Source: Asparagopsis taxiformis
Lineage: Eukaryota; Rhodophyta; Florideophyceae; Bonnemaisoniales; Bonnemaisoniaceae
DNA length: 64,000 bases
Direction: 5' to 3'
NCBI GenBank assembly: GCA_030407315.1
Contig: JALQPE010001932.1
Coordinates: forward strand, 1-64,000
The notes beneath the pieces are model-generated. The model was not told the origin of the DNA. It worked only from the letters and a program-made list of their open reading frames with translations, and made no database searches. The translations under genes and the position numbers were made by a program. The stretch's first letter is position 1; the number at the start of each line of letters is the position of its first letter. This document shows positions 1 to 64,000 of this stretch, piece after piece.

Positions 1-640
1 TGCTGTCTCGTGCGAGAGATATTCCCTGTTTGGGATAGTGATTCGGCGAGGGCGTCGACACGGTCCGACAGGTGTCGGGTTGCTTCTGCGACTTGATCCC
101 AATCGGGATCTTTCTTCTTCCTCCCTACCGGATGTAGGGTCAGGGAAGTCAGCCGATCGGATGCGGCGAGCAGGAAACTCCTGTTGTCCTAATGGACTGG
201 CACTAAGCCGTGAATCGAAAGCTCCTCCAGACGAGTTTCCAAAAGAGATACGCGCTTAGCGAATTCGGCTTGACCTGATTCCAGGTTTCCACTAGGAACT
301 CGGCGTCCCGATCTTGGGTGGCTTCTCGGCTGGCGGCATCAGCTTTGGCTCGACCAGTCCATGACGGTTTCGACCGTAGCGTCTACGATTTCCGCCCTGC
401 GGTCTTGAAAACAGTTTCTCGACGGACGGTGCTGAATTCAGCCTTGAACTCTTCCAACCGTTCGTGAAGATTCGGTCGGCTCGGTCTTGCAGGGTGTTAA
501 TCACCACGCCTTCTTCGGCGATCAGATCCGAACGTGATAAGTCGCGGCAGGCGCCTAATGTCCTCACAGTAGGGCCGCTGTAGGGTACGAGGCGATCGTG
601 AAGATGATGGAAGAAAATTCTCTCAAAGAGACTTACCCGA
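1..640 (-). pseudogene. Decayed coiled-coil reading frame
   Basis: I do not recognise this gene. On the minus strand, coding-like stretches rich in Glu, Lys, Arg, Ala and Leu can be read in heptad style, for example a segment containing AEFAKRVSLLETRLEEL near 205-255 and one containing ATRHLSDRVDALAESL near 30-80. These two share a frame but are separated by a TAG (189-191). Upstream, around 300-520, similar Glu/Lys/Ala-rich pieces occur in other frames, so several indels are needed to join them. It could be the N-terminal coiled coil of a retrotransposon Gag, or of the kind of coiled-coil protein found elsewhere in this window; neither is proven. The frame runs off the left edge of the window. 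Confidence 0.3.
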
Positions 641-744
641 GGGTACAAGGTTCTAGGTCGAGGAGACCAATTACAGGTAGAAAATTCCGCTAGAGCGGCA
701 TACCACCCGACAGGTTGTCCCGCAGCCCGCGGTAGAGGAAGTGC

Positions 745-1030
745 ACGTCTGTGTTCTCGGAAATGGACGCGGACGTCCACAACCTCTAGTACACCTAGTA
801 TTACTAGGCGGACGTCCATGTTGTCCAGTATTTTGGATGTCCGCCTAGAACCGGACGTCCATGCGGTCTAGTACGTCTAGTATTACTAGGACGACATTCA
901 TTGTTTCTAGTACCACGGATGTCCTCCTCGGGATGGACTTCCACCATGTCTATGTCCGCCTAGGACGGGCGCCGGTTCAGAAATTCAAAAATTTCGACCC
1001 CAGAAATTTCTGCCGCCGTGCTCGACATGG
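745..1030 (+). repeat. Left-end subterminal repeat array, GGACGTCC type (copy 1)
   Basis: The array begins with CGTCTGTGTTCTCGGAAATG and then has repeated blocks of the palindrome GGACGTCC (or GGATGTCC) alternating with CTAGTAC/CTAGTATTACTAG. The same first 30 or so bases recur at 45,289 (same orientation) and end at 18,211 (opposite orientation), with unrelated DNA outside. I therefore read this as the left terminus of a DNA transposon family. Subterminal repeats of this type are characteristic of CACTA-like elements, where they bind transposon proteins. Confidence 0.65.
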
Positions 1031-2275
1031 ATGTCCGCATCCATCACGGCGACCACTCTAATTTTCCTTGTCGGTCGACTCCAATTTCGTCTTTAATTTT
1101 TCATCCTCTCGCTCACACCCCCTTCCTGTTGGTGCTCACCTCCCCCGTACTGTACCTCAAACACCCCCAATACCACTCTAGCGCGCATTTTCAGCTACCT
1201 GTCCCCGCTTCCACGGTGCACACCTCCATTCCATACCTACTTTTCGGCTTTACCGTACAGATTTCGTATAACCAGTCCTCATACTACCTCAGAATAAGGA
1301 AAAACACCCCTAACTCCTCGACCATGCTCTCCCCCATCACCTTTGCAACGTATTGTTCTTCAATACCTCTCTCCTCTACCTTCAACCCCTCTCCTTCGCC
1401 CTCTCCACAAACTTCCCCTGCAGCTTACTCTTCGAAAACCTCTCACTCCCCATCCCGTGCCCGACCTGCTCCACCCCTCCCTCCCTCAGCTGCTCCATGC
1501 CCCCACGCCATCCGCATCTTAGATACCGTATACAGCACCACCACCGGCCCACACTCCCGCTCCCCCGCCGTCTCCTCAGAACATCCTCTCTCTGAGCCAC
1601 ATATCAACTTGATAAGGGTTGAACCCCCCACTTCGCACCCTTCCTCCCACTCCCCTCCCTCCCCAAATACAATAACCCCCTTCTTCTCCATCACATCCCC
1701 ACTCACCACAGCCAGAACAGACGCCACCCCCCTCCCCCTCTTTCTCCTCACTTTCCTAAAACCCCCTCCTCTCGGCGCCTTCAACCACAGCCTCCTACGG
1801 TCCCACCTAAACACCTCCTCCGCCCTCACTACCCCCAACACCCCGCAGCGTCTCTCTAATCCCCATAATATGCTCGTCAGCACTCCTCTCCGAATCACAT
1901 TCCAGTCTAAACCCGCACTCCGTACATTTCCACCTCCCCCTGTACCATCCCAAGATTCCATCCCCCCCCCTACAGAACACATCCTCATACCAAAGAAGAA
2001 TTTTCTTCCTCCCTACATCATCCTTAAAACCTCCATCAGCTCCATGTAAATTTCGATGTAAAATATTTTCTCCACTATGCAATCTCAAACATGTATGAGC
2101 GTATGCCTTTCCGCTTTGTCAACCCTGAATATTTGTATTCATGTATTCATAAAATAGGGCCACCCACATCCCTATCCCGTTCTGCAAGCTTTACAAACCA
2201 CCAGACGCATACTCCACAACTATACAACAAACACTACTCGCTATTTCAGACGACGCGGTACACAAGTAGCATAGG
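1031..2275. other. Pyrimidine-rich internal part of the first transposon copy; no gene certain
   Basis: The plus strand is extremely rich in C and T, which leaves long open frames on both strands by composition alone (for example plus 1,018-2,049, Pro/Ser/Thr-rich). I do not accept these as genes. On the minus strand at 1,807-2,088 there is a short frame containing C-x2-C and a following histidine (KCTECGF...DEHIMG), which could be a zinc-finger exon, but it is isolated. Near 2,200-2,275 the sequence becomes similar to the junction between element A and its right-end units (about 14,740-14,790, opposite strand). Confidence 0.35.
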
Positions 2276-3570
2276 CTATGCTACTGGTACCGCGTTTTGA
2301 GACTGAGTCTCAACCTTCCGTGACGCCTCCCTGATGCGTACAAGTGGAAACACGTCTAGACGTATATCAGAAGTGAGGCGGGAATTTTCGGCACAGAGAT
2401 GCTGGGCCACCAAATGATTTTTCGGAAATTTTAGAATTTCTGGGCTGGCCAGCAACGCAATCGAGCTGGACATCCACCGGACGTCCATTTCAGGTTGGTC
2501 GGAGAGAGGGGGGGGCGGGGACATGATGAAACAAGGACCAAGACCTTTCCCTGACGTATTGAGCCTGAAATCGACCCTTCGTGAGACGCCATTTGGCTTA
2601 CAGTTGGTGCTTATAGAAGCCAGTGATAGCCCCGATCGGGGCGGTGGCCGGTTTCCGGCTTACAGTTGTGCTTACAGACGCCAGTGATAGCCCCCGATCG
2701 GGGCGGCGGTCGGTTCCTGGGGCCGTTGTGGCCAAATTAGACACCCTGATTTGAATTAAAATTTGGGCTATTCTCAAAAACATGCACATGTGAACATGTT
2801 TTTGAGATGGGGGTGTGCCGTACGGCACAATCGACCGCCCAAATCGTTGATTTTTTGCAAGATTTTTGTGCCCGAAATTTTAGAATTTCTGGGCTGGCCA
2901 GCAGTGCATCTGAGCTGGACATCCGCGGACGTCCAATTCAGGTTGGTCGTGTGCTGCCTACATCCACGCATTGCAGAAACTAAGCAGCGGGATCACTACT
3001 AATATAAAGTGCACGGAATATGAGTAACGTGATGGGTGAGTAGTGTTTGTGTTGAGGGAGTAAGGCGGGACCATTATGAAACACGGAAAAAAGATGCGTA
3101 CCTAGCATAACTTAGGCTTGAAGCCTGGAATCGACCCATCGTTCGACGCCATTTGGCTTACAGTTAGTGCTTACAGAAGCCAGTGATGACCCCGCTCGGG
3201 GCGGCGGCCGGTTCCTGGGGCCGTTGTGGCCAAATTAGACACCCTGATTTGAATTAAAATTTGGGCTATTCTCAAAAACATGCACATGTGAACATGTTTT
3301 TGAGATGGGGGTGTGCCGTACGGCACAATCGACCCGCCCAAATCGATGTTTTTTGCAATATTTTTTGTGCCCGAAATTGTAGAATTTCTGGGCTGGCCAG
3401 CAATGCATCTGAGCTGGACATCCACCGGACGTCCATTTCAGGTTGATCGTGTATCGTGCACGTCCACACATTACCGGAAGCAAGTAGGCGATGAAGCACG
3501 TACATACCCAATTGTTCTGCTATTTCTACATAGACCATCGAGTCTAGAGATGTGAGGGAATCGTCCTGGA
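2276..3570 (+). repeat. Right-end (R) repeat units of the GGACGTCC transposon family
   Basis: One partial and two full copies of a hairpin-rich unit of about 230 bp. Each full unit has, in order: an inverted repeat beginning CTCAAAAACATG around a CACATGTG core, the perfect palindrome GTGCCGTACGGCAC (2,814-2,827 and 3,313-3,326), the segment TTTTAGAATTTCTGGGCTGG, and a GGACGTCC-type site. Nine copies of the 14-bp palindrome occur in the window, always in this context. After each unit comes a less conserved tail of about 150-300 bp. ORFs called in these units exist only because the hairpins are open on both strands. Confidence 0.75.
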
Positions 3571-3718
3571 AATCATGCTCCAACCCACGAGGGAATGGAC
3601 AATCTAGTTTGAAAGCATGGAACGGAAGTACATTATACTAGGTTCATAGATTGGAAGTGATAAAGGAGATGATTATATTCTCGATAATTGTTTACCAAAG
3701 TAGTAGTTGTTAAGCTAT

Positions 3719-6700
3719 CTAGCCGTCGGAAAATTCTTCTTCGTCTTCGTCCTCACTATATTCAGGATCTCCCGGCAGAATAGGCGTTATCGGCAACTGT
3801 GGAGTTGATAGCTCAAGATGAATTTTGACCCGGTGTGAGGGTTCTCTTCTTGGGAGCTTCTGTCGTCTTCATCCGCATGATTCCGAGTTGCCCTGTCTTC
3901 GGCCTACGATCTTTCTTGACCGGGATGGGAACAACTGTCTTGTGGCGAACATTGACAGGTGCCGGTTGACTTTGCCTGGCAGACCGGCGCGGAGCATTGG
4001 CGATTACTTCTTCTTCGAATCCCAACCGCCTGATGAAACCAAACGAAACATTGTCGGGAATCGGATACGACGCATTCCTGAAATACGTGTGATACCTCGT
4101 TGTCGTGTGTGTGACACAACTCTGTCGACATGCCCTGCCCCGGCATGTTGTACATGGCCGTGACCGATGAAGACTGAACGTGGCGGAACGATTACCTTCT
4201 TCAGCTTCATCGTCTTGGCGTACATATCTAATTCCAGCGCTTTGGAAAAGACGTACTTGTGGGACCCTGGACACACCCAGATAGGGAATGGGTCATCTCC
4301 GTTGGCAATAACAAAGTAACCCGGAAGTTGATCTTTGCGGTCGCGAGGAGGAACAGGGAAATCATTGTGTGGGACCTGCCGAGGACACCCCTTCCCGTTA
4401 TCAAAAACCGTCCCCCAGATGCCGGCATGACAAGTTTTTCTCCCGGTAAACCGCGCACTCCTCCAGCCCTATCAGCCGGACAAGGATTCCCAACCACACA
4501 TCCCGGCATCCGAGTGGCTCGCCACCAAACTTGAACCGGTCGATATGCGTCTCATCGTTCTCGGCATAGTCAACCAGGCAGTGGCGCGTAGACGTGAAGC
4601 GAGCCCTCCCCTCATTCCGTTCTTCTCATCTGTTTCATCGTCCCCCGTATTGACAATGGGACTCCACAGCTGCCGGTTCCCAGGGTCCTTGTGCACCTCC
4701 TCCCCCTCCCACGTTCCCAAAAAGTACCGAAACAATTCCTGGTTAGGAATTTCTTCCATGAGACCCAAGTCAAATGGGAACTTGTCCGACGCATCGAGGT
4801 AGCTTACATCCGCGAAATTGTGCATCACCGTATACCCTCGCTCGTTGATTTCCGTTCGGCAATTGTGGAAGTACGCCATACCAGTGCCGGCCTCATACGA
4901 ATCCTTCCAGCTTGTAGACATTCGCGCAACCTGGGCGAAGTCCAGCCTCGAGGGTAGAAACGTCGATGTAGGCTCACACATCGCCTTGGCAGCCATCTTC
5001 CACGCTGCGAAAAACATCGGATAGATGGTGTCGATCTCGAAAACAAGATGACGAGCCCGATGTTGTTCCGGAATATGCAGCCCCTCAAACACAGGGTCCA
5101 TCGCCACTTGTTCAAATACCTCACCTCTCTGCCCTCCTCATCGATTTCCACACTCTCCAATAACAACCTGAGCTCAATCGGGGGCAGACAGCCAACCCTC
5201 ACCGATGCGATGACGTCCGCGGGACGCTGCGCCAGATGATGCCCTTCAGCTCGGTCTTTGACTTCGAAATCGTCGGGAAGAGATGGCATCCGGTCGTCGA
5301 ACAGGAGGTCGTGTTCAGAAGGAGAGTCACGAACGATGTAACCGTCTTCATCGACTTCGACTCCTTCCGGAACAGTGAATGTAATTGTCACTTCGCGGAC
5401 CCCCTTGCTTTCGACTTGGCCCTCGTCTGCACTGTGTTTCTTCCTCGTCCGAAACGTTATGGACAGATTCTTGGTTGGAGGGAGTCGCACCAGCACGTTG
5501 GTTATCTTGGGGGACAATCTCAACGGCAGAATCGGGGGAACGGGCGGAGTCTTCGTCAACCTCATCACCGGAAGCAGTGGCTTGTTGTTGATCGGTGGGT
5601 TTATCAACAACGGCCTGCTCTTCTTCCCCGGCGGATTGTTGTACCACAACCGGCTCTTTTCCTCGAGGCGTGTGCTCCCCGTCGAGCGAAGTCGCTGTGA
5701 ACGGCGGCGGATGCCATGCGAAGCAGGCTCATGTTCGACATTCCGCTGCTTCTTGTGAGTGAGTCTCACATTGGCAGCAGAAGGGCGGCGTTTGCGTCGA
5801 GCCTTAGTCTTCTTCTTCAATGTCGGATTGAAAAACTCTTTCAAGTTCGTTTCCAAATCCTGTAAACGCGTGGCTCTCCGTCGCATTCGAACCTCACTGC
5901 TCCGGTCGTCCCCTCTATACATTGCAATGGCATTGGTGAGATGCCATTGCAACTCCTTCGGCTGCTTAACCGACCCAATTGCCATCTCTGTGCTCAGAAA
6001 TGACTTGCGCATAATACTCTTTGGGCGCCCATACGCAGCGTACAGAGAATTTGCTATTGCAGTCACGCGACGGACGTATGTATAGAAGTCGTTCACGTCA
6101 AAGCGTCCATCCGGACGTCCACCATGAGCAGGGTTCAAGTACTCCGAAAGACCACGCAAGACGAAGACAAAGTTTTCTTCCAGCAACTCGCGCACTATCT
6201 TGTGGTCCAGGTGCGTTATCCCAATCTCGTTGCGGCGCTCGGAATTGTTCAGCTCACGCAACACTTCGTCGAGAACAGGATGCTTCAGCGTTGCTATAGC
6301 CAAACGCGTCCACCGCCGGGCCGTGTTCGTTGAATTCATCATCCCCATGAACTGCGCCTCGAACAATGTTCGGATGACATCAGACTCACGCAAGTCGCCA
6401 GCGTTTTCCACGTTATTTGCAACAGCAATCGTACGGATGAACTGCTGGATGGACGACAAGATTCGAACCAGGGAGCGCTCCGTCAGTTGCGTCCCAGTCG
6501 TATGGTTCGACTCTGCACTCTTGTGGATGATCTCATGAGGCTGAAGATCACTGTCGTCCTTGCGGCGAAGGTAGTACACATCCAGAGGCTGAGTAACCCA
6601 GCGCAAGCGGTTTGCGTCCTGTGGCAGCTTGGTTCTGTGCATACGGGTGAGGCGCGTGAAGTCATCGGCAATGCTATGCATAGCATTGAGACGATGCAGT

Positions 6701-7787
6701 CCGTCGATCACGGTCACGTTCGCATTGGCATGGAATTTGCCATTCTGGAACAGACGCGTGTCGGCGGGCAGATGCGTGTTCTGCGACCTCAGCACCGTCA
6801 CAGTGATACGCGAAGAGCTCACATACCCCACAGCCAACATATTGTTGCGCAGGTCCTCCACGTGGTCTTCTTTCACATCCCGAAGGGTCACGGCCGGTTC
6901 CACTAGCTGCCTCACCAACACAGTCGCTCCTTCTCCGACGTAATCCGACGTCACAAACTTGGGCACCGTAATTTGCGTCCCCTGCTGCTCACGAATGCTT
7001 TCCGCCACCTCCGGTTCGTCGTCCACTTCGGTTACGTCCTGCGTAGTAGCTTCGGTGACGTTGGAGCGAGCAGGGTGCTTCGTGCCTCCACTGGAGGGTC
7101 TTGCAGAGCGAGCAGGGCGCTTCGTGCCTCCCGAAACCGGACGGAGCGTGCTGGATGCTTCGTACCCCCCGAACCAGTGATTTCGCCTGCCGGACCGGTA
7201 CTGGGCATCCGTCCCGAGCTGGCCTGGTTCGTCGCTGCGTTGAAGTTTGACGCTGCAGCAGGGGTACGAATGTCGCTAGGGCCATCCTCCGCAGCGGGGC
7301 GCATCATCCGAGTATCCCAAGGGTAAAACGCCGCGGCGTATGCTCCACCCATCGTCTCCGGCGGTCCCTCGGCGCCATCAAACATGTACGGGAACGGGAG
7401 GTCCTTGAACTTGTCCTTAGTCGCAATGTTGCGCACGACGATATAGTCCGCCTCGTCGGTTTCCGGCAGCTGGTGGTTGTGCAGCGTGCGCGGAAGGCCA
7501 ACATCGCCACCAGCAGTGCTCACCGAAGCCGTCCCAATATGCACAGCCGCACCGTCCACGTCCGCAAACAATTGACATCGACGCCGCGCTTGAGTCCGCG
7601 CGACTCCGCTGACGCGCTCACTTGATCGCCGCAAACCGTTGAAAACAAACTGCTGAAATGCGTATCCGCCATGGTTGTTGAGTTGGAAAGGAAAAGAGAT
7701 GGTTGACGTTGACGTATTCGAGTGATGTGGATGGTATGTTTCACGTTGAAGAATGGTCGTGAACGCCAATCGCTGGAATAATAACAC
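3719..7787 (-). pseudogene. ParB-like / 2OG-Fe(II) dioxygenase-like fusion, frame-broken
   Basis: The gene reads leftward through several frames. The N-terminal part (7,787-7,032) is low complexity. The long frame after it (about 7,110-5,115) holds a ParB/sulfiredoxin-like domain with DVKEDHVEDLRNNMLAVGY and the signature VIDGLHRLNA near 6,690, then a helical region and a basic linker. Downstream frames contain a dioxygenase-like fold: H-x-D in ETHIDRF (about 4,550), CPGSHK (about 4,260), a later histidine in GHGHVQHAGAG (about 4,150) and an arginine in TRYHTY (about 4,090), finishing with an acidic tail that stops at 3,719. The same landmarks occur in the gene at 39,964-43,597, which supports the assignment. 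At least five frame changes (near 7,115, 5,115, 4,600, 4,140, 3,840) are needed. I favour mutational decay, but some could be introns. The start is uncertain: the first frame opens with GTG, and an ATG lies at about 7,671 in another frame. R units flank it on both sides. Confidence 0.6.
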
Positions 7788-7949
7788 AATACAACCGAAA
7801 TTTTGTTAGGTACACACCTATCGTGACCGCTGGAATGCAAGACAGGCAATCGAGATGTGAGTGTCCGTTCGGAACGGGCCCGAGTCGGGCTCTCGAAACC
7901 TGACGAGGTGGCGTGAAGCAGGCAGTGTCCTTGATGTGTAATGTGTTAA

Positions 7950-8650
7950 AATTACAGCTGTCAAGCTAGGCGGGTTTTGGGCGGCTGCGAGCACCCCTTT
8001 ATCCGGGGAACACCCTGATTTGAGTTAAAATTTGGGCTATTCTCAAAAACATGCACATGTGAACATGTTTTTGAGATGGGGGTGTGCCGTACGGCACAAT
8101 CGACCCGCCCAAATCGTTGATTTTTGCAAGATTTTTTGTGCCCGAAATTTTAGAATTTCTGGGCTGGCCAGCAATGCAATCTGAGCTGGACATCCGCCGG
8201 ACGTCCAATTCAGGTTAGTCGTGTGCTGCCTACATCGACGCATTGCAGAAACTAAGCCAGCGGGCTCACTACTAATACAAAGTGCACGGAATATGAGTAA
8301 CGTGATGGGTGAGTAGTGTTTGTGTTGAGGGAGTAAGGCGGGACCATTATGAAACACGGAAGAAGATTTCTCCCTAGCATAACTTAGGCTTAAAGCCTGG
8401 AATCGACCCATCTTTCGGCGCCATTTAGCCTCACAGTTAGTGCTTACAGAAGCCAGTGATGGCCCCACTCGGGGCGGCGGCCGGTTCCTGGGGCCGTTGT
8501 GGCCAAATTAGACACCCTGATTTGAATTAAAATTTGGGCTATTCTCAAAAACATGCACATGTGAACATGTTTTTGAGATGGGGGTGTGCCGTACGGCACA
8601 ATCGACCCGCCCAAATCGTTGATTTTTCACAATTTTTTCTGCCCGAAATT
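7950..8650 (+). repeat. R units upstream of the ParB-like gene
   Basis: One complete R unit and most of a second, with the GTGCCGTACGGCAC palindrome at 8,084-8,097 and 8,586-8,599. The segment starts with ACAGCTGT, AGCTAGGC and CGAGCACCCCT, and the same order recurs at about 59,915 in element B. The orientation matches the units at 2,276-3,570, so the ParB-like gene sits between two sets of R units pointing the same way. Confidence 0.7.
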
Positions 8651-10238
8651 TTAGAATTTCTGGGCTAGCCAGCAATGTAATTAAGCCGGACATCCACCAG
8701 ACGTCCATTCTGGGTTGTTCGTGTGCTGCTCACATCCACGCATTACAGCAACCACGCAGGCGGGCCCACTGCTCATACGAAGTGCACGTAGTATGTGCAG
8801 CACGATGGATGAGTAGTGTTTGTCGTGAGAAAGTGGGGTGGGAGCATGTCGAAACAAGGACCAAAACTTTGCCCTGGCGTATTGAGCCTGAGCCTGGAAT
8901 CGATCCTTCGTGAGATGTGGCTTTGCTTACAGTTGATGCTTACAGAAGCCAGCGATGGCCCCGCTCGGGGCGTCGGATGGCTTCTTCTGGGGCCGTTGTG
9001 GCCAGATTAGACACCTTGATTTGAGTTGAATTTTGAGCCATTCTCAAAAACATGCACATGTGAACATGTTTTTGAGATGGGGGTGTGCCGTACGGCACTT
9101 TCGACCGCCCAAATCGATGTATTTTGCATTTTTTTTCTGACTGAAATTTTAGAATTTCTGGGCTCGCCAGCAATGCAATTGAGCTGGACATTCACCGGAC
9201 GTCCATTTCAGGTTGGTCGAGTATTGCACATGGATACAGTTTTGCAGCTATTTCTCAGCCCAACATTTTAGAATTTCAGGGCTGACCAGCAATGTAACCG
9301 AGCCGGACTTCCACTGGACGTCCATTTCAAGCTAGGCGAGTGCTGCACATTTGCTCGCATCGCAGCAACTAAGCAAGTGTTGAGAGCACCGAGATGCCAT
9401 GCAGACAAGAGGGAATCGGCTGCAAACGGCTTCCCTGGTCGGCGGCTGGATGTCTGGATGTGAATGGCTGCAAGCATGGAAATCTTGCTACCGCACGGCG
9501 CATACACACTGCAGCAGCACATCACTGACGCATGCGAAAGTTGGGTGCTGCAGTGCGGTTTGTTTGTGTGTTTGTGTGTGTATGACGAACCTTGTGGTAT
9601 CCCTAGGCGTGCACTGGTGCAAAAAGTTTGGACTGCCCCATCGGTCGTACTTTGACGCATTTACATGCATCGGAGAACGACCAAGGAGGTAGAGCAGCAA
9701 TCGCTGTTGGCTGAGCGTCCAAACTAGAGGGCTTTGGGCAATGGTTCTATAGCAGTCATTTAAAGGACGCCCACCGTTGATGACTGAGATCCACGGTGTG
9801 TTTAGTATTCATGGTGTTGTCCTGCATTGGCGGACGTCGAAGACGAGTACTTCCAGTGAGCGTCCAAGGTGAACAGCTCAGCAGAGGATTATGATGTGGA
9901 TGTGAAGGCATGGATGAGGCCAGCAGGAACGTTTCTGCAAGATGGGCGTGAGTGGGTAAGTGAGCGGGGAGGGGCCGCTCGGGGCGCTTGGTAGCCTCTG
10001 GGGCCGTTGTGGCCAAATTAGAATCAAGCCTATGTCCGGCGGACGTCCTGAATTGCTTTATTTTTTGGGCTATTCTCAAAAACATGCACATGTGAACATG
10101 TTTTTGAGATGGGGGTGTGCCGTACGGCACTTTTGACCGCCCAAATCGATGTATTTTTGCATTTTTTTTCTGACTGAAATTTTAGAATTTCTGGGCTCGC
10201 CAGCAATGCAATTGCGCTGGTCATTCATCGGACGTCTA
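8650..10238 (+). repeat. Left arm of a 1.6-kb inverted repeat
   Basis: This arm pairs with 13,005-14,602 on the opposite strand. I compared several stretches by eye (8,700-8,780, 9,019-9,140, 10,020-10,230) and saw only scattered single-base differences, roughly one per hundred bases. The arm contains R units with GTGCCGTACGGCAC at 9,084-9,097 and 10,117-10,130. ORFs inside it are mirrored in the other arm and look like by-products of the repeat. Confidence 0.85.
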
Positions 10239-10392
10239 TATGTGCTCAAGCGATTGCTGTCTGCTTCAAATACTTGAGACATTATTGCCCCACACGACAT
10301 AAAGTCCCCCAACATGCGACGCCCATCAAACATAAACAATTTCATCCTCTTACTACATTCTAGTCGCACACATACATCCATCTCCAAAAAAA

Positions 10393-10821
10393 AATGTCAT
10401 TTAAACACCACCAGTTCCGCTTCATCGTACGCCAATACCGCCCAGTCGCCCAGCAGACAAGCTAGCCGTGCAGAAAATAAGCACCGCCATCTACGACGGA
10501 AACGACTGGATCTCATCATCGCTCTCAGCATTTCCAACAAGCCCAACATGTTTCCCCTACGTCACCCTCCAAAACGATACCATTGTATACTTCTGCATTC
10601 TCCGTCAATTGCATTCATTCAATCTGCGCAATGAATTCTTCAATCTCGAAGCCGGCCGGGTTTTCTGCCTATCCTGCAATAATGGCATTGGAGAAAGTTC
10701 TCTAGCAATGGCCACTAAAGCCTTGATGCAACTACACGGTGCTGATTGCTTCTATCGCTTCCTCAAATCTGTCGACATTTACAACATACCATCCATCCGA
10801 CACATTTCCAAACTAAAATAG
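10393..10821 (+). CDS. Small hypothetical protein in the inverted-repeat spacer
   Basis: I do not recognise this protein. An ATG at 10,393 opens a short frame that meets a TAG, and a second, longer frame (about 10,468-10,821, stop TAG) has a natural-looking composition, with segments such as TAIYDGNDWI and FCLSCNNGIG. A CAG just before 10,474 could be a splice acceptor joining the two, but no strong donor is evident. The longer frame has no ATG near its start. It is the only spacer segment that looks protein-coding to me, and it may be a remnant. Confidence 0.25.
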
Positions 10822-13004
10822 ACTGTTCATGACAAACTCGTGTGTAGCCCCATTTAGACCACTCACCACTGGTATCTGCTGAGTCACCGCGCACTGCCCT
10901 GGTGCTCCCTCCTGAATTCGCTTGGGCTGTCTCAATACATTCCGTACTATGCCTATGAAGCAGTCCCGTTATGGATCAGCGTTCTGCGTGTTCAGCACAT
11001 CATCCCCACGTTACCAGAGCTGCAATTTCTCAGCGGTACGGGTATCATCAATCCTTAGCACAGATGTGATACAGCAGCCGATGCAGGTCAATTTCTAGAC
11101 TCATAATTTTGCACTCAAGAAGGGAGATCGGTATGGAAATTGTCCGGCATAACAAACCGCCTGTCCTGCTCTCCTGCAGAGCAAGCTCCATCGATCCAGT
11201 TGATCAGGAACCTGGCGACATGTACTCGGCGTTCGTTCCGGACGCGGAAAGGGCAAATTGTTGTGTGGCGTTTGCAGATTCAGTCGCAACGGGAAGCGAT
11301 GAAACTTTCCGCATGGCGTTTGACGGCGGTTTATCTGAGACAGACATCGCGCGATCGGTGTTTCTGTCCAGATGAAGCTGGAGATCAATGCCGTATTTGA
11401 GCTGATAATTGGAGCAAAGATTTGAAACAAATTTTCTGTGCAAATTTACGACGCGACACGGCAGAGGGTGGATAACTCAACGTTAGATGTTATTGGTTGA
11501 GCCAACATTACAAGACCGTACCGACGACACGCGCAATCATTGATTTTTCGCTCATTGCTTAGAGAGCAAAACTGTCCAATGGTCGTATCAAGTTAGACCA
11601 GCACATATTTCCGCAACATCTGGTGGAACGAAGTCGGTGCTCACGAAGCCTGAGAGCTGCCTTGAGTCGAGGCTTTTGTACGCCGCCTTATCTGTGGTAG
11701 TTTCATACTGCGTTGTTTCACCATTGGACTTGTGCCACGCACACTTGGATCTCTCTCCATACGTACGTGTAGATAAGATGTGAATTGAGCTACAATAGCA
11801 TACCAAACTGGAAACCAGTATCTACATGCTTTGTGAGAATATAATGCCTCTTCTCGAGAAAAGGCCTCCTTCGGAGTACTAGATTTCATCCAACCATATC
11901 CATCCATCTCCCATCGCTTCAGCATGAAATCATCACCTTCCATCCATCGCAACGTGCGTCTCTATCCAAACACCACTCTCCACACATCTCCCCGATCTTT
12001 CAGTCCGACCGTACCCGGCGGCGGCCGAGAGTAACGTACTGGCCATTGTTAAAAGCATCTACGACGGCAATGAGCGCATATATTAAATCCTTCTCTATGT
12101 GAACAGAGACCCTGATTGCCTCTCGTTTGTGGCAGAAATCAAACAAACACAAAGTGGGAGGATTTGTCTTGTTCCGACACCTGTCAAACCCCGATGCGCA
12201 GCACCAGGTAATCTGAATTGAAGGCGGTCGTATGCGGCCTGGAGCTCGGAGCCACGGTGCAAAATATGAAACAATACGTTTTGTAACCCCCCTACTGCAA
12301 CTCGTCCATGCGAGAAGCAAAAGCTGCAGATTTTTAGCAAGTATCGATAGCTACAAAAAACCACTGCAACGTTTATTCCAGACTTGTATAAATTTTCATT
12401 AGCAATTACATTACCAAACACGAATAGTATTGCATTAAGATTTTTATGAGAATGACAGGGGTCAGCGGCCGGGTTCCCTCCAGCTCAGCTTAGCTCAGCT
12501 CCGGATGCAGATGTGGTGAAGGGAAGAGAGAACAGTCAGATATTCTACCATAATCTGATTTGATTTGCAATCCGAGAACTTCTTGACTCCCAAAGTGTAA
12601 ACAGTATCCCTGCATATTGGCATCGACCAAAAGAACTGCAGCACTAACTCAATTTTCATTGCAGAGATCAGCACAACGTATTCGTCTTGAGTGTCACAAG
12701 TTGCTCTTAGATGGCGCTAGCTCGAAGCTAGGAGAGTTGGTAGTTGTGCCGAGTCGGCGTCTTCGGTTTGATCGCTCGTGTGAATCATTTATGATATGAT
12801 ATGATATCCAAGCAAAATGGCAGGCAAGGAGATACAAAGCCACGCAACAATCAAGCTTACCACATTCCCCAGCCAGAATCACCATAGCAATCCTTGCAGT
12901 CTGCATCCCACAGATCATCTTACGCAGTGCGTGCTGCCCAGGTCGTTATTCGGCCCTATCCAGAAACACTTTCAGGCCTAGTGCAACCAGTAGATCTGAA
13001 ATGG
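10822..13004. other. Rest of the inverted-repeat spacer; no gene supported
   Basis: Mixed-composition unique DNA. There is one short ATG-started frame at 11,109-11,375 (plus, 88 codons) with fairly even composition but no recognisable motif. I could not identify RNA genes, LTRs or terminal repeats here. A short ATGATATG tandem lies near 12,790. Confidence 0.4.
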
Positions 13005-14602
13005 AAATGGACGTCCGGTGAATGACCAGCGCAATTGCATTGCTGGCGAGCCCAGAAATTCTAAAATTTCAGTCAGAAAAAAAAATGCAAAAATACATCG
13101 ATTTGGGCGGTCAAAAGTGCCGTACGGCACACCCCCATCTCAAAAACATGTTCACATGTGCATGTTTTTGAGAATAGCCCAAAAAATAAAGCAATTCAGG
13201 ACGTCCGCCGGACATAGGCTTGATTCTAATTTGGCCACAACGGCCCCAGAGGCTACCAAGCGCCCCGAGCGGCCCCTCCCCGCTCACTTACCCACTCACG
13301 CCCATCTTGCAGAAACGTTCCTGCTGGCCTCATCCATGCCTTCACATCCACATCATAATCCTCTGCTGAGCTGTTCACCTTGGACGCTCACTGGAAGTAC
13401 TCGTCTTCGACGTCCGCCAATGCAGGACAACACCATGAATACTAAACACACCGTGGATCTCAGTCATCAACGGTGGGCGTCCTTTAAATGACTGCTATAG
13501 AACCATTGCCCAAAGCCCTCTAGTTTGGACGCTCAGCCAACAGCGATTGCTGCTCTACCTCCTTGGTCGTTCTCCGATGCATGTAAATGCGTCAAAGTAC
13601 GACCGATGGGCAGTCCAAACTTTTTGCACCAGTGCACGCCTAGGGATACCACAAGGTTCGTCATACACACACAAACACACAAACAACCACGCACTGCAGC
13701 ACCCAACTTTCGCATGCGTCAGTGATGTGCTGCTGCAGTGTGTATGCGCCGTGCGGTAGCAAGATTTCCATGCTTGCAGCCATTCACATCCAGACATCCA
13801 GCCGCCGACCAGGGAAGCCGTTTGCAGCCGATTCCCTCTTGTCTGCATGGCATCTCGGTGCTCTCAACACTTGCTTAGTTGCTGCGATGCGAGCAAATGT
13901 GCAGCACTCGCCTAGCTTGAAATGGACGTCCAGTGGAAGTCCGGCTCGGTTACATTGCTGGTCAGCCCTGAAATTCTAAAATGTTGGGCTGAGAAATAGC
14001 TGCAAAACTGTATCCATGTGCAATACTCGACCAACCTGAAATGGACGTCCGGTGAATGTCCAGCTCAATTGCATTGCTGGCGAGCCCAGAAATTCTAAAA
14101 TTTCAGTCAGAAAAAAAATGCAAAAATACATCGATTTGGGCGGTCAAAAGTGCCGTACGGCACACCCCCATCTCAAAAACATGTTCACATGTGCATGTTT
14201 TTGAGAATGGCTCAAAATTCAACTCAAATCAAGGTGTCTAATCTGGCCACAACGGCCCCAGAAGAAGCCATCCGACGCCCCGAGCGGGGCCATCGCTGGC
14301 TTCTGTAAGCATCAACTGTAAGCAAAGCCACATCTCACGAAGGATCGATTCCAGGCTCAGGCTCAATACGCCAGGGCAAAGTTTTGGTCCTTGTTTCGAC
14401 ATGCTCCCACCCCACTTTCTCACGACAAACACTACTCATCCATCGTGCTGCACATACTACGTGCACTTCGTATGAGCAGTGGGCCCGCCTGCGTGGTTGC
14501 TGTAATGCGTGGATGTGAGCAGCACACGAACAACCCAGAATGGACGTCTGGTGGATGTCCGGCTCAATTGCATTGCTGGCCAGCCCAGAAATTCTAAAAT
14601 TT
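13005..14602 (-). repeat. Right arm of the 1.6-kb inverted repeat
   Basis: Reverse complement of 8,650-10,238 with few differences. It carries minus-oriented R units (palindrome at 13,116-13,129 and 14,150-14,163). Its orientation matches element A, whose left terminus is at 18,211, so this arm can be read as the right end of element A. The other arm would belong to the rightward-facing element on its left. Confidence 0.85.
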
Positions 14603-15333
14603 CCAAAAAGTCAATTTGGTGGCCCATCATCTCCCGTGCAGAAAACTTTCGCACTCATTTCTGATATACGTTTTGACATGTTTCTTACTTTTAAGCATCA
14701 GGAAAGGCGTTACGGAAAATTGGGACTACGCCACTTGTGAGCCGCGTCGTCTGAGATAGCGAGTAGAGTTTGTTGTATAGTATTTATATTGTATTCTAAA
14801 TGTGCGTTCGAGACCTCGTTTGTAATGTTCTCGTGGTTTTGTGGGTATCAGTTTTGTGCTCACTTCTGGCAGCCCAATGGTGGAATGTGCCTGAGCGATC
14901 AATCATCACCTACTGCTAGGTCATACATTTTGCTGGAAACGTTTGCTTGGAAGGACGAATGACCGCCGTGGGAGATGGATTTTCAATTAATTCATTTGAA
15001 ATAATAAAATTATATTAATTGCGAACTTCATGGAATAAGTTTGTGCTTTACAGTAGATATTACAGGGATCATTTAAGGGAAGCAAATGGATTGTGATATA
15101 TATGATTATACCATTTCGATGTTCTCGATCCGGATCTCATCATTCGGGAGTTCAGAGACCATGGCTTGGGCCATTATTAATCTCAATACCGGCGATGATA
15201 TGGAGTATGCACAGCAGGACTTAAGCTGACGTTGAAAGCTGTCCAGTCGACGCCGCAGGTTAACCTGTGGAATTCCACTTCTCCGCCGTCACTGGCTGAG
15301 GTTCTTTGGCCGTGTTTCCTTTCTTTGGTGTAG

Positions 15334-17367
15334 AGGATAGAACGACGGTGAGTATGGCAGTTTGGAGAGTATGCAGCGAGGGAAGGGTGTGTTTTGAGTC
15401 GTACTGTTGTCGTTGATGCGATATAGATTCAATAGAAGCTTCGTGAGTCATGGTTTGCATGTTGTGAACGATGGGAGGCAGGTAAGTAAGTGAGTCTCGC
15501 GGGTGTGCAATAAGGGATGCATGGGTTTTTAGTCTGACTGTTCTGGTTCATTTTGATGTTGTATAGGTGGTGCAGGAATAGTGATGAAGTAAGGTAAGTT
15601 TCATTGAGGTTAAAGACGGGTTTCGCGATGAAATGGAATGCTGACTACATTTTTTCGTTGCACGATTTGTGACTTATTGGTTGTATTGTTTGTATGATGT
15701 AACGAGATGAAGAGGTTAAGTGCGTCCTGACTCAGGATTCACCCTCGGAGGGTACGAAGCGAGGGAAGTGTTTGTTTTGAATTTGACTGTCGTCTTTTAT
15801 GCAATATTTATTTATTGGGAGCTTAGTGATTCATGGTGCATATTTGCTGAAGGGTGGAAGGGAGGTAGGCGAGCATTTGAGGGGTGCAGTGAGTGGAATG
15901 TGGTGCAGTGAGTGGAATGTGGGTTTTGAGTCTGACTGCTGTGGTTGATGCTGATTTTGTGTAGGTGATTCTGGAATGGTGATGACGGAAGGTAAGTTAC
16001 ATTGAGCGCCTAGTTAAGTTGCGCGAAGATATGGAATGCTGACTACATTTTTTGTACAACTTTTGACTTATGGTTTCTATTGTGTGCAGGATACAACGAG
16101 GGTAAGTGAGTTCTGAGGGTATGCAGCGAGGGAAGCATGGGTTTTCAGTCCGACTGTTGTTGTTGATTTCGATTTTTTGTAGGTGATGCAGGAATGGTGA
16201 TGACGGAAGGTAAGTTGCATTTAGCGCGCAGTCCGGTGGTGCGAAGATGCGGAATGTTGACTTCATTTGTTGGTTGTGAGATTTTTGACTTTTGGTCTGT
16301 ATTTTGTGTAGAATGAAACGAGGGTAAGTGAGTTCTGAGGGTATGCATCGAGGGAAGTGTTTGTTTCGAATCTGACTATTGCAGTTGATGCGATATTTAT
16401 TCATTGGAAGCTTATCAAGTCATGGTGCGTATTGTGTCGAGCGAAGGAAAGTGCGGAAGTTTTGAGAGTATGCTGTGAGGGACATGTGGGTTTTGAGTCC
16501 GACTGTTGTTGTTGATTTCGATTTTGTGCAGGTGATGCAGGAATGGTGATGACAGAAGGTAAGTTTCATTGAGCGCCAGGATGTGTTTTGCGAAGATATG
16601 GACTGCTGACTATGATTATTCATTGCAAGGTTTTTGGATCATGGTTTGTATTGTGTGTAGGATGGATGAGAGGTACATTTGCGAGTTCTCAGGGTATGTA
16701 GCGAGGGAAACGTTGGTTTTCAATCTGACTGTTGCGATTGATTCCGATGTTGCGTAGGTGATGGAGTAATAGTGATGACGGAAGGTAAGTCACATTGGGC
16801 GCCCAGACCGGTTGTGCGAAGATGCGGAATGCTGACTACTTTTCTTGGCTACACGATTACGTGATATATGGTTTTTATTGTGTGCAGGATGGAACGGGTA
16901 AGGTAAGTGTGCGAGTTTTGAAAGTAAGCAGCGAGGGAAGCTTGGTTTTGAGTCTGACTATTTCCGTTGATGCGATATTTTTCATTGGAAGCCTATTGAG
17001 TCATGGTGTGTATTGTGTGGAGCGAAGGTAAGTGTGCGAGTTTTGAAAGTAAGCAGCGAGGGAAGGTTGGTTTCGGGTCTGACTGTTGTGGTTGATTCCG
17101 ATATTGTGTAGGTGATGCAGGAATGGTGATGACGGAAGGTAAGTTTCATTGAGCACCAAGACTTGTTTTGCGAAGATATGGACTGCTGACTTTGATTATT
17201 CATTGCAAGGTTTTGGATCATGGTTTGTATTTGTGTAGGATGGATGAGAGGTAAGTGAGGAAGTTTCTAGGATATCTGTCGTGGTAAGCGTTGCTTTTGA
17301 ATCTGACTGTTGGGGTTGATGTTTTGTATGTGATGCAGGAGTGGTGAAGCAGGAACGGCAGGACTGA
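15334..17367 (+). pseudogene. Decayed micro-exon gene of element A
   Basis: The copy of the micro-exon gene described at 46,177-47,261. Six 27-nt blocks (15,567-15,593; 15,965-15,991; 16,183-16,209; 16,532-16,558; 16,758-16,784; 17,112-17,138) and five 12-nt blocks (15,336-15,347; 16,090-16,101; 16,312-16,323; 16,661-16,672; 17,239-17,250) are each bounded by AG on the left and GT (mostly GTAAGT) on the right. CTGAC lies upstream of most acceptors. Read in the same phase as element B, the block at 15,567 carries TAA, the block at 16,312 carries TGA, and the start ATG is ATA near 15,336. At least two further blocks have lost a splice site. The terminal exon stops at 17,365-17,367. An upstream ATG at 15,161 opens a short conserved leader frame of unknown role. 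Confidence 0.6.
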
Positions 17368-17694
17368 AGGAGAGTGAAGAAGGGATGTAGGAAGATGGGG
17401 AATGAAGCTGTGAGGTGTTTCTGGTATGTGTATATTTTGGGGCATACGATAGAAGTGAGAGTGGGTTTCAAGTGGTGTAAGATTTTGCTGACCATGTTCG
17501 TGTTTGATGTCTTGATGATGTAATGGGCTGGGGTGGTGTCGAGGAAAGCGGGGATGGAATTGGGAAGGAGCGGATTTTTGTAATCTAGGTCGTGAGGGTT
17601 CTTGCAGTATGTGCGGATGGTGGTGCATGGCGTTCGGATGGTAGGGAGAACGTGATAGTGAGGGAGATGGGTGATCGACGATATGCTGACAGGT

Positions 17695-17830
17695 ATTTTG
17701 TATTCTGGCTGGATACGTATTTCGTATTCTGGCTGGATACGTATTTCGTATTCTGGCTGGATACGTATTTCCTATTCTAACCGGGTATTTATTTCCTATT
17801 CTGACCAGATATGTATTCCCTATTCTAGAG
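17695..17830 (+). repeat. 24-bp tandem repeat in element A
   Basis: Three near-identical copies of a 24-bp unit (GTATTCTGGCTGGATACG plus TATTTC), followed by diverged copies. Element B has the same block in the opposite orientation at about 45,720-45,860. Confidence 0.8.
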
Positions 17831-17949
17831 AGACGTGTTGTATACGAGCAGTTTCCTAAATGAGAGAATAAATACGGTCCGATATGGGACCTGAATTTAC
17901 CATCCGCTGTAATTTCTTCCCTCCCGGTTTTCGCTGATATATTGTATAC

Positions 17950-18211
17950 TGGATGTCGGGTCCTAGTATTCCGCCAAACGTACTAGAGAAAGTGGATGTC
18001 GGGTCCTAGTATTCCGCCATATGTACTAGAGAAAGTGGATGTCGGGTCCTAGTATTCCGCCATATATACTAGAGAAAGTGGACGTCCGCATCCAAAAAAT
18101 TTTTATTTTTTTTTGGACGCGGACGTTCATTTGTTCTAGTAAATCTCGGGGCCGACTAGGACCCGTACTAGAGAGACTGGACGTCCGCGTCCACTTCCGA
18201 AAACACAGACG
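17950..18211 (-). repeat. Left-terminal array of element A with 43-bp tandem units
   Basis: Three or more copies of a unit of about 43 bp containing GGATGTCGGGTCCTAGTATT and GTACTAGAGAAAGT, then GGACGTCC-type sites, ending in CACAGACG at 18,211. It matches element B at 45,289-45,600 in inverse orientation. Confidence 0.75.
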
Positions 18212-18929
18212 ACTGGTAGAGCAGATGAACCTTATAGGTACCCAGCGGGTAGTCTCGTGAGAGAGAAGGTGTCGTTACCCGGAAGGGGTTGTGTGACAAA
18301 GGGGTGCTCACGCGAGAGGCGTATTAATGGAGCAAGATGACGTAATCCGTCGAGCTGTTGGCTAACCCTAAGGTTTTCCCGGAGAGGGGTTGAACAATAG
18401 GTATGCGAACACTGTTCCTGTGGGTCGTAATTCCACTTGAGTTTACGTTACTCTAGAAACCGTGCCTACTTGTCAGGGATCGGTCCTCAAGACCTCATGG
18501 TAAACACTTGATTCCTGTTCTTATAACACCATACCCCGACCAACCAATAAGATAGTAACATTCCACAGAGACCAAAGCTCCCAACTACAAGGGAAGCTTA
18601 CAGTAACCACTCCTACGAGGCTACTTACAGCTTTCCACATACCTTACACCACCTAGGAGACACTTGAGCAGGCTACTTACATGTTATGATACACTTACAA
18701 CACCTGTCACGTGACTGACACGGTTACTTACAAGATTACATGGCTTTTTCAGCCCCTTTCGCCCCACTTACAGGGTTACTTACACATATACGCCCGTATG
18801 ACAGATAACTTACAACTGTAACTGACGGAAACCTCGTTTTTTCAATGAAATTTCAGCTGTAAGCTTACATGTAAGAAATGCAAGCTTACACTGTAAGCCG
18901 CCCTGCGGGGCCCGGTCGCGCCCGGCTCC
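18212..18929. other. Segment before the Gypsy LTR promoter; no gene
   Basis: No gene is supported. From about 18,590 to 18,900 the sequence is filled with short CTTACA/TTACTTACA repeats and a TGTAAGCTTACATGTAAG palindrome. These may belong to the U3 part of the Gypsy 5' LTR, whose left boundary I cannot set because no 3' LTR survives. Confidence 0.4.
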
Positions 18930-18960
18930 AGGCTTCCACGTGTCAGGGGTTCCTGCCGAC

Positions 18961-19050
18961 CTCTTACACGTGTGACATTGCTGGACTCTTACACGTGTGA
19001 CATTGCTGGACTCTTACACGTGTGATATTGCTGGACTCTTACACGTGGCC
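18961..19050 (+). repeat. 25-bp tandem repeats in the LTR promoter region
   Basis: Three full copies and one partial copy of CTCTTACACGTGTGACATTG followed by CTGGA, at 25-bp spacing, each carrying an E-box-like ACACGTGT. They lie about 160-240 bp upstream of the TATA box, a usual place for U3 enhancers. Confidence 0.75.
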
Positions 19051-19206
19051 CTCCCTGTCACACTCTCCTTATGACCGTTTCCAGATCCGCCACCACCAAC
19101 AATATCTCCCATTCTCCTCTCCTATTGGTTGATCTCCCGATGCCTACTCCTCGTAGCTCCTCGTAGTTACCCTTCATTTTACCCCTCCTAGAGCTACCTC
19201 CTAGTC

Positions 19207-19214
19207 TATATAAA
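19207..19214 (+). promoter_or_regulatory. TATA box of the Gypsy LTR
   Basis: TATATAAA, 86 bp upstream of the inferred LTR end (CACA at 19,293-19,296). Transcription would begin roughly 25-35 bp downstream. Confidence 0.6.
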
Positions 19215-19299
19215 CTACCCTCCGCTCCCCACCTCAGGGATTCGGAGGTACCTTCGACCGGAACACCTTCTCCCAAGTTGTGCCTTAACCCCCACAGCT

Positions 19300-19313
19300 T
19301 GGTAGCATCGCAA
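19300..19313 (+). other. Primer-binding site, initiator Met tRNA type
   Basis: TGGTAGCATCGCAA follows the putative LTR end CACA by three bases. The first eight bases complement a tRNA 3' end reading TGCTACCA. A U at position 72 before A73 is typical of eukaryotic initiator methionine tRNA. Confidence 0.5.
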
Positions 19314-19438
19314 GTAAGTTCCTGCCACTTCTCCATCTCTGGCTTCACACAGCAGTCTAGTTCTCCTATCGAGTCTACGCTGTTGTGTGACTGACTACGA
19401 CTTGACTAACCATCTTGAGGATTTTTCCTGTTGGACAG
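19314..19438 (+). other. Leader intron of the Gypsy element
   Basis: Donor GTAAGT at 19,314, branch site GACTAAC at 19,404-19,410, a T-rich tract and acceptor TTGGACAG ending at 19,438. All three signals have consensus form and spacing. The donor starts immediately after the primer-binding site, so splicing would remove the intron while leaving the zinc-finger ORF directly downstream. Confidence 0.6.
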
Positions 19439-20313
19439 TGGCCGGACCACGATCTTTTTCCCACAGAACCCCAGACTCCCCGTCGGAATACCGCTCCGAC
19501 GATAGTGCCGCATTCCCGAGTTCCCCCCTCACTCGGCCCCCGCAGACTCCGCCGTTTGGGATCGTCGCCCTTAGAGCCGACACCACCCCACAGACCCCCA
19601 CCGTCGATACTCCGCCCGCTCCGCCGCCGACCGTCATCGACCTTGACGACGACTTCCGCCCTTTACCCCCTGCTATCGCCAAGCCTAAAGCAATTCTCCC
19701 CGCCTTCGTGCCGAGAGTGACCCTTCGCCTCGCCATTCGCCCTCCGATCACGAAGAAGACCATTCTTCCTACCCCACGTCTTCGACCCGCCCCTCGTGCT
19801 CAACCGCCCCAGGCTGCTTTCCCTCGATTCACGGTGGCACCCAAGTCGGACGCTCCGAACACGCCCAAGAAGGTCGTCAATACTCATCGTATTCTCGGGA
19901 AGACGGTCTCCCGACAAAACATACCGGCCCCCAGAGCAACTCCTAGCTCACATCGCGCCTCTGCTTCGACCACTGCTCCGCCTATCCCTCCGCAGCGCAC
20001 CTTGTTGCCGATCGACGACCGTTCCTCGCAGCATCTTCTCCGAACCGCAACATACAAAGAAGCCAAGAGGAACCCTAAACCAAAGACTCCCACAAGAAGT
20101 TTCGACTGCACACTTTGCCGAAAATCAGCCAAGACCAGGGCTCAATTTCTAGCCCACATCGATTCCGAAAAGCACAAGCGCCGAGTTCGAAACCATCAAG
20201 TCGAATTAAACTGTCGCCCGTGTGATCGTTCCTTCGTCTCTATCGAAGACTATACTCGTCACATCAAGAGTGCTAAGCATCGTGAGCGCGTAGGACTTGG
20301 AGTGAACCATTAG
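19439..20313 (+). CDS. Met-less zinc-finger ORF upstream of gag
   Basis: An open frame of about 290 codons in the Gypsy leader, ending 51 bp before the gag ATG. The first two thirds are Pro/Ser/Thr/Arg-rich and probably disordered. The C-terminus has two U1-type zinc fingers of the exact form C-x2-C-x12-H-x5-H (starting DCTLC and NCRPC). Fingers of this class (U1C, JAZ) bind RNA or double-stranded RNA; what this one does is unknown. The frame contains no ATG at all and begins right after a canonical splice acceptor. It must use a non-AUG start, or an AUG from an exon I cannot place, since the visible leader exon has none. A similar ORF with the same finger spacing lies at 52,214-52,635 in a Copia element. 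Confidence 0.6.
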
Positions 20314-20364
20314 AACCTAGTAAACACCCACACTCTCTCTCTTCCTCAGAAAAAAAACAAAAAA

Positions 20365-21233
20365 ATGAGTAATCCCATCACCATTGAAAACCTTGCCCAG
20401 GTTGTCCAGGATCTACAAACTCAACTCCAGGCAGCCAACTCCCAGATCAATAACCAGCAGAACTCCCTAAACGATGCCGCTGCATCGTATGATCGTATAA
20501 GGGAAGAGCTCCAGAGTATTAAAACATCAGACAATCCTAAACCAAAGAAACACCAACCTGAAAAGTTCTCCGGCAGAGGATCGATCACAAGCCGGGCTAC
20601 GCACATGGACAACTACCTGGCCAACGCTACCGACGACGACTCACTCCAGCTAGCTGTTAGCTATTTATCTGGAGCTGCTCATGAGTGGTGGATTGTTTAT
20701 CAAAAACCGATGATGGAAGCGAAATAAAAACATGGAACTGCTTAAAAAAGGCTATTATCTCTCGTTTTGAAACGCTTAACAAAGAAAAGGTAGCTCGCGA
20801 TAAATTGGCTCGCTGGAGACAGGTACGCGACGTATCATCATTCAACGATGATTTCCAAAGAATTCTCCTTGACATCCCAACCATAAGTATGGCAGAACAA
20901 ATTGATCGATATACCAGGGGTTTAAAGCAATATATCTGGAAAGAACTTTGTACCAAAGATTATCGTGACCTTGCCGAGGCAATGCGTGACGCTGAACGCG
21001 TTGAAGCTGCTCACCGCCGCCGTGGACCCAACGGGGGTATTTCAAAAAATAAGGACTATGGCCGTAAACCAGAAGGAAATTCCTCAAGGCCCGTCCCCAT
21101 GGAACTTGGAAACATTCAAATCAAAAAGTTAACCAAAGAAGAAAGAGAACAATGCATGAAGAAAGGGCTTTGCCTCCACTGTCGCCAACCAGGGCATATT
21201 GCCAAAAACTGCCCAAAAGGCAAACGGAACTAG
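20365..21233 (+). pseudogene. gag: Gypsy gag with one frameshift
   Basis: The ATG at 20,365 opens a frame with a short N-terminal coiled coil (QDLQTQLQAANSQINNQQ) and the start of the capsid (SYLSGAAHEWW), closing at 20,727. Capsid sequence continues in the -1 frame (TDDGSEIKTWNCLKKAIISRF and onward) to a CCHC zinc knuckle, CLHCRQPGHIAKNC, and a TAG at 21,231-21,233. The switch falls at an A-run near 20,710. I read it as an indel, because a frameshift inside the capsid would serve no purpose. Gag forms the virus-like particle, and the knuckle binds RNA. Confidence 0.75.
21212..21218 (+). promoter_or_regulatory. Candidate -1 ribosomal frameshift site, gag to pro
   Basis: CCCAAAA, which in the gag frame reads C CCA AAA, the X XXY YYZ pattern. 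The protease frame is -1 relative to gag and overlaps it for about 80 nt here, so the position fits programmed frameshifting. Confidence 0.5.
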
Positions 21234-23947
21234 TCGAATCTCCGTCCCAAGACGTCCAGAACCCCATAGAAATTCCTACTATGGTAAGATGCCCTCCCCT
21301 AGTTCCCTTTGAAACAACTCCAGATCCATTAAAACGAGCTGGTATAGGATTACTAGTGTCGTCTGGAAAAATAAATGGGGTTAGAGCAAAACTCATGTTT
21401 GACCCTGGTTCCGAGATCAGTTACGTGAACAGATCGTTTTGCTTATCGAACAAAATTCCGATCAAGGACACAAATCACCTAGCCACCATGGCCAACAAGA
21501 ATACACAAACCTTAGAACAAACCAAGTCTACTATCAGTCTACAGATTCAAGGGTACACAGAGCAGTTGTCATTCGCTGTCTGCCCGTTAAATCATGATGC
21601 CATCCTCGGCAAGGATTGGCACTCCAACCATTTTGGCACCATTGATAACCACTCGAACCAAATCTCATTCTCCCACCGAAACAAAAAATTTACCATCTAC
21701 GCAAATGAATTTCATCTTTGCGAAAGTATTTCACTAAGCGCGATGACCCGAGACTACGAAGAAAATTCCCTTTGTTTGCAGTCGTATTGAACCCAAATAA
21801 ACCAGAGACCTCCGAACAAAAACTTCCTAAACATGTCGAACAAATTCTAGGAAAGTACAATGACGTTTTCCCAGAAACGTTGCCCAAAGGATTACCTCCC
21901 CAAAGAAAAATTGACTTCCGAATAGACCTAGTTCCCGAAAGTATTCCACAGAAAAGAGGTCTGTATCGGATGTCCCCACCTGAACTCAGAGAGCTTAAGA
22001 AACAACTCGATGAACTCCTGGAAGCAGGATTTATCCAGCCAAGTTGCAGCCCTTGGGGTGCTCCAGTTCTATTTGTGAGTAAAAAAGACGGTGCACTACG
22101 TATGTGTATCGATTATCGAGCCCTCAATCGCCTCACTGTGAAGAACAGCTACCCGCTCCCTAGAATTGATGATATCTTTGACCAGCTGAAGGACGCCAAA
22201 TACTTCAGTAAAATCGACCTAAGATCCGGATACCATCAAGTAGGCTTAGAAAAGGACTCTATCCCACTAACCGCGTTCCGAACCCGGTACGGACACTTCG
22301 AGTTCCTTGTGCTTCCCTTCGGATTATCCAATGCTCCTGCAACGTTCATGACGTTGATGAATGATCTTTTCAGAGATTACCTAGATCACTTTGTTATAGT
22401 ATATCTGGATGATATACTCATTTATAGCTCCTCATTTACCGATCATCTTCACCACATTGAGCTAGTTCTGCAGAGACTCCGCAAGAATCAGTTGTACGCA
22501 AAAATGTCAAAGTGTTCTTTCGCAGTACAAGAGATAGAATACTTAGGACATGTTCTCACACCAGGAGGAATATCAGTTGAAGAAACCAAGATCAAAACCA
22601 TCAAAGAATGGCCAAGGCCAAGGAACAAACGAGACGTCCAGTCTTTCCTGGGCCTAGTCAATTATTATCGCAGATTCATCGGAAACTGCTCAGCCATAGC
22701 AAAACCACTCACAGAACTCACGAAAAATGCTCCATTCACGTGGAACCCCTCCGCCGAACAATCCTTTACCACACTGAAAACAGTGATTACTCGAACCCCA
22801 GTACTAATGCCCTTCCACCCAGAAAAGGACATAGTTGTCACAACCGATGCTTCTCAATTTGCAATTGGTGCTGTCCTGGAACAAAAGGACACAAATAGAT
22901 ACCGACCTGTTGCATTCTACTCCAGAACTCTCAATGCAGCCGAACAAAAGTATGCAGCTCATGAAAGAGAGCTCCTGGCCATCATCGATACACTTCGAAC
23001 ATGGAGATCATATCTCCATGGTAGACCATTTACCGTTTACACTGATCACTATCCCCTCAGATATTTGGAAACCCAAAAGCAACTATCCCAAAGACAAGTA
23101 AGATGGCTTGAATCAATTGTCTCGTTCGACTTCAAAATAATTCCAATAAAAGGGAAAACAAACAAAGTAGCTGACGCACTCTCCAGACAATTTCTGAACA
23201 AAGAACCAACCGCCCCTAGAGACCACTCTCTTCTGACGAAAGCAATATCCATAACATCACAGTTTGAAACCAATGCTACGTACTTTCCATCAGACGGCAA
23301 CGCAAAGATAAAAGAAGATTATACCAAGGATCCTGAGTTCCAAGAAGTATACAAATCACCGAAGAACTCCTTCCGAAAAGAAAACAACCTTCTGTACTAC
23401 AAAGAACGATTATGTGTACCGAAAGGGACCTATCGACTTCAATTACTACATGATCATCATGATACCCCACAATCTGGTCACCTTGGAGTAAAGAAAACTT
23501 GCCACAGAATAGCTACAAAATATTACTGGAAGAAAATGAAACAAACCATTAGAGAATATGTCACTTCATGTGATACATGCCAAAGAACTAAGGCTCCAAA
23601 CCATAAACCATTCGGACTACTTCAACCATTAGAACCCCCTTCGGGGAAGTGGACACACATCACCATGGACTTTGTGACACCTCTACCCAAAACCAGGAAA
23701 GGCAACACCGGAATGTTCGTTGTAGTTGATCGATTATCTAAGCTACTCCGAATCATCCCGTATGAAAGAGACCCAAACGCTGTTGAAACAGCAAAGTTAT
23801 TCTTCGAGAACATTTATCGACACCATGGACTCCCCTCAGTAATCATTAGTGACCGCGATCCAGTATTTATGAGCAAATTCTGGAAGTCTCTTTTCCATAC
23901 CTTGAAAACCAAGATATCACCATCGTCCGCATACCATCCACAAACGG
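21234..23947 (+). pseudogene. pol: Gypsy pro-pol, frameshifted and truncated
   Basis: The protease region (to about 21,770) has FDPGSEISYV, a DPGS variant of the retropepsin D-S/T-G motif. A second frame change to -1 occurs at an A-run near 21,760, after which a long frame runs to the truncation. The reverse transcriptase has YLDDILIYS. RNase H has [12 protein letters not shown]. Integrase has its H-H-C-C zinc domain (starting [21 protein letters not shown]) and two catalytic aspartates ([16 protein letters not shown]). It breaks off in AYHPQT, before the catalytic glutamate, where the CACTA terminus begins. The product would be an inactive integrase. Confidence 0.9.
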
Positions 23948-24310
23948 CACTACGGTGTTGGGAATGAAAAAAGACAGTAAATTTACTGTCTGAGACAGTA
24001 AAAATTACTGTCTGGCCAAGACAGTGCGCGGAGACAGTAAAATTTACTGTCTGGAAATTTCAGAATACTGCTGCAGCAGTAAACTGGCACGAAATCTGGA
24101 CAGTACCAAAAACAGTAAAATTTACTGTCCAGAACAGTAAATTTTACTGTCCGGAAGTGTTGCCGCCAGACAGTATGTGCAGACAGTACATTTTACTGTC
24201 TGAGACAATACATTGTACTGTATTACTGCACTGTCTGGGGAAATCTGTAGACAGTAGTGTAGATAGCAAATTGTATTGTCTGCGGGTAGTACCGTGCATT
24301 GTTTGACAAC
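23948..24310 (+). repeat. CACTA-type terminus with GACAGTAAATTTACTGTC subterminal repeats
   Basis: The sequence changes abruptly from Gypsy integrase to CACTACGGTGTTGGGAATGA, followed by a dense array built on the palindrome GACAGTAAATTTACTGTC and variants of it, fading by about 24,310. CACTA at the tip plus subterminal repeats is the CACTA-superfamily terminal structure. I found no matching inverted tip (CACCGTAGTG) in the rest of the window, so the other end is outside the window or lost. The target duplication cannot be checked. Confidence 0.65.
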
Positions 24311-24853
24311 ACTGTCTGGTGGAGTGGACTTAGAGGAAATATGGAGCATAGTGTTGGTGTGAAGGTAAATATTGGAATGGTGTGTGGTATACGACTATAT
24401 TAATTGTGATGGTGCTTTACAGATAGTTGGGTGCGGGGAAGCTAGATACTGAATAGGACGTTGTAGAAAGGAAGATTGGGAGAACAGAACATATCTGGTT
24501 TGTCTCACCGTAAGGAGAGAATGTACAGAGTAGCTATAATATGTTGAGTTTAGCATTTCAAATTATACCTATCTATCTTTGCATTGAAAGTGTCTAGTAG
24601 GAGACGTCAGTCTGGTAGCGAGGTGTGGTATGCACAGGACGTGGGTGGTGGCAAAGGAAAGAATACGCACCATCCACCACTAAATTATGAAAAATAACCG
24701 TTACGGAGCACTGAGAAGCATTATTATTATGTGGAGTAGACCAGGATGGATGCATCCACTGAAATGATATTTGCTACAACACTGCTGTACTAAGCGTGAC
24801 ATCCTTCCTTCAAAGCAATTCTCCTTTTAGCAAACTCCAATTGCAAGGTCAAG
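24311..24853. other. Upstream region of the coiled-coil gene; no gene
   Basis: I see no ORF, RNA gene or strong repeat. It lies between the CACTA-type array and the ATG at 24,854 and is presumably the promoter region. Confidence 0.4.
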
Positions 24854-25389
24854 ATGAATCCCGAAACCTCCGTAAGCATCGCCGCATTTTCCGAAATAAC
24901 GCGTGAGGGCTTTTCGAACATCACTGCAGAGTTGAAAGCCCTGAGTGATAAAATGGATGCCGTCGAGAAGAGCACCATTCAATTACGCGAGACTCTCGGA
25001 AATGTCGCCAAGACTGTCTCCATGCTAAACACCGATATGCAGGAGGTCAAGAGCATCGTCGATGGGCTTCTGAGCCAGGGACAAGGACATCCGAAGAAGA
25101 TCGCCTCCGAGAAGGACAGGGAACGTCTCCGCATTGCGCAGGATGCGGAGAAATCGTTCACGTTCGAAATGGTGTGTGCTGTGCTGTGTGCTGTTGTTCC
25201 AACGTACACGAAGGCAATGGTGGATAAGAGGGATAGGCATTTCAACGGATGCCAGCTAATCAATACGCTGATGTTCGCCAGGCAGAGCAATGAGCGAAAG
25301 GATGTGTTCAATAGGACGCTTGCCGGTCGGAACCACATTGAATTGCGCTGCCAAGTTGTGACCTCTTTAATCAAGAATACGTGTCAAAA

Positions 25390-25799
25390 TGTTGATGTGG
25401 GCACCTCAGAATGGCTTATGGTTTCAGCTGGATTCCAAGTGTGAGTACTATTGAAATTTGATACAATATGGATTATTGATTACTTGCATTGTTGTGCCTG
25501 TAGCGAAGGATCTAGTGGACTATGTGAAATCTAACCCGTAGACTTTGTTCAGGGCAATGAGCTGGTGATTTTACCATTTTGGTCGAATCGGGATTGACAC
25601 GTGGATACCGATCCGGATTCGGGCCATCTAGGGTTACGCCGTCGTGTATGCGGCGCGCTGCAGGTTGGAACTCTGAAAATCGGAAATTGTAAATTCCAGT
25701 AGTATAAGTAGTGGTGTTGCGAGGCGATCCGATAGTAAACCAAGTCAAGCGACATCTTTCCTTCTCTTCTCAACCTCTCCAACTGTCTCAACCTTCACA
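25390..25799 (+). repeat. 5' LTR of Copia element 3
   Basis: Begins TGTTGATGTGGGC and ends CTTCACA. It is 410 bp long, with TG/CA termini. Confidence 0.95.
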
Positions 25800-25813
25800 G
25801 GTTATGGGCCCAG
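25800..25813 (+). other. Primer-binding site matching the anticodon arm of initiator Met tRNA
   Basis: GGTTATGGGCCCAG directly follows the LTR. Its complement CTGGGCCCATAACC is the anticodon stem-loop region (CAT anticodon) of eukaryotic initiator tRNA. As in Drosophila copia, priming would use a half-tRNA fragment and not the CCA end. The same 14 bases adjoin the LTRs at 53,438 and 63,477. Confidence 0.85.
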
Positions 25814-26596
25814 AGGATCAACTATAGCAGATTCAATCGCTTCCTGCTTCGGTCTCAGTTCTCAGTTTTTGTTGCTCGTGTTGCTCTGTCGCAGTGTCCG
25901 GTCTCTGTTTGTCTCAGTTTTGTCTCAGTCTGTCTCTGTTGTCCGTGATTGTCCCTATCGATCGTGTTGATCTTGTCTCTGTGTCACTACCTCGGTTCGT
26001 CTCCGCACGAATTCAGTTCCGCCAGTCTTCGTGTGGCCCGCCCGTGTGTGTTTGTCGTCTCCGGTGCAAGTAACTTCGGTTCTTCACCGGTCCGCCAGTG
26101 ACTTTGTTGACCTTGTGATTGACTGTCCCAGTATCCCAGAGCAGACTGAGTGAGTGTCCGAGTGTTCCTGACCCTTCCGTGTTCTCGTAGAGTTCACGTG
26201 CCGCGCACCCTTCCTGCAAGAGTCTAGCTTGGATTTACTGGTGAAAGCTTATGCTCAGTAACCTCCTTGGGACGACTCGTAAGGATTATATGCGCTTGTG
26301 TCTGTGTGCGCACGACCAAGTGAGGCAGCTGTAGTCGCATCTCGCCGGGAGAGTGCGTTCCCGGGGTCACAGAGTCCGACTCTGAGGGGGTGTCCTTATT
26401 TCCCCGATACCAGAACCAACCCAACTCTCTGCTTCTATTGGTGTCGAGACATCTCCACCACCACATCACCATCCCAAAATTTTGAACGTCGAGACTATCT
26501 CCGTTCGAGTCGATTCACTGCTTTTACAATCGAATTGTTTGCCTCCGCTCACGTGCTTTTCGTTTCATCTGCACCCTGCTCCTCTACTTTGGCACA

Positions 26597-29500
26597 ATGT
26601 CCGACACCGACAATGACGTTGGAACCTCTGGCTCCATCAAACTTCCCCGCTTTCACGGTCGTCGTGATGAGGACTATGGCTTGTGGCGTCTTCGCCTCCG
26701 TGCTGCATGTCGTGTCAAGGGTGTCTGGTCTGTTGTTGACCCCAATGCTGCCTCTTCTGCAAGCTCCGCTTCCACTGCCGACTCCATCATCGACGCTTCC
26801 AAACGTCTCTCGAAGCGCGAAAAGGCCTCTGGAATCATCATTACCGCCCTCGGCGACTCTCCTCTTCGCGTTGTCATTGATGCCGACGATGATCCAGCTC
26901 GCATGCTTCAGCTTTTGGATGCCCGGTATGCTTCCAGTCGCACTGTCTCTCGCATCGCAGTGCAAACACAGCTGTTTCGTATGAGGTATTCTGGCCAAGA
27001 CATGGCCGCGTATGTTGACCAGTACACATCTCTGTTTGCTCAACTGGAACGCATGGGTAAGGGCGCTGGCATTCCGGAGGCTCACAAGGCACCGATGCTG
27101 CTTGCGTCTATCGATCCTTCGAGTGAATTGGAAGTCACTGCTGCCGCATTGCGCACTAAGGACGTCGAAGAGCTCACCTGGGACTATGTTGCTACCACCC
27201 TCATCGATGAGTACAACGCAAAAAATCTCAATATGGCCGAGTCCAAACGTCGCCGCCGAAAGAAGAGAGCTGGCATTGCTAAATCAAACCAGCAAGCTCA
27301 TCTTTCTCATCTCTCCGACTCCGACTCTGACGTTCCATCCGATCTCCGGGGTGCCGCCAAAGCATTTGCTGCTGCTCTCAACGTCTCCAAATCATCCTCA
27401 TCAAAGCGCAATGCCGTTCGCTGCGACTTCTGTGAGCGTCCTGGACACACACAAGACCGCTGCTACATCAACCCCCACAATCCAAACAACCATCTTTCTC
27501 CTGATATCATGAAGAAAATCATTGCATCTTCATCAGACACAAAACATGACACCTCTCTTGTCAGTGTTGAGAAGAAGGTGAACAAATCCGGGAAGGTTGA
27601 AATTGCTGCAGTCAGTGTGGAACGAACAACAGTGAAGCCGCCATGCGACAATCGGTGCTATGCAGACTCCGGAGCAACCACCCATGTGTGCCACTCATTG
27701 TCTGTATTCGTCCCTGGCTCCATCACATCATGTGAGCCTCGCACAATCAAGCTCGCGGACAACTCCTCTGTCACTGCTACACAGTCTGGAGATGTTCTGA
27801 TACCGTTCGAGCATGTCAACTTGCGTCTCTCTGATGTACTATTGGTGCCGGGTCTCGGATACAATCTTGTGTCAGTTGGTCAAATGTGTGACAAAGGAGT
27901 CAATTAATCTTTCGACTCTGGTCATGTGCATCTCTCTTGAGCATCGGATGGAATGGAAATCGGGAGTGGTCACCGTGACAGACAGTCCGGGTTGTACGTT
28001 TTACCACAACCGGAGGAGGCTGCACCCATTTCTGGAACTGCCCTTGTCTTGTCTACTGCTTCCGAAACGGAGTTATGGCACAGGAGACTCGCACATGTCA
28101 ACTTCCGAGACCTGTCTGATGTGCACAAACACACGACTGATGTTCCACAATTGCAGCCTTCCAGCGATGTATGTCGGGCGTGCCGTCTTGGCAAAGCACA
28201 CAAACTTCCGTTCACCAGCCACTTTGCTACCAGCTCCAGCGTCGGGGACATCCTCCACTCGGACATCATTGGTCCTCTTCCGCTATCGTTCCCCGATGGT
28301 CACCGCTATGCAGCCTCGTTTCTGGATGATCATTCACGGTTTCTGTTCTTCGGAATGATGCAGTGCAAAAGCGATATAGCCGATGTGTACACGGGAGTTT
28401 GCAACCAACTGGGAAATGCAGGTTTCAACGTGGGTCGTGTGCATTGGGATTGTGCAAAGGAGTATGTGAGTTTGCAAGATGCCTTCCGGGGGGAGGGAGT
28501 GGAAAAGACATTCTCTCCACCATACACTCCTGAGCACAATGGAATTGCCGAGCGTGTCAATCGCACCGTTATTGAGGCGTCCAGGTCTCTGCTCATCCAG
28601 GCTAATCTCCCGAGTTCATTGTGGCCGTTTGCTCTGAAACACGTTGTGTACGTCCACAACCGCATCCCACACTCTGCCATTAAGTCGACTGCATTCGAGG
28701 TTGTTCATGGTACAAAACCATCACTGAAGGATATCAGAGTGTTTGGATGCTCGGCATACGTGCTACGTCTTCCGCGAGGATCGAAGTTTGAGCCTCGAGC
28801 GGTGGAAGGTGTCCTTCTGGAGTGTCTGCCACACGGGATCTACAGAGTGTTGGTGATTCAGGACTCGTCTGCAAACATTATTGAGTCTCGCCATGTCACC
28901 TTTGACGAGAATCGCTTCCCTGGAGCACCTGACCTTGAGCACTGCATGTCTGACGAAGCCGATTCAGACTCGGATGTATCCAGTGACACTGTTTCGGATG
29001 TTGGCATATCATTTGACGATGGTACCCAGGACACTAGGAACCCTCCCGTCACAGATCAGGACTCCAGCTCGCACAAATCTATTGGCAAAGATTCATTCAC
29101 CAGCGATGAAGATGAGTGGGATGACGCAGCTTCCAATGATGATGATGCACGTGGTGATGGTGCTACCGAACTTACGCAAAACAACGATACTCTGGGTGAT
29201 GGAGATGGTTCACAAAGGCGTTACCCGGTCCGAGAGCGTAAACGCCCTCAGGCGTGGTTCATGCTAACCTCTGCTCAACGTGATGGTGCAATCGAGGTCA
29301 CTACTAGCGATGAACCAACCCTTCGAGAGGCAATGAACGCCACTCCTTCCGAGTGTGACTTGTGGAAGCAGGCCATTGATGACGAGTTCAAGTCATTGAA
29401 ATCCAAGTGCACATGGACTCGAGACGACTCACCGGGTGCACAGCCGCTACCTACTCATATTGTTCTCAAGGTGAAACGCAACTCGGATGGTACAGTGGAT

Positions 29501-30886
29501 CGGTTCAAAGCACGCATCGTTGCTGGTGGTAACTTCCAGACCTTTGGCACAGACTACATGGAAACGTATGCCCCTGTGGTGTCCTTCAGCCTCGTTCGCA
29601 CATTCCTCTACATTGCTATCATGCTGCAACTCTATGTGGCACAGCTGGATGTGAAAACAGCTTTCCTCAATGGAGACCTGGACGAGGATGTGTGGGTAAT
29701 GTCTCCTCGCGGAGTACCCGGTGTGCGGTGTGAGAGCTATCGTCTGCTCAAAGCACTTTATGGTCTGAAGCAAGCTCACCTTGCGTGGCACAAACGTCTG
29801 TACAGTGACTTGGAGATGCTCGGATTCACAGAACTTCCCAGTGCCCCATGCGTGTTTGTCAGGGCATTATCACCCGGAAAATGCTTTGTCCTGGTATACG
29901 TGGATGACTTGATTGTGATGAGCACTTCAGAACGTGAGTTGGGCACAGCGGTGAACTGCCTCAAGGAGTTGTACGAAGTTCGAGTGAGTGACAACGCCGA
30001 CTTCTTCCTTGGAGTTCAGCTTGAGTGGAAACGTGGAACGGATGGCCAATCTCAGTTGTTGCGTCTGTCTCAGCCCTTGTACACCCGAAGCGTCCTTCGC
30101 CGATTCGGAATGTGCGGGTCTAGACCGGCAATCACTCCAATGGTTGAATCGTTCTTCACTGGTTTGGCTTCGGAGGAGGATAAAAGTGCTGTCTCGGCTG
30201 AGCTCTACCAGCAGATGATTGGATCCCTGCTCTACCTTGCTCTCCGCACTCGACCGGACATTCTTGCACCCGTCCTCATCCTAGCTCGTTTCCAAAAGGC
30301 CCCCACTGCATATTGCCATCGTGGCGTTAAACGTGTTCTTCGGTACCTCAACGGAACAACTGACCTTGTGATATGTTACTCGGCTTCGGGTCTCGCAATG
30401 ATAGCTCACGTTGACTCTGACTATGCCGGAGACACCATGGACCGCAAATCAATGTCTGGGTACCTTGTGAAAATCGGAGGAGCTTTGGTCATCTGGGGTG
30501 CTAAGAAGCAGAATGCTGTGTCCTTGTCCACATGTGAGGCTGAGCACCATGCAATGCCTCTGGCTGCAACGGAACTTGTTTGGCTAAAAAGGGTGCTGTG
30601 TGAAGCTGGAGTGGTGGATTCGACGAGCCCAATTGTACTAAAGTCTGACAATCAGTCTGCAATTGCTTGGGCAACAGGTGAACGCTGCGCCTCTGGACGT
30701 GCCAAGCACATTGATGTTCGCATTCACTACATTCGTGACTTGGTGCAGCAGCGCGTTCTGGAAGTCGAATACATTGCCTCTGGAGACAATGATGCTGATA
30801 TGCTGACGAAGCCGCTTGGACGTATTGCTCTGAGGAACGTATGCGGTCGAATTGGACTTGGAAGTACAGCTGCGGAGGAGTGTTGA
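26597..30886 (+). pseudogene. gag-pol: Copia element 3 gag-pol with two in-frame stops
   Basis: The ATG at 26,597 opens Gag, with a CCHC-like knuckle (CDFCERPGHTQDRC), followed by protease (CYADSGATTHV). The frame then meets TAA at 27,905-27,907 and TGA at 27,938-27,940 and continues in the same frame to 30,886. This second part has integrase (WHRRLAHVNF; CRACRLGKAH; SDIIGPLP; TPEHNGIAERVNR), reverse transcriptase (TAFLNGDL; YVDDLIVM) and RNase H (DSDYAGDTMDRKSMSGYL; KHIDVRIHYI). Integrase before RT is the Copia order. The two stops lie in the protease-integrase linker and would block Pol unless read through. The 3' end reaches the start of the 3' LTR. Confidence 0.9.
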
Positions 30887-31292
30887 TGTGGGCACCTCAG
30901 AATGGCTTATGGTTTCCAGCTGGATTCCAAGTGTGAGTACTATTGAAATTTGATACAATATGGATTATTGATTACTTGCATTGTTGTGCCTGTAGCGAAG
31001 GATCTAGTGGACTATGTGAAATCTAACCCCGTAGACTTTGTTCAGGGCAATGAGCTGGTGATTTTACCATTTTGGTCGAATCGGGATTGACACGTGGATA
31101 CCGATCCGGATTCGGGCCATCTAGGGTTACGCCGTCGTGTATGCGGCGCGCTGCAGGTTGGAACTCTGAAAATCGGAAATTGTAAATTCCAGTAGTATAA
31201 GTAGTGGTGTTGCGAGGCGATCCGATAGTAAACCAAGTCAAGCGACATCTTTCCTTCTCTTCTCAACCTCTCCAACTGTCTCAACCTTCACA
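30881..31292 (+). repeat. 3' LTR of Copia element 3
   Basis: 412 bp, nearly identical to the 5' LTR. The visible differences are single-base indels, for example GTTTCC versus GTTTC near the start. Confidence 0.95.
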
Positions 31293-32564
31293 CAAAACAA
31301 TTCTTTCCGAGAGGGAGGAGACCGTTCCAGCTCCAATGGAACGTCGGAAGGTATCGAACGGTGGAGGGCGCGGGGGTATGTGACTACCGGGACCATTGAG
31401 GAGACAATTCGCGGAACGGACTCTGCTCGCATGGATGGAATGCATGGGACGTCCGAGGGAAGTGATGGGGCCGCTCGAAAGCAGAAGCGAAGAAAGGTTG
31501 GTGACAATGGGCCGTTGCACAGAAAGGAGGTAGGCATCACTGTGACGAAATCGGCACTGACGGCAGTGACCGGGTTTATGAACAAGTCCAGAGATCATGT
31601 GCGAAACCGGTTCATCCGAGATCTTGGATTAGTTCTATACAGTGGGTTTCAAGGTTCAGTCCGAATGGAGCATCATTTGCACGACGGTGGGCTGGACATT
31701 GAGTCAGTTCCAAGTCTGTACTCGGCGCAGAGGAAAATGAATGCAGCGGAGCGTGCAGCAATGGATGACAAGAATATGAAGATTCTTCGCGACTTCATTG
31801 CGTTGCGGAAAGAAATGCTATTCAAAGTCGAGTACGAAGTTCAAATAATTGGAGAACCGGACAAGAGGTTTTTGACTAGGAGGATCAATTTAGTAGAGGT
31901 TGCAATGAACTTTGCAGTCGCCTACACGCAATGTTCTGATAAGAACATGTTCCTGCGACTTTCAGAATACTCCTTGCAATTCATCTACATACTTGCATAT
32001 GGGTTCCGAACGATTTTGAAATTTCAAAGTGGAACAGAGGTGGAAGGAGCGCAAATCCGGGAAATCAATGAAGCGGTGAAACTGCTTCTTCCCGGGGAGC
32101 GGGTGAGTAGTCGGTTCATGAATGAGGAGGTTTTGACTATATCGCGTGATAGATATGAAGAACTGAATGTAGACGATGGGGGGGGAATCAGTGCTGGAGG
32201 AGAGCTTCAGGTCTATGGAAGAAGACGGAGGAGATGCAGAATATGTGAAGGTATTCGTCGATGATGAAATCGAGAATGAAGGGGAGTAGTATCGGATGAA
32301 ACCAGTTTCGGTGTAGTAGACGAAGAATGAAGAAATAAAATTTCTGTTGAGTTGAATTTTGTAATAGATGGAAGTAGATAGATGCGAGACATCAGGAAAC
32401 CAGTCAGACGATAGTGTCAAGTCGAAGGAAAAGCGCAGAGACAGGTAGTGGAATAGTCGAAGTAAGAAGGGGCGAGGGTATCCGTCTTTACTAGAAATTG
32501 ATGGCCACAGGAGCTCTAGAATGGAATACCCAGGAACAGGATAACTACGGATAGGTGTGCTTTA

Positions 32565-33926
32565 TCATTTTTGCTCCGGACTGCAGGTGGCAGGTGGAGG
32601 AGAGGGTGGGTGGGTAGTGTCTGAATCCGCATTGAAGCCAAGACGAGAGATAGCCTCATATCCAATGTCTTCAAGCTCCTGGCATATAGTAGTACTACTG
32701 AAAATACAGCAAGGTAAGCGTAGATGTAGTGTACCAAACGTCTCTGCGGTTGATAGAGGCTGGAAAGTGCTGTAACAAGCTCGGCGCTGAATACGTCTCC
32801 ACAGTAACGAAAACGTTGCTCCATAAGTAACAGTAGCCTTATCACGTAGGTGGAAAGAGTCCACGATGCTAGACTGTGATAGTTGGCTAAGACATAGGGG
32901 ATGTAAAAATGTATTGTTGACATGGTCAAACTCGTAGGAGTCTCTGCAAAGAACTGTCATACGTTGGTCTGGGCTGGACAGGACGTAAGCAGATGAGCCG
33001 ACGAGAAATGCGGAAGAAGGAGCATCATGAGAGCAGTCAACGTCGACTAGATTTCCTAAAATTCGGACAATCGATGAGCTGCCTCCATCGCGTTCCGCCC
33101 TGCTCTTCACCAATATTTTCTGGAACCCGTGTTGCGAGGTACCTATGGAGTCACATAGTGCCTGAAAGGTGGGGAAAATGATGGAAAGATCCGACTCATT
33201 TCCAGAGGGAAAGGTGATGTCCTCAAAGGACGGCTGGAAGAGAACTTCACGATTCTCTTTCGCCTTGCATTGAATGGCAATAGTGCGGAATTGAGCAAGG
33301 GAGCAGTCAGCCTGTACTCTGATTTCTTCTTGCGATGTTTGTCGCATTCCCCTGGAGTGCTCGGATTTTGTCATCCGGAGGGAGAGGGGCTTGTCCGTGT
33401 ACACACCAAGCTTCTGAAACAGAATGCTACATACAGTCAGAGCAGAGGAGGTCATGGAGCTGTTGGAATCGAATGGAGGGGGAAGAGGATGTTTGGCAGC
33501 TGACTCCAGCTTTTCCAATCTTGCCAGCATTTCTGCTATGGTCTTCTTCATTTGATCCGCAGTGCAATCTTGAAGGATGCCGCGGTGGCGGTGGCGAGTG
33601 TGGTCAATGCCGTAGTCCGGGTCTCTCTCTGCTGGGGATGCAGGTGAGTCCATACTGCGAAGCTCACCACTTCGCCACGGGAGAACCCTTCCGGAATCCT
33701 TGTCGACGAGCTCGTTACGATCTGAAATCTTGACTTGAGAAAGGGTAGAGTCGAAACCATATTCAGCTTTGTATTCGAGCAATGCATGGAGGAATGGGTC
33801 TGTTTCAGTCTTGACCTGAGTAATTTCCTTGACGATTGCAGACCACCACACAATTTTTCGTTTCCTCCCAAACGGCCGAAGTTCCCATTGAACTTCTATA
33901 ACGTCGTTTGGAGCGAGAGGAAGCAT
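32565..33926 (-). CDS. Tudor/chromo-like domain protein, function unknown
   Basis: ATG at 33,926; 453 codons. Residues about 8-85 look like a small beta-barrel chromatin-reader domain of the Tudor/Agenet sort: a hydrophobic start (DVIEVQWEL), an aromatic pair (IVWWSAIVKEI), then LLEYKAEYGF and a closing WR. This is a pattern judgement, not a database match. A short helical or coiled segment follows near residue 125 (TIAEMLARLEKLESA). The rest has no motif I recognise and ends in a Pro/Ser-rich tail. It is convergent with the coiled-coil gene and divergent from the ParB-like/methyltransferase/SET gene, with about 510 bp between the two starts that could serve as a shared promoter. It may be a partner in chromatin binding; that is inference. 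Confidence 0.6.
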   Translation of the reverse strand: MLPLAPNDVIEVQWELRPFGRKRKIVWWSAIVKEITQVKTETDPFLHALLEYKAEYGFDSTLSQVKISDRNELVDKDSGRVLPWRSGELRSMDSPASPAERDPDYGIDHTRHRHRGILQDCTADQMKKTIAEMLARLEKLESAAKHPLPPPFDSNSSMTSSALTVCSILFQKLGVYTDKPLSLRMTKSEHSRGMRQTSQEEIRVQADCSLAQFRTIAIQCKAKENREVLFQPSFEDITFPSGNESDLSIIFPTFQALCDSIGTSQHGFQKILVKSRAERDGGSSSIVRILGNLVDVDCSHDAPSSAFLVGSSAYVLSSPDQRMTVLCRDSYEFDHVNNTFLHPLCLSQLSQSSIVDSFHLRDKATVTYGATFSLLWRRIQRRACYSTFQPLSTAETFGTLHLRLPCCIFSSTTICQELEDIGYEAISRLGFNADSDTTHPPSPPPATCSPEQK

Positions 33927-34439
33927 GTTGGGATAGCTATGGGATAGAATTGTTGTATTAGTGAAAGCCTAACCGTTACCTTCTGCTAAAGAGTAGTATA
34001 TACTAGGAGGATTGGAAAGGTCCAGAAGAGATGTTTAGGTGGTGTAGAAATAGAATGGACAATTGACAAAATTGACACGTCAGTGTGGATGATGTCTGCC
34101 ATGAACTGATTGCAGCATAAAATTTGATGTGAATAATCGTTCTAGAAGTGAATGTCGGATGCATACGATTGGACTACAAAGATACGCTTAGAGATGTTAC
34201 GCGGCCCAATAAATTGCATGGAAAAATATTTTGAGTATTACTTTAGTATTACATTGATTATTGAGCTAACAGTCGATGTAGTTATCTTGTAAAGGTTCGG
34301 ACAGGGGTGGAAAGGAAATAGCCACCGAAGTGCTACCACTCGCTGACACTTTGTTTTAAACAACCAACTTCTGCTTTGCGCCACCCTGGTCAAGCAGCAA
34401 CCAACTATCCCTTTCTTAAAAACTCTACCTTTGTTCGCC
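33927..34439. promoter_or_regulatory. Divergent intergenic region, probable bidirectional promoter
   Basis: AT-rich, 513 bp, between two divergent starts. I see no repeat arrays and no RNA gene. Confidence 0.4.
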
Positions 34440-37400
34440 ATGGAAGGAACGTTCCACAATCACGGTGAAAAGCACGACGGATGGGTGTTCATCGACCCCA
34501 ATCAAGTCAGCAAATTCGTATCGATTCGCGATGTTGATGCAAGTCATGTGGAAGCGCTCATGGAGAGCATTCGCAACAGCGGTTATGACACAGCTCATCC
34601 CGTGACTGGCAGGTTTCGAGAAGGCGTTCTGGAGATATTGGATGGAGCGCACCGCTGCATGGCAATTGTACGTGGAATGGAGAAGGGCGTCTTTCCTCCT
34701 GGCGTTACGATTCCTATGCGAGAAGAGTCTATCGTGGCGGACACCAACAGCAGTACTGCTGTTGTGCTGGACCGTGTGAGAGCGACGACATCCAACGACA
34801 TTGCAGGCCTGCAAAGGCGCATGATGTTTGTTGAGTATCTGATGATCGCCGTTGATCTCAGAGACGAGTACTGGGTCCAAAACGGAAAGGACAAGTACGC
34901 TCATATTTCGTCTGTGAGGATGGCTGATGTGTTGGGCTGGATCAAATCCTGCGATCCAAGCGGCCAAATTGCTTCAAGCCTGAGTGGTAAACCGCAGTAC
35001 AGCTCATGCATGTCTATCCTGGCTGTGCTTCGGCCGTATCACCGAGCAGAAGATTCGAGTTCGATTGATTTGCGTCTGTGGCAAATGTTTTGTCATGCAT
35101 GGGGACTCAATGCAGAGATGGGTGATTCTCCGAGGATGGTTGAGTTTCCGAAACAGGTGGGGGTGACTAGTTCTCGTGCCGTCGAAATGTTTGGCAAGAC
35201 ACCCCGCGGAGAATTGTCCTCTCCACTGAACCGCGAACTGCTTTCGAGCAGGTACTTTCTAGACGGCGCTACATCCGACATGCAAGATTCTTTGCAGGCT
35301 AGCCAGAAGCGGTTCAGGAGGCTGATGGTTATGATGTGCCAGTGTATCTTGGCTATTCGCAGTAAGGAGATGGGCAGTGCGCCATCTAGGCGGGCCAGAG
35401 CCACATCCGGGGCCATTGGTGGTGGTGGAATGGTTGGAATTGCAACATCCAGTGCGCAAGCCAACCAGCTTGGATTTGTTGTCGACCGTGTGTTAGCTGC
35501 GTGGGATACCGGGGCAAGAGTGTTGGGGTATGAGGATGTTGAATCGATGTGCTGGCCGTTCATGGTATTCGATCCTGCGAGCCTTTGCTTCAGGTCACTC
35601 CCGAATCGGTCTGATGGCTGCGCGGTCGAGGAGCATCGGAAAAACCTGACCATTGTCCCGAAAACTGTAGACAGTGAAAACGGGTTCTGTGCCGACCTTC
35701 CAGTGGCTGTGGATGCAAGGCTGCGATCATTGACAAGCGCCTTCCTGCTGTCGATACGCCAATGTGTCACTGAGGTGAATGTGTTCGCCGAGCGTGGTCA
35801 GCTGATGCAGAGACTTCGAGCCTTGCTTTTCGACACTCCTGACAAGTTCGGCTTGAACTCGTTCATGCGAGCCAAGTTGAACACGTCTCATGCCCTGGAT
35901 GGTCAGAGGAGGCTGAAGGCTTGGTTATTGCGAACCCGAGAGCAACGAAAGCTTCCTCTGACCATGGATGAGTTGCACAGTCTTGAGGATACGCCCGAGC
36001 CTGGCATCCTTGAAGGTGCACCTGCGCAGATGGAAATATCCGCAGCAGTGCCAAACAATGGCAGCGAGGATATAGAAGAGGATAGTCTGGAGCCACAGAG
36101 GAAGAAGGCTAGGCTGGAGCGCGGTGGTGGAGAGGACGATAATGCGGCGGTTGCTAGCGAAACAGCAACAAGAGAAGGTGCGGCCGAGGATGACGCTATG
36201 GAGGTTGACACTGTATCGCCTACAGAAGCACCGCTCGTTGACGTCGGAAAGGAATCCAAGCCGGAATATGTCACCAAGCTGGAAGCTGTGATGGGGCGTT
36301 ACATTCACACTGTGAATTGTGACGCCACTGATGTAGCCAAAGAGGTGGAGGACAAAATTAGTTTCCTGGAAGATGGCGTGTTGGAGGACAGTGTTCAGCT
36401 TGTGCTCACTGATCCTCCATTCAACACGAGGCGGGAAGGCGGCAGAGAAAACTCGGAGTACGATATTCTGGAGCCGGAAGAGTTGGCGAGTGTTGCGTGT
36501 GAAATAGTTCGAGTTCTTCGGCCTGGCGGTCATGCTCTAATCTATTCCAGCGTGCGCCAACTCGTGGCATGGATGGATGCAATCAGAAATGCCGAGCCTG
36601 GCAAGATGATTGTGGACAGTGTTCCAGTCGTGCTATCTCGCCGACCACACAGCTTTACGTCCAATCCATCGACGAAAACGTGCACACTGCATAATATGCA
36701 CGATTTCGTTATCCATGCGTATAAGCGGGGGAAGGGTATGGCTGCATACGATATGGTGGATTACAGGTTGCACAATCCGGACATATCGAGGCACCCTGGG
36801 TTCACCAACGCGATTGACAACGTTCCGAGGTTGTCGGCTGGTGAAGCTCAATACGATGGGCAGAACAACCGACTGCGCCATGAGCAGAAGGCGTTGACCA
36901 CTCTTCGTGAGCTTCTGGAACGATTTTCGAAGCAGAACGATATCGTGATGGATTTCTTCTCGGGAACATACAGCACAGCCATAGCGTGTATGACGTTGAG
37001 GGATGGTACGTATCGTCGGTTCATTGGGTGTGAGAAGGAAAAAAGGTGCCACGATGCATCGCAGGAGTGGATACTGCATGCTTTCGTCAGTGAGGTGAAA
37101 GCCGGGCGATATGGGGGGATCTTGCAGCGTGAGGTGGAGAGTATTCTTGGGGACGAGTCGGTACCGGTCACAGGAAAAGCTCCAAGGCTTCGTCAGAAGC
37201 ACATCTCAGATGCACCAGAAGGTTTACCTGCTGTGACAGCATTGCCGAACCATCTGCTTGTGTTCGTTGCGTCAATGAAGAAGGACGGTTCTATGCTTCA
37301 CAGATTGAGCGGGGTGCCTATGGACCAGTGGCCGGCCGAGGACATGCACTCGTTTTGGAGCATAGACCCGGACGCGATTCTGGCTGCTGATGCCGCATTC

Positions 37401-37907
37401 TACGGTGTCTATGTTTCGCAATCGGAGGTAAGAGGTGGTGGGTTTGGCGTATTCGCGGCGAAGAAACTGAAGAAGGGGACGGTCATTGGCTGGTACAACG
37501 GGACGATTTTCTATGCGAAGATTCGAGACTCGGAACCGCAGAGATCAGTGATGTACGGCCCGGAAGGATTTGGGTGCACAGGAGAGAGGTTCCAGGACTA
37601 CAACATGGAATTGGAAACCACGTACATAGGGAGGGGTGCACCTGTTCGGAAGGTCTGGCTCGTTCCAGCGGTCTATAATTGTACCAGCTACCTCAATGAT
37701 TGTCGGGTCATTGACGGAACGGAGAAAGCGACCGAGGTGAGTCGAACACAGTCAGCCGAGTTTCGACAAGGCGATGCCATAGACAAACCGGACTTTGCTT
37801 CAAATATCAAGAATCCCCATGCTGTCAAGGTCGTTCTGACCAGAGACGTTGAAGCTGATGAGGAGATATTTGCTGACTATGGTAGAAAATATTGGCCAGC
37901 TAACTGA
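34440..37907 (+). CDS. ParB-like / beta-class DNA methyltransferase / SET fusion
   Basis: Intact frame of 1,155 codons from ATG 34,440 (context GCCATGG). Residues about 15-85 form a ParB/sulfiredoxin-like domain with DVDASHVEALMESIRNSGY and the signature ILDGAHRCMA. A helical middle and an acidic linker with KKARLERG follow. The methyltransferase has motif IV LTDPPFN near residue 655, a strand-helix segment around LRPGGHALIYSS, and then motif I MDFFSGTYSTA near 836. The IV-before-I order is that of beta-class N6-adenine or N4-cytosine methyltransferases. DPPF in place of DPPY is a variant that may affect activity. Residues about 990-1,155 are SET-like: GGGFGVFAAKKLKKGTVIGW, NCTSYLNDCR in place of the usual NHxCxPN, and DEEIFADYGRKYW. 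It would act in the nucleus on DNA and perhaps on histones or other proteins. All three domain calls rest on motifs. Confidence 0.8.
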   Translation: MEGTFHNHGEKHDGWVFIDPNQVSKFVSIRDVDASHVEALMESIRNSGYDTAHPVTGRFREGVLEILDGAHRCMAIVRGMEKGVFPPGVTIPMREESIVADTNSSTAVVLDRVRATTSNDIAGLQRRMMFVEYLMIAVDLRDEYWVQNGKDKYAHISSVRMADVLGWIKSCDPSGQIASSLSGKPQYSSCMSILAVLRPYHRAEDSSSIDLRLWQMFCHAWGLNAEMGDSPRMVEFPKQVGVTSSRAVEMFGKTPRGELSSPLNRELLSSRYFLDGATSDMQDSLQASQKRFRRLMVMMCQCILAIRSKEMGSAPSRRARATSGAIGGGGMVGIATSSAQANQLGFVVDRVLAAWDTGARVLGYEDVESMCWPFMVFDPASLCFRSLPNRSDGCAVEEHRKNLTIVPKTVDSENGFCADLPVAVDARLRSLTSAFLLSIRQCVTEVNVFAERGQLMQRLRALLFDTPDKFGLNSFMRAKLNTSHALDGQRRLKAWLLRTREQRKLPLTMDELHSLEDTPEPGILEGAPAQMEISAAVPNNGSEDIEEDSLEPQRKKARLERGGGEDDNAAVASETATREGAAEDDAMEVDTVSPTEAPLVDVGKESKPEYVTKLEAVMGRYIHTVNCDATDVAKEVEDKISFLEDGVLEDSVQLVLTDPPFNTRREGGRENSEYDILEPEELASVACEIVRVLRPGGHALIYSSVRQLVAWMDAIRNAEPGKMIVDSVPVVLSRRPHSFTSNPSTKTCTLHNMHDFVIHAYKRGKGMAAYDMVDYRLHNPDISRHPGFTNAIDNVPRLSAGEAQYDGQNNRLRHEQKALTTLRELLERFSKQNDIVMDFFSGTYSTAIACMTLRDGTYRRFIGCEKEKRCHDASQEWILHAFVSEVKAGRYGGILQREVESILGDESVPVTGKAPRLRQKHISDAPEGLPAVTALPNHLLVFVASMKKDGSMLHRLSGVPMDQWPAEDMHSFWSIDPDAILAADAAFYGVYVSQSEVRGGGFGVFAAKKLKKGTVIGWYNGTIFYAKIRDSEPQRSVMYGPEGFGCTGERFQDYNMELETTYIGRGAPVRKVWLVPAVYNCTSYLNDCRVIDGTEKATEVSRTQSAEFRQGDAIDKPDFASNIKNPHAVKVVLTRDVEADEEIFADYGRKYWPAN

Positions 37908-38182
37908 GCTACTTTGATAGATTTGAGTAAACACGCATTGACAGAGACAATAGACTGTGCATCATCTTCCAAGAGCGCTAGATATTATAGACTACACTAC
38001 AACAATCGTGACATGACTGCAGGAAGGCATCTGCGGCCTGGAGTGCAAACTATCCACTTTTCTACTGCTATACCTATGGATACGAAAAGGAGAGAAACTA
38101 GAAAGATGTGAGTGCGAAATTGTGTAGCAACGCAGCATGTAGAACACCAGTAAGACAGCGATGTAGGAGAAGCAGTCACCCC
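37908..38182. other. 3' region of the fusion gene
   Basis: 275 bp between the stop codon and the first palindromic array. No feature is seen. Confidence 0.3.
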
Positions 38183-38684
38183 ATTACAGTGCGGGCCGTT
38201 TACCGGGGATGCTGACAGCAAAGTCATCGTTACGATGACTTTGCTGTAAGAAAACAAATCATTACAGCAGCCATGATTTCTTTACCGGGTAAAAAAATTG
38301 TGGCCGCTGTAATGAAACGTTTTCTTACAGCAAATCATTACAGCGGCCACAATTTTTTACCCGGTAAAATTTCTTGCTGATTTTTTACCCGGTAAAAAAT
38401 TCTTTGGCCACTGCAAGGAAACGGTTCCTTACAGCAAAGTCATCGTTACGATGACTTTGCTGTAAGAAAGCAAATCATTACAGCGGCCACAATTTTTTTA
38501 CCCGGTAAAGAAATCTTGGCTGCTGTAATGATTTGTTTTCTTACAGCAAAGTCATCGTAACGATGACTTTGCTGTAAGGAACCCTGGTAAACGGCTTCGG
38601 CTGTAAGCAGCAGGGAGTTTCGTCCTTCTCCCATCTTGGTAAAGGTACCTTTACCAAGATCGGAGAAGGAAGAAACTCCCTGCT
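38183..38684 (+). repeat. Palindromic array L1 of the TTACAG family
   Basis: Contains three copies of a 39-bp palindrome with half-site CTTACAGCAAAGTCATCG, several TTTACC/GGGTAAA inverted pairs, and ATTACAG/CTGTAAT pairs. It ends with a second palindrome of about 79 bp (38,606-38,684) centred on GGTACC. Almost every base is in some inverted repeat, so single strands could fold into a branched hairpin. Confidence 0.85.
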
Positions 38685-38768
38685 GTCTCACATGAGAAGC
38701 GAAGTGTGAAGTAGGGAAGATCACGAGAGGATGGTTTGGACGGCTGTTGGTCGCAAAATCTACTCCTT

Positions 38769-38859
38769 GTGCCGTGAGCCACAGCGACCATATGGTACCT
38801 GTGCCTCACGGCATAAAATATATATTTAACCCGCCCGGGCGGGAACCGGCGCCGGTTCC
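38769..38859 (+). repeat. Hairpin and back-to-back GC-rich palindromes
   Basis: An inverted repeat GTGCCGTGAG...CTCACGGCA with a short loop (about 38,769-38,816), then an AT-rich stretch. This is followed by two abutting perfect palindromes, CCCGCCCGGGCGGG (38,830-38,843) and GGAACCGGCGCCGGTTCC (38,842-38,859). Confidence 0.75.
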
Positions 38860-39139
38860 GGTGCACTATAGTCGTCAATAAGTAGGACTCTAGCTACTCA
38901 CTATACAACTATAATCGTAAGGTAGGATAGCCTAAGATCGTAGTACGGAAGAGACGGATGGGAGGGTGTGTGTAGAGGAAAATTAAGGCGGCAGTACGAG
39001 TAGCCTATCGTGGTAATAGACGAGTATTTCATTGCGAGAGGGGGCGTGAGGGGGGAAACGAAAGGCGTCAGTCGTCACCAGAGAGGCTGGGATGCTGAAG
39101 ACGGAGTAGAGAAATGGGGGAGAGGGTGAAGCCAGACTG
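38860..39139. other. Between arrays L1 and L2; nothing recognised
   Basis: Purine-rich unique sequence without ORFs or repeats that I can support. Confidence 0.3.
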
Positions 39140-39540
39140 CTTACAGCTTTGGCAGTTCCGGCGGGGTGCTGACAGCAAAGTCATCGTTACGATGACTTTG
39201 CTGTAAGAAAACAAATCATTACAGCAGCCATGATTTCTTTACCGGGTAAAAAAATTGTGGCCGCTGTAATGAAACGTTTTCTTACAGCAAAGTCATCGTA
39301 ACGATGACTTTGCTGTAAGAAAGCAAATCATTACAGCGGCCACAATTTTTTACCCGGTAAAATTTCTTGCTGATTTTTTACCCGGTAAAAAATTCTTTGG
39401 CCACTGCAAGGAAACGGTTCCTTACAGCAAAGTCATCGTTACGATGACTTTGCTGTAAGGAACCCTGGTAAACGGCTTCGGCTGTAAGCAGCAGGGAGTT
39501 TCGTCCTTCTCTCATCTTGGTAAAGGTAAGAAGCGAAGTT
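39140..39540 (+). repeat. Palindromic array L2, probable left terminus of a TTACAG-family element
   Basis: A close copy of L1 in the same orientation, with three copies of the 39-bp palindrome, but it lacks the right half of the 79-bp palindrome. Its start (CTTACAG, then GGGGTGCTGACAGC) is the inverse of the end of array R2 (GCTGTCAGCACCCC, then CTGTAAG). L2 and R2 therefore look like terminal inverted repeats around the gene between them. Confidence 0.75.
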
Positions 39541-39963
39541 TGAAGTCGGGTAAATTGCTCAGCAAAGGTCTGTACGGCTGTGAGCAGCTCTCAGGAGTAT
39601 TTTACCTCACGTGGTCTCTGTTCAGGTTATACCCTGTATATATATAGGTAGCCTAGTGTAGGTGGGAAGATAGACGAAAATTCTACAAATAATTTATCAC
39701 AGTGACGGCTCTCGTAGTCGAAATCTGCGCGTTGTCAAGGGTTGAAACTAGTCTCCCCCTACGGCCTAGCTAGTAAAATCATATAACGTTGTAGACTAAT
39801 ATTAAAAAGTAGCAAGCAATCTGCTGAGTAGCACTAAACTATGAGATGAAGGACAGATGTATAGATGAGAACTGAAAAATGGGCTAAGGTAACAATGTTG
39901 AGATGAGAAAGACAAAACTTTATAGCAGGGAACAGTAGTATAGGTTTTAGTACTTCTGATATG

Positions 39964-42900
39964 CTATCTATTGCTCCTATCGTACTTGTAATATTCGACG
40001 GTGTGGATGTGGTCCGTGAGGACGTCCTTCTCCGTCTTCAAGTAGATGTGGCCGCGCGTGGGCAGGCCATAGACTAGCTTTTCGCCCGTAGGAATATCTC
40101 CGCGCTTGAAGCCGACCCCGTAATGGTAAAGGTCACCGCGACCAACCAATACGGAATAGGGTGGCACATACAGCCTATGAATGGGAACCTTCCACATATC
40201 GGCGTCCGGATTGGCCAGGCATACATGACTATAAGGGGCAGCTACTATAGAGAATCCATCTGCTCCGCTCGACATCATGAAATATGATGGAGACTCGGTA
40301 GGTCCTGCAACACGACTCGTTGATACCTTGAAGTCCGTGTGCCCATCCTGGTCCGCAGCCCCATCTGCTGTAAGAAGCAGCCGCAATCCTGTCTTCGGGA
40401 AGAAGACAGGATCATCACCCTCCATTCCCAACTTCAAGAACTCCGCACAAACACCAAGAGCAAGCTCTGCCACCAACTTGTTCTTGTACATCTCCAAATT
40501 CCCTCCTCCAACTTGTCGCACAACTCACGCCGCGGCAGAGAGAGGCGCCCACGACCACCATCGATGCGGTCCTTCGCATCACCCAAGTTGTGGATGAACT
40601 GCCACGGCGAAGGATCGAAGCCGGGCTTTGCGAAAGCTGGCGGCTCGTCCTGTGGCTCCCTGTCGTCATCGTTAGAATCAGACTGCTGGGAGGGTTTTTC
40701 AACCTCCTCAACCAGCGGGAACTGCCTAGCGAAGTGACCGAACAACTCATGCGTCGCATTACCAGCCGTGGACGATGCCAACAGGCCTTCCATAACAATA
40801 ACCCCCAAGTTTTCCAACAATGCCTTCTTCACCGCAAAGTACCTGTCCACCACCGTATCCTCAGCACCCGGCGATGCAGCTGCCTGGAATGCTGCCGCCC
40901 TCATTTCCGCCCGAACCGTCTCCACCGTCGTACTTTCCATATAGTACTTCATCCGGCTGCCAGACGCAATTGCGCTGGGGAGAACGGCGGCCACATTCTC
41001 ATCGACGATGCTGTCGGGAATGGGATTCTCCTGGGCGTCGTCGAACTGGAGAACCGGCTCCCGAGAGCGACCTCGGGAAGCCGACTTGGATTTCTTTGAC
41101 GACGACTTCGAAGAAGTCTCACCGAGCCTTCTCTTTTTGGTAGAAGGCTCGGGCGTCGCAGAAGCTGCTTCCAAGTTACGCTTCCCGAGGATGGAGTTTT
41201 CACCCGCATCCTCGGGGGCGCTCTCCAGCTCGACGACCTCCACAGCACCACCCGCCGTTCCACCACGACCGGAACGACTCGCTTGCAGGCGGGTACTCCT
41301 TCTGGGCATCACTTTCCTCCCAGAAGTTTCCACTCCGGGCGGTGCAGAATCACTGACTTCAATGACATCTTCGTCAGGATCTGCACCGCCCTTCGCACTG
41401 CTGCCCTCGACCACATTCTCGGGAGTAGGGCCCTCCGTCGAAATCCTCGCAACCGTCTTCTGTCCAACCCCACCGGATGGTGAAGGGACGAAGCTGTCAT
41501 CGCTGGAGCTTCCCGAACTGCTAGCAGATGCAGAACGGGAAGCTTCGACAGCGGGGGCCGGAGCAGCAGGGTGCTGCTCGGCAGCCGGAGTCGCAGGCTC
41601 AGGCTGCGAAGCCGGTGAGACCTGCTCCTGCGCGGCTTAGACAGGACGGTTGGGGGTACCAGTCCCGGCGTGGGAAACTGGACCAGAGCGTTCGCTGCCA
41701 TCCTGGGGACCACGCGCAGTCGGCTTGACCGGGGTCACCGCAGGGGAGGATGCCGAAACGGCAGGGGTAGAGACAGGAACAGGGGCAACCTCGGAATTGC
41801 TGGAAGATTCCAGTTGAGGGGGTGGGGGCAAAGGAATGGAGGATGAAGGGATGGGCAAGGAATTGGAAGAGGAAGGGATGGGGGCATCATCACCACATGT
41901 GGCTGGGAGCGCAGCATGTGGGATGTCTGGGTACATCGCGTGAAAGCGTTTCCGCATTTGCATGTCGCGGTACCCAGTGACGCGCAGGAGCATTTTCCTG
42001 GCGTCCTTCCCGAAGACAGACTTCTTACGGGGAAAAATATTTTCGTAACTGTAACCATCGGGGGGGCCTTCCTTGGGACGGAAGTCTGCCCAACACCCCT
42101 TCTTGGGGACCATCTGAGCAAGAACTTCGACAACGCGCGAGCGAATGTCGAAGCTCTTGCTCGGGTCACCCCGGCTGGGAATTGACCCATCCAGCATCCT
42201 CAACACATCCGAAACGTTCCAATACTCGGCCACCTCCTTCACGTACCCGAAGATTTCCAACAAACCGCAATCCATTCCTGCCCAATGGTACCAACCGAGT
42301 ACGGTTTCAGCCCGGCCGACCGACGGCTACAAGTGTAGCGCGCCGTCATCTCCAGGATGAAACACTTCTGCACATCCGGAGCACTCCTGAACGACCCATT
42401 GAACAACAAGTTCACCGTACAACCAGCCAGATCCTCGGTCGAAGAGAACTGCACGAACTCCGGCCTGTTCGGGATGCTCGACCAGTACTTGAAAGCAGGG
42501 CTTTCAATGGTCTTGAACCCTCGCGCGATCGAGACGTAGCGCATGAGCTGTCTCGGACGAATCCAGCTCAGCGCTTTCCGTTCTTTTATGTATTGAACGG
42601 TCGGCTCGATCTTCTTCTTTCCCAGGCGGTGGATATTGATGAACTCCATCACAGAGCACACATTGTCAGCAACTGTTACCTCGCTGACATTGTGGGTGTG
42701 GAAGTTCATCAGCCGTGAAAGCGGGAGTACTTCTTCGGAGCAGAAGACATCCCGGCCAAGCCGAGTCGGTGGGAGGAGAAAGTCGACTGGAATAGTTCCA
42801 AAGCGACGGTAGATGTCAGACTTGACAAACTCCTCCCACTCTGGACTGTCCTTCGCAGGAGCAGGTCCAGCCGACTCGAGAATGGCCTTCAACGCGGTCA

Positions 42901-43597
42901 CTCGGTGAGATCCATCGACGTATTGCAGTCGGACTTTGGCATTGGAATCAATCACCTCGCAGACGGACACGCGTGAAGCAATCACGGAAAATCCCTGAGT
43001 GAGAAACGTTTTCTTCAACTCATCAACGCGATGCGGCCTGACCACCCTGGACACGACTGCCGGAGGAGAAACATCCAGGGGGGAAATGAAGACTGGAATG
43101 TTTCGGCAGCTCTCCGGACTTATGTCGTAGTCCACATCCACCGGGATGGGCACTGTGCCAGGGTAGGCCAGCCTGGTGCTGCGGAGAGGCTTGTTCGGTA
43201 CGATGTCACGAGCGTTGTGATCATCGACCTTCTCCGCATCCTCTGCCAAGTCGCTGCCGGACGCGATGATCATGTCCGGAGCAGGCGAGCTAGGCAGAGG
43301 AGCACCAGATCCCTCGACGGCTGGCGCCGCTTCGGCAGATTGAGCCGGAAGCGGAGTTGCGGGAACGCCAGCGTCGATTGTCGGGACAACCGCGGGATCG
43401 GAAGCGGAAGGGGGGGAGGGGACGGGCTTAGGTGCTGGGCTGAGCTGGGTCAGCGCTGCAGCAGCTTCGCAAACGTCCATGGGGACAGGGGGGGCCAGAG
43501 AAGGAGAAGGAGAGGGAGAAGGAGAGGGAGAATCGTTGTCACGGCGGCTGGCAGAGCGCACCTGGCGGTCGAAAGCGTTGGGGGATTGTTGAGCCAT
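39964..43597 (-). CDS. ParB-like / 2OG-Fe(II) dioxygenase-like fusion
   Basis: ATG at 43,597; the upstream open frame has no earlier ATG. After a Pro/Ser/Ala-rich N-terminus comes a ParB-like domain (VVRPHRVDELKKTFLTQGF, then YVDGSHRVTA near 42,905) and a helical region. The frame shifts near 42,300, again near 41,640-41,415, and once more near 40,500 at a G-run. The middle is Ser/Lys/Glu-rich and contains nuclear-localisation-like KKRRLGE and KKSKSASRGRSR. The C-terminal frame (to 39,964) has dioxygenase landmarks: GHTDF as the H-x-D pair, a following APYSH, VPPYSVLVGRGDLYHYGVGF with the second metal histidine, and TRGHIYL with a candidate 2-oxoglutarate arginine. 2OG dioxygenases oxidise many substrates, including methylated bases; no substrate can be assigned here. 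The junctions may be introns, real frameshifts or sequence errors. It is the better preserved relative of 3,719-7,787. Confidence 0.6.
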
Positions 43598-43802
43598 TGC
43601 TTTGGTGAAGAAATGAGGAAAGAAGAGTGAAAGATTGAGAAAGAGAGAAGAAGATCTGAACGACAAGCTGTTTTGCTGCGTAAGCTGAGTAAGATAGGCG
43701 AAACTTAGAGATCTGACATATTCCTATTAGTATACACCCTGGTAATGATATTCAGCGGTTGACCAATCCGAACCTTCCACATCACTTTTCGTTGTACGAC
43801 AA

Positions 43803-44127
43803 TTACAGCTCAGGCAGTTTACCAAGGATCCTTACAGCAAAGCCATCGTTACGATGACTTTGGTGTAAGGAAACGTTTCATTACAGAGGCCAGGAATTTT
43901 TTTACCGGGTAAAGAAATCATGGCCACTGTAATGTTTTGTTTCCTGACAGCAAAGTCATCGTTACGATGACTTTGCTGTAAGAAAACGTTTTCATTACAG
44001 CGGCCAGGAATTTTTTTACCGGGTAAAGAAATCATGGCCACTGTAATGAAACCTTTCCTTACAGCAAAGTCATCGTAACGATGACTTTGCTGTAAGCATC
44101 CCTGGTAAACTGCTCCATCTGTAAGCC
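43803..44127 (+). repeat. Palindromic array R1, a foldback unit of about 325 bp
   Basis: Three copies of the 39-bp palindrome (the first slightly degraded) between inverted ends. The left end reads TTACAG...CAGTTTACCAAGGATC and the right end is the inverse of TTACAG...CAGTTTACCAGGGATG. It has the form of a miniature inverted-repeat element. Confidence 0.75.
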
Positions 44128-44666
44128 GTTGGTCTCAACCCTCGCTCTCATTTCTGTTGTCCTCCTTCATCATCTCCACCTACCTTCCCCCTACACACCA
44201 CGTCTCTAATGTCACTCTGCCCACCCTTTGGTGCATGAAATATTTTCTTACCACTGCCATAGTCTACACATACTGCTGCCTTCATACTTCTGCATGCCTA
44301 CCCTTCAATCTTTCTTCCATCTTTCTCTACCGTGCTAGGCTTAGACCATGCTCTGTGCACATCTGACTTACTTAATATCATTGTATAGTTAGAAACTAGA
44401 ATAATAATTACATCACTAGAGTACACTGCAAATGTTAGTAACTATGGTTGGTGTGGTACACAACACCCTACCTCCTTCATGAGTAAACTTTGCGCACAGA
44501 ACCGTTCAATACCAGGTAGTGCAGCCAGCGCAAACCAGGCTTGCACGACGCAGAGTGCTCCCCAGAGCCGTCAACAGCCGTCCAAACCATCGTTGTACGA
44601 TGTTCCCGGCTCCACACTTCCCTTCTCACCCTTCCCAGGGTGGGAGACGGACGAAACTCCCCACCG
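44128..44666. other. Between arrays R1 and R2; no gene supported
   Basis: Pyrimidine-rich at first, then AT-rich, then mixed. Short open frames only, none with recognisable motifs. Confidence 0.3.
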
Positions 44667-44905
44667 GTTACAGCCGAAGCCGTTTACCCGGGATGCTTAC
44701 AGCAAAGTCATCGTTACGATGACTTTGCTGTAAGGAAAGGTTTGATTACAGTGGTGAGATAATTTTACCGGGTAAAAAAATCAGCAAGAATTTTTTACCC
44801 GGTAAAAAATTGTGGCCGCTGTAATGATTTGATTTCTTACAGCAAAGTCATCGTAACGATGACTTTGCTGTCAGCACCCCAGCGAAACTGCATCATCTGT
44901 AAGCC
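44667..44905 (+). repeat. Palindromic array R2, probable right terminus
   Basis: Two copies of the 39-bp palindrome with TTTTACC/GGTAAAA pairs between. Its right end is the inverse of the left end of L2. Confidence 0.7.
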
Positions 44906-45288
44906 TTCCTCACCTCAATGTTGTAACCAAAGACGACTGCGATATTACCTTGTTCTATTCTAGTAGTGCCCACCATAGTTTCCTCCCCTTCTCATATTAA
45001 ATTGAGTATTGTATATCTCCCGACCCGTCTACATACGCAAACGTCATGTACTAGCCTAACTTTCATCGTTTACTTGAAGGCGGCCTTGATGCCTGCCATA
45101 GAATGCTATTAAGAACTAATTTCATCAGATATCTAAACGCTCCCAGTAGTTGACATTGAAGGGAGGCTGTAGCAACTTCTCCCTGGAAGTTCGCAGTGAT
45201 AGATGGGACCGGATAGGATGCTGGTACCTCACCGAAGAACGACCCTCCGCTAATCCCATTCCTCCGTGATACACGTCCGTTCGGCATA
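44906..45288. other. Spacer before element B; nothing recognised
   Basis: No ORF of note and no repeat that I can see. Confidence 0.3.
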
Positions 45289-45600
45289 CGTCTGTGTTTT
45301 CGGAAGTGGACGCGGACGTCCAGTCTCTCTAGTACGGGTCCTAGTCGGCCCCGAGATTTACTAGAACAAATGAACGTCCGCGTCCAAAAAAAAATAAAAA
45401 TTTTTGGATGCGGACGTCCACTTTCTCTAGTACATATGGCGGAATACTAGGACCCGACATCCACTTTCTCTAGTACGTTTGGCGGAATACTAGGACCCGA
45501 CATCCACTTTCTCTAGTACGTTTGGCGGAATACTAGGACCCGACATCCACTTTCTCTAGTACATATGGCGGAATACTAGGACCCGACATCCAGTATACAA
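45289..45600 (+). repeat. Left-terminal array of element B
   Basis: GGACGTCC sites joined by CTCTAGTAC, then four copies of the 43-bp tandem unit (containing ACTTTCTCTAGTAC and GGCGGAATACTAGGACCC). Inverse of 17,950-18,211. Confidence 0.8.
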
Positions 45601-45719
45601 TATATCAGCGAAAACCGGGAGGGAAGAAATTACAGCGGATGGTAAATTCAGGGCCCATATCGGACCGTATTTTATTCTCTCATTTAGGAAACTGCTCGTA
45701 TACAATACGTCTCTCTAGA

Positions 45720-45860
45720 ATAGGGAATACATATCTGGTCAGAATAGGAAATAAATACCCGGTTAGAATAGGAAATACGTATCCAGCCAGAATACGGAAT
45801 ATGTATCCAGCCAGAATACGAAATACGTATCCAGCCAGAATACAAAATACCTGTCAGCAT
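45720..45860 (-). repeat. 24-bp tandem repeat in element B
   Basis: Same unit as 17,695-17,830 in the opposite orientation; about three near-identical copies and flanking diverged ones. Confidence 0.8.
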
Positions 45861-46176
45861 ATCGTCGATCATCCATATCCCTCACTATCACGTTCTCCCT
45901 ACCATCCGAACGCCATGCACCACCATCCGCACATACTTCAAGAACCCTCACGACCTAGATTACAAAAAATACGCTCCTTCCCAATACCATCCCCGCTTTC
46001 CTCGACACCACCCCAGCCCATTAAATCATCAAGACATCAAACATGAACATTGTCAGCAAAATCTTACACCACTTGAAACGCACTCTCACTTCTATCGTAT
46101 GCCCCAAAATATACACATACCAGAAACACCTCACAGCTTCATTCCCCATCTTCCTACATCCCTTCTTCACTCTCCT

Positions 46177-47261
46177 TCAGTCCTGCCGTTCCTGCTTCAC
46201 CACTCCTGCATCACATACAAAACATCAACCCCAACAGTCAGATTCAAAAGCAACGCTTACCACGACAGATATCCTAGAAACTCCCTTACTTACCTCTCCG
46301 AGAGGATGACTGAATCATCCATCCTACACAAAATACAAACCATGATCCAAAACCTTGCAATGAATAATCAAAGTCAGCAGTCCATATCTTCGCAAAACAA
46401 GTCTTGGTGCTCAGTGAAACTTACCTTCTGTCATCAACATTCCTGCATCATCTACACAACATCGGAATCAACCACAACAGTCAGACTCAAAACCAACCTT
46501 CCCTCACAGCATACTTTCAAAACTCGCACACTTACCTTCGCTCCACACAATACACACCATGACTCAATAGGCTTCCAATGAAAAATATCGCATCAACGGA
46601 AATAGTCAGACTCAAAACCAACCTTCCCTCGCTGCTTACTTTCAAAACTCGCACACTTACTTTACCTGTTCCATCCTGCACACAATAAAAACCATAAATC
46701 ACGTAATCGTGTAGCCAAGAAAAGTAGTCAGCATTCCGCATCTTCGCACAACCGGTCTGGGCGCCCAATGTGACTTACCTTCCGTCATCACTATTCCTCC
46801 ATCACCTACGCAACATCGGATTCAATCGCAACAGTCAGATTGAAAACCAACGTTTCCCTCGCTACATACCCTGAGAACTCGCAAATGTACCTCTCATCCA
46901 TCCTACACACAATACAAACCATGATCCAAAAACCTTGCAATGAATAATAATCATAGTCAGCAGTCCATATCTTCGCAAAGCACATCTTGGCACTCAATGA
47001 AACTTACCTTCCGTCATCAACATTCCTGCATCATCTACACAACATCGGAATCGACCACAACAGTCAGACTCAAAACCAACCTTCCCTCACAGCATACTTT
47101 CAAAACTTCACGTACCTCTCTTCCATCCTCCGCTCAATACACACCATGAGTCAAAAGGCTTGCAAGGAAAAATATCGCATCAACGGAAATAGTCAGACTC
47201 AAAACCCACGCTTCCCTCAATGCATACCCTCAAGATTCGCGCACGTACCTTCGTCCATCCT
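46177..47261 (-). CDS. Micro-exon gene: ten exons of 5-30 nt, about 62 codons
   Basis: On the minus strand, ten short blocks are each preceded by AG and followed by GT: 47,249-47,261; 47,116-47,127; 47,008-47,034; 46,891-46,902; 46,779-46,805; 46,666-46,675; 46,536-46,540; 46,425-46,451; 46,294-46,323; 46,177-46,205. The gaps are 81-125 nt, most with CTGAC before the acceptor. Starting at the ATG in the first block (47,258), the joined sequence is 189 nt and stays open to the TGA at 46,177. Most boundaries fall after the first base of a Gly or Asp codon. The 10-nt and 5-nt exons are out of phase singly but together restore the frame. The product is a 13-residue alternation of GWxR with (G/D)D(A/G)G(M/I)(V/L)MTE, ending GVVKQERQD. 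Function unknown. The Copia LTR at 47,464 lies about 200 bp upstream and probably separates it from its promoter. An upstream ATG at 47,421 opens a conserved leader frame of unknown role. Confidence 0.65.
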
Positions 47262-47463
47262 CTACACTAAACAAAGCAAAGGCGGTCAAAGAATCTCAGT
47301 CGGTGATGAGGGCGGAGTGGAGCCTGCGGCGTCGACCGGACAGCTTTCAGCGTCCGCTTAAGTCTTGCTGTGCATACTCGAAATCATCGCCGGCAGTGAG
47401 ATTGAGTATGGCCCAAGCCATGGTCTCTGATTCCCCGAACAATGAGATCCGGATCGAGAACAA

Positions 47464-47938
47464 TGTGAGAATCAAAATGGTCGCTTACCAGTGTTTACTA
47501 AAAATTGCGAGCTCACCAGATTATTTCTACTACTGGCGAGATGCGCCAACGGTGAGTCGGACAGCCTGTTCTTGGTTTGTCCAGACAGTCTGTCGTTGCC
47601 ATCACCACCTGCCAATCTGGTACACGTGTGATTTCTATCATGCCATCGCCACGTGTACATATATCATAACATTTTTCCCAGTGCCAGGACCTCAACTCGT
47701 CCTAGCATTTCTAATTACTAATTTGAATTATGACAAACAAATTAAAACTTCTGAGGCTAGTTACTCCGTAATGGAGTGTCGTAAGAGCCCCGGAGAAGTT
47801 GCTACCCGACTAATTCGGTGACGCTGAATACAATGAGATAGGTTTCGGAGCGCTCAGAGCACTCCTTCATAGAGAAATCGAGAGTCAAAGTTTTCTCACG
47901 GAATTAGGCCTTCGAGGCCTATTCGCAGTGATTCAACA
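47464..47938 (-). repeat. 3' LTR of Copia element 1
   Basis: Reads TGTTGAATCACTGCGAATAG to CTCACA on the minus strand. An open frame across it is repeated in the other LTR and is not a gene. Confidence 0.95.
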
Positions 47939-47953
47939 CTCCCCCTCTTTGGC

Positions 47954-50900
47954 TTACTCGATTGATGACAGTGCTGACACACCCATAAGTTCTCGGAGCT
48001 TCATGAACTGAACGCGTTGCAGAGGCTTAGTCAGCAGGTCGGCTATCATTTCAGATGTTGGGCAGTAGTCAATTGCAAACATCTCCTTCAGTAGACAATC
48101 TCGGACGAAATGATATTGGATGTCGATATGTTTGGTTCGAGTTCCCGATGCGTCATTCTTGGCCATCTTGATTGAGCCTTGGTTATCGACATTGATGAGA
48201 ATCGGATCTGCGGAGCTGTTCCCGCTGCCGAAACCAACTATATTGCTGAGCCAAATAGCCTCCTTTACAGCAGCACTCAGGGCCATGTATTCAGCCTCGG
48301 AGGAAGACTGAGCTACACAGCTTTGCTTGCGAGACTTCCAGCTCACAGCTGCGCCAGCCATCATGAAGACGTAGCCGCTGGTAGATTTCCGATTTATTGT
48401 GCAGCCTCCCCAATCTGAGTCGCTAAATCCTACCGGTGATAGATCCTCTGAGGCCTTGTAAAGTACCCCAAAACCTTTAGTACCTGAAACATATCGTAGA
48501 ACGCGCTTCACAGCTACCCAGAGAGATTTGGTTGGAGTCTCGACGAACTGAGCAAGTCTTCCGACTGCAAACGCGATGTCAGGACGAGTTCCCACAGCTA
48601 GATACATTAGGCTTCCAATGGCTTTGCGGTAGAGTGTGGAGTCAATTGCCTCTGTTTCGGTATCCCCAATCGAGATCTGAGCTTGCATTGGAGTTGTAAC
48701 AGGGCTGGAGTTTTCCATTCCGAATCGTTCCAATACCTTTTCGGCGTATCGGGTTTGATTCAAGTGCAACAGCCCTCTGGAAGGGTCTCGTACAATTTAT
48801 AGTCCAAGGCACACTCGAGCTCTGCCACAGTCTTTCATCTCGAAGCGTTTGCAGAACTCTTCCTTTAGTTCGTCCAATAAGTCTCTGCTGCTAGAGGCCA
48901 GCAACAAATCATCCACGTAAAGTGCAATGATCATCATAGAATCCTTACTGTTCCTAACATAGAAGCATGGATCGTACGGGGAGCTCTGGAATGTGAGTTC
49001 AGATATGAGAAACTCGTCAATTTTAGCGTGCCACTGCCTTGGAGCCTGTTTGAGACCGTAAAGTGCTTTCTGAAGTTTACAGACATGGTTGGGATACGCT
49101 GGACTCACAAACCCCTCAGGCTGCTCCATGTATATTTCTTGTTCGAGGTCACCATAGAGAAAGGCTGTCTTCACATCCATCTGATCGCAGAAAAGATCGT
49201 GATGAACAGTCAGAGCGAAGAACATGCGTAGAGTGCAGAACTTGACAACAGGTGCGTATGTTTCGGCATAGTCAATGCCATATTTCTGCTCGAATCCTCG
49301 CGTTACGAGCCGAGCTTTATGCTTTATTGAGTGCTCTCCGTTGTCGTTGATGATATCTTTGCGTTTGAAGACCCATTTTGAAGAAAGAAGGTTGACAGCT
49401 TCACTGCGGGGGACCAGAATCCAAGTGCGATTTGCATGGAGAGAATCCATTTCGGATTGGATTGCTTCGATCCATAGACCTTTCTCCTCCCCCTTGGTCA
49501 CCTCAGTGAAGGTGAGGAGGTGTTCTGGAGTGGAATCAGCCGCAGCAGAAACGATGGCAGTGGTTTTCCACCATTCACCCGGAGGTTTTCGAGCACGGGA
49601 AGATTTTCGAGGAGCATTCATAATGGAAACGTCAGGTCCTGAAGCAGATGTGGGTGGAGGAGATTGTGGCTGTGATGTGATATGTTCAGTAGAGGGACTT
49701 GAGGGTGGAGAGGGAGGAGAGTTCTTTTGTGTACGAGAACCTGGAGAGTTCTCAGATGTGTGGTTCTCAAAAGTCTCATAAGAGAAAGTGTCAAATTCTG
49801 TGTAGTCAGACTCCTTAGTCACCGTTTTCGATTTCGTCTCGTCGAAGATCACATCTCGAGACACTACTATTTTCTCATTTGTAAAGTCCCATAACTTGTA
49901 TGCTTTCTGTGCTTCTGCGTACCCAAGCATTATCGCTTTGACTGAACGGTAGTCTAGCGTCTGTAGATGTTTATCTGGAATTTTATACCAGCAATTACTG
50001 CCGAACGTGCGCAAGTGCGCGATGTTTGGTTTTCGGCCGTGCCAGATTTCAAAAGGAGTCGTTCCAGATGGAAGAGAACGACTAGTAACTCGATTACGAA
50101 TGTAGGCAGCACAAGAGAGTGCCTCTGCCCAGAACTCCAATGGAGTAGAGTTGTGATGAAGCATGGTTCGAATGTGATCCTTCAGAGTTCGATTCATACG
50201 TTCTGCTACGCCGTTCTGTTGTGGAGTGTATGCACAAGTCGTCTGCCGTTTGATGCCTTTCATTTCAAGGAAAGAGCAGAACTCATTGGAGAAATATTCT
50301 CCCCCTCCGTCGGAGCGTAATTGACGAAGTACTCGCCCTGTTTGTGTTTCAGCCAAGCACAGAAATCGCTGGAATGCATCGAAGCAATCAGACTTCCGAT
50401 GCAACGGATAGACAGTGAGCCAACGAGACTTGTCGTCAATGAAAGTAACGAAATATCGAGCTCCCCCTTTTGAGCGTGGTTCTATAGGCCCTGCTAGGTC
50501 TGTGTGAACTAAATCAAGTATCTCAAAGGCTCTCGTCAGAGAAGATTTCGGGATCGCTACACGAGGCATTTTACCGGTAACGCACCCTTCACACAGATGG
50601 GTTTTCGGGGATGAGTCGTTTTTGATTCTGAGTCCATTCACCGCGGAGATTTGTGCCATTCGAGATATTCCATTTTTGTCGAAGTGGCCTAATCGTTCAT
50701 GCCATAGTTGCAGAGAAGCAACACAAGCAGATTCTATTCCAATATCCCTTTCTTTAATAGGAACATTGAGATCGATAGCATAGAGTCCGTTACGTTTGTG
50801 TCCGGTGGCTATCGCGCCTCCGTCTTTAGTTAAGATGACTCCATTGTTCGTAAACTGTACCGATATTCCACGAGCAGTGAGAGTACTCACTGATATGAGG

Positions 50901-52030
50901 GAAAAAATAAATGACGGAACATGAAGGACATCTTTAAGTAGGTAAACTCTTTCTTTCCCGTTTACTAGGATTGAAAGTTTAACATCGCCACATCCCACAG
51001 CTAGTGCAGTTGATTTGTCTCCTAGAGTCACACTGAAAGGTTTTAATTTCTTGTAGGAAACAAACATTGTTCGATCGAACGTCATATGAGAAGTAGCTGC
51101 GGAGTCGATGTACCAGGTAGATGCGATGTGTATCTCCTTGAGCGACTCAGAATATGATGAGAGTAGACAAACATACTCTTTTCCTTCATCATCTTTGTTC
51201 TGTTCAGTGTCCATCGCTACGGCAGCCATAGAGGTTAAGTTCGACTCTCGTTGAGATATGTGAGCAGAAGTGCGAGGTTTGTTCGAGCGGGAGCGGGGAG
51301 GTCGGCCATACTTCTGCCAACAATACGGCTCTGTATGGTTCGTACGCCCACAGTGGGTACATTTCTTCCTGTTGATGTTTCCAGAAGGCTTTCCACTTGT
51401 GGAAACCAAAGCAGCTGTATCCGAAGACGACCCTCGAGGTTTCTGGATCGCAGCTCGACGCTCCTCTTGGAGAAGGAGACTGCGTACTTTGTCGAACGTA
51501 AAGGTGGGGTCCTCATCCCCGATAGCATCAAGAGCAGTAATAAGCGTTTGGAAAGACGAGGGAAGTCCATTGAGAACAGCCATGGCCATTTCTTTATCGT
51601 CAATGTTGACACCCATGGAGGTCAATACTGTTGCCATTTGTCGAACCCGGTTGATATAAACCAGCATTTGCTCACCTGGTCTCATCGTAGCAGTATAGAA
51701 GTCCCGCCTCGCGGCTAGTTTGTTGAGCAATGTATGCCTTTGATGCACGTTACAAATCTCTTGCCACATTTCTAGAGCAGTAGTGGTGTGTGCAACATTC
51801 TTGAGCATCTCGTCGGACAACGTGATTCCGATGGCCATTCGGGCAGTTTTATCCTTCCGTAGCCATTTCGAAAGCTCTTCTGGGTCTGTAGGGCGAGGAG
51901 GACAAAGTTCCGAGTCAATCATTTCGTCTACCTCTCGATGACCGAGGATGAGTTCCATCTTTTGTTTCCATGAATGGAAGTTGGAGTAGTCCAGCTTCTC
52001 TATTCGGATCCCAGATGTATTGCTCTCCAT
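47954..52030 (-). pseudogene. gag-pol: Copia element 1 gag-pol with one premature stop
   Basis: ATG at 52,030. Gag with CTHCGRTNHTEPYC zinc knuckle, protease WYIDSAATSHM, integrase (LWHERLGHFD; CEGCVTGK; HTDLAGPI; TPQQNGVAERMNR), reverse transcriptase (TAFLYGDL; YVDDLLLASSS) and RNase H (DSDWGGCTINRKSTSGYV; KHIDIQYHFVRD), in Copia order. One TAA at 48,797-48,799, in the segment after the RT active site, interrupts an otherwise continuous frame of about 1,360 codons. With identical LTRs this is a recent insertion, so the stop is either a fresh mutation, inherited from the source copy, or an error in the sequence. Confidence 0.9.
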
Positions 52031-52213
52031 CGCTCTTTAATATATTTTATCTGTTCGACCTTTCCCAAGTAGACGACTGATAGTCGTCGAGGACCAAGCT
52101 GGGGTCTATAGGATAGAAACTTCTAGCTAAGAGCGAAGAAAGAAGGAGAACAAGTGAACAAGGTTTATGGATGCGAAATCAGCTAGATTCCTAGAGTATA
52201 GAAACGAAATTAT

Positions 52214-52635
52214 CTAATCGGAAGTGGAGGAAGAAGCTTTAGAAGCTTTGGAGATTTTGAGTGCCTTCTCAATTCCTAGATGGCGACGGCCGCGGAGGTG
52301 GTTGTCGAATTCACTTTTCGTGCGGACGATGACTCCACACGGTCGGCAAACCTTTAGACCTCCTTCTTTAAGACGTTCGACTGTCTTTTTATGTCTTGCG
52401 CCGTTGTAATGAGCGACCCTCGACTCGGCAGAATTGAGATAAACGTTGCAATCTTTGCACCTAGAGCGATTCGCGTCCTTGTGCGCAGCGTACTTCGTCT
52501 TGTTATCTCTCCTCTCGGCAATGCTATAAGCCTTCCGGAAGACGCGATCGCGGAGAGATTCTCCTTCCCGGCGAAGCCTTGGACGAGGTTCTTCAAGTCG
52601 TGGCTGAACACGATCTTCTTCGTCACTGCTAGACA
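52214..52635 (-). CDS. Met-less zinc-finger ORF in the Copia leader
   Basis: About 140 codons, upstream of gag-pol and in the same sense. The start is acidic, then Arg/Glu-rich. Two U1-type fingers follow, both C-x2-C-x12-H-x5-H (beginning RCKDC and VCRPC), the same spacing as in the Gypsy ORF at 19,439-20,313. There is no ATG in the frame. It begins directly after a splice acceptor (CTCCTGCAG) with a CTAAC branch site 22-30 nt upstream. Donor candidates on the minus strand are GTACGTT (52,725-52,731) and GTAAGTC (52,822-52,828). Expression presumably needs a spliced leader or a non-AUG start. The fingers suggest RNA binding; the role in the element is unknown. Confidence 0.6.
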
Positions 52636-52906
52636 CTGCAGGAGAAGTAAAGGCGAAAGGTTAGGAGTTATACCGATCTTACTAAGGTCTAAACCTTGAA
52701 AATGACCGAAAGATGAAAGGTATTAACGTACTTTTGATAGAGTTGATGAGACGAAAACCAATGTATTTTAGTTGATGTGTAGTGAAGGCTATAATGCTAT
52801 ACCGATCAGGACAAGGTTGCTGACTTACAAGAGCAGAACCGAGTTGAGAAAGGTTTAGACGAGCCAAGATAGAAGCAGCCGGTAGATCCAATAGGTTGGG
52901 CAAAAA

Positions 52907-52980
52907 CAGCCCAGTTGCTCAGTCGTTAATACTGTGCAGACCAAAAATTATTGGTCGTGCGTTCGAGTCCCCAACGGAAC
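52907..52980 (+). ncRNA. tRNA-like segment, antisense to Copia element 1
   Basis: TGCTCAGTCGT (52,916-52,926) fits the Pol III A box and GTTCGAGTCC (52,961-52,970) the B box, 45 nt apart as in tRNA genes. GACCAA/TTGGTC between them can form an anticodon-like stem. The acceptor and T stems do not pair properly, so I do not believe it makes a functional tRNA. It may be a tRNA-derived relic or a Pol III promoter module. A counterpart lies at 63,875-63,951. Confidence 0.5.
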
Positions 52981-53423
52981 GCCGTATTACTTTTTTCTTT
53001 GAGTTGCCTCAAGTGTCTTGAGATATTCCAAGTATGTCGCAAACTGCCAGGATGTCACCTGTAGTGATGACACAGTGTCAATGTGACAGTTATAGTTGAC
53101 AATTGATGTCAAGATGACAGAAAAGTTTTGTCCGGAGTGCGCCGAGCGGAGCGAGGCGTACAGGCGCCGGGGAGCGAGGCGTACAGGCGCCGGGGAGCGA
53201 GGCGGAGTGCAACGCGCAGAAAGAAACGAGTAAGAACGCGCGGGAAGAATGGGCAATACGAGCGAGCGAGCGAGAGGAGAAGCACGCAACGAGCGGAGAG
53301 CGTGGGTACCGAGTAACGCAAAATGAACGAGGAGCGAGGGCTGCTGGAAATATATGTTCGCGCGCGCCGGCGAAATTACTCACCACTGCGCCAAAATAAA
53401 ATTGAAACGACCACGAAAGCGTG
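52981..53423 (-). other. Copia element 1 leader, rest
   Basis: Includes GC-rich tandem pieces (AGGCGCCGGGGAGCGAGGCG) near 53,150-53,210 and ATGTCA/TGACAG-rich sequence near 53,050-53,120. Open frames here are composition-driven and I do not call them genes. Confidence 0.4.
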
Positions 53424-53437
53424 CTGGGCCCATAACC
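53424..53437 (-). other. Primer-binding site of Copia element 1
   Basis: GGTTATGGGCCCAG on the minus strand, directly after the 5' LTR; complementary to the initiator Met tRNA anticodon arm. Confidence 0.85.
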
Positions 53438-53912
53438 TGTGAGAATCAAAATGGTCGCTTACCAGTGTTTACTAAAAATTGCGAGCTCACCAGATTATTT
53501 CTACTACTGGCGAGATGCGCCAACGGTGAGTCGGACAGCCTGTTCTTGGTTTGTCCAGACAGTCTGTCGTTGCCATCACCACCTGCCAATCTGGTACACG
53601 TGTGATTTCTATCATGCCATCGCCACGTGTACATATATCATAACATTTTTCCCAGTGCCAGGACCTCAACTCGTCCTAGCATTTCTAATTACTAATTTGA
53701 ATTATGACAAACAAATTAAAACTTCTGAGGCTAGTTACTCCGTAATGGAGTGTCGTAAGAGCCCCGGAGAAGTTGCTACCCGACTAATTCGGTGACGCTG
53801 AATACAATGAGATAGGTTTCGGAGCGCTCAGAGCACTCCTTCATAGAGAAATCGAGAGTCAAAGTTTTCTCACGGAATTAGGCCTTCGAGGCCTATTCGC
53901 AGTGATTCAACA
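53438..53912 (-). repeat. 5' LTR of Copia element 1
   Basis: 475 bp, identical to the other LTR as far as I compared. Minus-strand ends TGTTGAATC and TCTCACA. Confidence 0.95.
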
Positions 53913-54326
53913 AACAACGAATATAAACATATAATCATATATATGAGAATCCATTTGCTTTCCTTACATGATCCGTGGCATATCCGCTGTAAAGCACATT
54001 CAGATTCCACGAAGTTCGGAAATAAAAAAGTTTATTATTACAAATGAATTAATTGAAAATTCATGTCCCAAGGCAGTCGTTCGTCCTTCCATGCACACGT
54101 TGCCAGCACGCAATGTGATGTAACAGTTGGAAATGATTGAACTCTCGGTTAAATTCCACCGTTGGGATGTCAGCTGGAGTGAGCACAAAACTACTACCCA
54201 CAAAACTACGAACGAACACGTTACATTCCAAGTCTCGAAAGCACCACAAAATAAAATTGGTCGCATCTGGACGGCACAGTCTCCCCTGTTCAGCTCGCAA
54301 TCCTCCCTTTTGCGTCAAAACTCGAC
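53913..54326. promoter_or_regulatory. Promoter side of the element B transposase
   Basis: Continuous, in the uninterrupted element, with the region upstream of the micro-exon gene. The same sequence, diverged, lies at about 14,790-15,120 in element A. It would be the shared divergent promoter of transposase and micro-exon gene before Copia element 1 split it. Confidence 0.45.
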
Positions 54327-57300
54327 ATGGAATGCAAGTATGAAGGATGCTTCTACTACTGCGTAGATGCTTATGCGCTCGCGCTGCATGAGCGAACGTG
54401 TCGCTACCGTTTCAACCCCTCTCCCCAACATTTCAACAACGCTCGTGTCCCTGCCGTCACCCATGAGCCTGCTCGAAACGGCGACCATGATTCCCCGCAA
54501 CCCAGCTCCCCAGACCCAGAATCTGGTCGTGCTTCCTCCAGCGACTCACCCTGTGACGCTTCACTGCCACCAACCTCAACCCCCTCCCGCGCAGACCTCC
54601 TCGTGCAATCCCTCGCCGCCAGTCTCACAACCCTCGAGTACAAGGCCGGCGCTGGCCGCGTGAGCGAAGTCATCACCATCCTACAAGACCCCGCATTCTC
54701 CCTAGAAAAGTTCAACAGCGCCGTTCGCACCGTAGAAGAATGTCGCCACGTTACCGCTTCCATGGTCGAAACACATTTCCGCACCGAAGGTTACAAGAGC
54801 CACATCATTCCAGACAAAACTGGTAAGTACTCGGCACAGCTGTACCTCCGCGACCCAGTCGACATGCTCCGCAGGCAGTTAGCACTGGCTAACGACCAAA
54901 ATACTCTCTTCCACCCCTCCCCACAGACCGCCCCAGACGGCACCGCAATATTTTCTCATCCCCTACACACAGAATTCGCGAAAACGCTGCACCAGGTTAC
55001 TAGACAGCGCGTGCAGCTCTCGGAAGATCCACAGGTCGTATGGGCAGAGGAAAATGATCCCACCGCTTCCTCCTTTGCCGGCCTCCTCCAAGTGTACTCC
55101 GACAAGAGCAGCACAAGCCTCAAGAGCTCCGCAATCGTCGCATACCCCATACACGTCACACTGCTCAACTTCTCCGCCCCCCTCCGTCGCCACTGCATCC
55201 GTACCGGCCTCACCATCGTCGGGTATCTTCCGTACATTGTTAACCCTTCGTCCAACGCCTTGTTCGGTGATGAAATGCCGACAAACTCTAGTTCTGCTAG
55301 TCGCGCTCGCAAAATTGATATTCTTCATAAAGCACTCGAAAAAGTGTTTTCGTCCCTATCCACCGCGTTCTCTTCCGGGTTCCCCTGCACAGACTCCACT
55401 GCAACTGCCCGCCAATGCTTTCCCATCCTAGCCAATTATTGCTGCGACTTTCCAGAGGCCAAAGAGCTGTCATGCACTCGCAACAGCACTACCACCACAC
55501 ATCCCTGCCACCGCTGCTACATCCCCGCCACTCAACTTGAATCCAGCGCGCCACACCAGCCCCGCTCCCTCGATGATACACGCTCTGCACGCCAAGAGAG
55601 CGCTCAGGAGCATACAACTGCTCCGCTCGAAGCTCTCTCCCTCCTCGAACAACACTCTGTCCTCGAATCGACCGCTCTTTTACCCACCAACAGTCCCCTA
55701 GACCCCTACAACATTTTCTCCTTCGAGCCTCTGCACAATCTCCACCTCGGCATCTCAAAGCTCATCAAACAGTGCATTGTCCACCGCCTCAGCTCCCCAG
55801 ACCTCACCACCACCACTGCCTCCCATTCCGGGACACCTCGCACCTTCAAGAAGGTGAAAAAATCCATCCTCGCCGGCTCAAACAGCATTCTGGCCGCTAT
55901 CGAACGCGACTACTACATCACCGGTCTTCATGTCGACTTCTCCAAGGGTGAGAAGGGCACCAATTTGAACGGCCTCTTCACGGAGGACGGCATACGCGGC
56001 ATGCTCGCAGCCAAAGACTATCACCATGTCGACATGGTGTTCCCTTTCATCGCAGCATTCATTGACACATGCTGTGACGAAGTAGATACAGCCCCCCTCA
56101 CTTCCATCTGCACGCAATACTCTGACCTCGTCGCATGGGTCATGAAACGCGGTCGCATCAAGCACTGGACTGCCGCCGAACTAGAAAGCCTCCAGAACTC
56201 CATTTCCTATTTCAAACAATCAATGCTCTCCACCCTCGGCCCATTCCACACCACAGGTCTCAAAACTTTCAAGTTCCATCTTCTTGACCATCTTCCCGGT
56301 GACTTGCAGAGATATGGCGCCCTGGAACACATTGATGCAGGCCCCTACGAACACTCGCATCTTCTGTTCAAACAGAGTTATAGGAAAACCTCTCGAAGGC
56401 GCTCCACAGCCATGGAAGAGACTATTCGCCACATGGAATTCTCCTTGGCCACTCCAACTGGTCATACCCCATCGAACACATTGGGAAACCCACGCATGAT
56501 ATCGCCCACAGACGGTGCAGTACTCGTTCGCGACGGATTCACCGTTGCACTGCACGACTTTGCCTCCCTGCTGCCCGATGCAACCCTCCTCGTTGCAGAT
56601 ATCGACGGACAGCCCGATCCTGCCACTCTTTTGCCGCTGCACAACTCCTCGTTCCCGTCTGGCACCATAACGCTATTCCAGCAACTCGGTGACACAGCTG
56701 CACAAGCGTTCCTCACCCTCGCTAGACTGCGTGCCACGGCAGAAGGCCCTCCAATACATGACATGGACATTTCCGTTACCGTGGTAAAGTCCGCCTACGT
56801 CATGGGAGGGTACGTCCCAGATGCCGACGACTTTGACCCGCACAGTGGCATGCTTCGCCCCACAAACGTGACGAGGCACAAGCAGCAGCGCGTCTTTGCA
56901 ACTTCATCGTTCGGCCCCGCAAAGAGATCGCAGTACTCCTTTGTCGTCATCTCCGGAACTGCCGATGACTACAGAACCATATGGGTAGGGCGCGTCCTGG
57001 CACTGGTACGCCTGCAGTCTCCAAACCTGTTTCAACCTGTAGAACTCGCTTTCGTTCAATATATGACCTGCTTTGCCCCAAAAACCGCTGTGGAAAAATC
57101 ACTTGGGTGCATTTGTTTAAAGTGGTCCACATGGGACCCGGACAACGGATCCGTTGACAGCAATGACACTGCATCCCACAGTGCAGGTGGTCCTTGGTTT
57201 GACCTCATTCCTGCATCTACTATATCTGGCACCGTGCACATCGTACGAAGTAACTTTCCAGTCAAGCCATTTACGAAACAAATGCACTGGTCGGACCACC

Positions 57301-57368
57301 GTTTCTATCTCAACCGCTTCTACACCAACACTGATTACCAATTCACAGATGATAATGAAGAAGAATAA
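54327..57368 (+). CDS. CACTA/Plavaka-like transposase
   Basis: Intact frame of 1,013 codons. The N-terminus has a zinc-finger-like cluster (MECKYEGCFYYC...LHERTC). Residues about 270-405 have the look of the CMC (CACTA-Mirage-Chapaev)/Plavaka core: IHVTLLNFSAPLRRH, IVGYLP, FPILANYCCDFPEAKELSC and a C-x2-C. Then NIFSFEPLHNLHLGISKL near 455-475, comparable to the LHxLxxG segment of these transposases, and AGPYEHSHLLFKQSYRKTSR near 665-690. The C-terminal 300 residues are less conserved in appearance. It would cut and join the element at its ends. I cannot assign each catalytic acid by eye. It is convergent with the coiled-coil gene (78 bp apart) and lies on the transposon whose ends carry GGACGTCC repeats. 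Confidence 0.7.
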   Translation: MECKYEGCFYYCVDAYALALHERTCRYRFNPSPQHFNNARVPAVTHEPARNGDHDSPQPSSPDPESGRASSSDSPCDASLPPTSTPSRADLLVQSLAASLTTLEYKAGAGRVSEVITILQDPAFSLEKFNSAVRTVEECRHVTASMVETHFRTEGYKSHIIPDKTGKYSAQLYLRDPVDMLRRQLALANDQNTLFHPSPQTAPDGTAIFSHPLHTEFAKTLHQVTRQRVQLSEDPQVVWAEENDPTASSFAGLLQVYSDKSSTSLKSSAIVAYPIHVTLLNFSAPLRRHCIRTGLTIVGYLPYIVNPSSNALFGDEMPTNSSSASRARKIDILHKALEKVFSSLSTAFSSGFPCTDSTATARQCFPILANYCCDFPEAKELSCTRNSTTTTHPCHRCYIPATQLESSAPHQPRSLDDTRSARQESAQEHTTAPLEALSLLEQHSVLESTALLPTNSPLDPYNIFSFEPLHNLHLGISKLIKQCIVHRLSSPDLTTTTASHSGTPRTFKKVKKSILAGSNSILAAIERDYYITGLHVDFSKGEKGTNLNGLFTEDGIRGMLAAKDYHHVDMVFPFIAAFIDTCCDEVDTAPLTSICTQYSDLVAWVMKRGRIKHWTAAELESLQNSISYFKQSMLSTLGPFHTTGLKTFKFHLLDHLPGDLQRYGALEHIDAGPYEHSHLLFKQSYRKTSRRRSTAMEETIRHMEFSLATPTGHTPSNTLGNPRMISPTDGAVLVRDGFTVALHDFASLLPDATLLVADIDGQPDPATLLPLHNSSFPSGTITLFQQLGDTAAQAFLTLARLRATAEGPPIHDMDISVTVVKSAYVMGGYVPDADDFDPHSGMLRPTNVTRHKQQRVFATSSFGPAKRSQYSFVVISGTADDYRTIWVGRVLALVRLQSPNLFQPVELAFVQYMTCFAPKTAVEKSLGCICLKWSTWDPDNGSVDSNDTASHSAGGPWFDLIPASTISGTVHIVRSNFPVKPFTKQMHWSDHRFYLNRFYTNTDYQFTDDNEEE

Positions 57369-57445
57369 ATCTAAATCGCAGCACTCTATTGATAATGTAC
57401 TACATGATAAACCTTCTAGTCAACGTCACATTTACTGCACTAATT

Positions 57446-59729
57446 TCAACCATCCTCCATTACGCCAAAACCGTTATCAGCAGTGGCTGCATGGCGCCGC
57501 TCCATGCCCCCATACTGTGGGGCATTGATTTCGACATTCAGGTTTGCACTCAGGTGTCCAGCATATGGGTCAACGACGAAAAGTTCTGCGCCAATTAGTC
57601 CTTGCGCAATCACACAATCCATTACAGCACCGAGGTTTGACGTAATATGCGATTGAATCCAATCCTCGGACACTAGAACAAGTGATGAGCAGCGGTTTAC
57701 ATCATCAACGACATGAACAATTCCAGACCCCTCTCCGCTTTGCCACACTTCAACAGCCTCTCTCGTCACAGTACGGCTTGCAAACACATGCCGTGACTGT
57801 GCACTAGTCCGCTGTTCGCTCTCGACAACGTCCGTTTCTTCCCTTGCTTGCGAGCCTTGGAGACAAGACATGCAGTACACCACCATACCAACTAATTGCT
57901 GAAAAGCTACCCCCACATATTGACTGTACCGCCTTGTAAACTCCTTCTGCCGTGCACCTCCTTTCCCCTTCGGTTCATCCAAACACTCCACAGTAGTCAC
58001 TAGCCAAGCATCCAGGCGCGCCAGCGTTAGTATGCTCGTCTCTATGTCCATTACTTGTTCTGGTCGTATCGAATAACCCCTGAAGATGTCCAGCACATTC
58101 ACAGCTACTCGGTTGTTAAACCATGCATCACCATTCACTTCCATTTCGAAGCTGTCAGGAACCATGCCTTTGCTGTATCGCAGCTCTGAGAACGGTGCCG
58201 TTCGCCACCTCCCCATATCCAAATCACCGTTGCTTTCCCGTTTCAAAAGCTTCTCAGACGCTTCGCGCTTTTGATCCTCTCGCTCGTCCATCTCAGCTCG
58301 CGTCGTCAGCATCGTGCATCTAGACATTAATTTCGTGTACCCCAGCGAACCGAACAATCTGTCCCTCGCATTACGCTTCCGTGCACTCATCACGTCGGAC
58401 AGTTTCTGCGTCACCTTCACTTTCAATTCCTTGCTCCCCGCCACAGCCTCTTGACAGCACACACGCTGCTCCTCATCGGAAAACACATCACACCACGGAC
58501 TTTGACGCAGTACGTGTCGCACCAAGTCATTCAGCAGATCACTCTCGTCCCTGTACGAAGGTGTATACCACTGCAGATTCTTGATGATATAGCCCGGAGG
58601 GGTAGCAATATATCCTACACCGTTTTCGCTCCAAAGTGTCCCTTCTACCGGCTCTACCTCGATGGTACGTCCAGTCCAACGTCTCTGCGTTTGTTCCGCT
58701 ATAGGGTCCAGCTCCATAGTCTCGTTCTTGCACCACTTTGTCAGGTTTTCCTCAACCGCCCTAAGAACTCCAAGGTATTTCACAGGAATGGCTTTCTGTA
58801 TTTTCGACTTACCGCCACCGTGATCACTGATTCTACCTGTTCTCGCAATTGCAGTAAGGCTGGCATTTTCCGCCTGCAGAGTCTTCACCTTAGCCTCCAA
58901 CGCAACAATCTCCGTGGTGAGCGCCTTGTTTGCTATGTCCTGGCTAAACACTTTTTTTTCCAGCTCCGCGATCTTCTTCTTCTGCGCATTGATGCGACTC
59001 GCCATTAAATCGATGGATTCCGGCGGATGCAACCTCTCTGCCCTCACCGTCCCCCCATCTCCACGCTATCGGGATATGATGTCCTCCATCGCCAATAGCC
59101 TGACGTCGCGGGGGCGTTACGCGCATATTTGGCACCAATGACAGTCTGTTGTGACGAGGCCCGCACTCCGGCTGCTCTCTCCCCTCAGTACCACCTGACC
59201 GCCGATGATAGTTGGCATCCTGTGAACGTTGCTCAGAAACAACATCCCTTGCCGCTATCCTCGGGTCCCTGACTGCATTACCTGCTGGGGCTGATGTACT
59301 CGGCATAGTTGGCGCAGTGGGGGTCACAGCCTCCAGTGTCTCGGGAACCCCCGGCTGGGACTCCGTCTGCAGCACCTCCGCATCTGCCAACCCGGGAGGA
59401 ACTACCTTTGCCATAGCACTCTGCCGCAATTCCAACATGTTTTGAGCCACTATCATGTCATCATCATGATGTTCACTGTCCCTGCGAGCACGCTTGCCTC
59501 GGTCAAGCCCCATCTCTCTCCGCGCCGTTCCTCCTTCCTCACTTTCTCGCTGCGGATCCCCAGTTCTGCGCCGGTCCGTCTTGCGACTACCGGACCGCGG
59601 TTCAATGCTGCCGGTAGGCCCAGACCGCTTCTTCGCACGGGATTGTCGGGCACTCGATACAGCAGCTGCTGACCGGGTTTTCTGGAGGCCCGGAGGCTTT
59701 GGAGCTTTCTTCGCAATACGCGGCGGCAT
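57446..59729 (-). CDS. Coiled-coil protein of element B, one frameshift
   Basis: ATG at 59,729. A basic, Arg/Ser/Pro-rich, probably disordered N-terminus leads to a frame change near 59,060 at a run of six G. The second frame continues with a strong coiled coil (about 58,990-58,860: INAQKKKIAELEKKVF, ALEAKVKTLQAENASL). A globular part of about 450 residues follows with no motif I recognise, stopping at 57,446. The G-run suggests either a recent indel or a sequence error; if corrected, the product is about 760 residues. A loosely similar partner, also with an N-terminal coiled coil, is the split gene at 24,854-32,264. Both lie close to a methyltransferase/SET gene, which hints at a shared accessory role. 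Confidence 0.6.
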
Positions 59730-59929
59730 AATGAAGCTTTCCCGGAAGCGATGGAAGGATTGAGTTGCACGAGATACAAAAAAGATTGCTGTATAGTGTC
59801 GGTAACCACAACGGTCTGCGATGAACGTTCAGGTCAGGTCAAGTACCGGATAATACGCCAACAGCCCAGATTGTATACGGTAGGCAGTCATCAACAGTAT
59901 TTAATGAGGTACAATTACAGCTGTAGAGC

Positions 59930-60310
59930 TAGGCCGCGAGCACCCCTATGTCCGGAAGACGTCCTGATTTGAATTAAAATTTGGGCTATTCTCAAAAACA
60001 TGCACATGTGAACATGTTTTTGAGATGGGGGTGTGCCGTACGGCACTTTCGACCGCCCAAATCGATGTTTTCTGCAATATTTTTTCTGCCCTGAATTGTA
60101 GAATTTCTGGGCCGGACAGCAATGCAACTGAGCTGGACATCCACCGGGCGTCCATTTCAACTTGGTCGTGTATTTTGCATCTGCACGCATAACAGCATCC
60201 AAGCAGTCAGGTTCACTGCTCGGACGAAGTGCATCTAGAGTGTGAACGATTGGATTTTGACAGGCGAGTACTGCTCAATAGGTTTCACCCTGGAGTAATG
60301 GTGGCTGGAC
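59930..60310 (+). repeat. R unit at the right side of element B
   Basis: One R unit with CTCAAAAACATG inverted repeat, GTGCCGTACGGCAC (60,033-60,046), TAGAATTTCTGGGC and a GGACATCC/GGGCGTCC pair, then a diverged tail comparable to 2,940-3,075. Confidence 0.7.
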
Positions 60311-60387
60311 ATGCTGCATTATATGATATACTTCAACTCTGGAACGTAGCTTTATTTGTAGTCGAAATGAAAACATCTTTCGTGACC

Positions 60388-62989
60388 CTAATTCCATGCT
60401 CTAAACGCTGTCCCATAATGAACGTAGAGCTCCTGCCCCGGACGGATATCGCGGATTGCACGTACTACAATGATCTTCGGATTTTCTAGGTCCTTCGCCT
60501 TGAGCTTCTTCCCCGTCGAACCGCTGCTGTAGTTCTCGACAAACTCGACGTTGGCCATCCGCCTGGTGTCTTCCGCCGGAGTGTCCTCACCTCGCAAATA
60601 CCGCGGGTCGTTGATGAACTGCGCCGAACAGAACGGAGCCGGAACAATCCAAATTGGATGCTCGATGTTTTCGTCGTCCTCCGCTGTTGCATACAGCTTG
60701 ATGGCATACATCAAGAATGTTTCCTTCGTTATCGCCATGTGACCCTCTCCGTACGCGAACCTCATCGACTCCTTGCTCATATCAGAGTACACAACAGTTC
60801 CGTAGTATGCACATACTTCGTCGCCAACATTAAATGTCTGTTCAGCGAAGAGCCCTCTTCCTGCATTTGGATGCTTAATCAGCGATGGTCGAACGCTCAA
60901 TTTTTTCGCAACACAATCGTGTGCCCGCATCACGCGAGGGTTTTCAGTTTGCAACCAGCGGCGCAGGGAAGGTGGCCAATAATGTACCGGTTTTTCCATG
61001 TGCTCGTGCGACGCAATCGACTCTGGGCACAGCTGCCAGAGGTACTGCCGAATATATTTCGGGAACCTCTGGTACAGGGGAAGGCCAGGTGGGGGTTCGA
61101 TGATCCTGCGTTCCCTCTGCGTACGCATCGTGACAGAGGGGGACGCCAAGAACTTTTCAGCACTCTGTTTCGCTTCTGTCGTGACCCTCATGTCAGTGTT
61201 GTTTGAAAGAATTACACGTGACATGACTGCACACAGCTTTGGAAGCGATCGTGCCACACACAATTTGTCCATGTCACTGCCAACGAAAACACGGTGCTCA
61301 GGCAAGCTCATAGCTGCTTTTCCCGTTGCGAAAGTGCCAGAGAATGGATCGACAACAATATCACCAGGCTGTGAATGCTGGCTGATCAACTCCATCATGA
61401 GAGCGACGCTCTTCTGCTCTGCACGAACTCTGACCGTAGCACCGGTTGTGCTCCTTGTTCGCCACACCATCTCATTCGAATCGATGGCGGGCATATTGAT
61501 GGTGACGTTGCACCACGCCGGGTACGTGCCGTCCATGTATCCGTGGTTCCTATAGGCCACCATCTCGCTTCCAGTCTTGAACGGAACACCTCGCTTCCAG
61601 AAGTGGATAGCGACCTCTGCCATGTTCATGCGTTGGTACCTCTTCCGCCCCGGCATTTGATAGAGGTGCCCAGGTAGTCGGACAAACAACAGAGGTACCT
61701 CGTCAACGAAGAAAACTGAATTCCGAACGACGTCCTCCTCCTCCTCGTCCTCCTCATCCGCACTTTCTTCGCCACTGTGCTGCGATGCTTCGGAGTCCGA
61801 ATTCATGGACGTAACCTCTTCTTCATCCGACCCGTCATCACTGGCAGCAGCATCGGTTGGGCCTTCTGACTGCGGTCCTTTGTACGTTTCCAAGTAATAG
61901 AACCATTCGTAGAACTGCAAAACGGAGCAGAACACGATGCCGTGGCCACCGGGGCGCAACAGCTCGTCAAACACTTCGATGCTAGCCTGCATATCTTCTG
62001 CAGTTAGCCTGTCGTACGAAGAGTTGGAATCGTTCCTCTTACGACGAACATTGTAGGGCGGATCTGTCAGAATGAGCTGAACGTTGCCCGTGATGGGCAC
62101 GTGTTCTCGGCTCTCGTCGGCACTGACCAAATCTTCGAAAGGGACGTCATACACCCGGCAATACTGACTCATTTTCGAAAGAAAGTCTTTTGCGAGAGCC
62201 TGCCCTTCACTTTCCTGCTCTTCTGTCGCATGGGGTGACGGTGACGGGGGAGACGGCCCTTGGGCAGTAAGACTGGTCCTCCCAGGTCCAAGTTGAAGCC
62301 TGGTTGTGTGTCTTGTCGACGGAACCAAACCTCTCCCTCCTGTGTTGCGACGAGTGGGAGTGTCATCAACCGGCTTGGGGACCTTTTCTGCGTCCGCGGC
62401 TTGTGGTGCCGGGCGGAGGACAGCCATAACGTCTTCGTCGAGGGTGTCAAAGTACGCTGGCAGCTTGTCCGGATTTCCGCTTGACAAGTATATTTCCAGC
62501 GCCCCCCAGCGGTCGGACTCCGGCCAGGTGTACAGGTCCGGGTTGACGATAAGAAACTGCAACCGGTCGAAGAACTTCCTCACAAGGTCCCTAAATGCAC
62601 TGTGCTGCGCACTGGTTCTTGTCTCTACTTTTCCACCATATCCATCAGGATGAGATAGGGGAGCTTTGTCGTGGTAGAGATCTAGCTTCTGCTCTATCGG
62701 TGCGAATAGACCTTCATCGAGCACGTCAAACCAATGCTCACAGCTGTCGAAAATGATGTACGGCGCCATCAACTCTTCGAAGCTGGAAAACTTTGCGGCG
62801 AAGGCCACATCGGTCCAAGCATGGTATAAAACTTGAACCACGTAACAAGCTCGATTAGTGCTTTTCCGATGGGCTGGGACGCGTGCGGCTTCGTTCCCCT
62901 CCTCGGCCGCGTCGCCTATTCGGCGACGCGGCAGGTTCTTGTTGTGATTTCGGATGATAGACAACGCTTGGAAATACATCAATACCTCG
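60388..62989 (-). pseudogene. Beta-class DNA methyltransferase / SET gene, 5' end lost to a Copia insertion
   Basis: The frame is open from the LTR junction (62,989) to 60,388, about 867 codons. After a helical region comes the methyltransferase: motif IV LILTDPPYNVRRKR near 62,060, LRPGGHGIVFCS near 61,945, and motif I VVDPFSGTFATGKAAM near 61,350, again IV before I. A run of acidic residues (about 61,735-61,800) is inserted between. The SET part (60,890-60,400) has NAGRGLFAEQTFNVGDEVCAYYG, AQFINDPRYL in place of NHxCxPN, and GQELYVHYG. Compared with 34,440-37,907 the ParB-like N-terminus is missing, exactly where Copia element 2 begins. The apparent start codon (GTG, 63,000) is LTR sequence. 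The 3' end is 78 bp from an R unit of element B. Confidence 0.8.
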
Positions 62990-63477
62990 TGTTGACTCAC
63001 TGAGAATGGGCCTGGTAGGCCTAATTCCGTGAGAAAACTTTGACCCTCGATTTCTCTATGAAGGAGTGGTCTGAGCGCTCTGAAACCTATCTCATCGTAT
63101 TCAGCGTGCCCGAATTAGTCGGGTAGCAACTTCTCCGGGGCTCCTACGACACTCCATTACGGAGTAACTGGCCTCTGAAGTTTCAATTTGTTTGTCATAG
63201 TTTCAATTAGTAATTAGAAATGCCAGGATGGGTTGCCATCATGGCAGAGGGAAAATGTTATGATAAGTGTACACGTGTGGATGATGTGATAGAGAAGCCC
63301 ACGTGTACCAGATTGGCAGCGGGTGCTTGCTAGGACAGACTGTCAGTGACAGTCTGTCTGGAGCAGCCTTGAACAGGCTGTCCTTAGCACCGCCGGCGCA
63401 CCTCGGCGAGAATACAAATTATGTAGTGAGCTCGCAGATTCAGTAAACGCTCGGTAAGCGACCAATTCGTTTCAACA
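62990..63477 (+). repeat. 5' LTR of Copia element 2
   Basis: Starts TGTTGACTCACTGAGAATGG and ends TTTCAACA, 488 bp. It shares most of its first 200 bp with the LTR of Copia element 1, with scattered substitutions, so the two are relatives in one family. Confidence 0.9.
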
Positions 63478-63491
63478 GGTTATGGGCCCAG
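63478..63491 (+). other. Primer-binding site of Copia element 2
   Basis: GGTTATGGGCCCAG directly after the LTR, as in the other two Copia elements. Confidence 0.85.
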
Positions 63492-63874
63492 TGCGCTCGC
63501 TCGGGTCGTTTCTTATTCTCTAGCGCTGCGGTGAGTGTCTCTTTCGCGTCGGCGTGTGTCTTACCTTCCTCGCCTTGTTTCTTCTCGTTTTGTCTTCTTT
63601 CCTGCGCGTCCTCCTGCTCTCGTTCTGCGCCTCCGTGCGCTTTCGCTCGCCTGCGCGTCGCGTTCGTCGCGCTCGCTCCTGCGGCGCCGCGGTCTTCCTC
63701 GCCACCCGGCGTCCGTCTCGCCTCCCCTCGGCGTACTATCGTGTCATCTGACTGCCACAGTGACAACATCTACTGCCATCGTGACACAAAAATTCTGTCA
63801 TCAAGTGACATCTCTTGGACACATCGGATCATTCGCTGGAGCTATCTCGCGCCAAATACAAAAATTTCTTCCCG
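63492..63874 (+). other. Copia element 2 leader; no gene
   Basis: GC- and CT-rich leader with CGTC-rich tracts, then TGACA repeats near 63,745-63,815. The overlapping open frames on both strands are compositional. Confidence 0.4.
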
Positions 63875-63951
63875 CTCTCGCTGGGACTCGAACGCACGAC
63901 CGCGAGATTCCACGCTGCACAGCACGTCTTAACCGCTGAGCTACTGGCCCA
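63875..63951 (-). ncRNA. tRNA-like segment, antisense to Copia element 2
   Basis: On the minus strand TAGCTCAGCGG (A box, 63,933-63,943) and GTTCGAGTCCC (B box, about 63,882-63,892), with GGTCGTGCGTTCGAGTCCC shared with the segment at 52,907-52,980. The acceptor stem does not pair. It lies about 390-460 bp from the primer-binding site, against roughly 450-520 bp in Copia element 1, and in the same antisense orientation. Confidence 0.5.
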
Positions 63952-64000
63952 CTTAAGGCCAACATACTGGAATCGACTGCTCCTAATAAAAGACTTGTCT

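Follow-up and report, generated by a model that had tools for sequence, protein, structure and literature searches.

A CACTA-ended transposon of Asparagopsis taxiformis with a predicted ParB-like/methyltransferase/SET protein and a second protein sharing its ParB-like module

Genes and repeats of the locus

The window, i.e. the whole stretch of 64,000 nucleotides of Asparagopsis taxiformis DNA analysed here, holds part of a transposon denoted element 1 and two blocks of a second repeat family. Element 1 has 13-bp CACTA-type inverted ends (CACTACGGTGTTG and CAACACCGTAGTG) and a length of 25.3 kb in two copies. The window copy spans 23,948–45,289 only. Its left part (23,948–25,389, plus strand) starts at the terminal CACTACGGTGTTG, a terminus matched in 10 of 11 aligned copies if the window copy is counted, the exception being C2260. 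A Copia-type retrotransposon (25,390–31,292, plus strand; RVT_2, 5.1e-42) interrupts the element; the repeats of this insertion at 25,535–25,799 and 31,028–31,292 are 100% identical, and 10 other copies of element 1 lack it and read straight across the site. The middle part (31,293–45,289, plus strand) was delimited by blastn against the 10 other copies, eight of which continue past 45,289 with one common sequence and two of which (C1587 and C2081) stop short of it. It harbours a 467-aa ORF without a family (32,568–33,968, minus strand), the intact gene M1 (34,440–37,907, plus strand; 1155 aa), gene B (39,964–43,597, minus strand) and palindromic arrays at 38,184–38,608, 39,141–39,489, 43,803–44,126 and 44,668–44,904. 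Such arrays are located at the termini of element 1 as well as between its genes. The reverse transcriptases among the ORFs of the window belong to Copia and Gypsy elements.

The first block of family 2 (746–8,723, minus strand) has its edge at 738–748 and is represented by 10 scored genome copies of 91–98% identity. It carries gene A (3,719–7,787, minus strand), adjoined by arrays of ~500-bp units at 2,425–3,490 and 7,923–9,376. The second block (53,913–62,989, plus strand) comprises a Plavaka-type transposase ORF (54,255–57,365, plus strand; PF18759, 1.2e-24), by which it is classed as a probable Plavaka transposon, a coiled-coil-like ORF with weak coiled-coil family matches (57,449–59,065, minus strand), and an array unit resembling those beside gene A (59,872–60,244) next to M2, a predicted methyltransferase–SET gene (60,388–62,989, minus strand). 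All 14 scored copies of this block start at 53,913 and eight extend to 62,989, at 99–100% identity; the two positions are the limits of the common block and only putative termini. M2 is cut at 62,989 with an identical junction in a second copy, C1567, and most other copies are longer. The earlier note had regarded M2 as a ParB carrier with a lost N-terminus. This is not supported: a longer relative, C559, read upstream of the cut begins directly after an array and has no DGxHR in the three frames inspected. The ParB-like module is not universal in the design, as M2 is devoid of it in the sole copy read, which counts against the interpretation preferred below.

Exact genome occurrences of the end patterns amount to 623 on the left (298 + 325) and 898 on the right, with none for the reversed control in either case; the patterns counted are longer than the 13-bp termini, and some fall at contig edges. 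A 2-bp target-site duplication was found at 7 of 12 end pairs examined. The full duplication is missing in the other five, C1830 among them, which is adverse to the preferred interpretation. For CACTA/CMC-type elements, duplications of 2–5 bp are given in the accessible part of PMC12730594. By its inverted termini and 2-bp duplications, element 1 is classed as a DNA transposon of this type. Its copies differ in flanking sequence, and four of ten copies sit within other repeats, at different points. End-to-end pairs of ~14.4–15.1 kb also occur (e.g. C19, C104 and C192).

Further gene content of element 1 comes from C2584, a copy read at length. Besides a broken gene B, it carries a transposase-like ORF and D2, an intact gene for 1,078 aa that is related to gene B. 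D2 is not visible in the window because the window copy is cut. All scored genome copies of M1 (39), D2 (43) and the transposase-like ORF (41) are open and ~100% identical; given this near-identity, the open frames may only mirror recent spread. The transposase-like ORF encodes 1285–1288 aa in 40 of the 41 copies and includes a GD-P...G-H...C-x-x-C stretch spotted by eye. Its 1,134-aa version has no Pfam match, and BLASTP of the protein against the Plavaka protein of the window gave no similarity (E 0.35); both results weigh against the preferred interpretation.

The earlier note had placed these genes on mobile DNA, beside palindromic arrays, in a system that combines both protein types. In its main part this description is borne out and can be extended, M2 as a ParB carrier being the part that is not supported: the arrays do lie beside the genes, the ends are inverted, flanked by a target duplication in 7 of 12 pairs and present in hundreds of exact copies, the genes occur in tens of open genome copies rather than singly, and C2584 provides the intact partner of M1 within one element.

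Domains of the M-type and D-type proteins

The open frame of M1 (34,347–37,904) matches Pfam N6_N4_Mtase (2.4e-16) and SET (4.2e-6). The ParB-like module (34,464–34,679, plus strand; DGAHR) was identified with phrog_1033, “ParB-like partition protein”, which matches all four M-type members (M1 at 0.0014, the best member at 9e-6) and one of four D-type members (at 0.012). Profile match and DGxHR signature together assign a predicted ParB-like domain to the M-type. A Pfam search of M1-type and D-type modules returned no ParB match, and AlphaFold modelled the ParB part of M1 weakly (block means of 41–69 for residues 1–100); both count against the preferred interpretation. Alignment of the M1-type and D-type modules with hhalign scored 43.57, compared to a maximum of 23.78 over 200 column shuffles. 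Judged by sequence, the two modules are homologous beyond chance. ParB partition proteins are CTP-dependent clamps on parS sites.

The methyltransferase domain of M1 (36,294–37,097, plus strand) has DPPFN ahead of DFFSGT. The VIA rows for M1 mostly span 615–886, and no SET or ParB chain appears among the 50 listed, an absence that carries no weight. A DPPY-type motif before FxGT, together with the fold, identifies M1 as a beta-class N6A/N4C DNA methyltransferase of predicted activity. The SET domain (37,440–37,883, plus strand; Pfam 4e-6) exceeds the Pfam cut-off in M1 and M2, and the core motifs are kept in 7 of 8 aligned sequences; the core of P0008 is degenerate, a point against the preferred interpretation. 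On profile and core motifs, a SET protein methyltransferase is predicted. The intact ParB-like/methyltransferase/SET fusion that the earlier note described is recovered by profile search, its enzymatic domains by Pfam and its ParB-like part by PHROG though not by Pfam, and the ParB-like module is indeed shared between a protein of the writer type and one of a different type.

The same note had read genes A and B as ParB-like/dioxygenase-like fusions, possibly demodifying. The module signatures (DGLHR in A, DGSHR in B) and the C-terminal motifs (HNDF...QHAG and HTDF...YHYG, respectively) are present; both genes are split over several frames in the window, so neither is intact here, and gene B is frame-split in both copies read, i.e. 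in the window and in C2584, to the detriment of the preferred interpretation. The D-type C-terminus shows H-x-D, a distal H and R-x-H invariant in four of four divergent sequences (24–42% identity to the first sequence of the alignment). This order is that of Fe(II)/2OG enzymes, and it is solely the conserved HxD...H...RxH pattern that makes a dioxygenase possible. Pfam, PHROG and PDB-sequence searches yielded no dioxygenase support, which again counts against the preferred interpretation: the pieces of genes A and B have no Pfam match, none of four D-type sequences has any Pfam match at E 10, TET/JBP included, and PDB searches with the D-type ParB and C-terminal alignments gave nothing meaningful. 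In the accessible part of PMC12730594, the PE type of TET/JBP is likewise reported as very distant. Further adverse points are an unusable AlphaFold model of a D-type homologue (pLDDT 36) and the scarcity of relatives. The gene A composite found none at 0.001 among 7999 scored candidates of the protein collection, a search possibly swamped by low-complexity words, and the C-terminal region of gene B had a single match at E ≤ 10 (P0010) among 1111 candidates. The lack of profile, PDB-sequence and model support would be expected if the D-type C-terminus were another beta-rich or unknown fold, in which case the element would encode a writer plus an accessory protein with the ParB-like module, but no eraser. 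The invariance of the motif across divergent sequences speaks against this alternative, which we consider possible but somewhat unlikely.

A possible self-marking kit and its alternatives

From the inverted ends, copy number, co-carriage of genes in open frames, methyltransferase fold, SET family and homologous ParB-like modules of M1 and D2, we regard the chances as evenly balanced that element 1 represents a seemingly autonomous DNA transposon of ~25 kb, bounded by CACTA ends and equipped with a self-marking kit. The ParB-like module would take M1 and D2 to the element's own palindromic arrays, in a parS-like manner and perhaps as a clamp. There, the methyltransferase of M1 would deposit N6-methyladenine or N4-methylcytosine and its SET domain would methylate a histone or another lysine; these marks may keep the chromatin of the element open or license transposition. 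D2, if it is an Fe(II)/2-oxoglutarate dioxygenase, could act there too, stripping or editing either 5-methylcytosine set by the host or the mark that the element itself has placed. With rather less confidence, and tentatively, we propose a complete self-addressed epigenetic circuit, in which one ParB-like module serves both M1, as a writer on DNA and histones, and D2, as an eraser or editor that works by oxidation, the palindromic arrays are the parS-like address, and the chromatin of the element becomes independent of the host.

Dam controls some bacterial insertion sequences, and by this model the genes could instead control transposition. M1 would then methylate the arrays at the termini and inside the element, thereby marking replicated or donor DNA and timing transposition, the ParB-like modules would be structural clamps joining arrays, and effects of SET and dioxygenase on host silencing would be secondary. 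The positions of the arrays, the ParB-like module and the co-carried transposase-like ORF all suit such a role; however, it leaves the retained SET core motifs and the second module-bearing protein unexplained and is judged doubtful. Much less probable is that the repeats derive from a DNA virus, or a virus-like element, that became integrated. The long frames with large genes and the prokaryote-like character of the enzymes would fit, as would the co-occurrence of viral and Plavaka giant repeats in Amoebidium (PMC11244446, in part), but the CACTA inverted ends and 2-bp duplications argue otherwise. In addition, a scan of the larger element-1 and M2 ORFs, the right 1.5 kb excepted, revealed no family of capsid, DNA polymerase or packaging proteins. 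That the copy number is an artefact of collapsed or duplicated haplotypes is conceivable for 3156 contigs per 141 Mb with some ends at contig edges, but hardly credible in view of the differing flanks and nesting points.

Should the self-marking reading be true, the self-directed epigenetics of a parasite would become directly testable and eukaryotic ParB-like domains would be in use outside partitioning. Element 1 could also be a source of compact locus-addressed writers and editors, and would be relevant to the dispute over what 6mA/4mC do in eukaryotes.

Comparison with known systems

Literature searches found no counterpart to the system. Transposons with single epigenetic enzymes are already known; here, a methyltransferase–SET fusion is joined by a second protein, and both share a module of bacterial type predicted to locate DNA. 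Fungal DNA transposons (Kyakuja, Zisupton, Plavaka, EnSpm and others) carry TET/JBP, for which escape from silencing has been proposed (PMC12730594, in part). These resemble element 1 in that a CACTA/Plavaka-group DNA transposon holds a DNA-base oxygenase gene there and an oxygenase-like gene here. They differ in that the protein described here has a ParB-like module, belongs to no Pfam family at E 10 and travels with a ParB–methyltransferase–SET writer; “ParB” is absent from the main text of that paper. Oomycete HarbingerS and MuDR transposons likewise contain a histone-methyltransferase-type SET gene, whereas no DNA methyltransferase or ParB-like fusion is named for them in the accessible part of the same source. 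The Plavaka giant repeats of Amoebidium are also eukaryotic, intron-poor gene clusters, of up to 50 kb with a Plavaka transposase, but many of their genes are tyrosine recombinases (PMC11244446, in part), and “ParB” and “SET domain” are absent from the main text.

Phage ParB-like partition proteins (phrog_1033) are similar by profile match to the DGxHR module in 4/4 M-type members, whereas the module here is part of a fusion, without partition context. The beta-class enzymes CcrM, M1.HpyAVI and TTHA0409 are bacterial, whereas M1 comes from a eukaryote and is joined to a ParB-like module and a SET domain. N4CMT of bdelloid rotifers is a domesticated host gene with a chromodomain fusion and is not known to be transposon-borne. 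Compared with this enzyme (PDB 8s9m, 8s9n and 8s9o), M1 is carried by a transposon.

Element 1: ends and copy number

The genome search covered the 141.5-Mb assembly in 3156 contigs, in which the window is C1808:1–64000; an assembly of this kind is most likely eukaryotic. Mobile DNA fills the window, with two Copia-type elements, one Gypsy-type element and one Plavaka transposase. The 300-bp terminal repeats of the Copia-type element at 47464–53737 are identical, and its insertion is thus recent. One 43-bp tandem repeat is present at 45413–45592 and, in opposite orientation, at 17950–18086; similar 24-bp arrays lie at 45717–45850 and 17693–17826.

Comparison of flanks with ten other copies placed element 1 at 23,948–25,389 and 31,293–45,289, with a Copia element in between. 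Its left end is CACTACGGTGTTG. The copy in contig C2584 has an abnormal end with inverted sequence; other copies therefore served to define the right end, which reads CAACACCGTAGTG in C1830. Common sequence continues beyond 45,289 in eight of the ten other copies, two (C1587 and C2081) stopping short of this position, and C92 departs from the common continuation after 132 bp. The longer left-end pattern occurs 298 + 325 times in the genome and the right-end pattern 436 + 462 times, compared to zero for reversed controls. The element measures 25,264 bp in C74 and 25,292 bp in C1830. Among 11 end pairs, assigned by orientation and distance (14.4–27.2 kb) such that some pairings may be wrong, seven show a 2-bp flanking repeat, three have one base in common and one has none; the C1830 pair shares no flanking base. 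Element 1 is a transposon with CACTA-type ends, and these ends, their counts and the 2-bp flanking repeats bear out the proposal of the earlier note that M1 is carried by mobile DNA.

End pairs approximately 14.4–15.1 kb apart (C19, C104, C192, C101, C117, C215, C10 and C212) point to a common shorter version of the element. In C2260, a second partial copy of the 31293–33018 region is found directly upstream of its element 1. Directly after the element 1 cut (45290–45320), the sequence GTCTGTGTTTTCGGAAGTGGACGCGGACGT is very similar to the edge of the block near 746 (746–780), and a different element with that terminus may therefore start at 45290.

Gene content and the common module

M1 (34,440–37,907) combines a ParB-like module with a beta-class DNA methyltransferase and a SET domain. 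Scoring of the best candidates gave 39 genome matches; every one is open, at about 100% identity across 1185–1186 residues. D2, an intact 1,078-aa ParB-dioxygenase-like ORF in C2584, and a transposase-like ORF are likewise about 100% identical and open in all scored copies (43/43 and 41/41). In C2584, M1 is preceded by a 467-aa ORF and, before that, by a 512-aa ORF that weakly matches coiled-coil-type families; it is followed by broken gene B, then D2, then the transposase-like ORF, which measures 1,134 aa here and 1285–1288 aa in 40 other scored copies. This last ORF shows a GD-P...G-H...C-x-x-C stretch when read by eye; a Pfam search with the 1,134-aa form returned no match. Among the top-scored places, there are at least seven M1–D2 pairs on opposite strands, 6.2–7.1 kb apart, and at least 22 same-strand pairs of D2 with the transposase-like ORF, 1.2–1.4 kb apart. 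Together with the C2584 gene order, this pairing supports the view that one element carries both protein types. At L029 (C2584:24100–28900), the right part of the copy is joined head-to-head to an inverted stretch, 91% identical.

Four methyltransferase-side (M-type) N-termini were aligned by hhalign to four dioxygenase-side (D-type) ones, two of which come from the window's broken genes A and B. The alignment spans 70 columns on either side of the DGxHR motif taken together and scores 43.57, with a probability of 83% and P 8.8e-6. Shuffling the columns 200 times gave at most 23.78, and the reversed profile scored 10.93. The earlier proposal that both protein types share a targeting-like module thus has more behind it than a motif match. 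D-type proteins match ParB PHROGs weakly (one of four members, 0.012). M1 residues 23–104 match phrog_4272, a phage family of 764 positions without assigned function, at 1.2e-6, and the module may have a phage source.

The D-type C-terminus is probably a dioxygenase, judged by its residue pattern. Composites of gene A (3719–7787) and gene B (39964–43597) align with E 7e-8 (without composition correction), and P0010, an intact public homologue of 1,174 aa, is 47% identical to the gene B C-terminus and 32% to D2. Alignment of A, B, P0010 and D2 shows H-x-D, the distal H and R-x-H unchanged in each of the four sequences; in gene A, R-x-H and H-x-D lie in different frames, across a join of the composite. 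The invariant residues favor the suggested dioxygenase-like domain, whereas profile and PDB-sequence searches returned no dioxygenase match; the structure model of a D-type homologue was unusable.

A second family around M2 and gene A

M2, a methyltransferase-SET gene (60,388–62,989), is open in 50/50 scored copies, 44 of them in frames of 1081–1084 aa. The cut form of the window (60391–63114) recurs at C1567:93990–96713, including 40 codons of foreign upstream sequence, so either the cut form was itself copied or the stretch is duplicated. All 14 scored copies of the surrounding block start at 53,913, and eight of them extend as far as 62,989; a coiled-coil-like ORF lies in this block together with the Plavaka transposase. 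The gene A block (746–8723) is also repeated (10 scored copies). In C2562 the two blocks lie about 2.6 kb apart, and the array unit adjoining gene A recurs adjoining M2, which suggests that both belong to one element.

M2 begins directly after an array in C559, and the frames examined in this one copy revealed no upstream DGxHR. The view of M2 as a ParB carrier with a lost N-terminus is hence not sustained; rather, family 2 appears to hold a methyltransferase-SET protein that has no ParB module, with the ParB-dioxygenase-like type in a gene of its own. Four of ten copies of element 1 examined (C1587, C1772, C1830 and C2584) sit inside pieces of family 2.

Proposed function and relation to known transposons

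In the proposed mechanism, the ParB-like module would bind the palindromic arrays of element 1, M1 would write 6mA or 4mC plus a lysine mark, and D2 would edit the marks. For oxygenases carried by fungal transposons, a role in reversing silencing has been proposed, and 6mA as well as 5mC is a reported substrate of CcTET (PMC12730594). Given this dual activity, the mark that a methyl-adenine writer places could also be the substrate of an oxygenase.

Titles and abstracts from a full-text literature search, mostly of non-subscription papers, contained no ParB-methyltransferase-SET fusion or transposon carrying one. Iyer and colleagues have reportedly surveyed eukaryotic adenine methylation and TET transposons. 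Transposons that carry epigenetic enzymes are a known kind, to which element 1 belongs in a form of its own, and it may amount to more.
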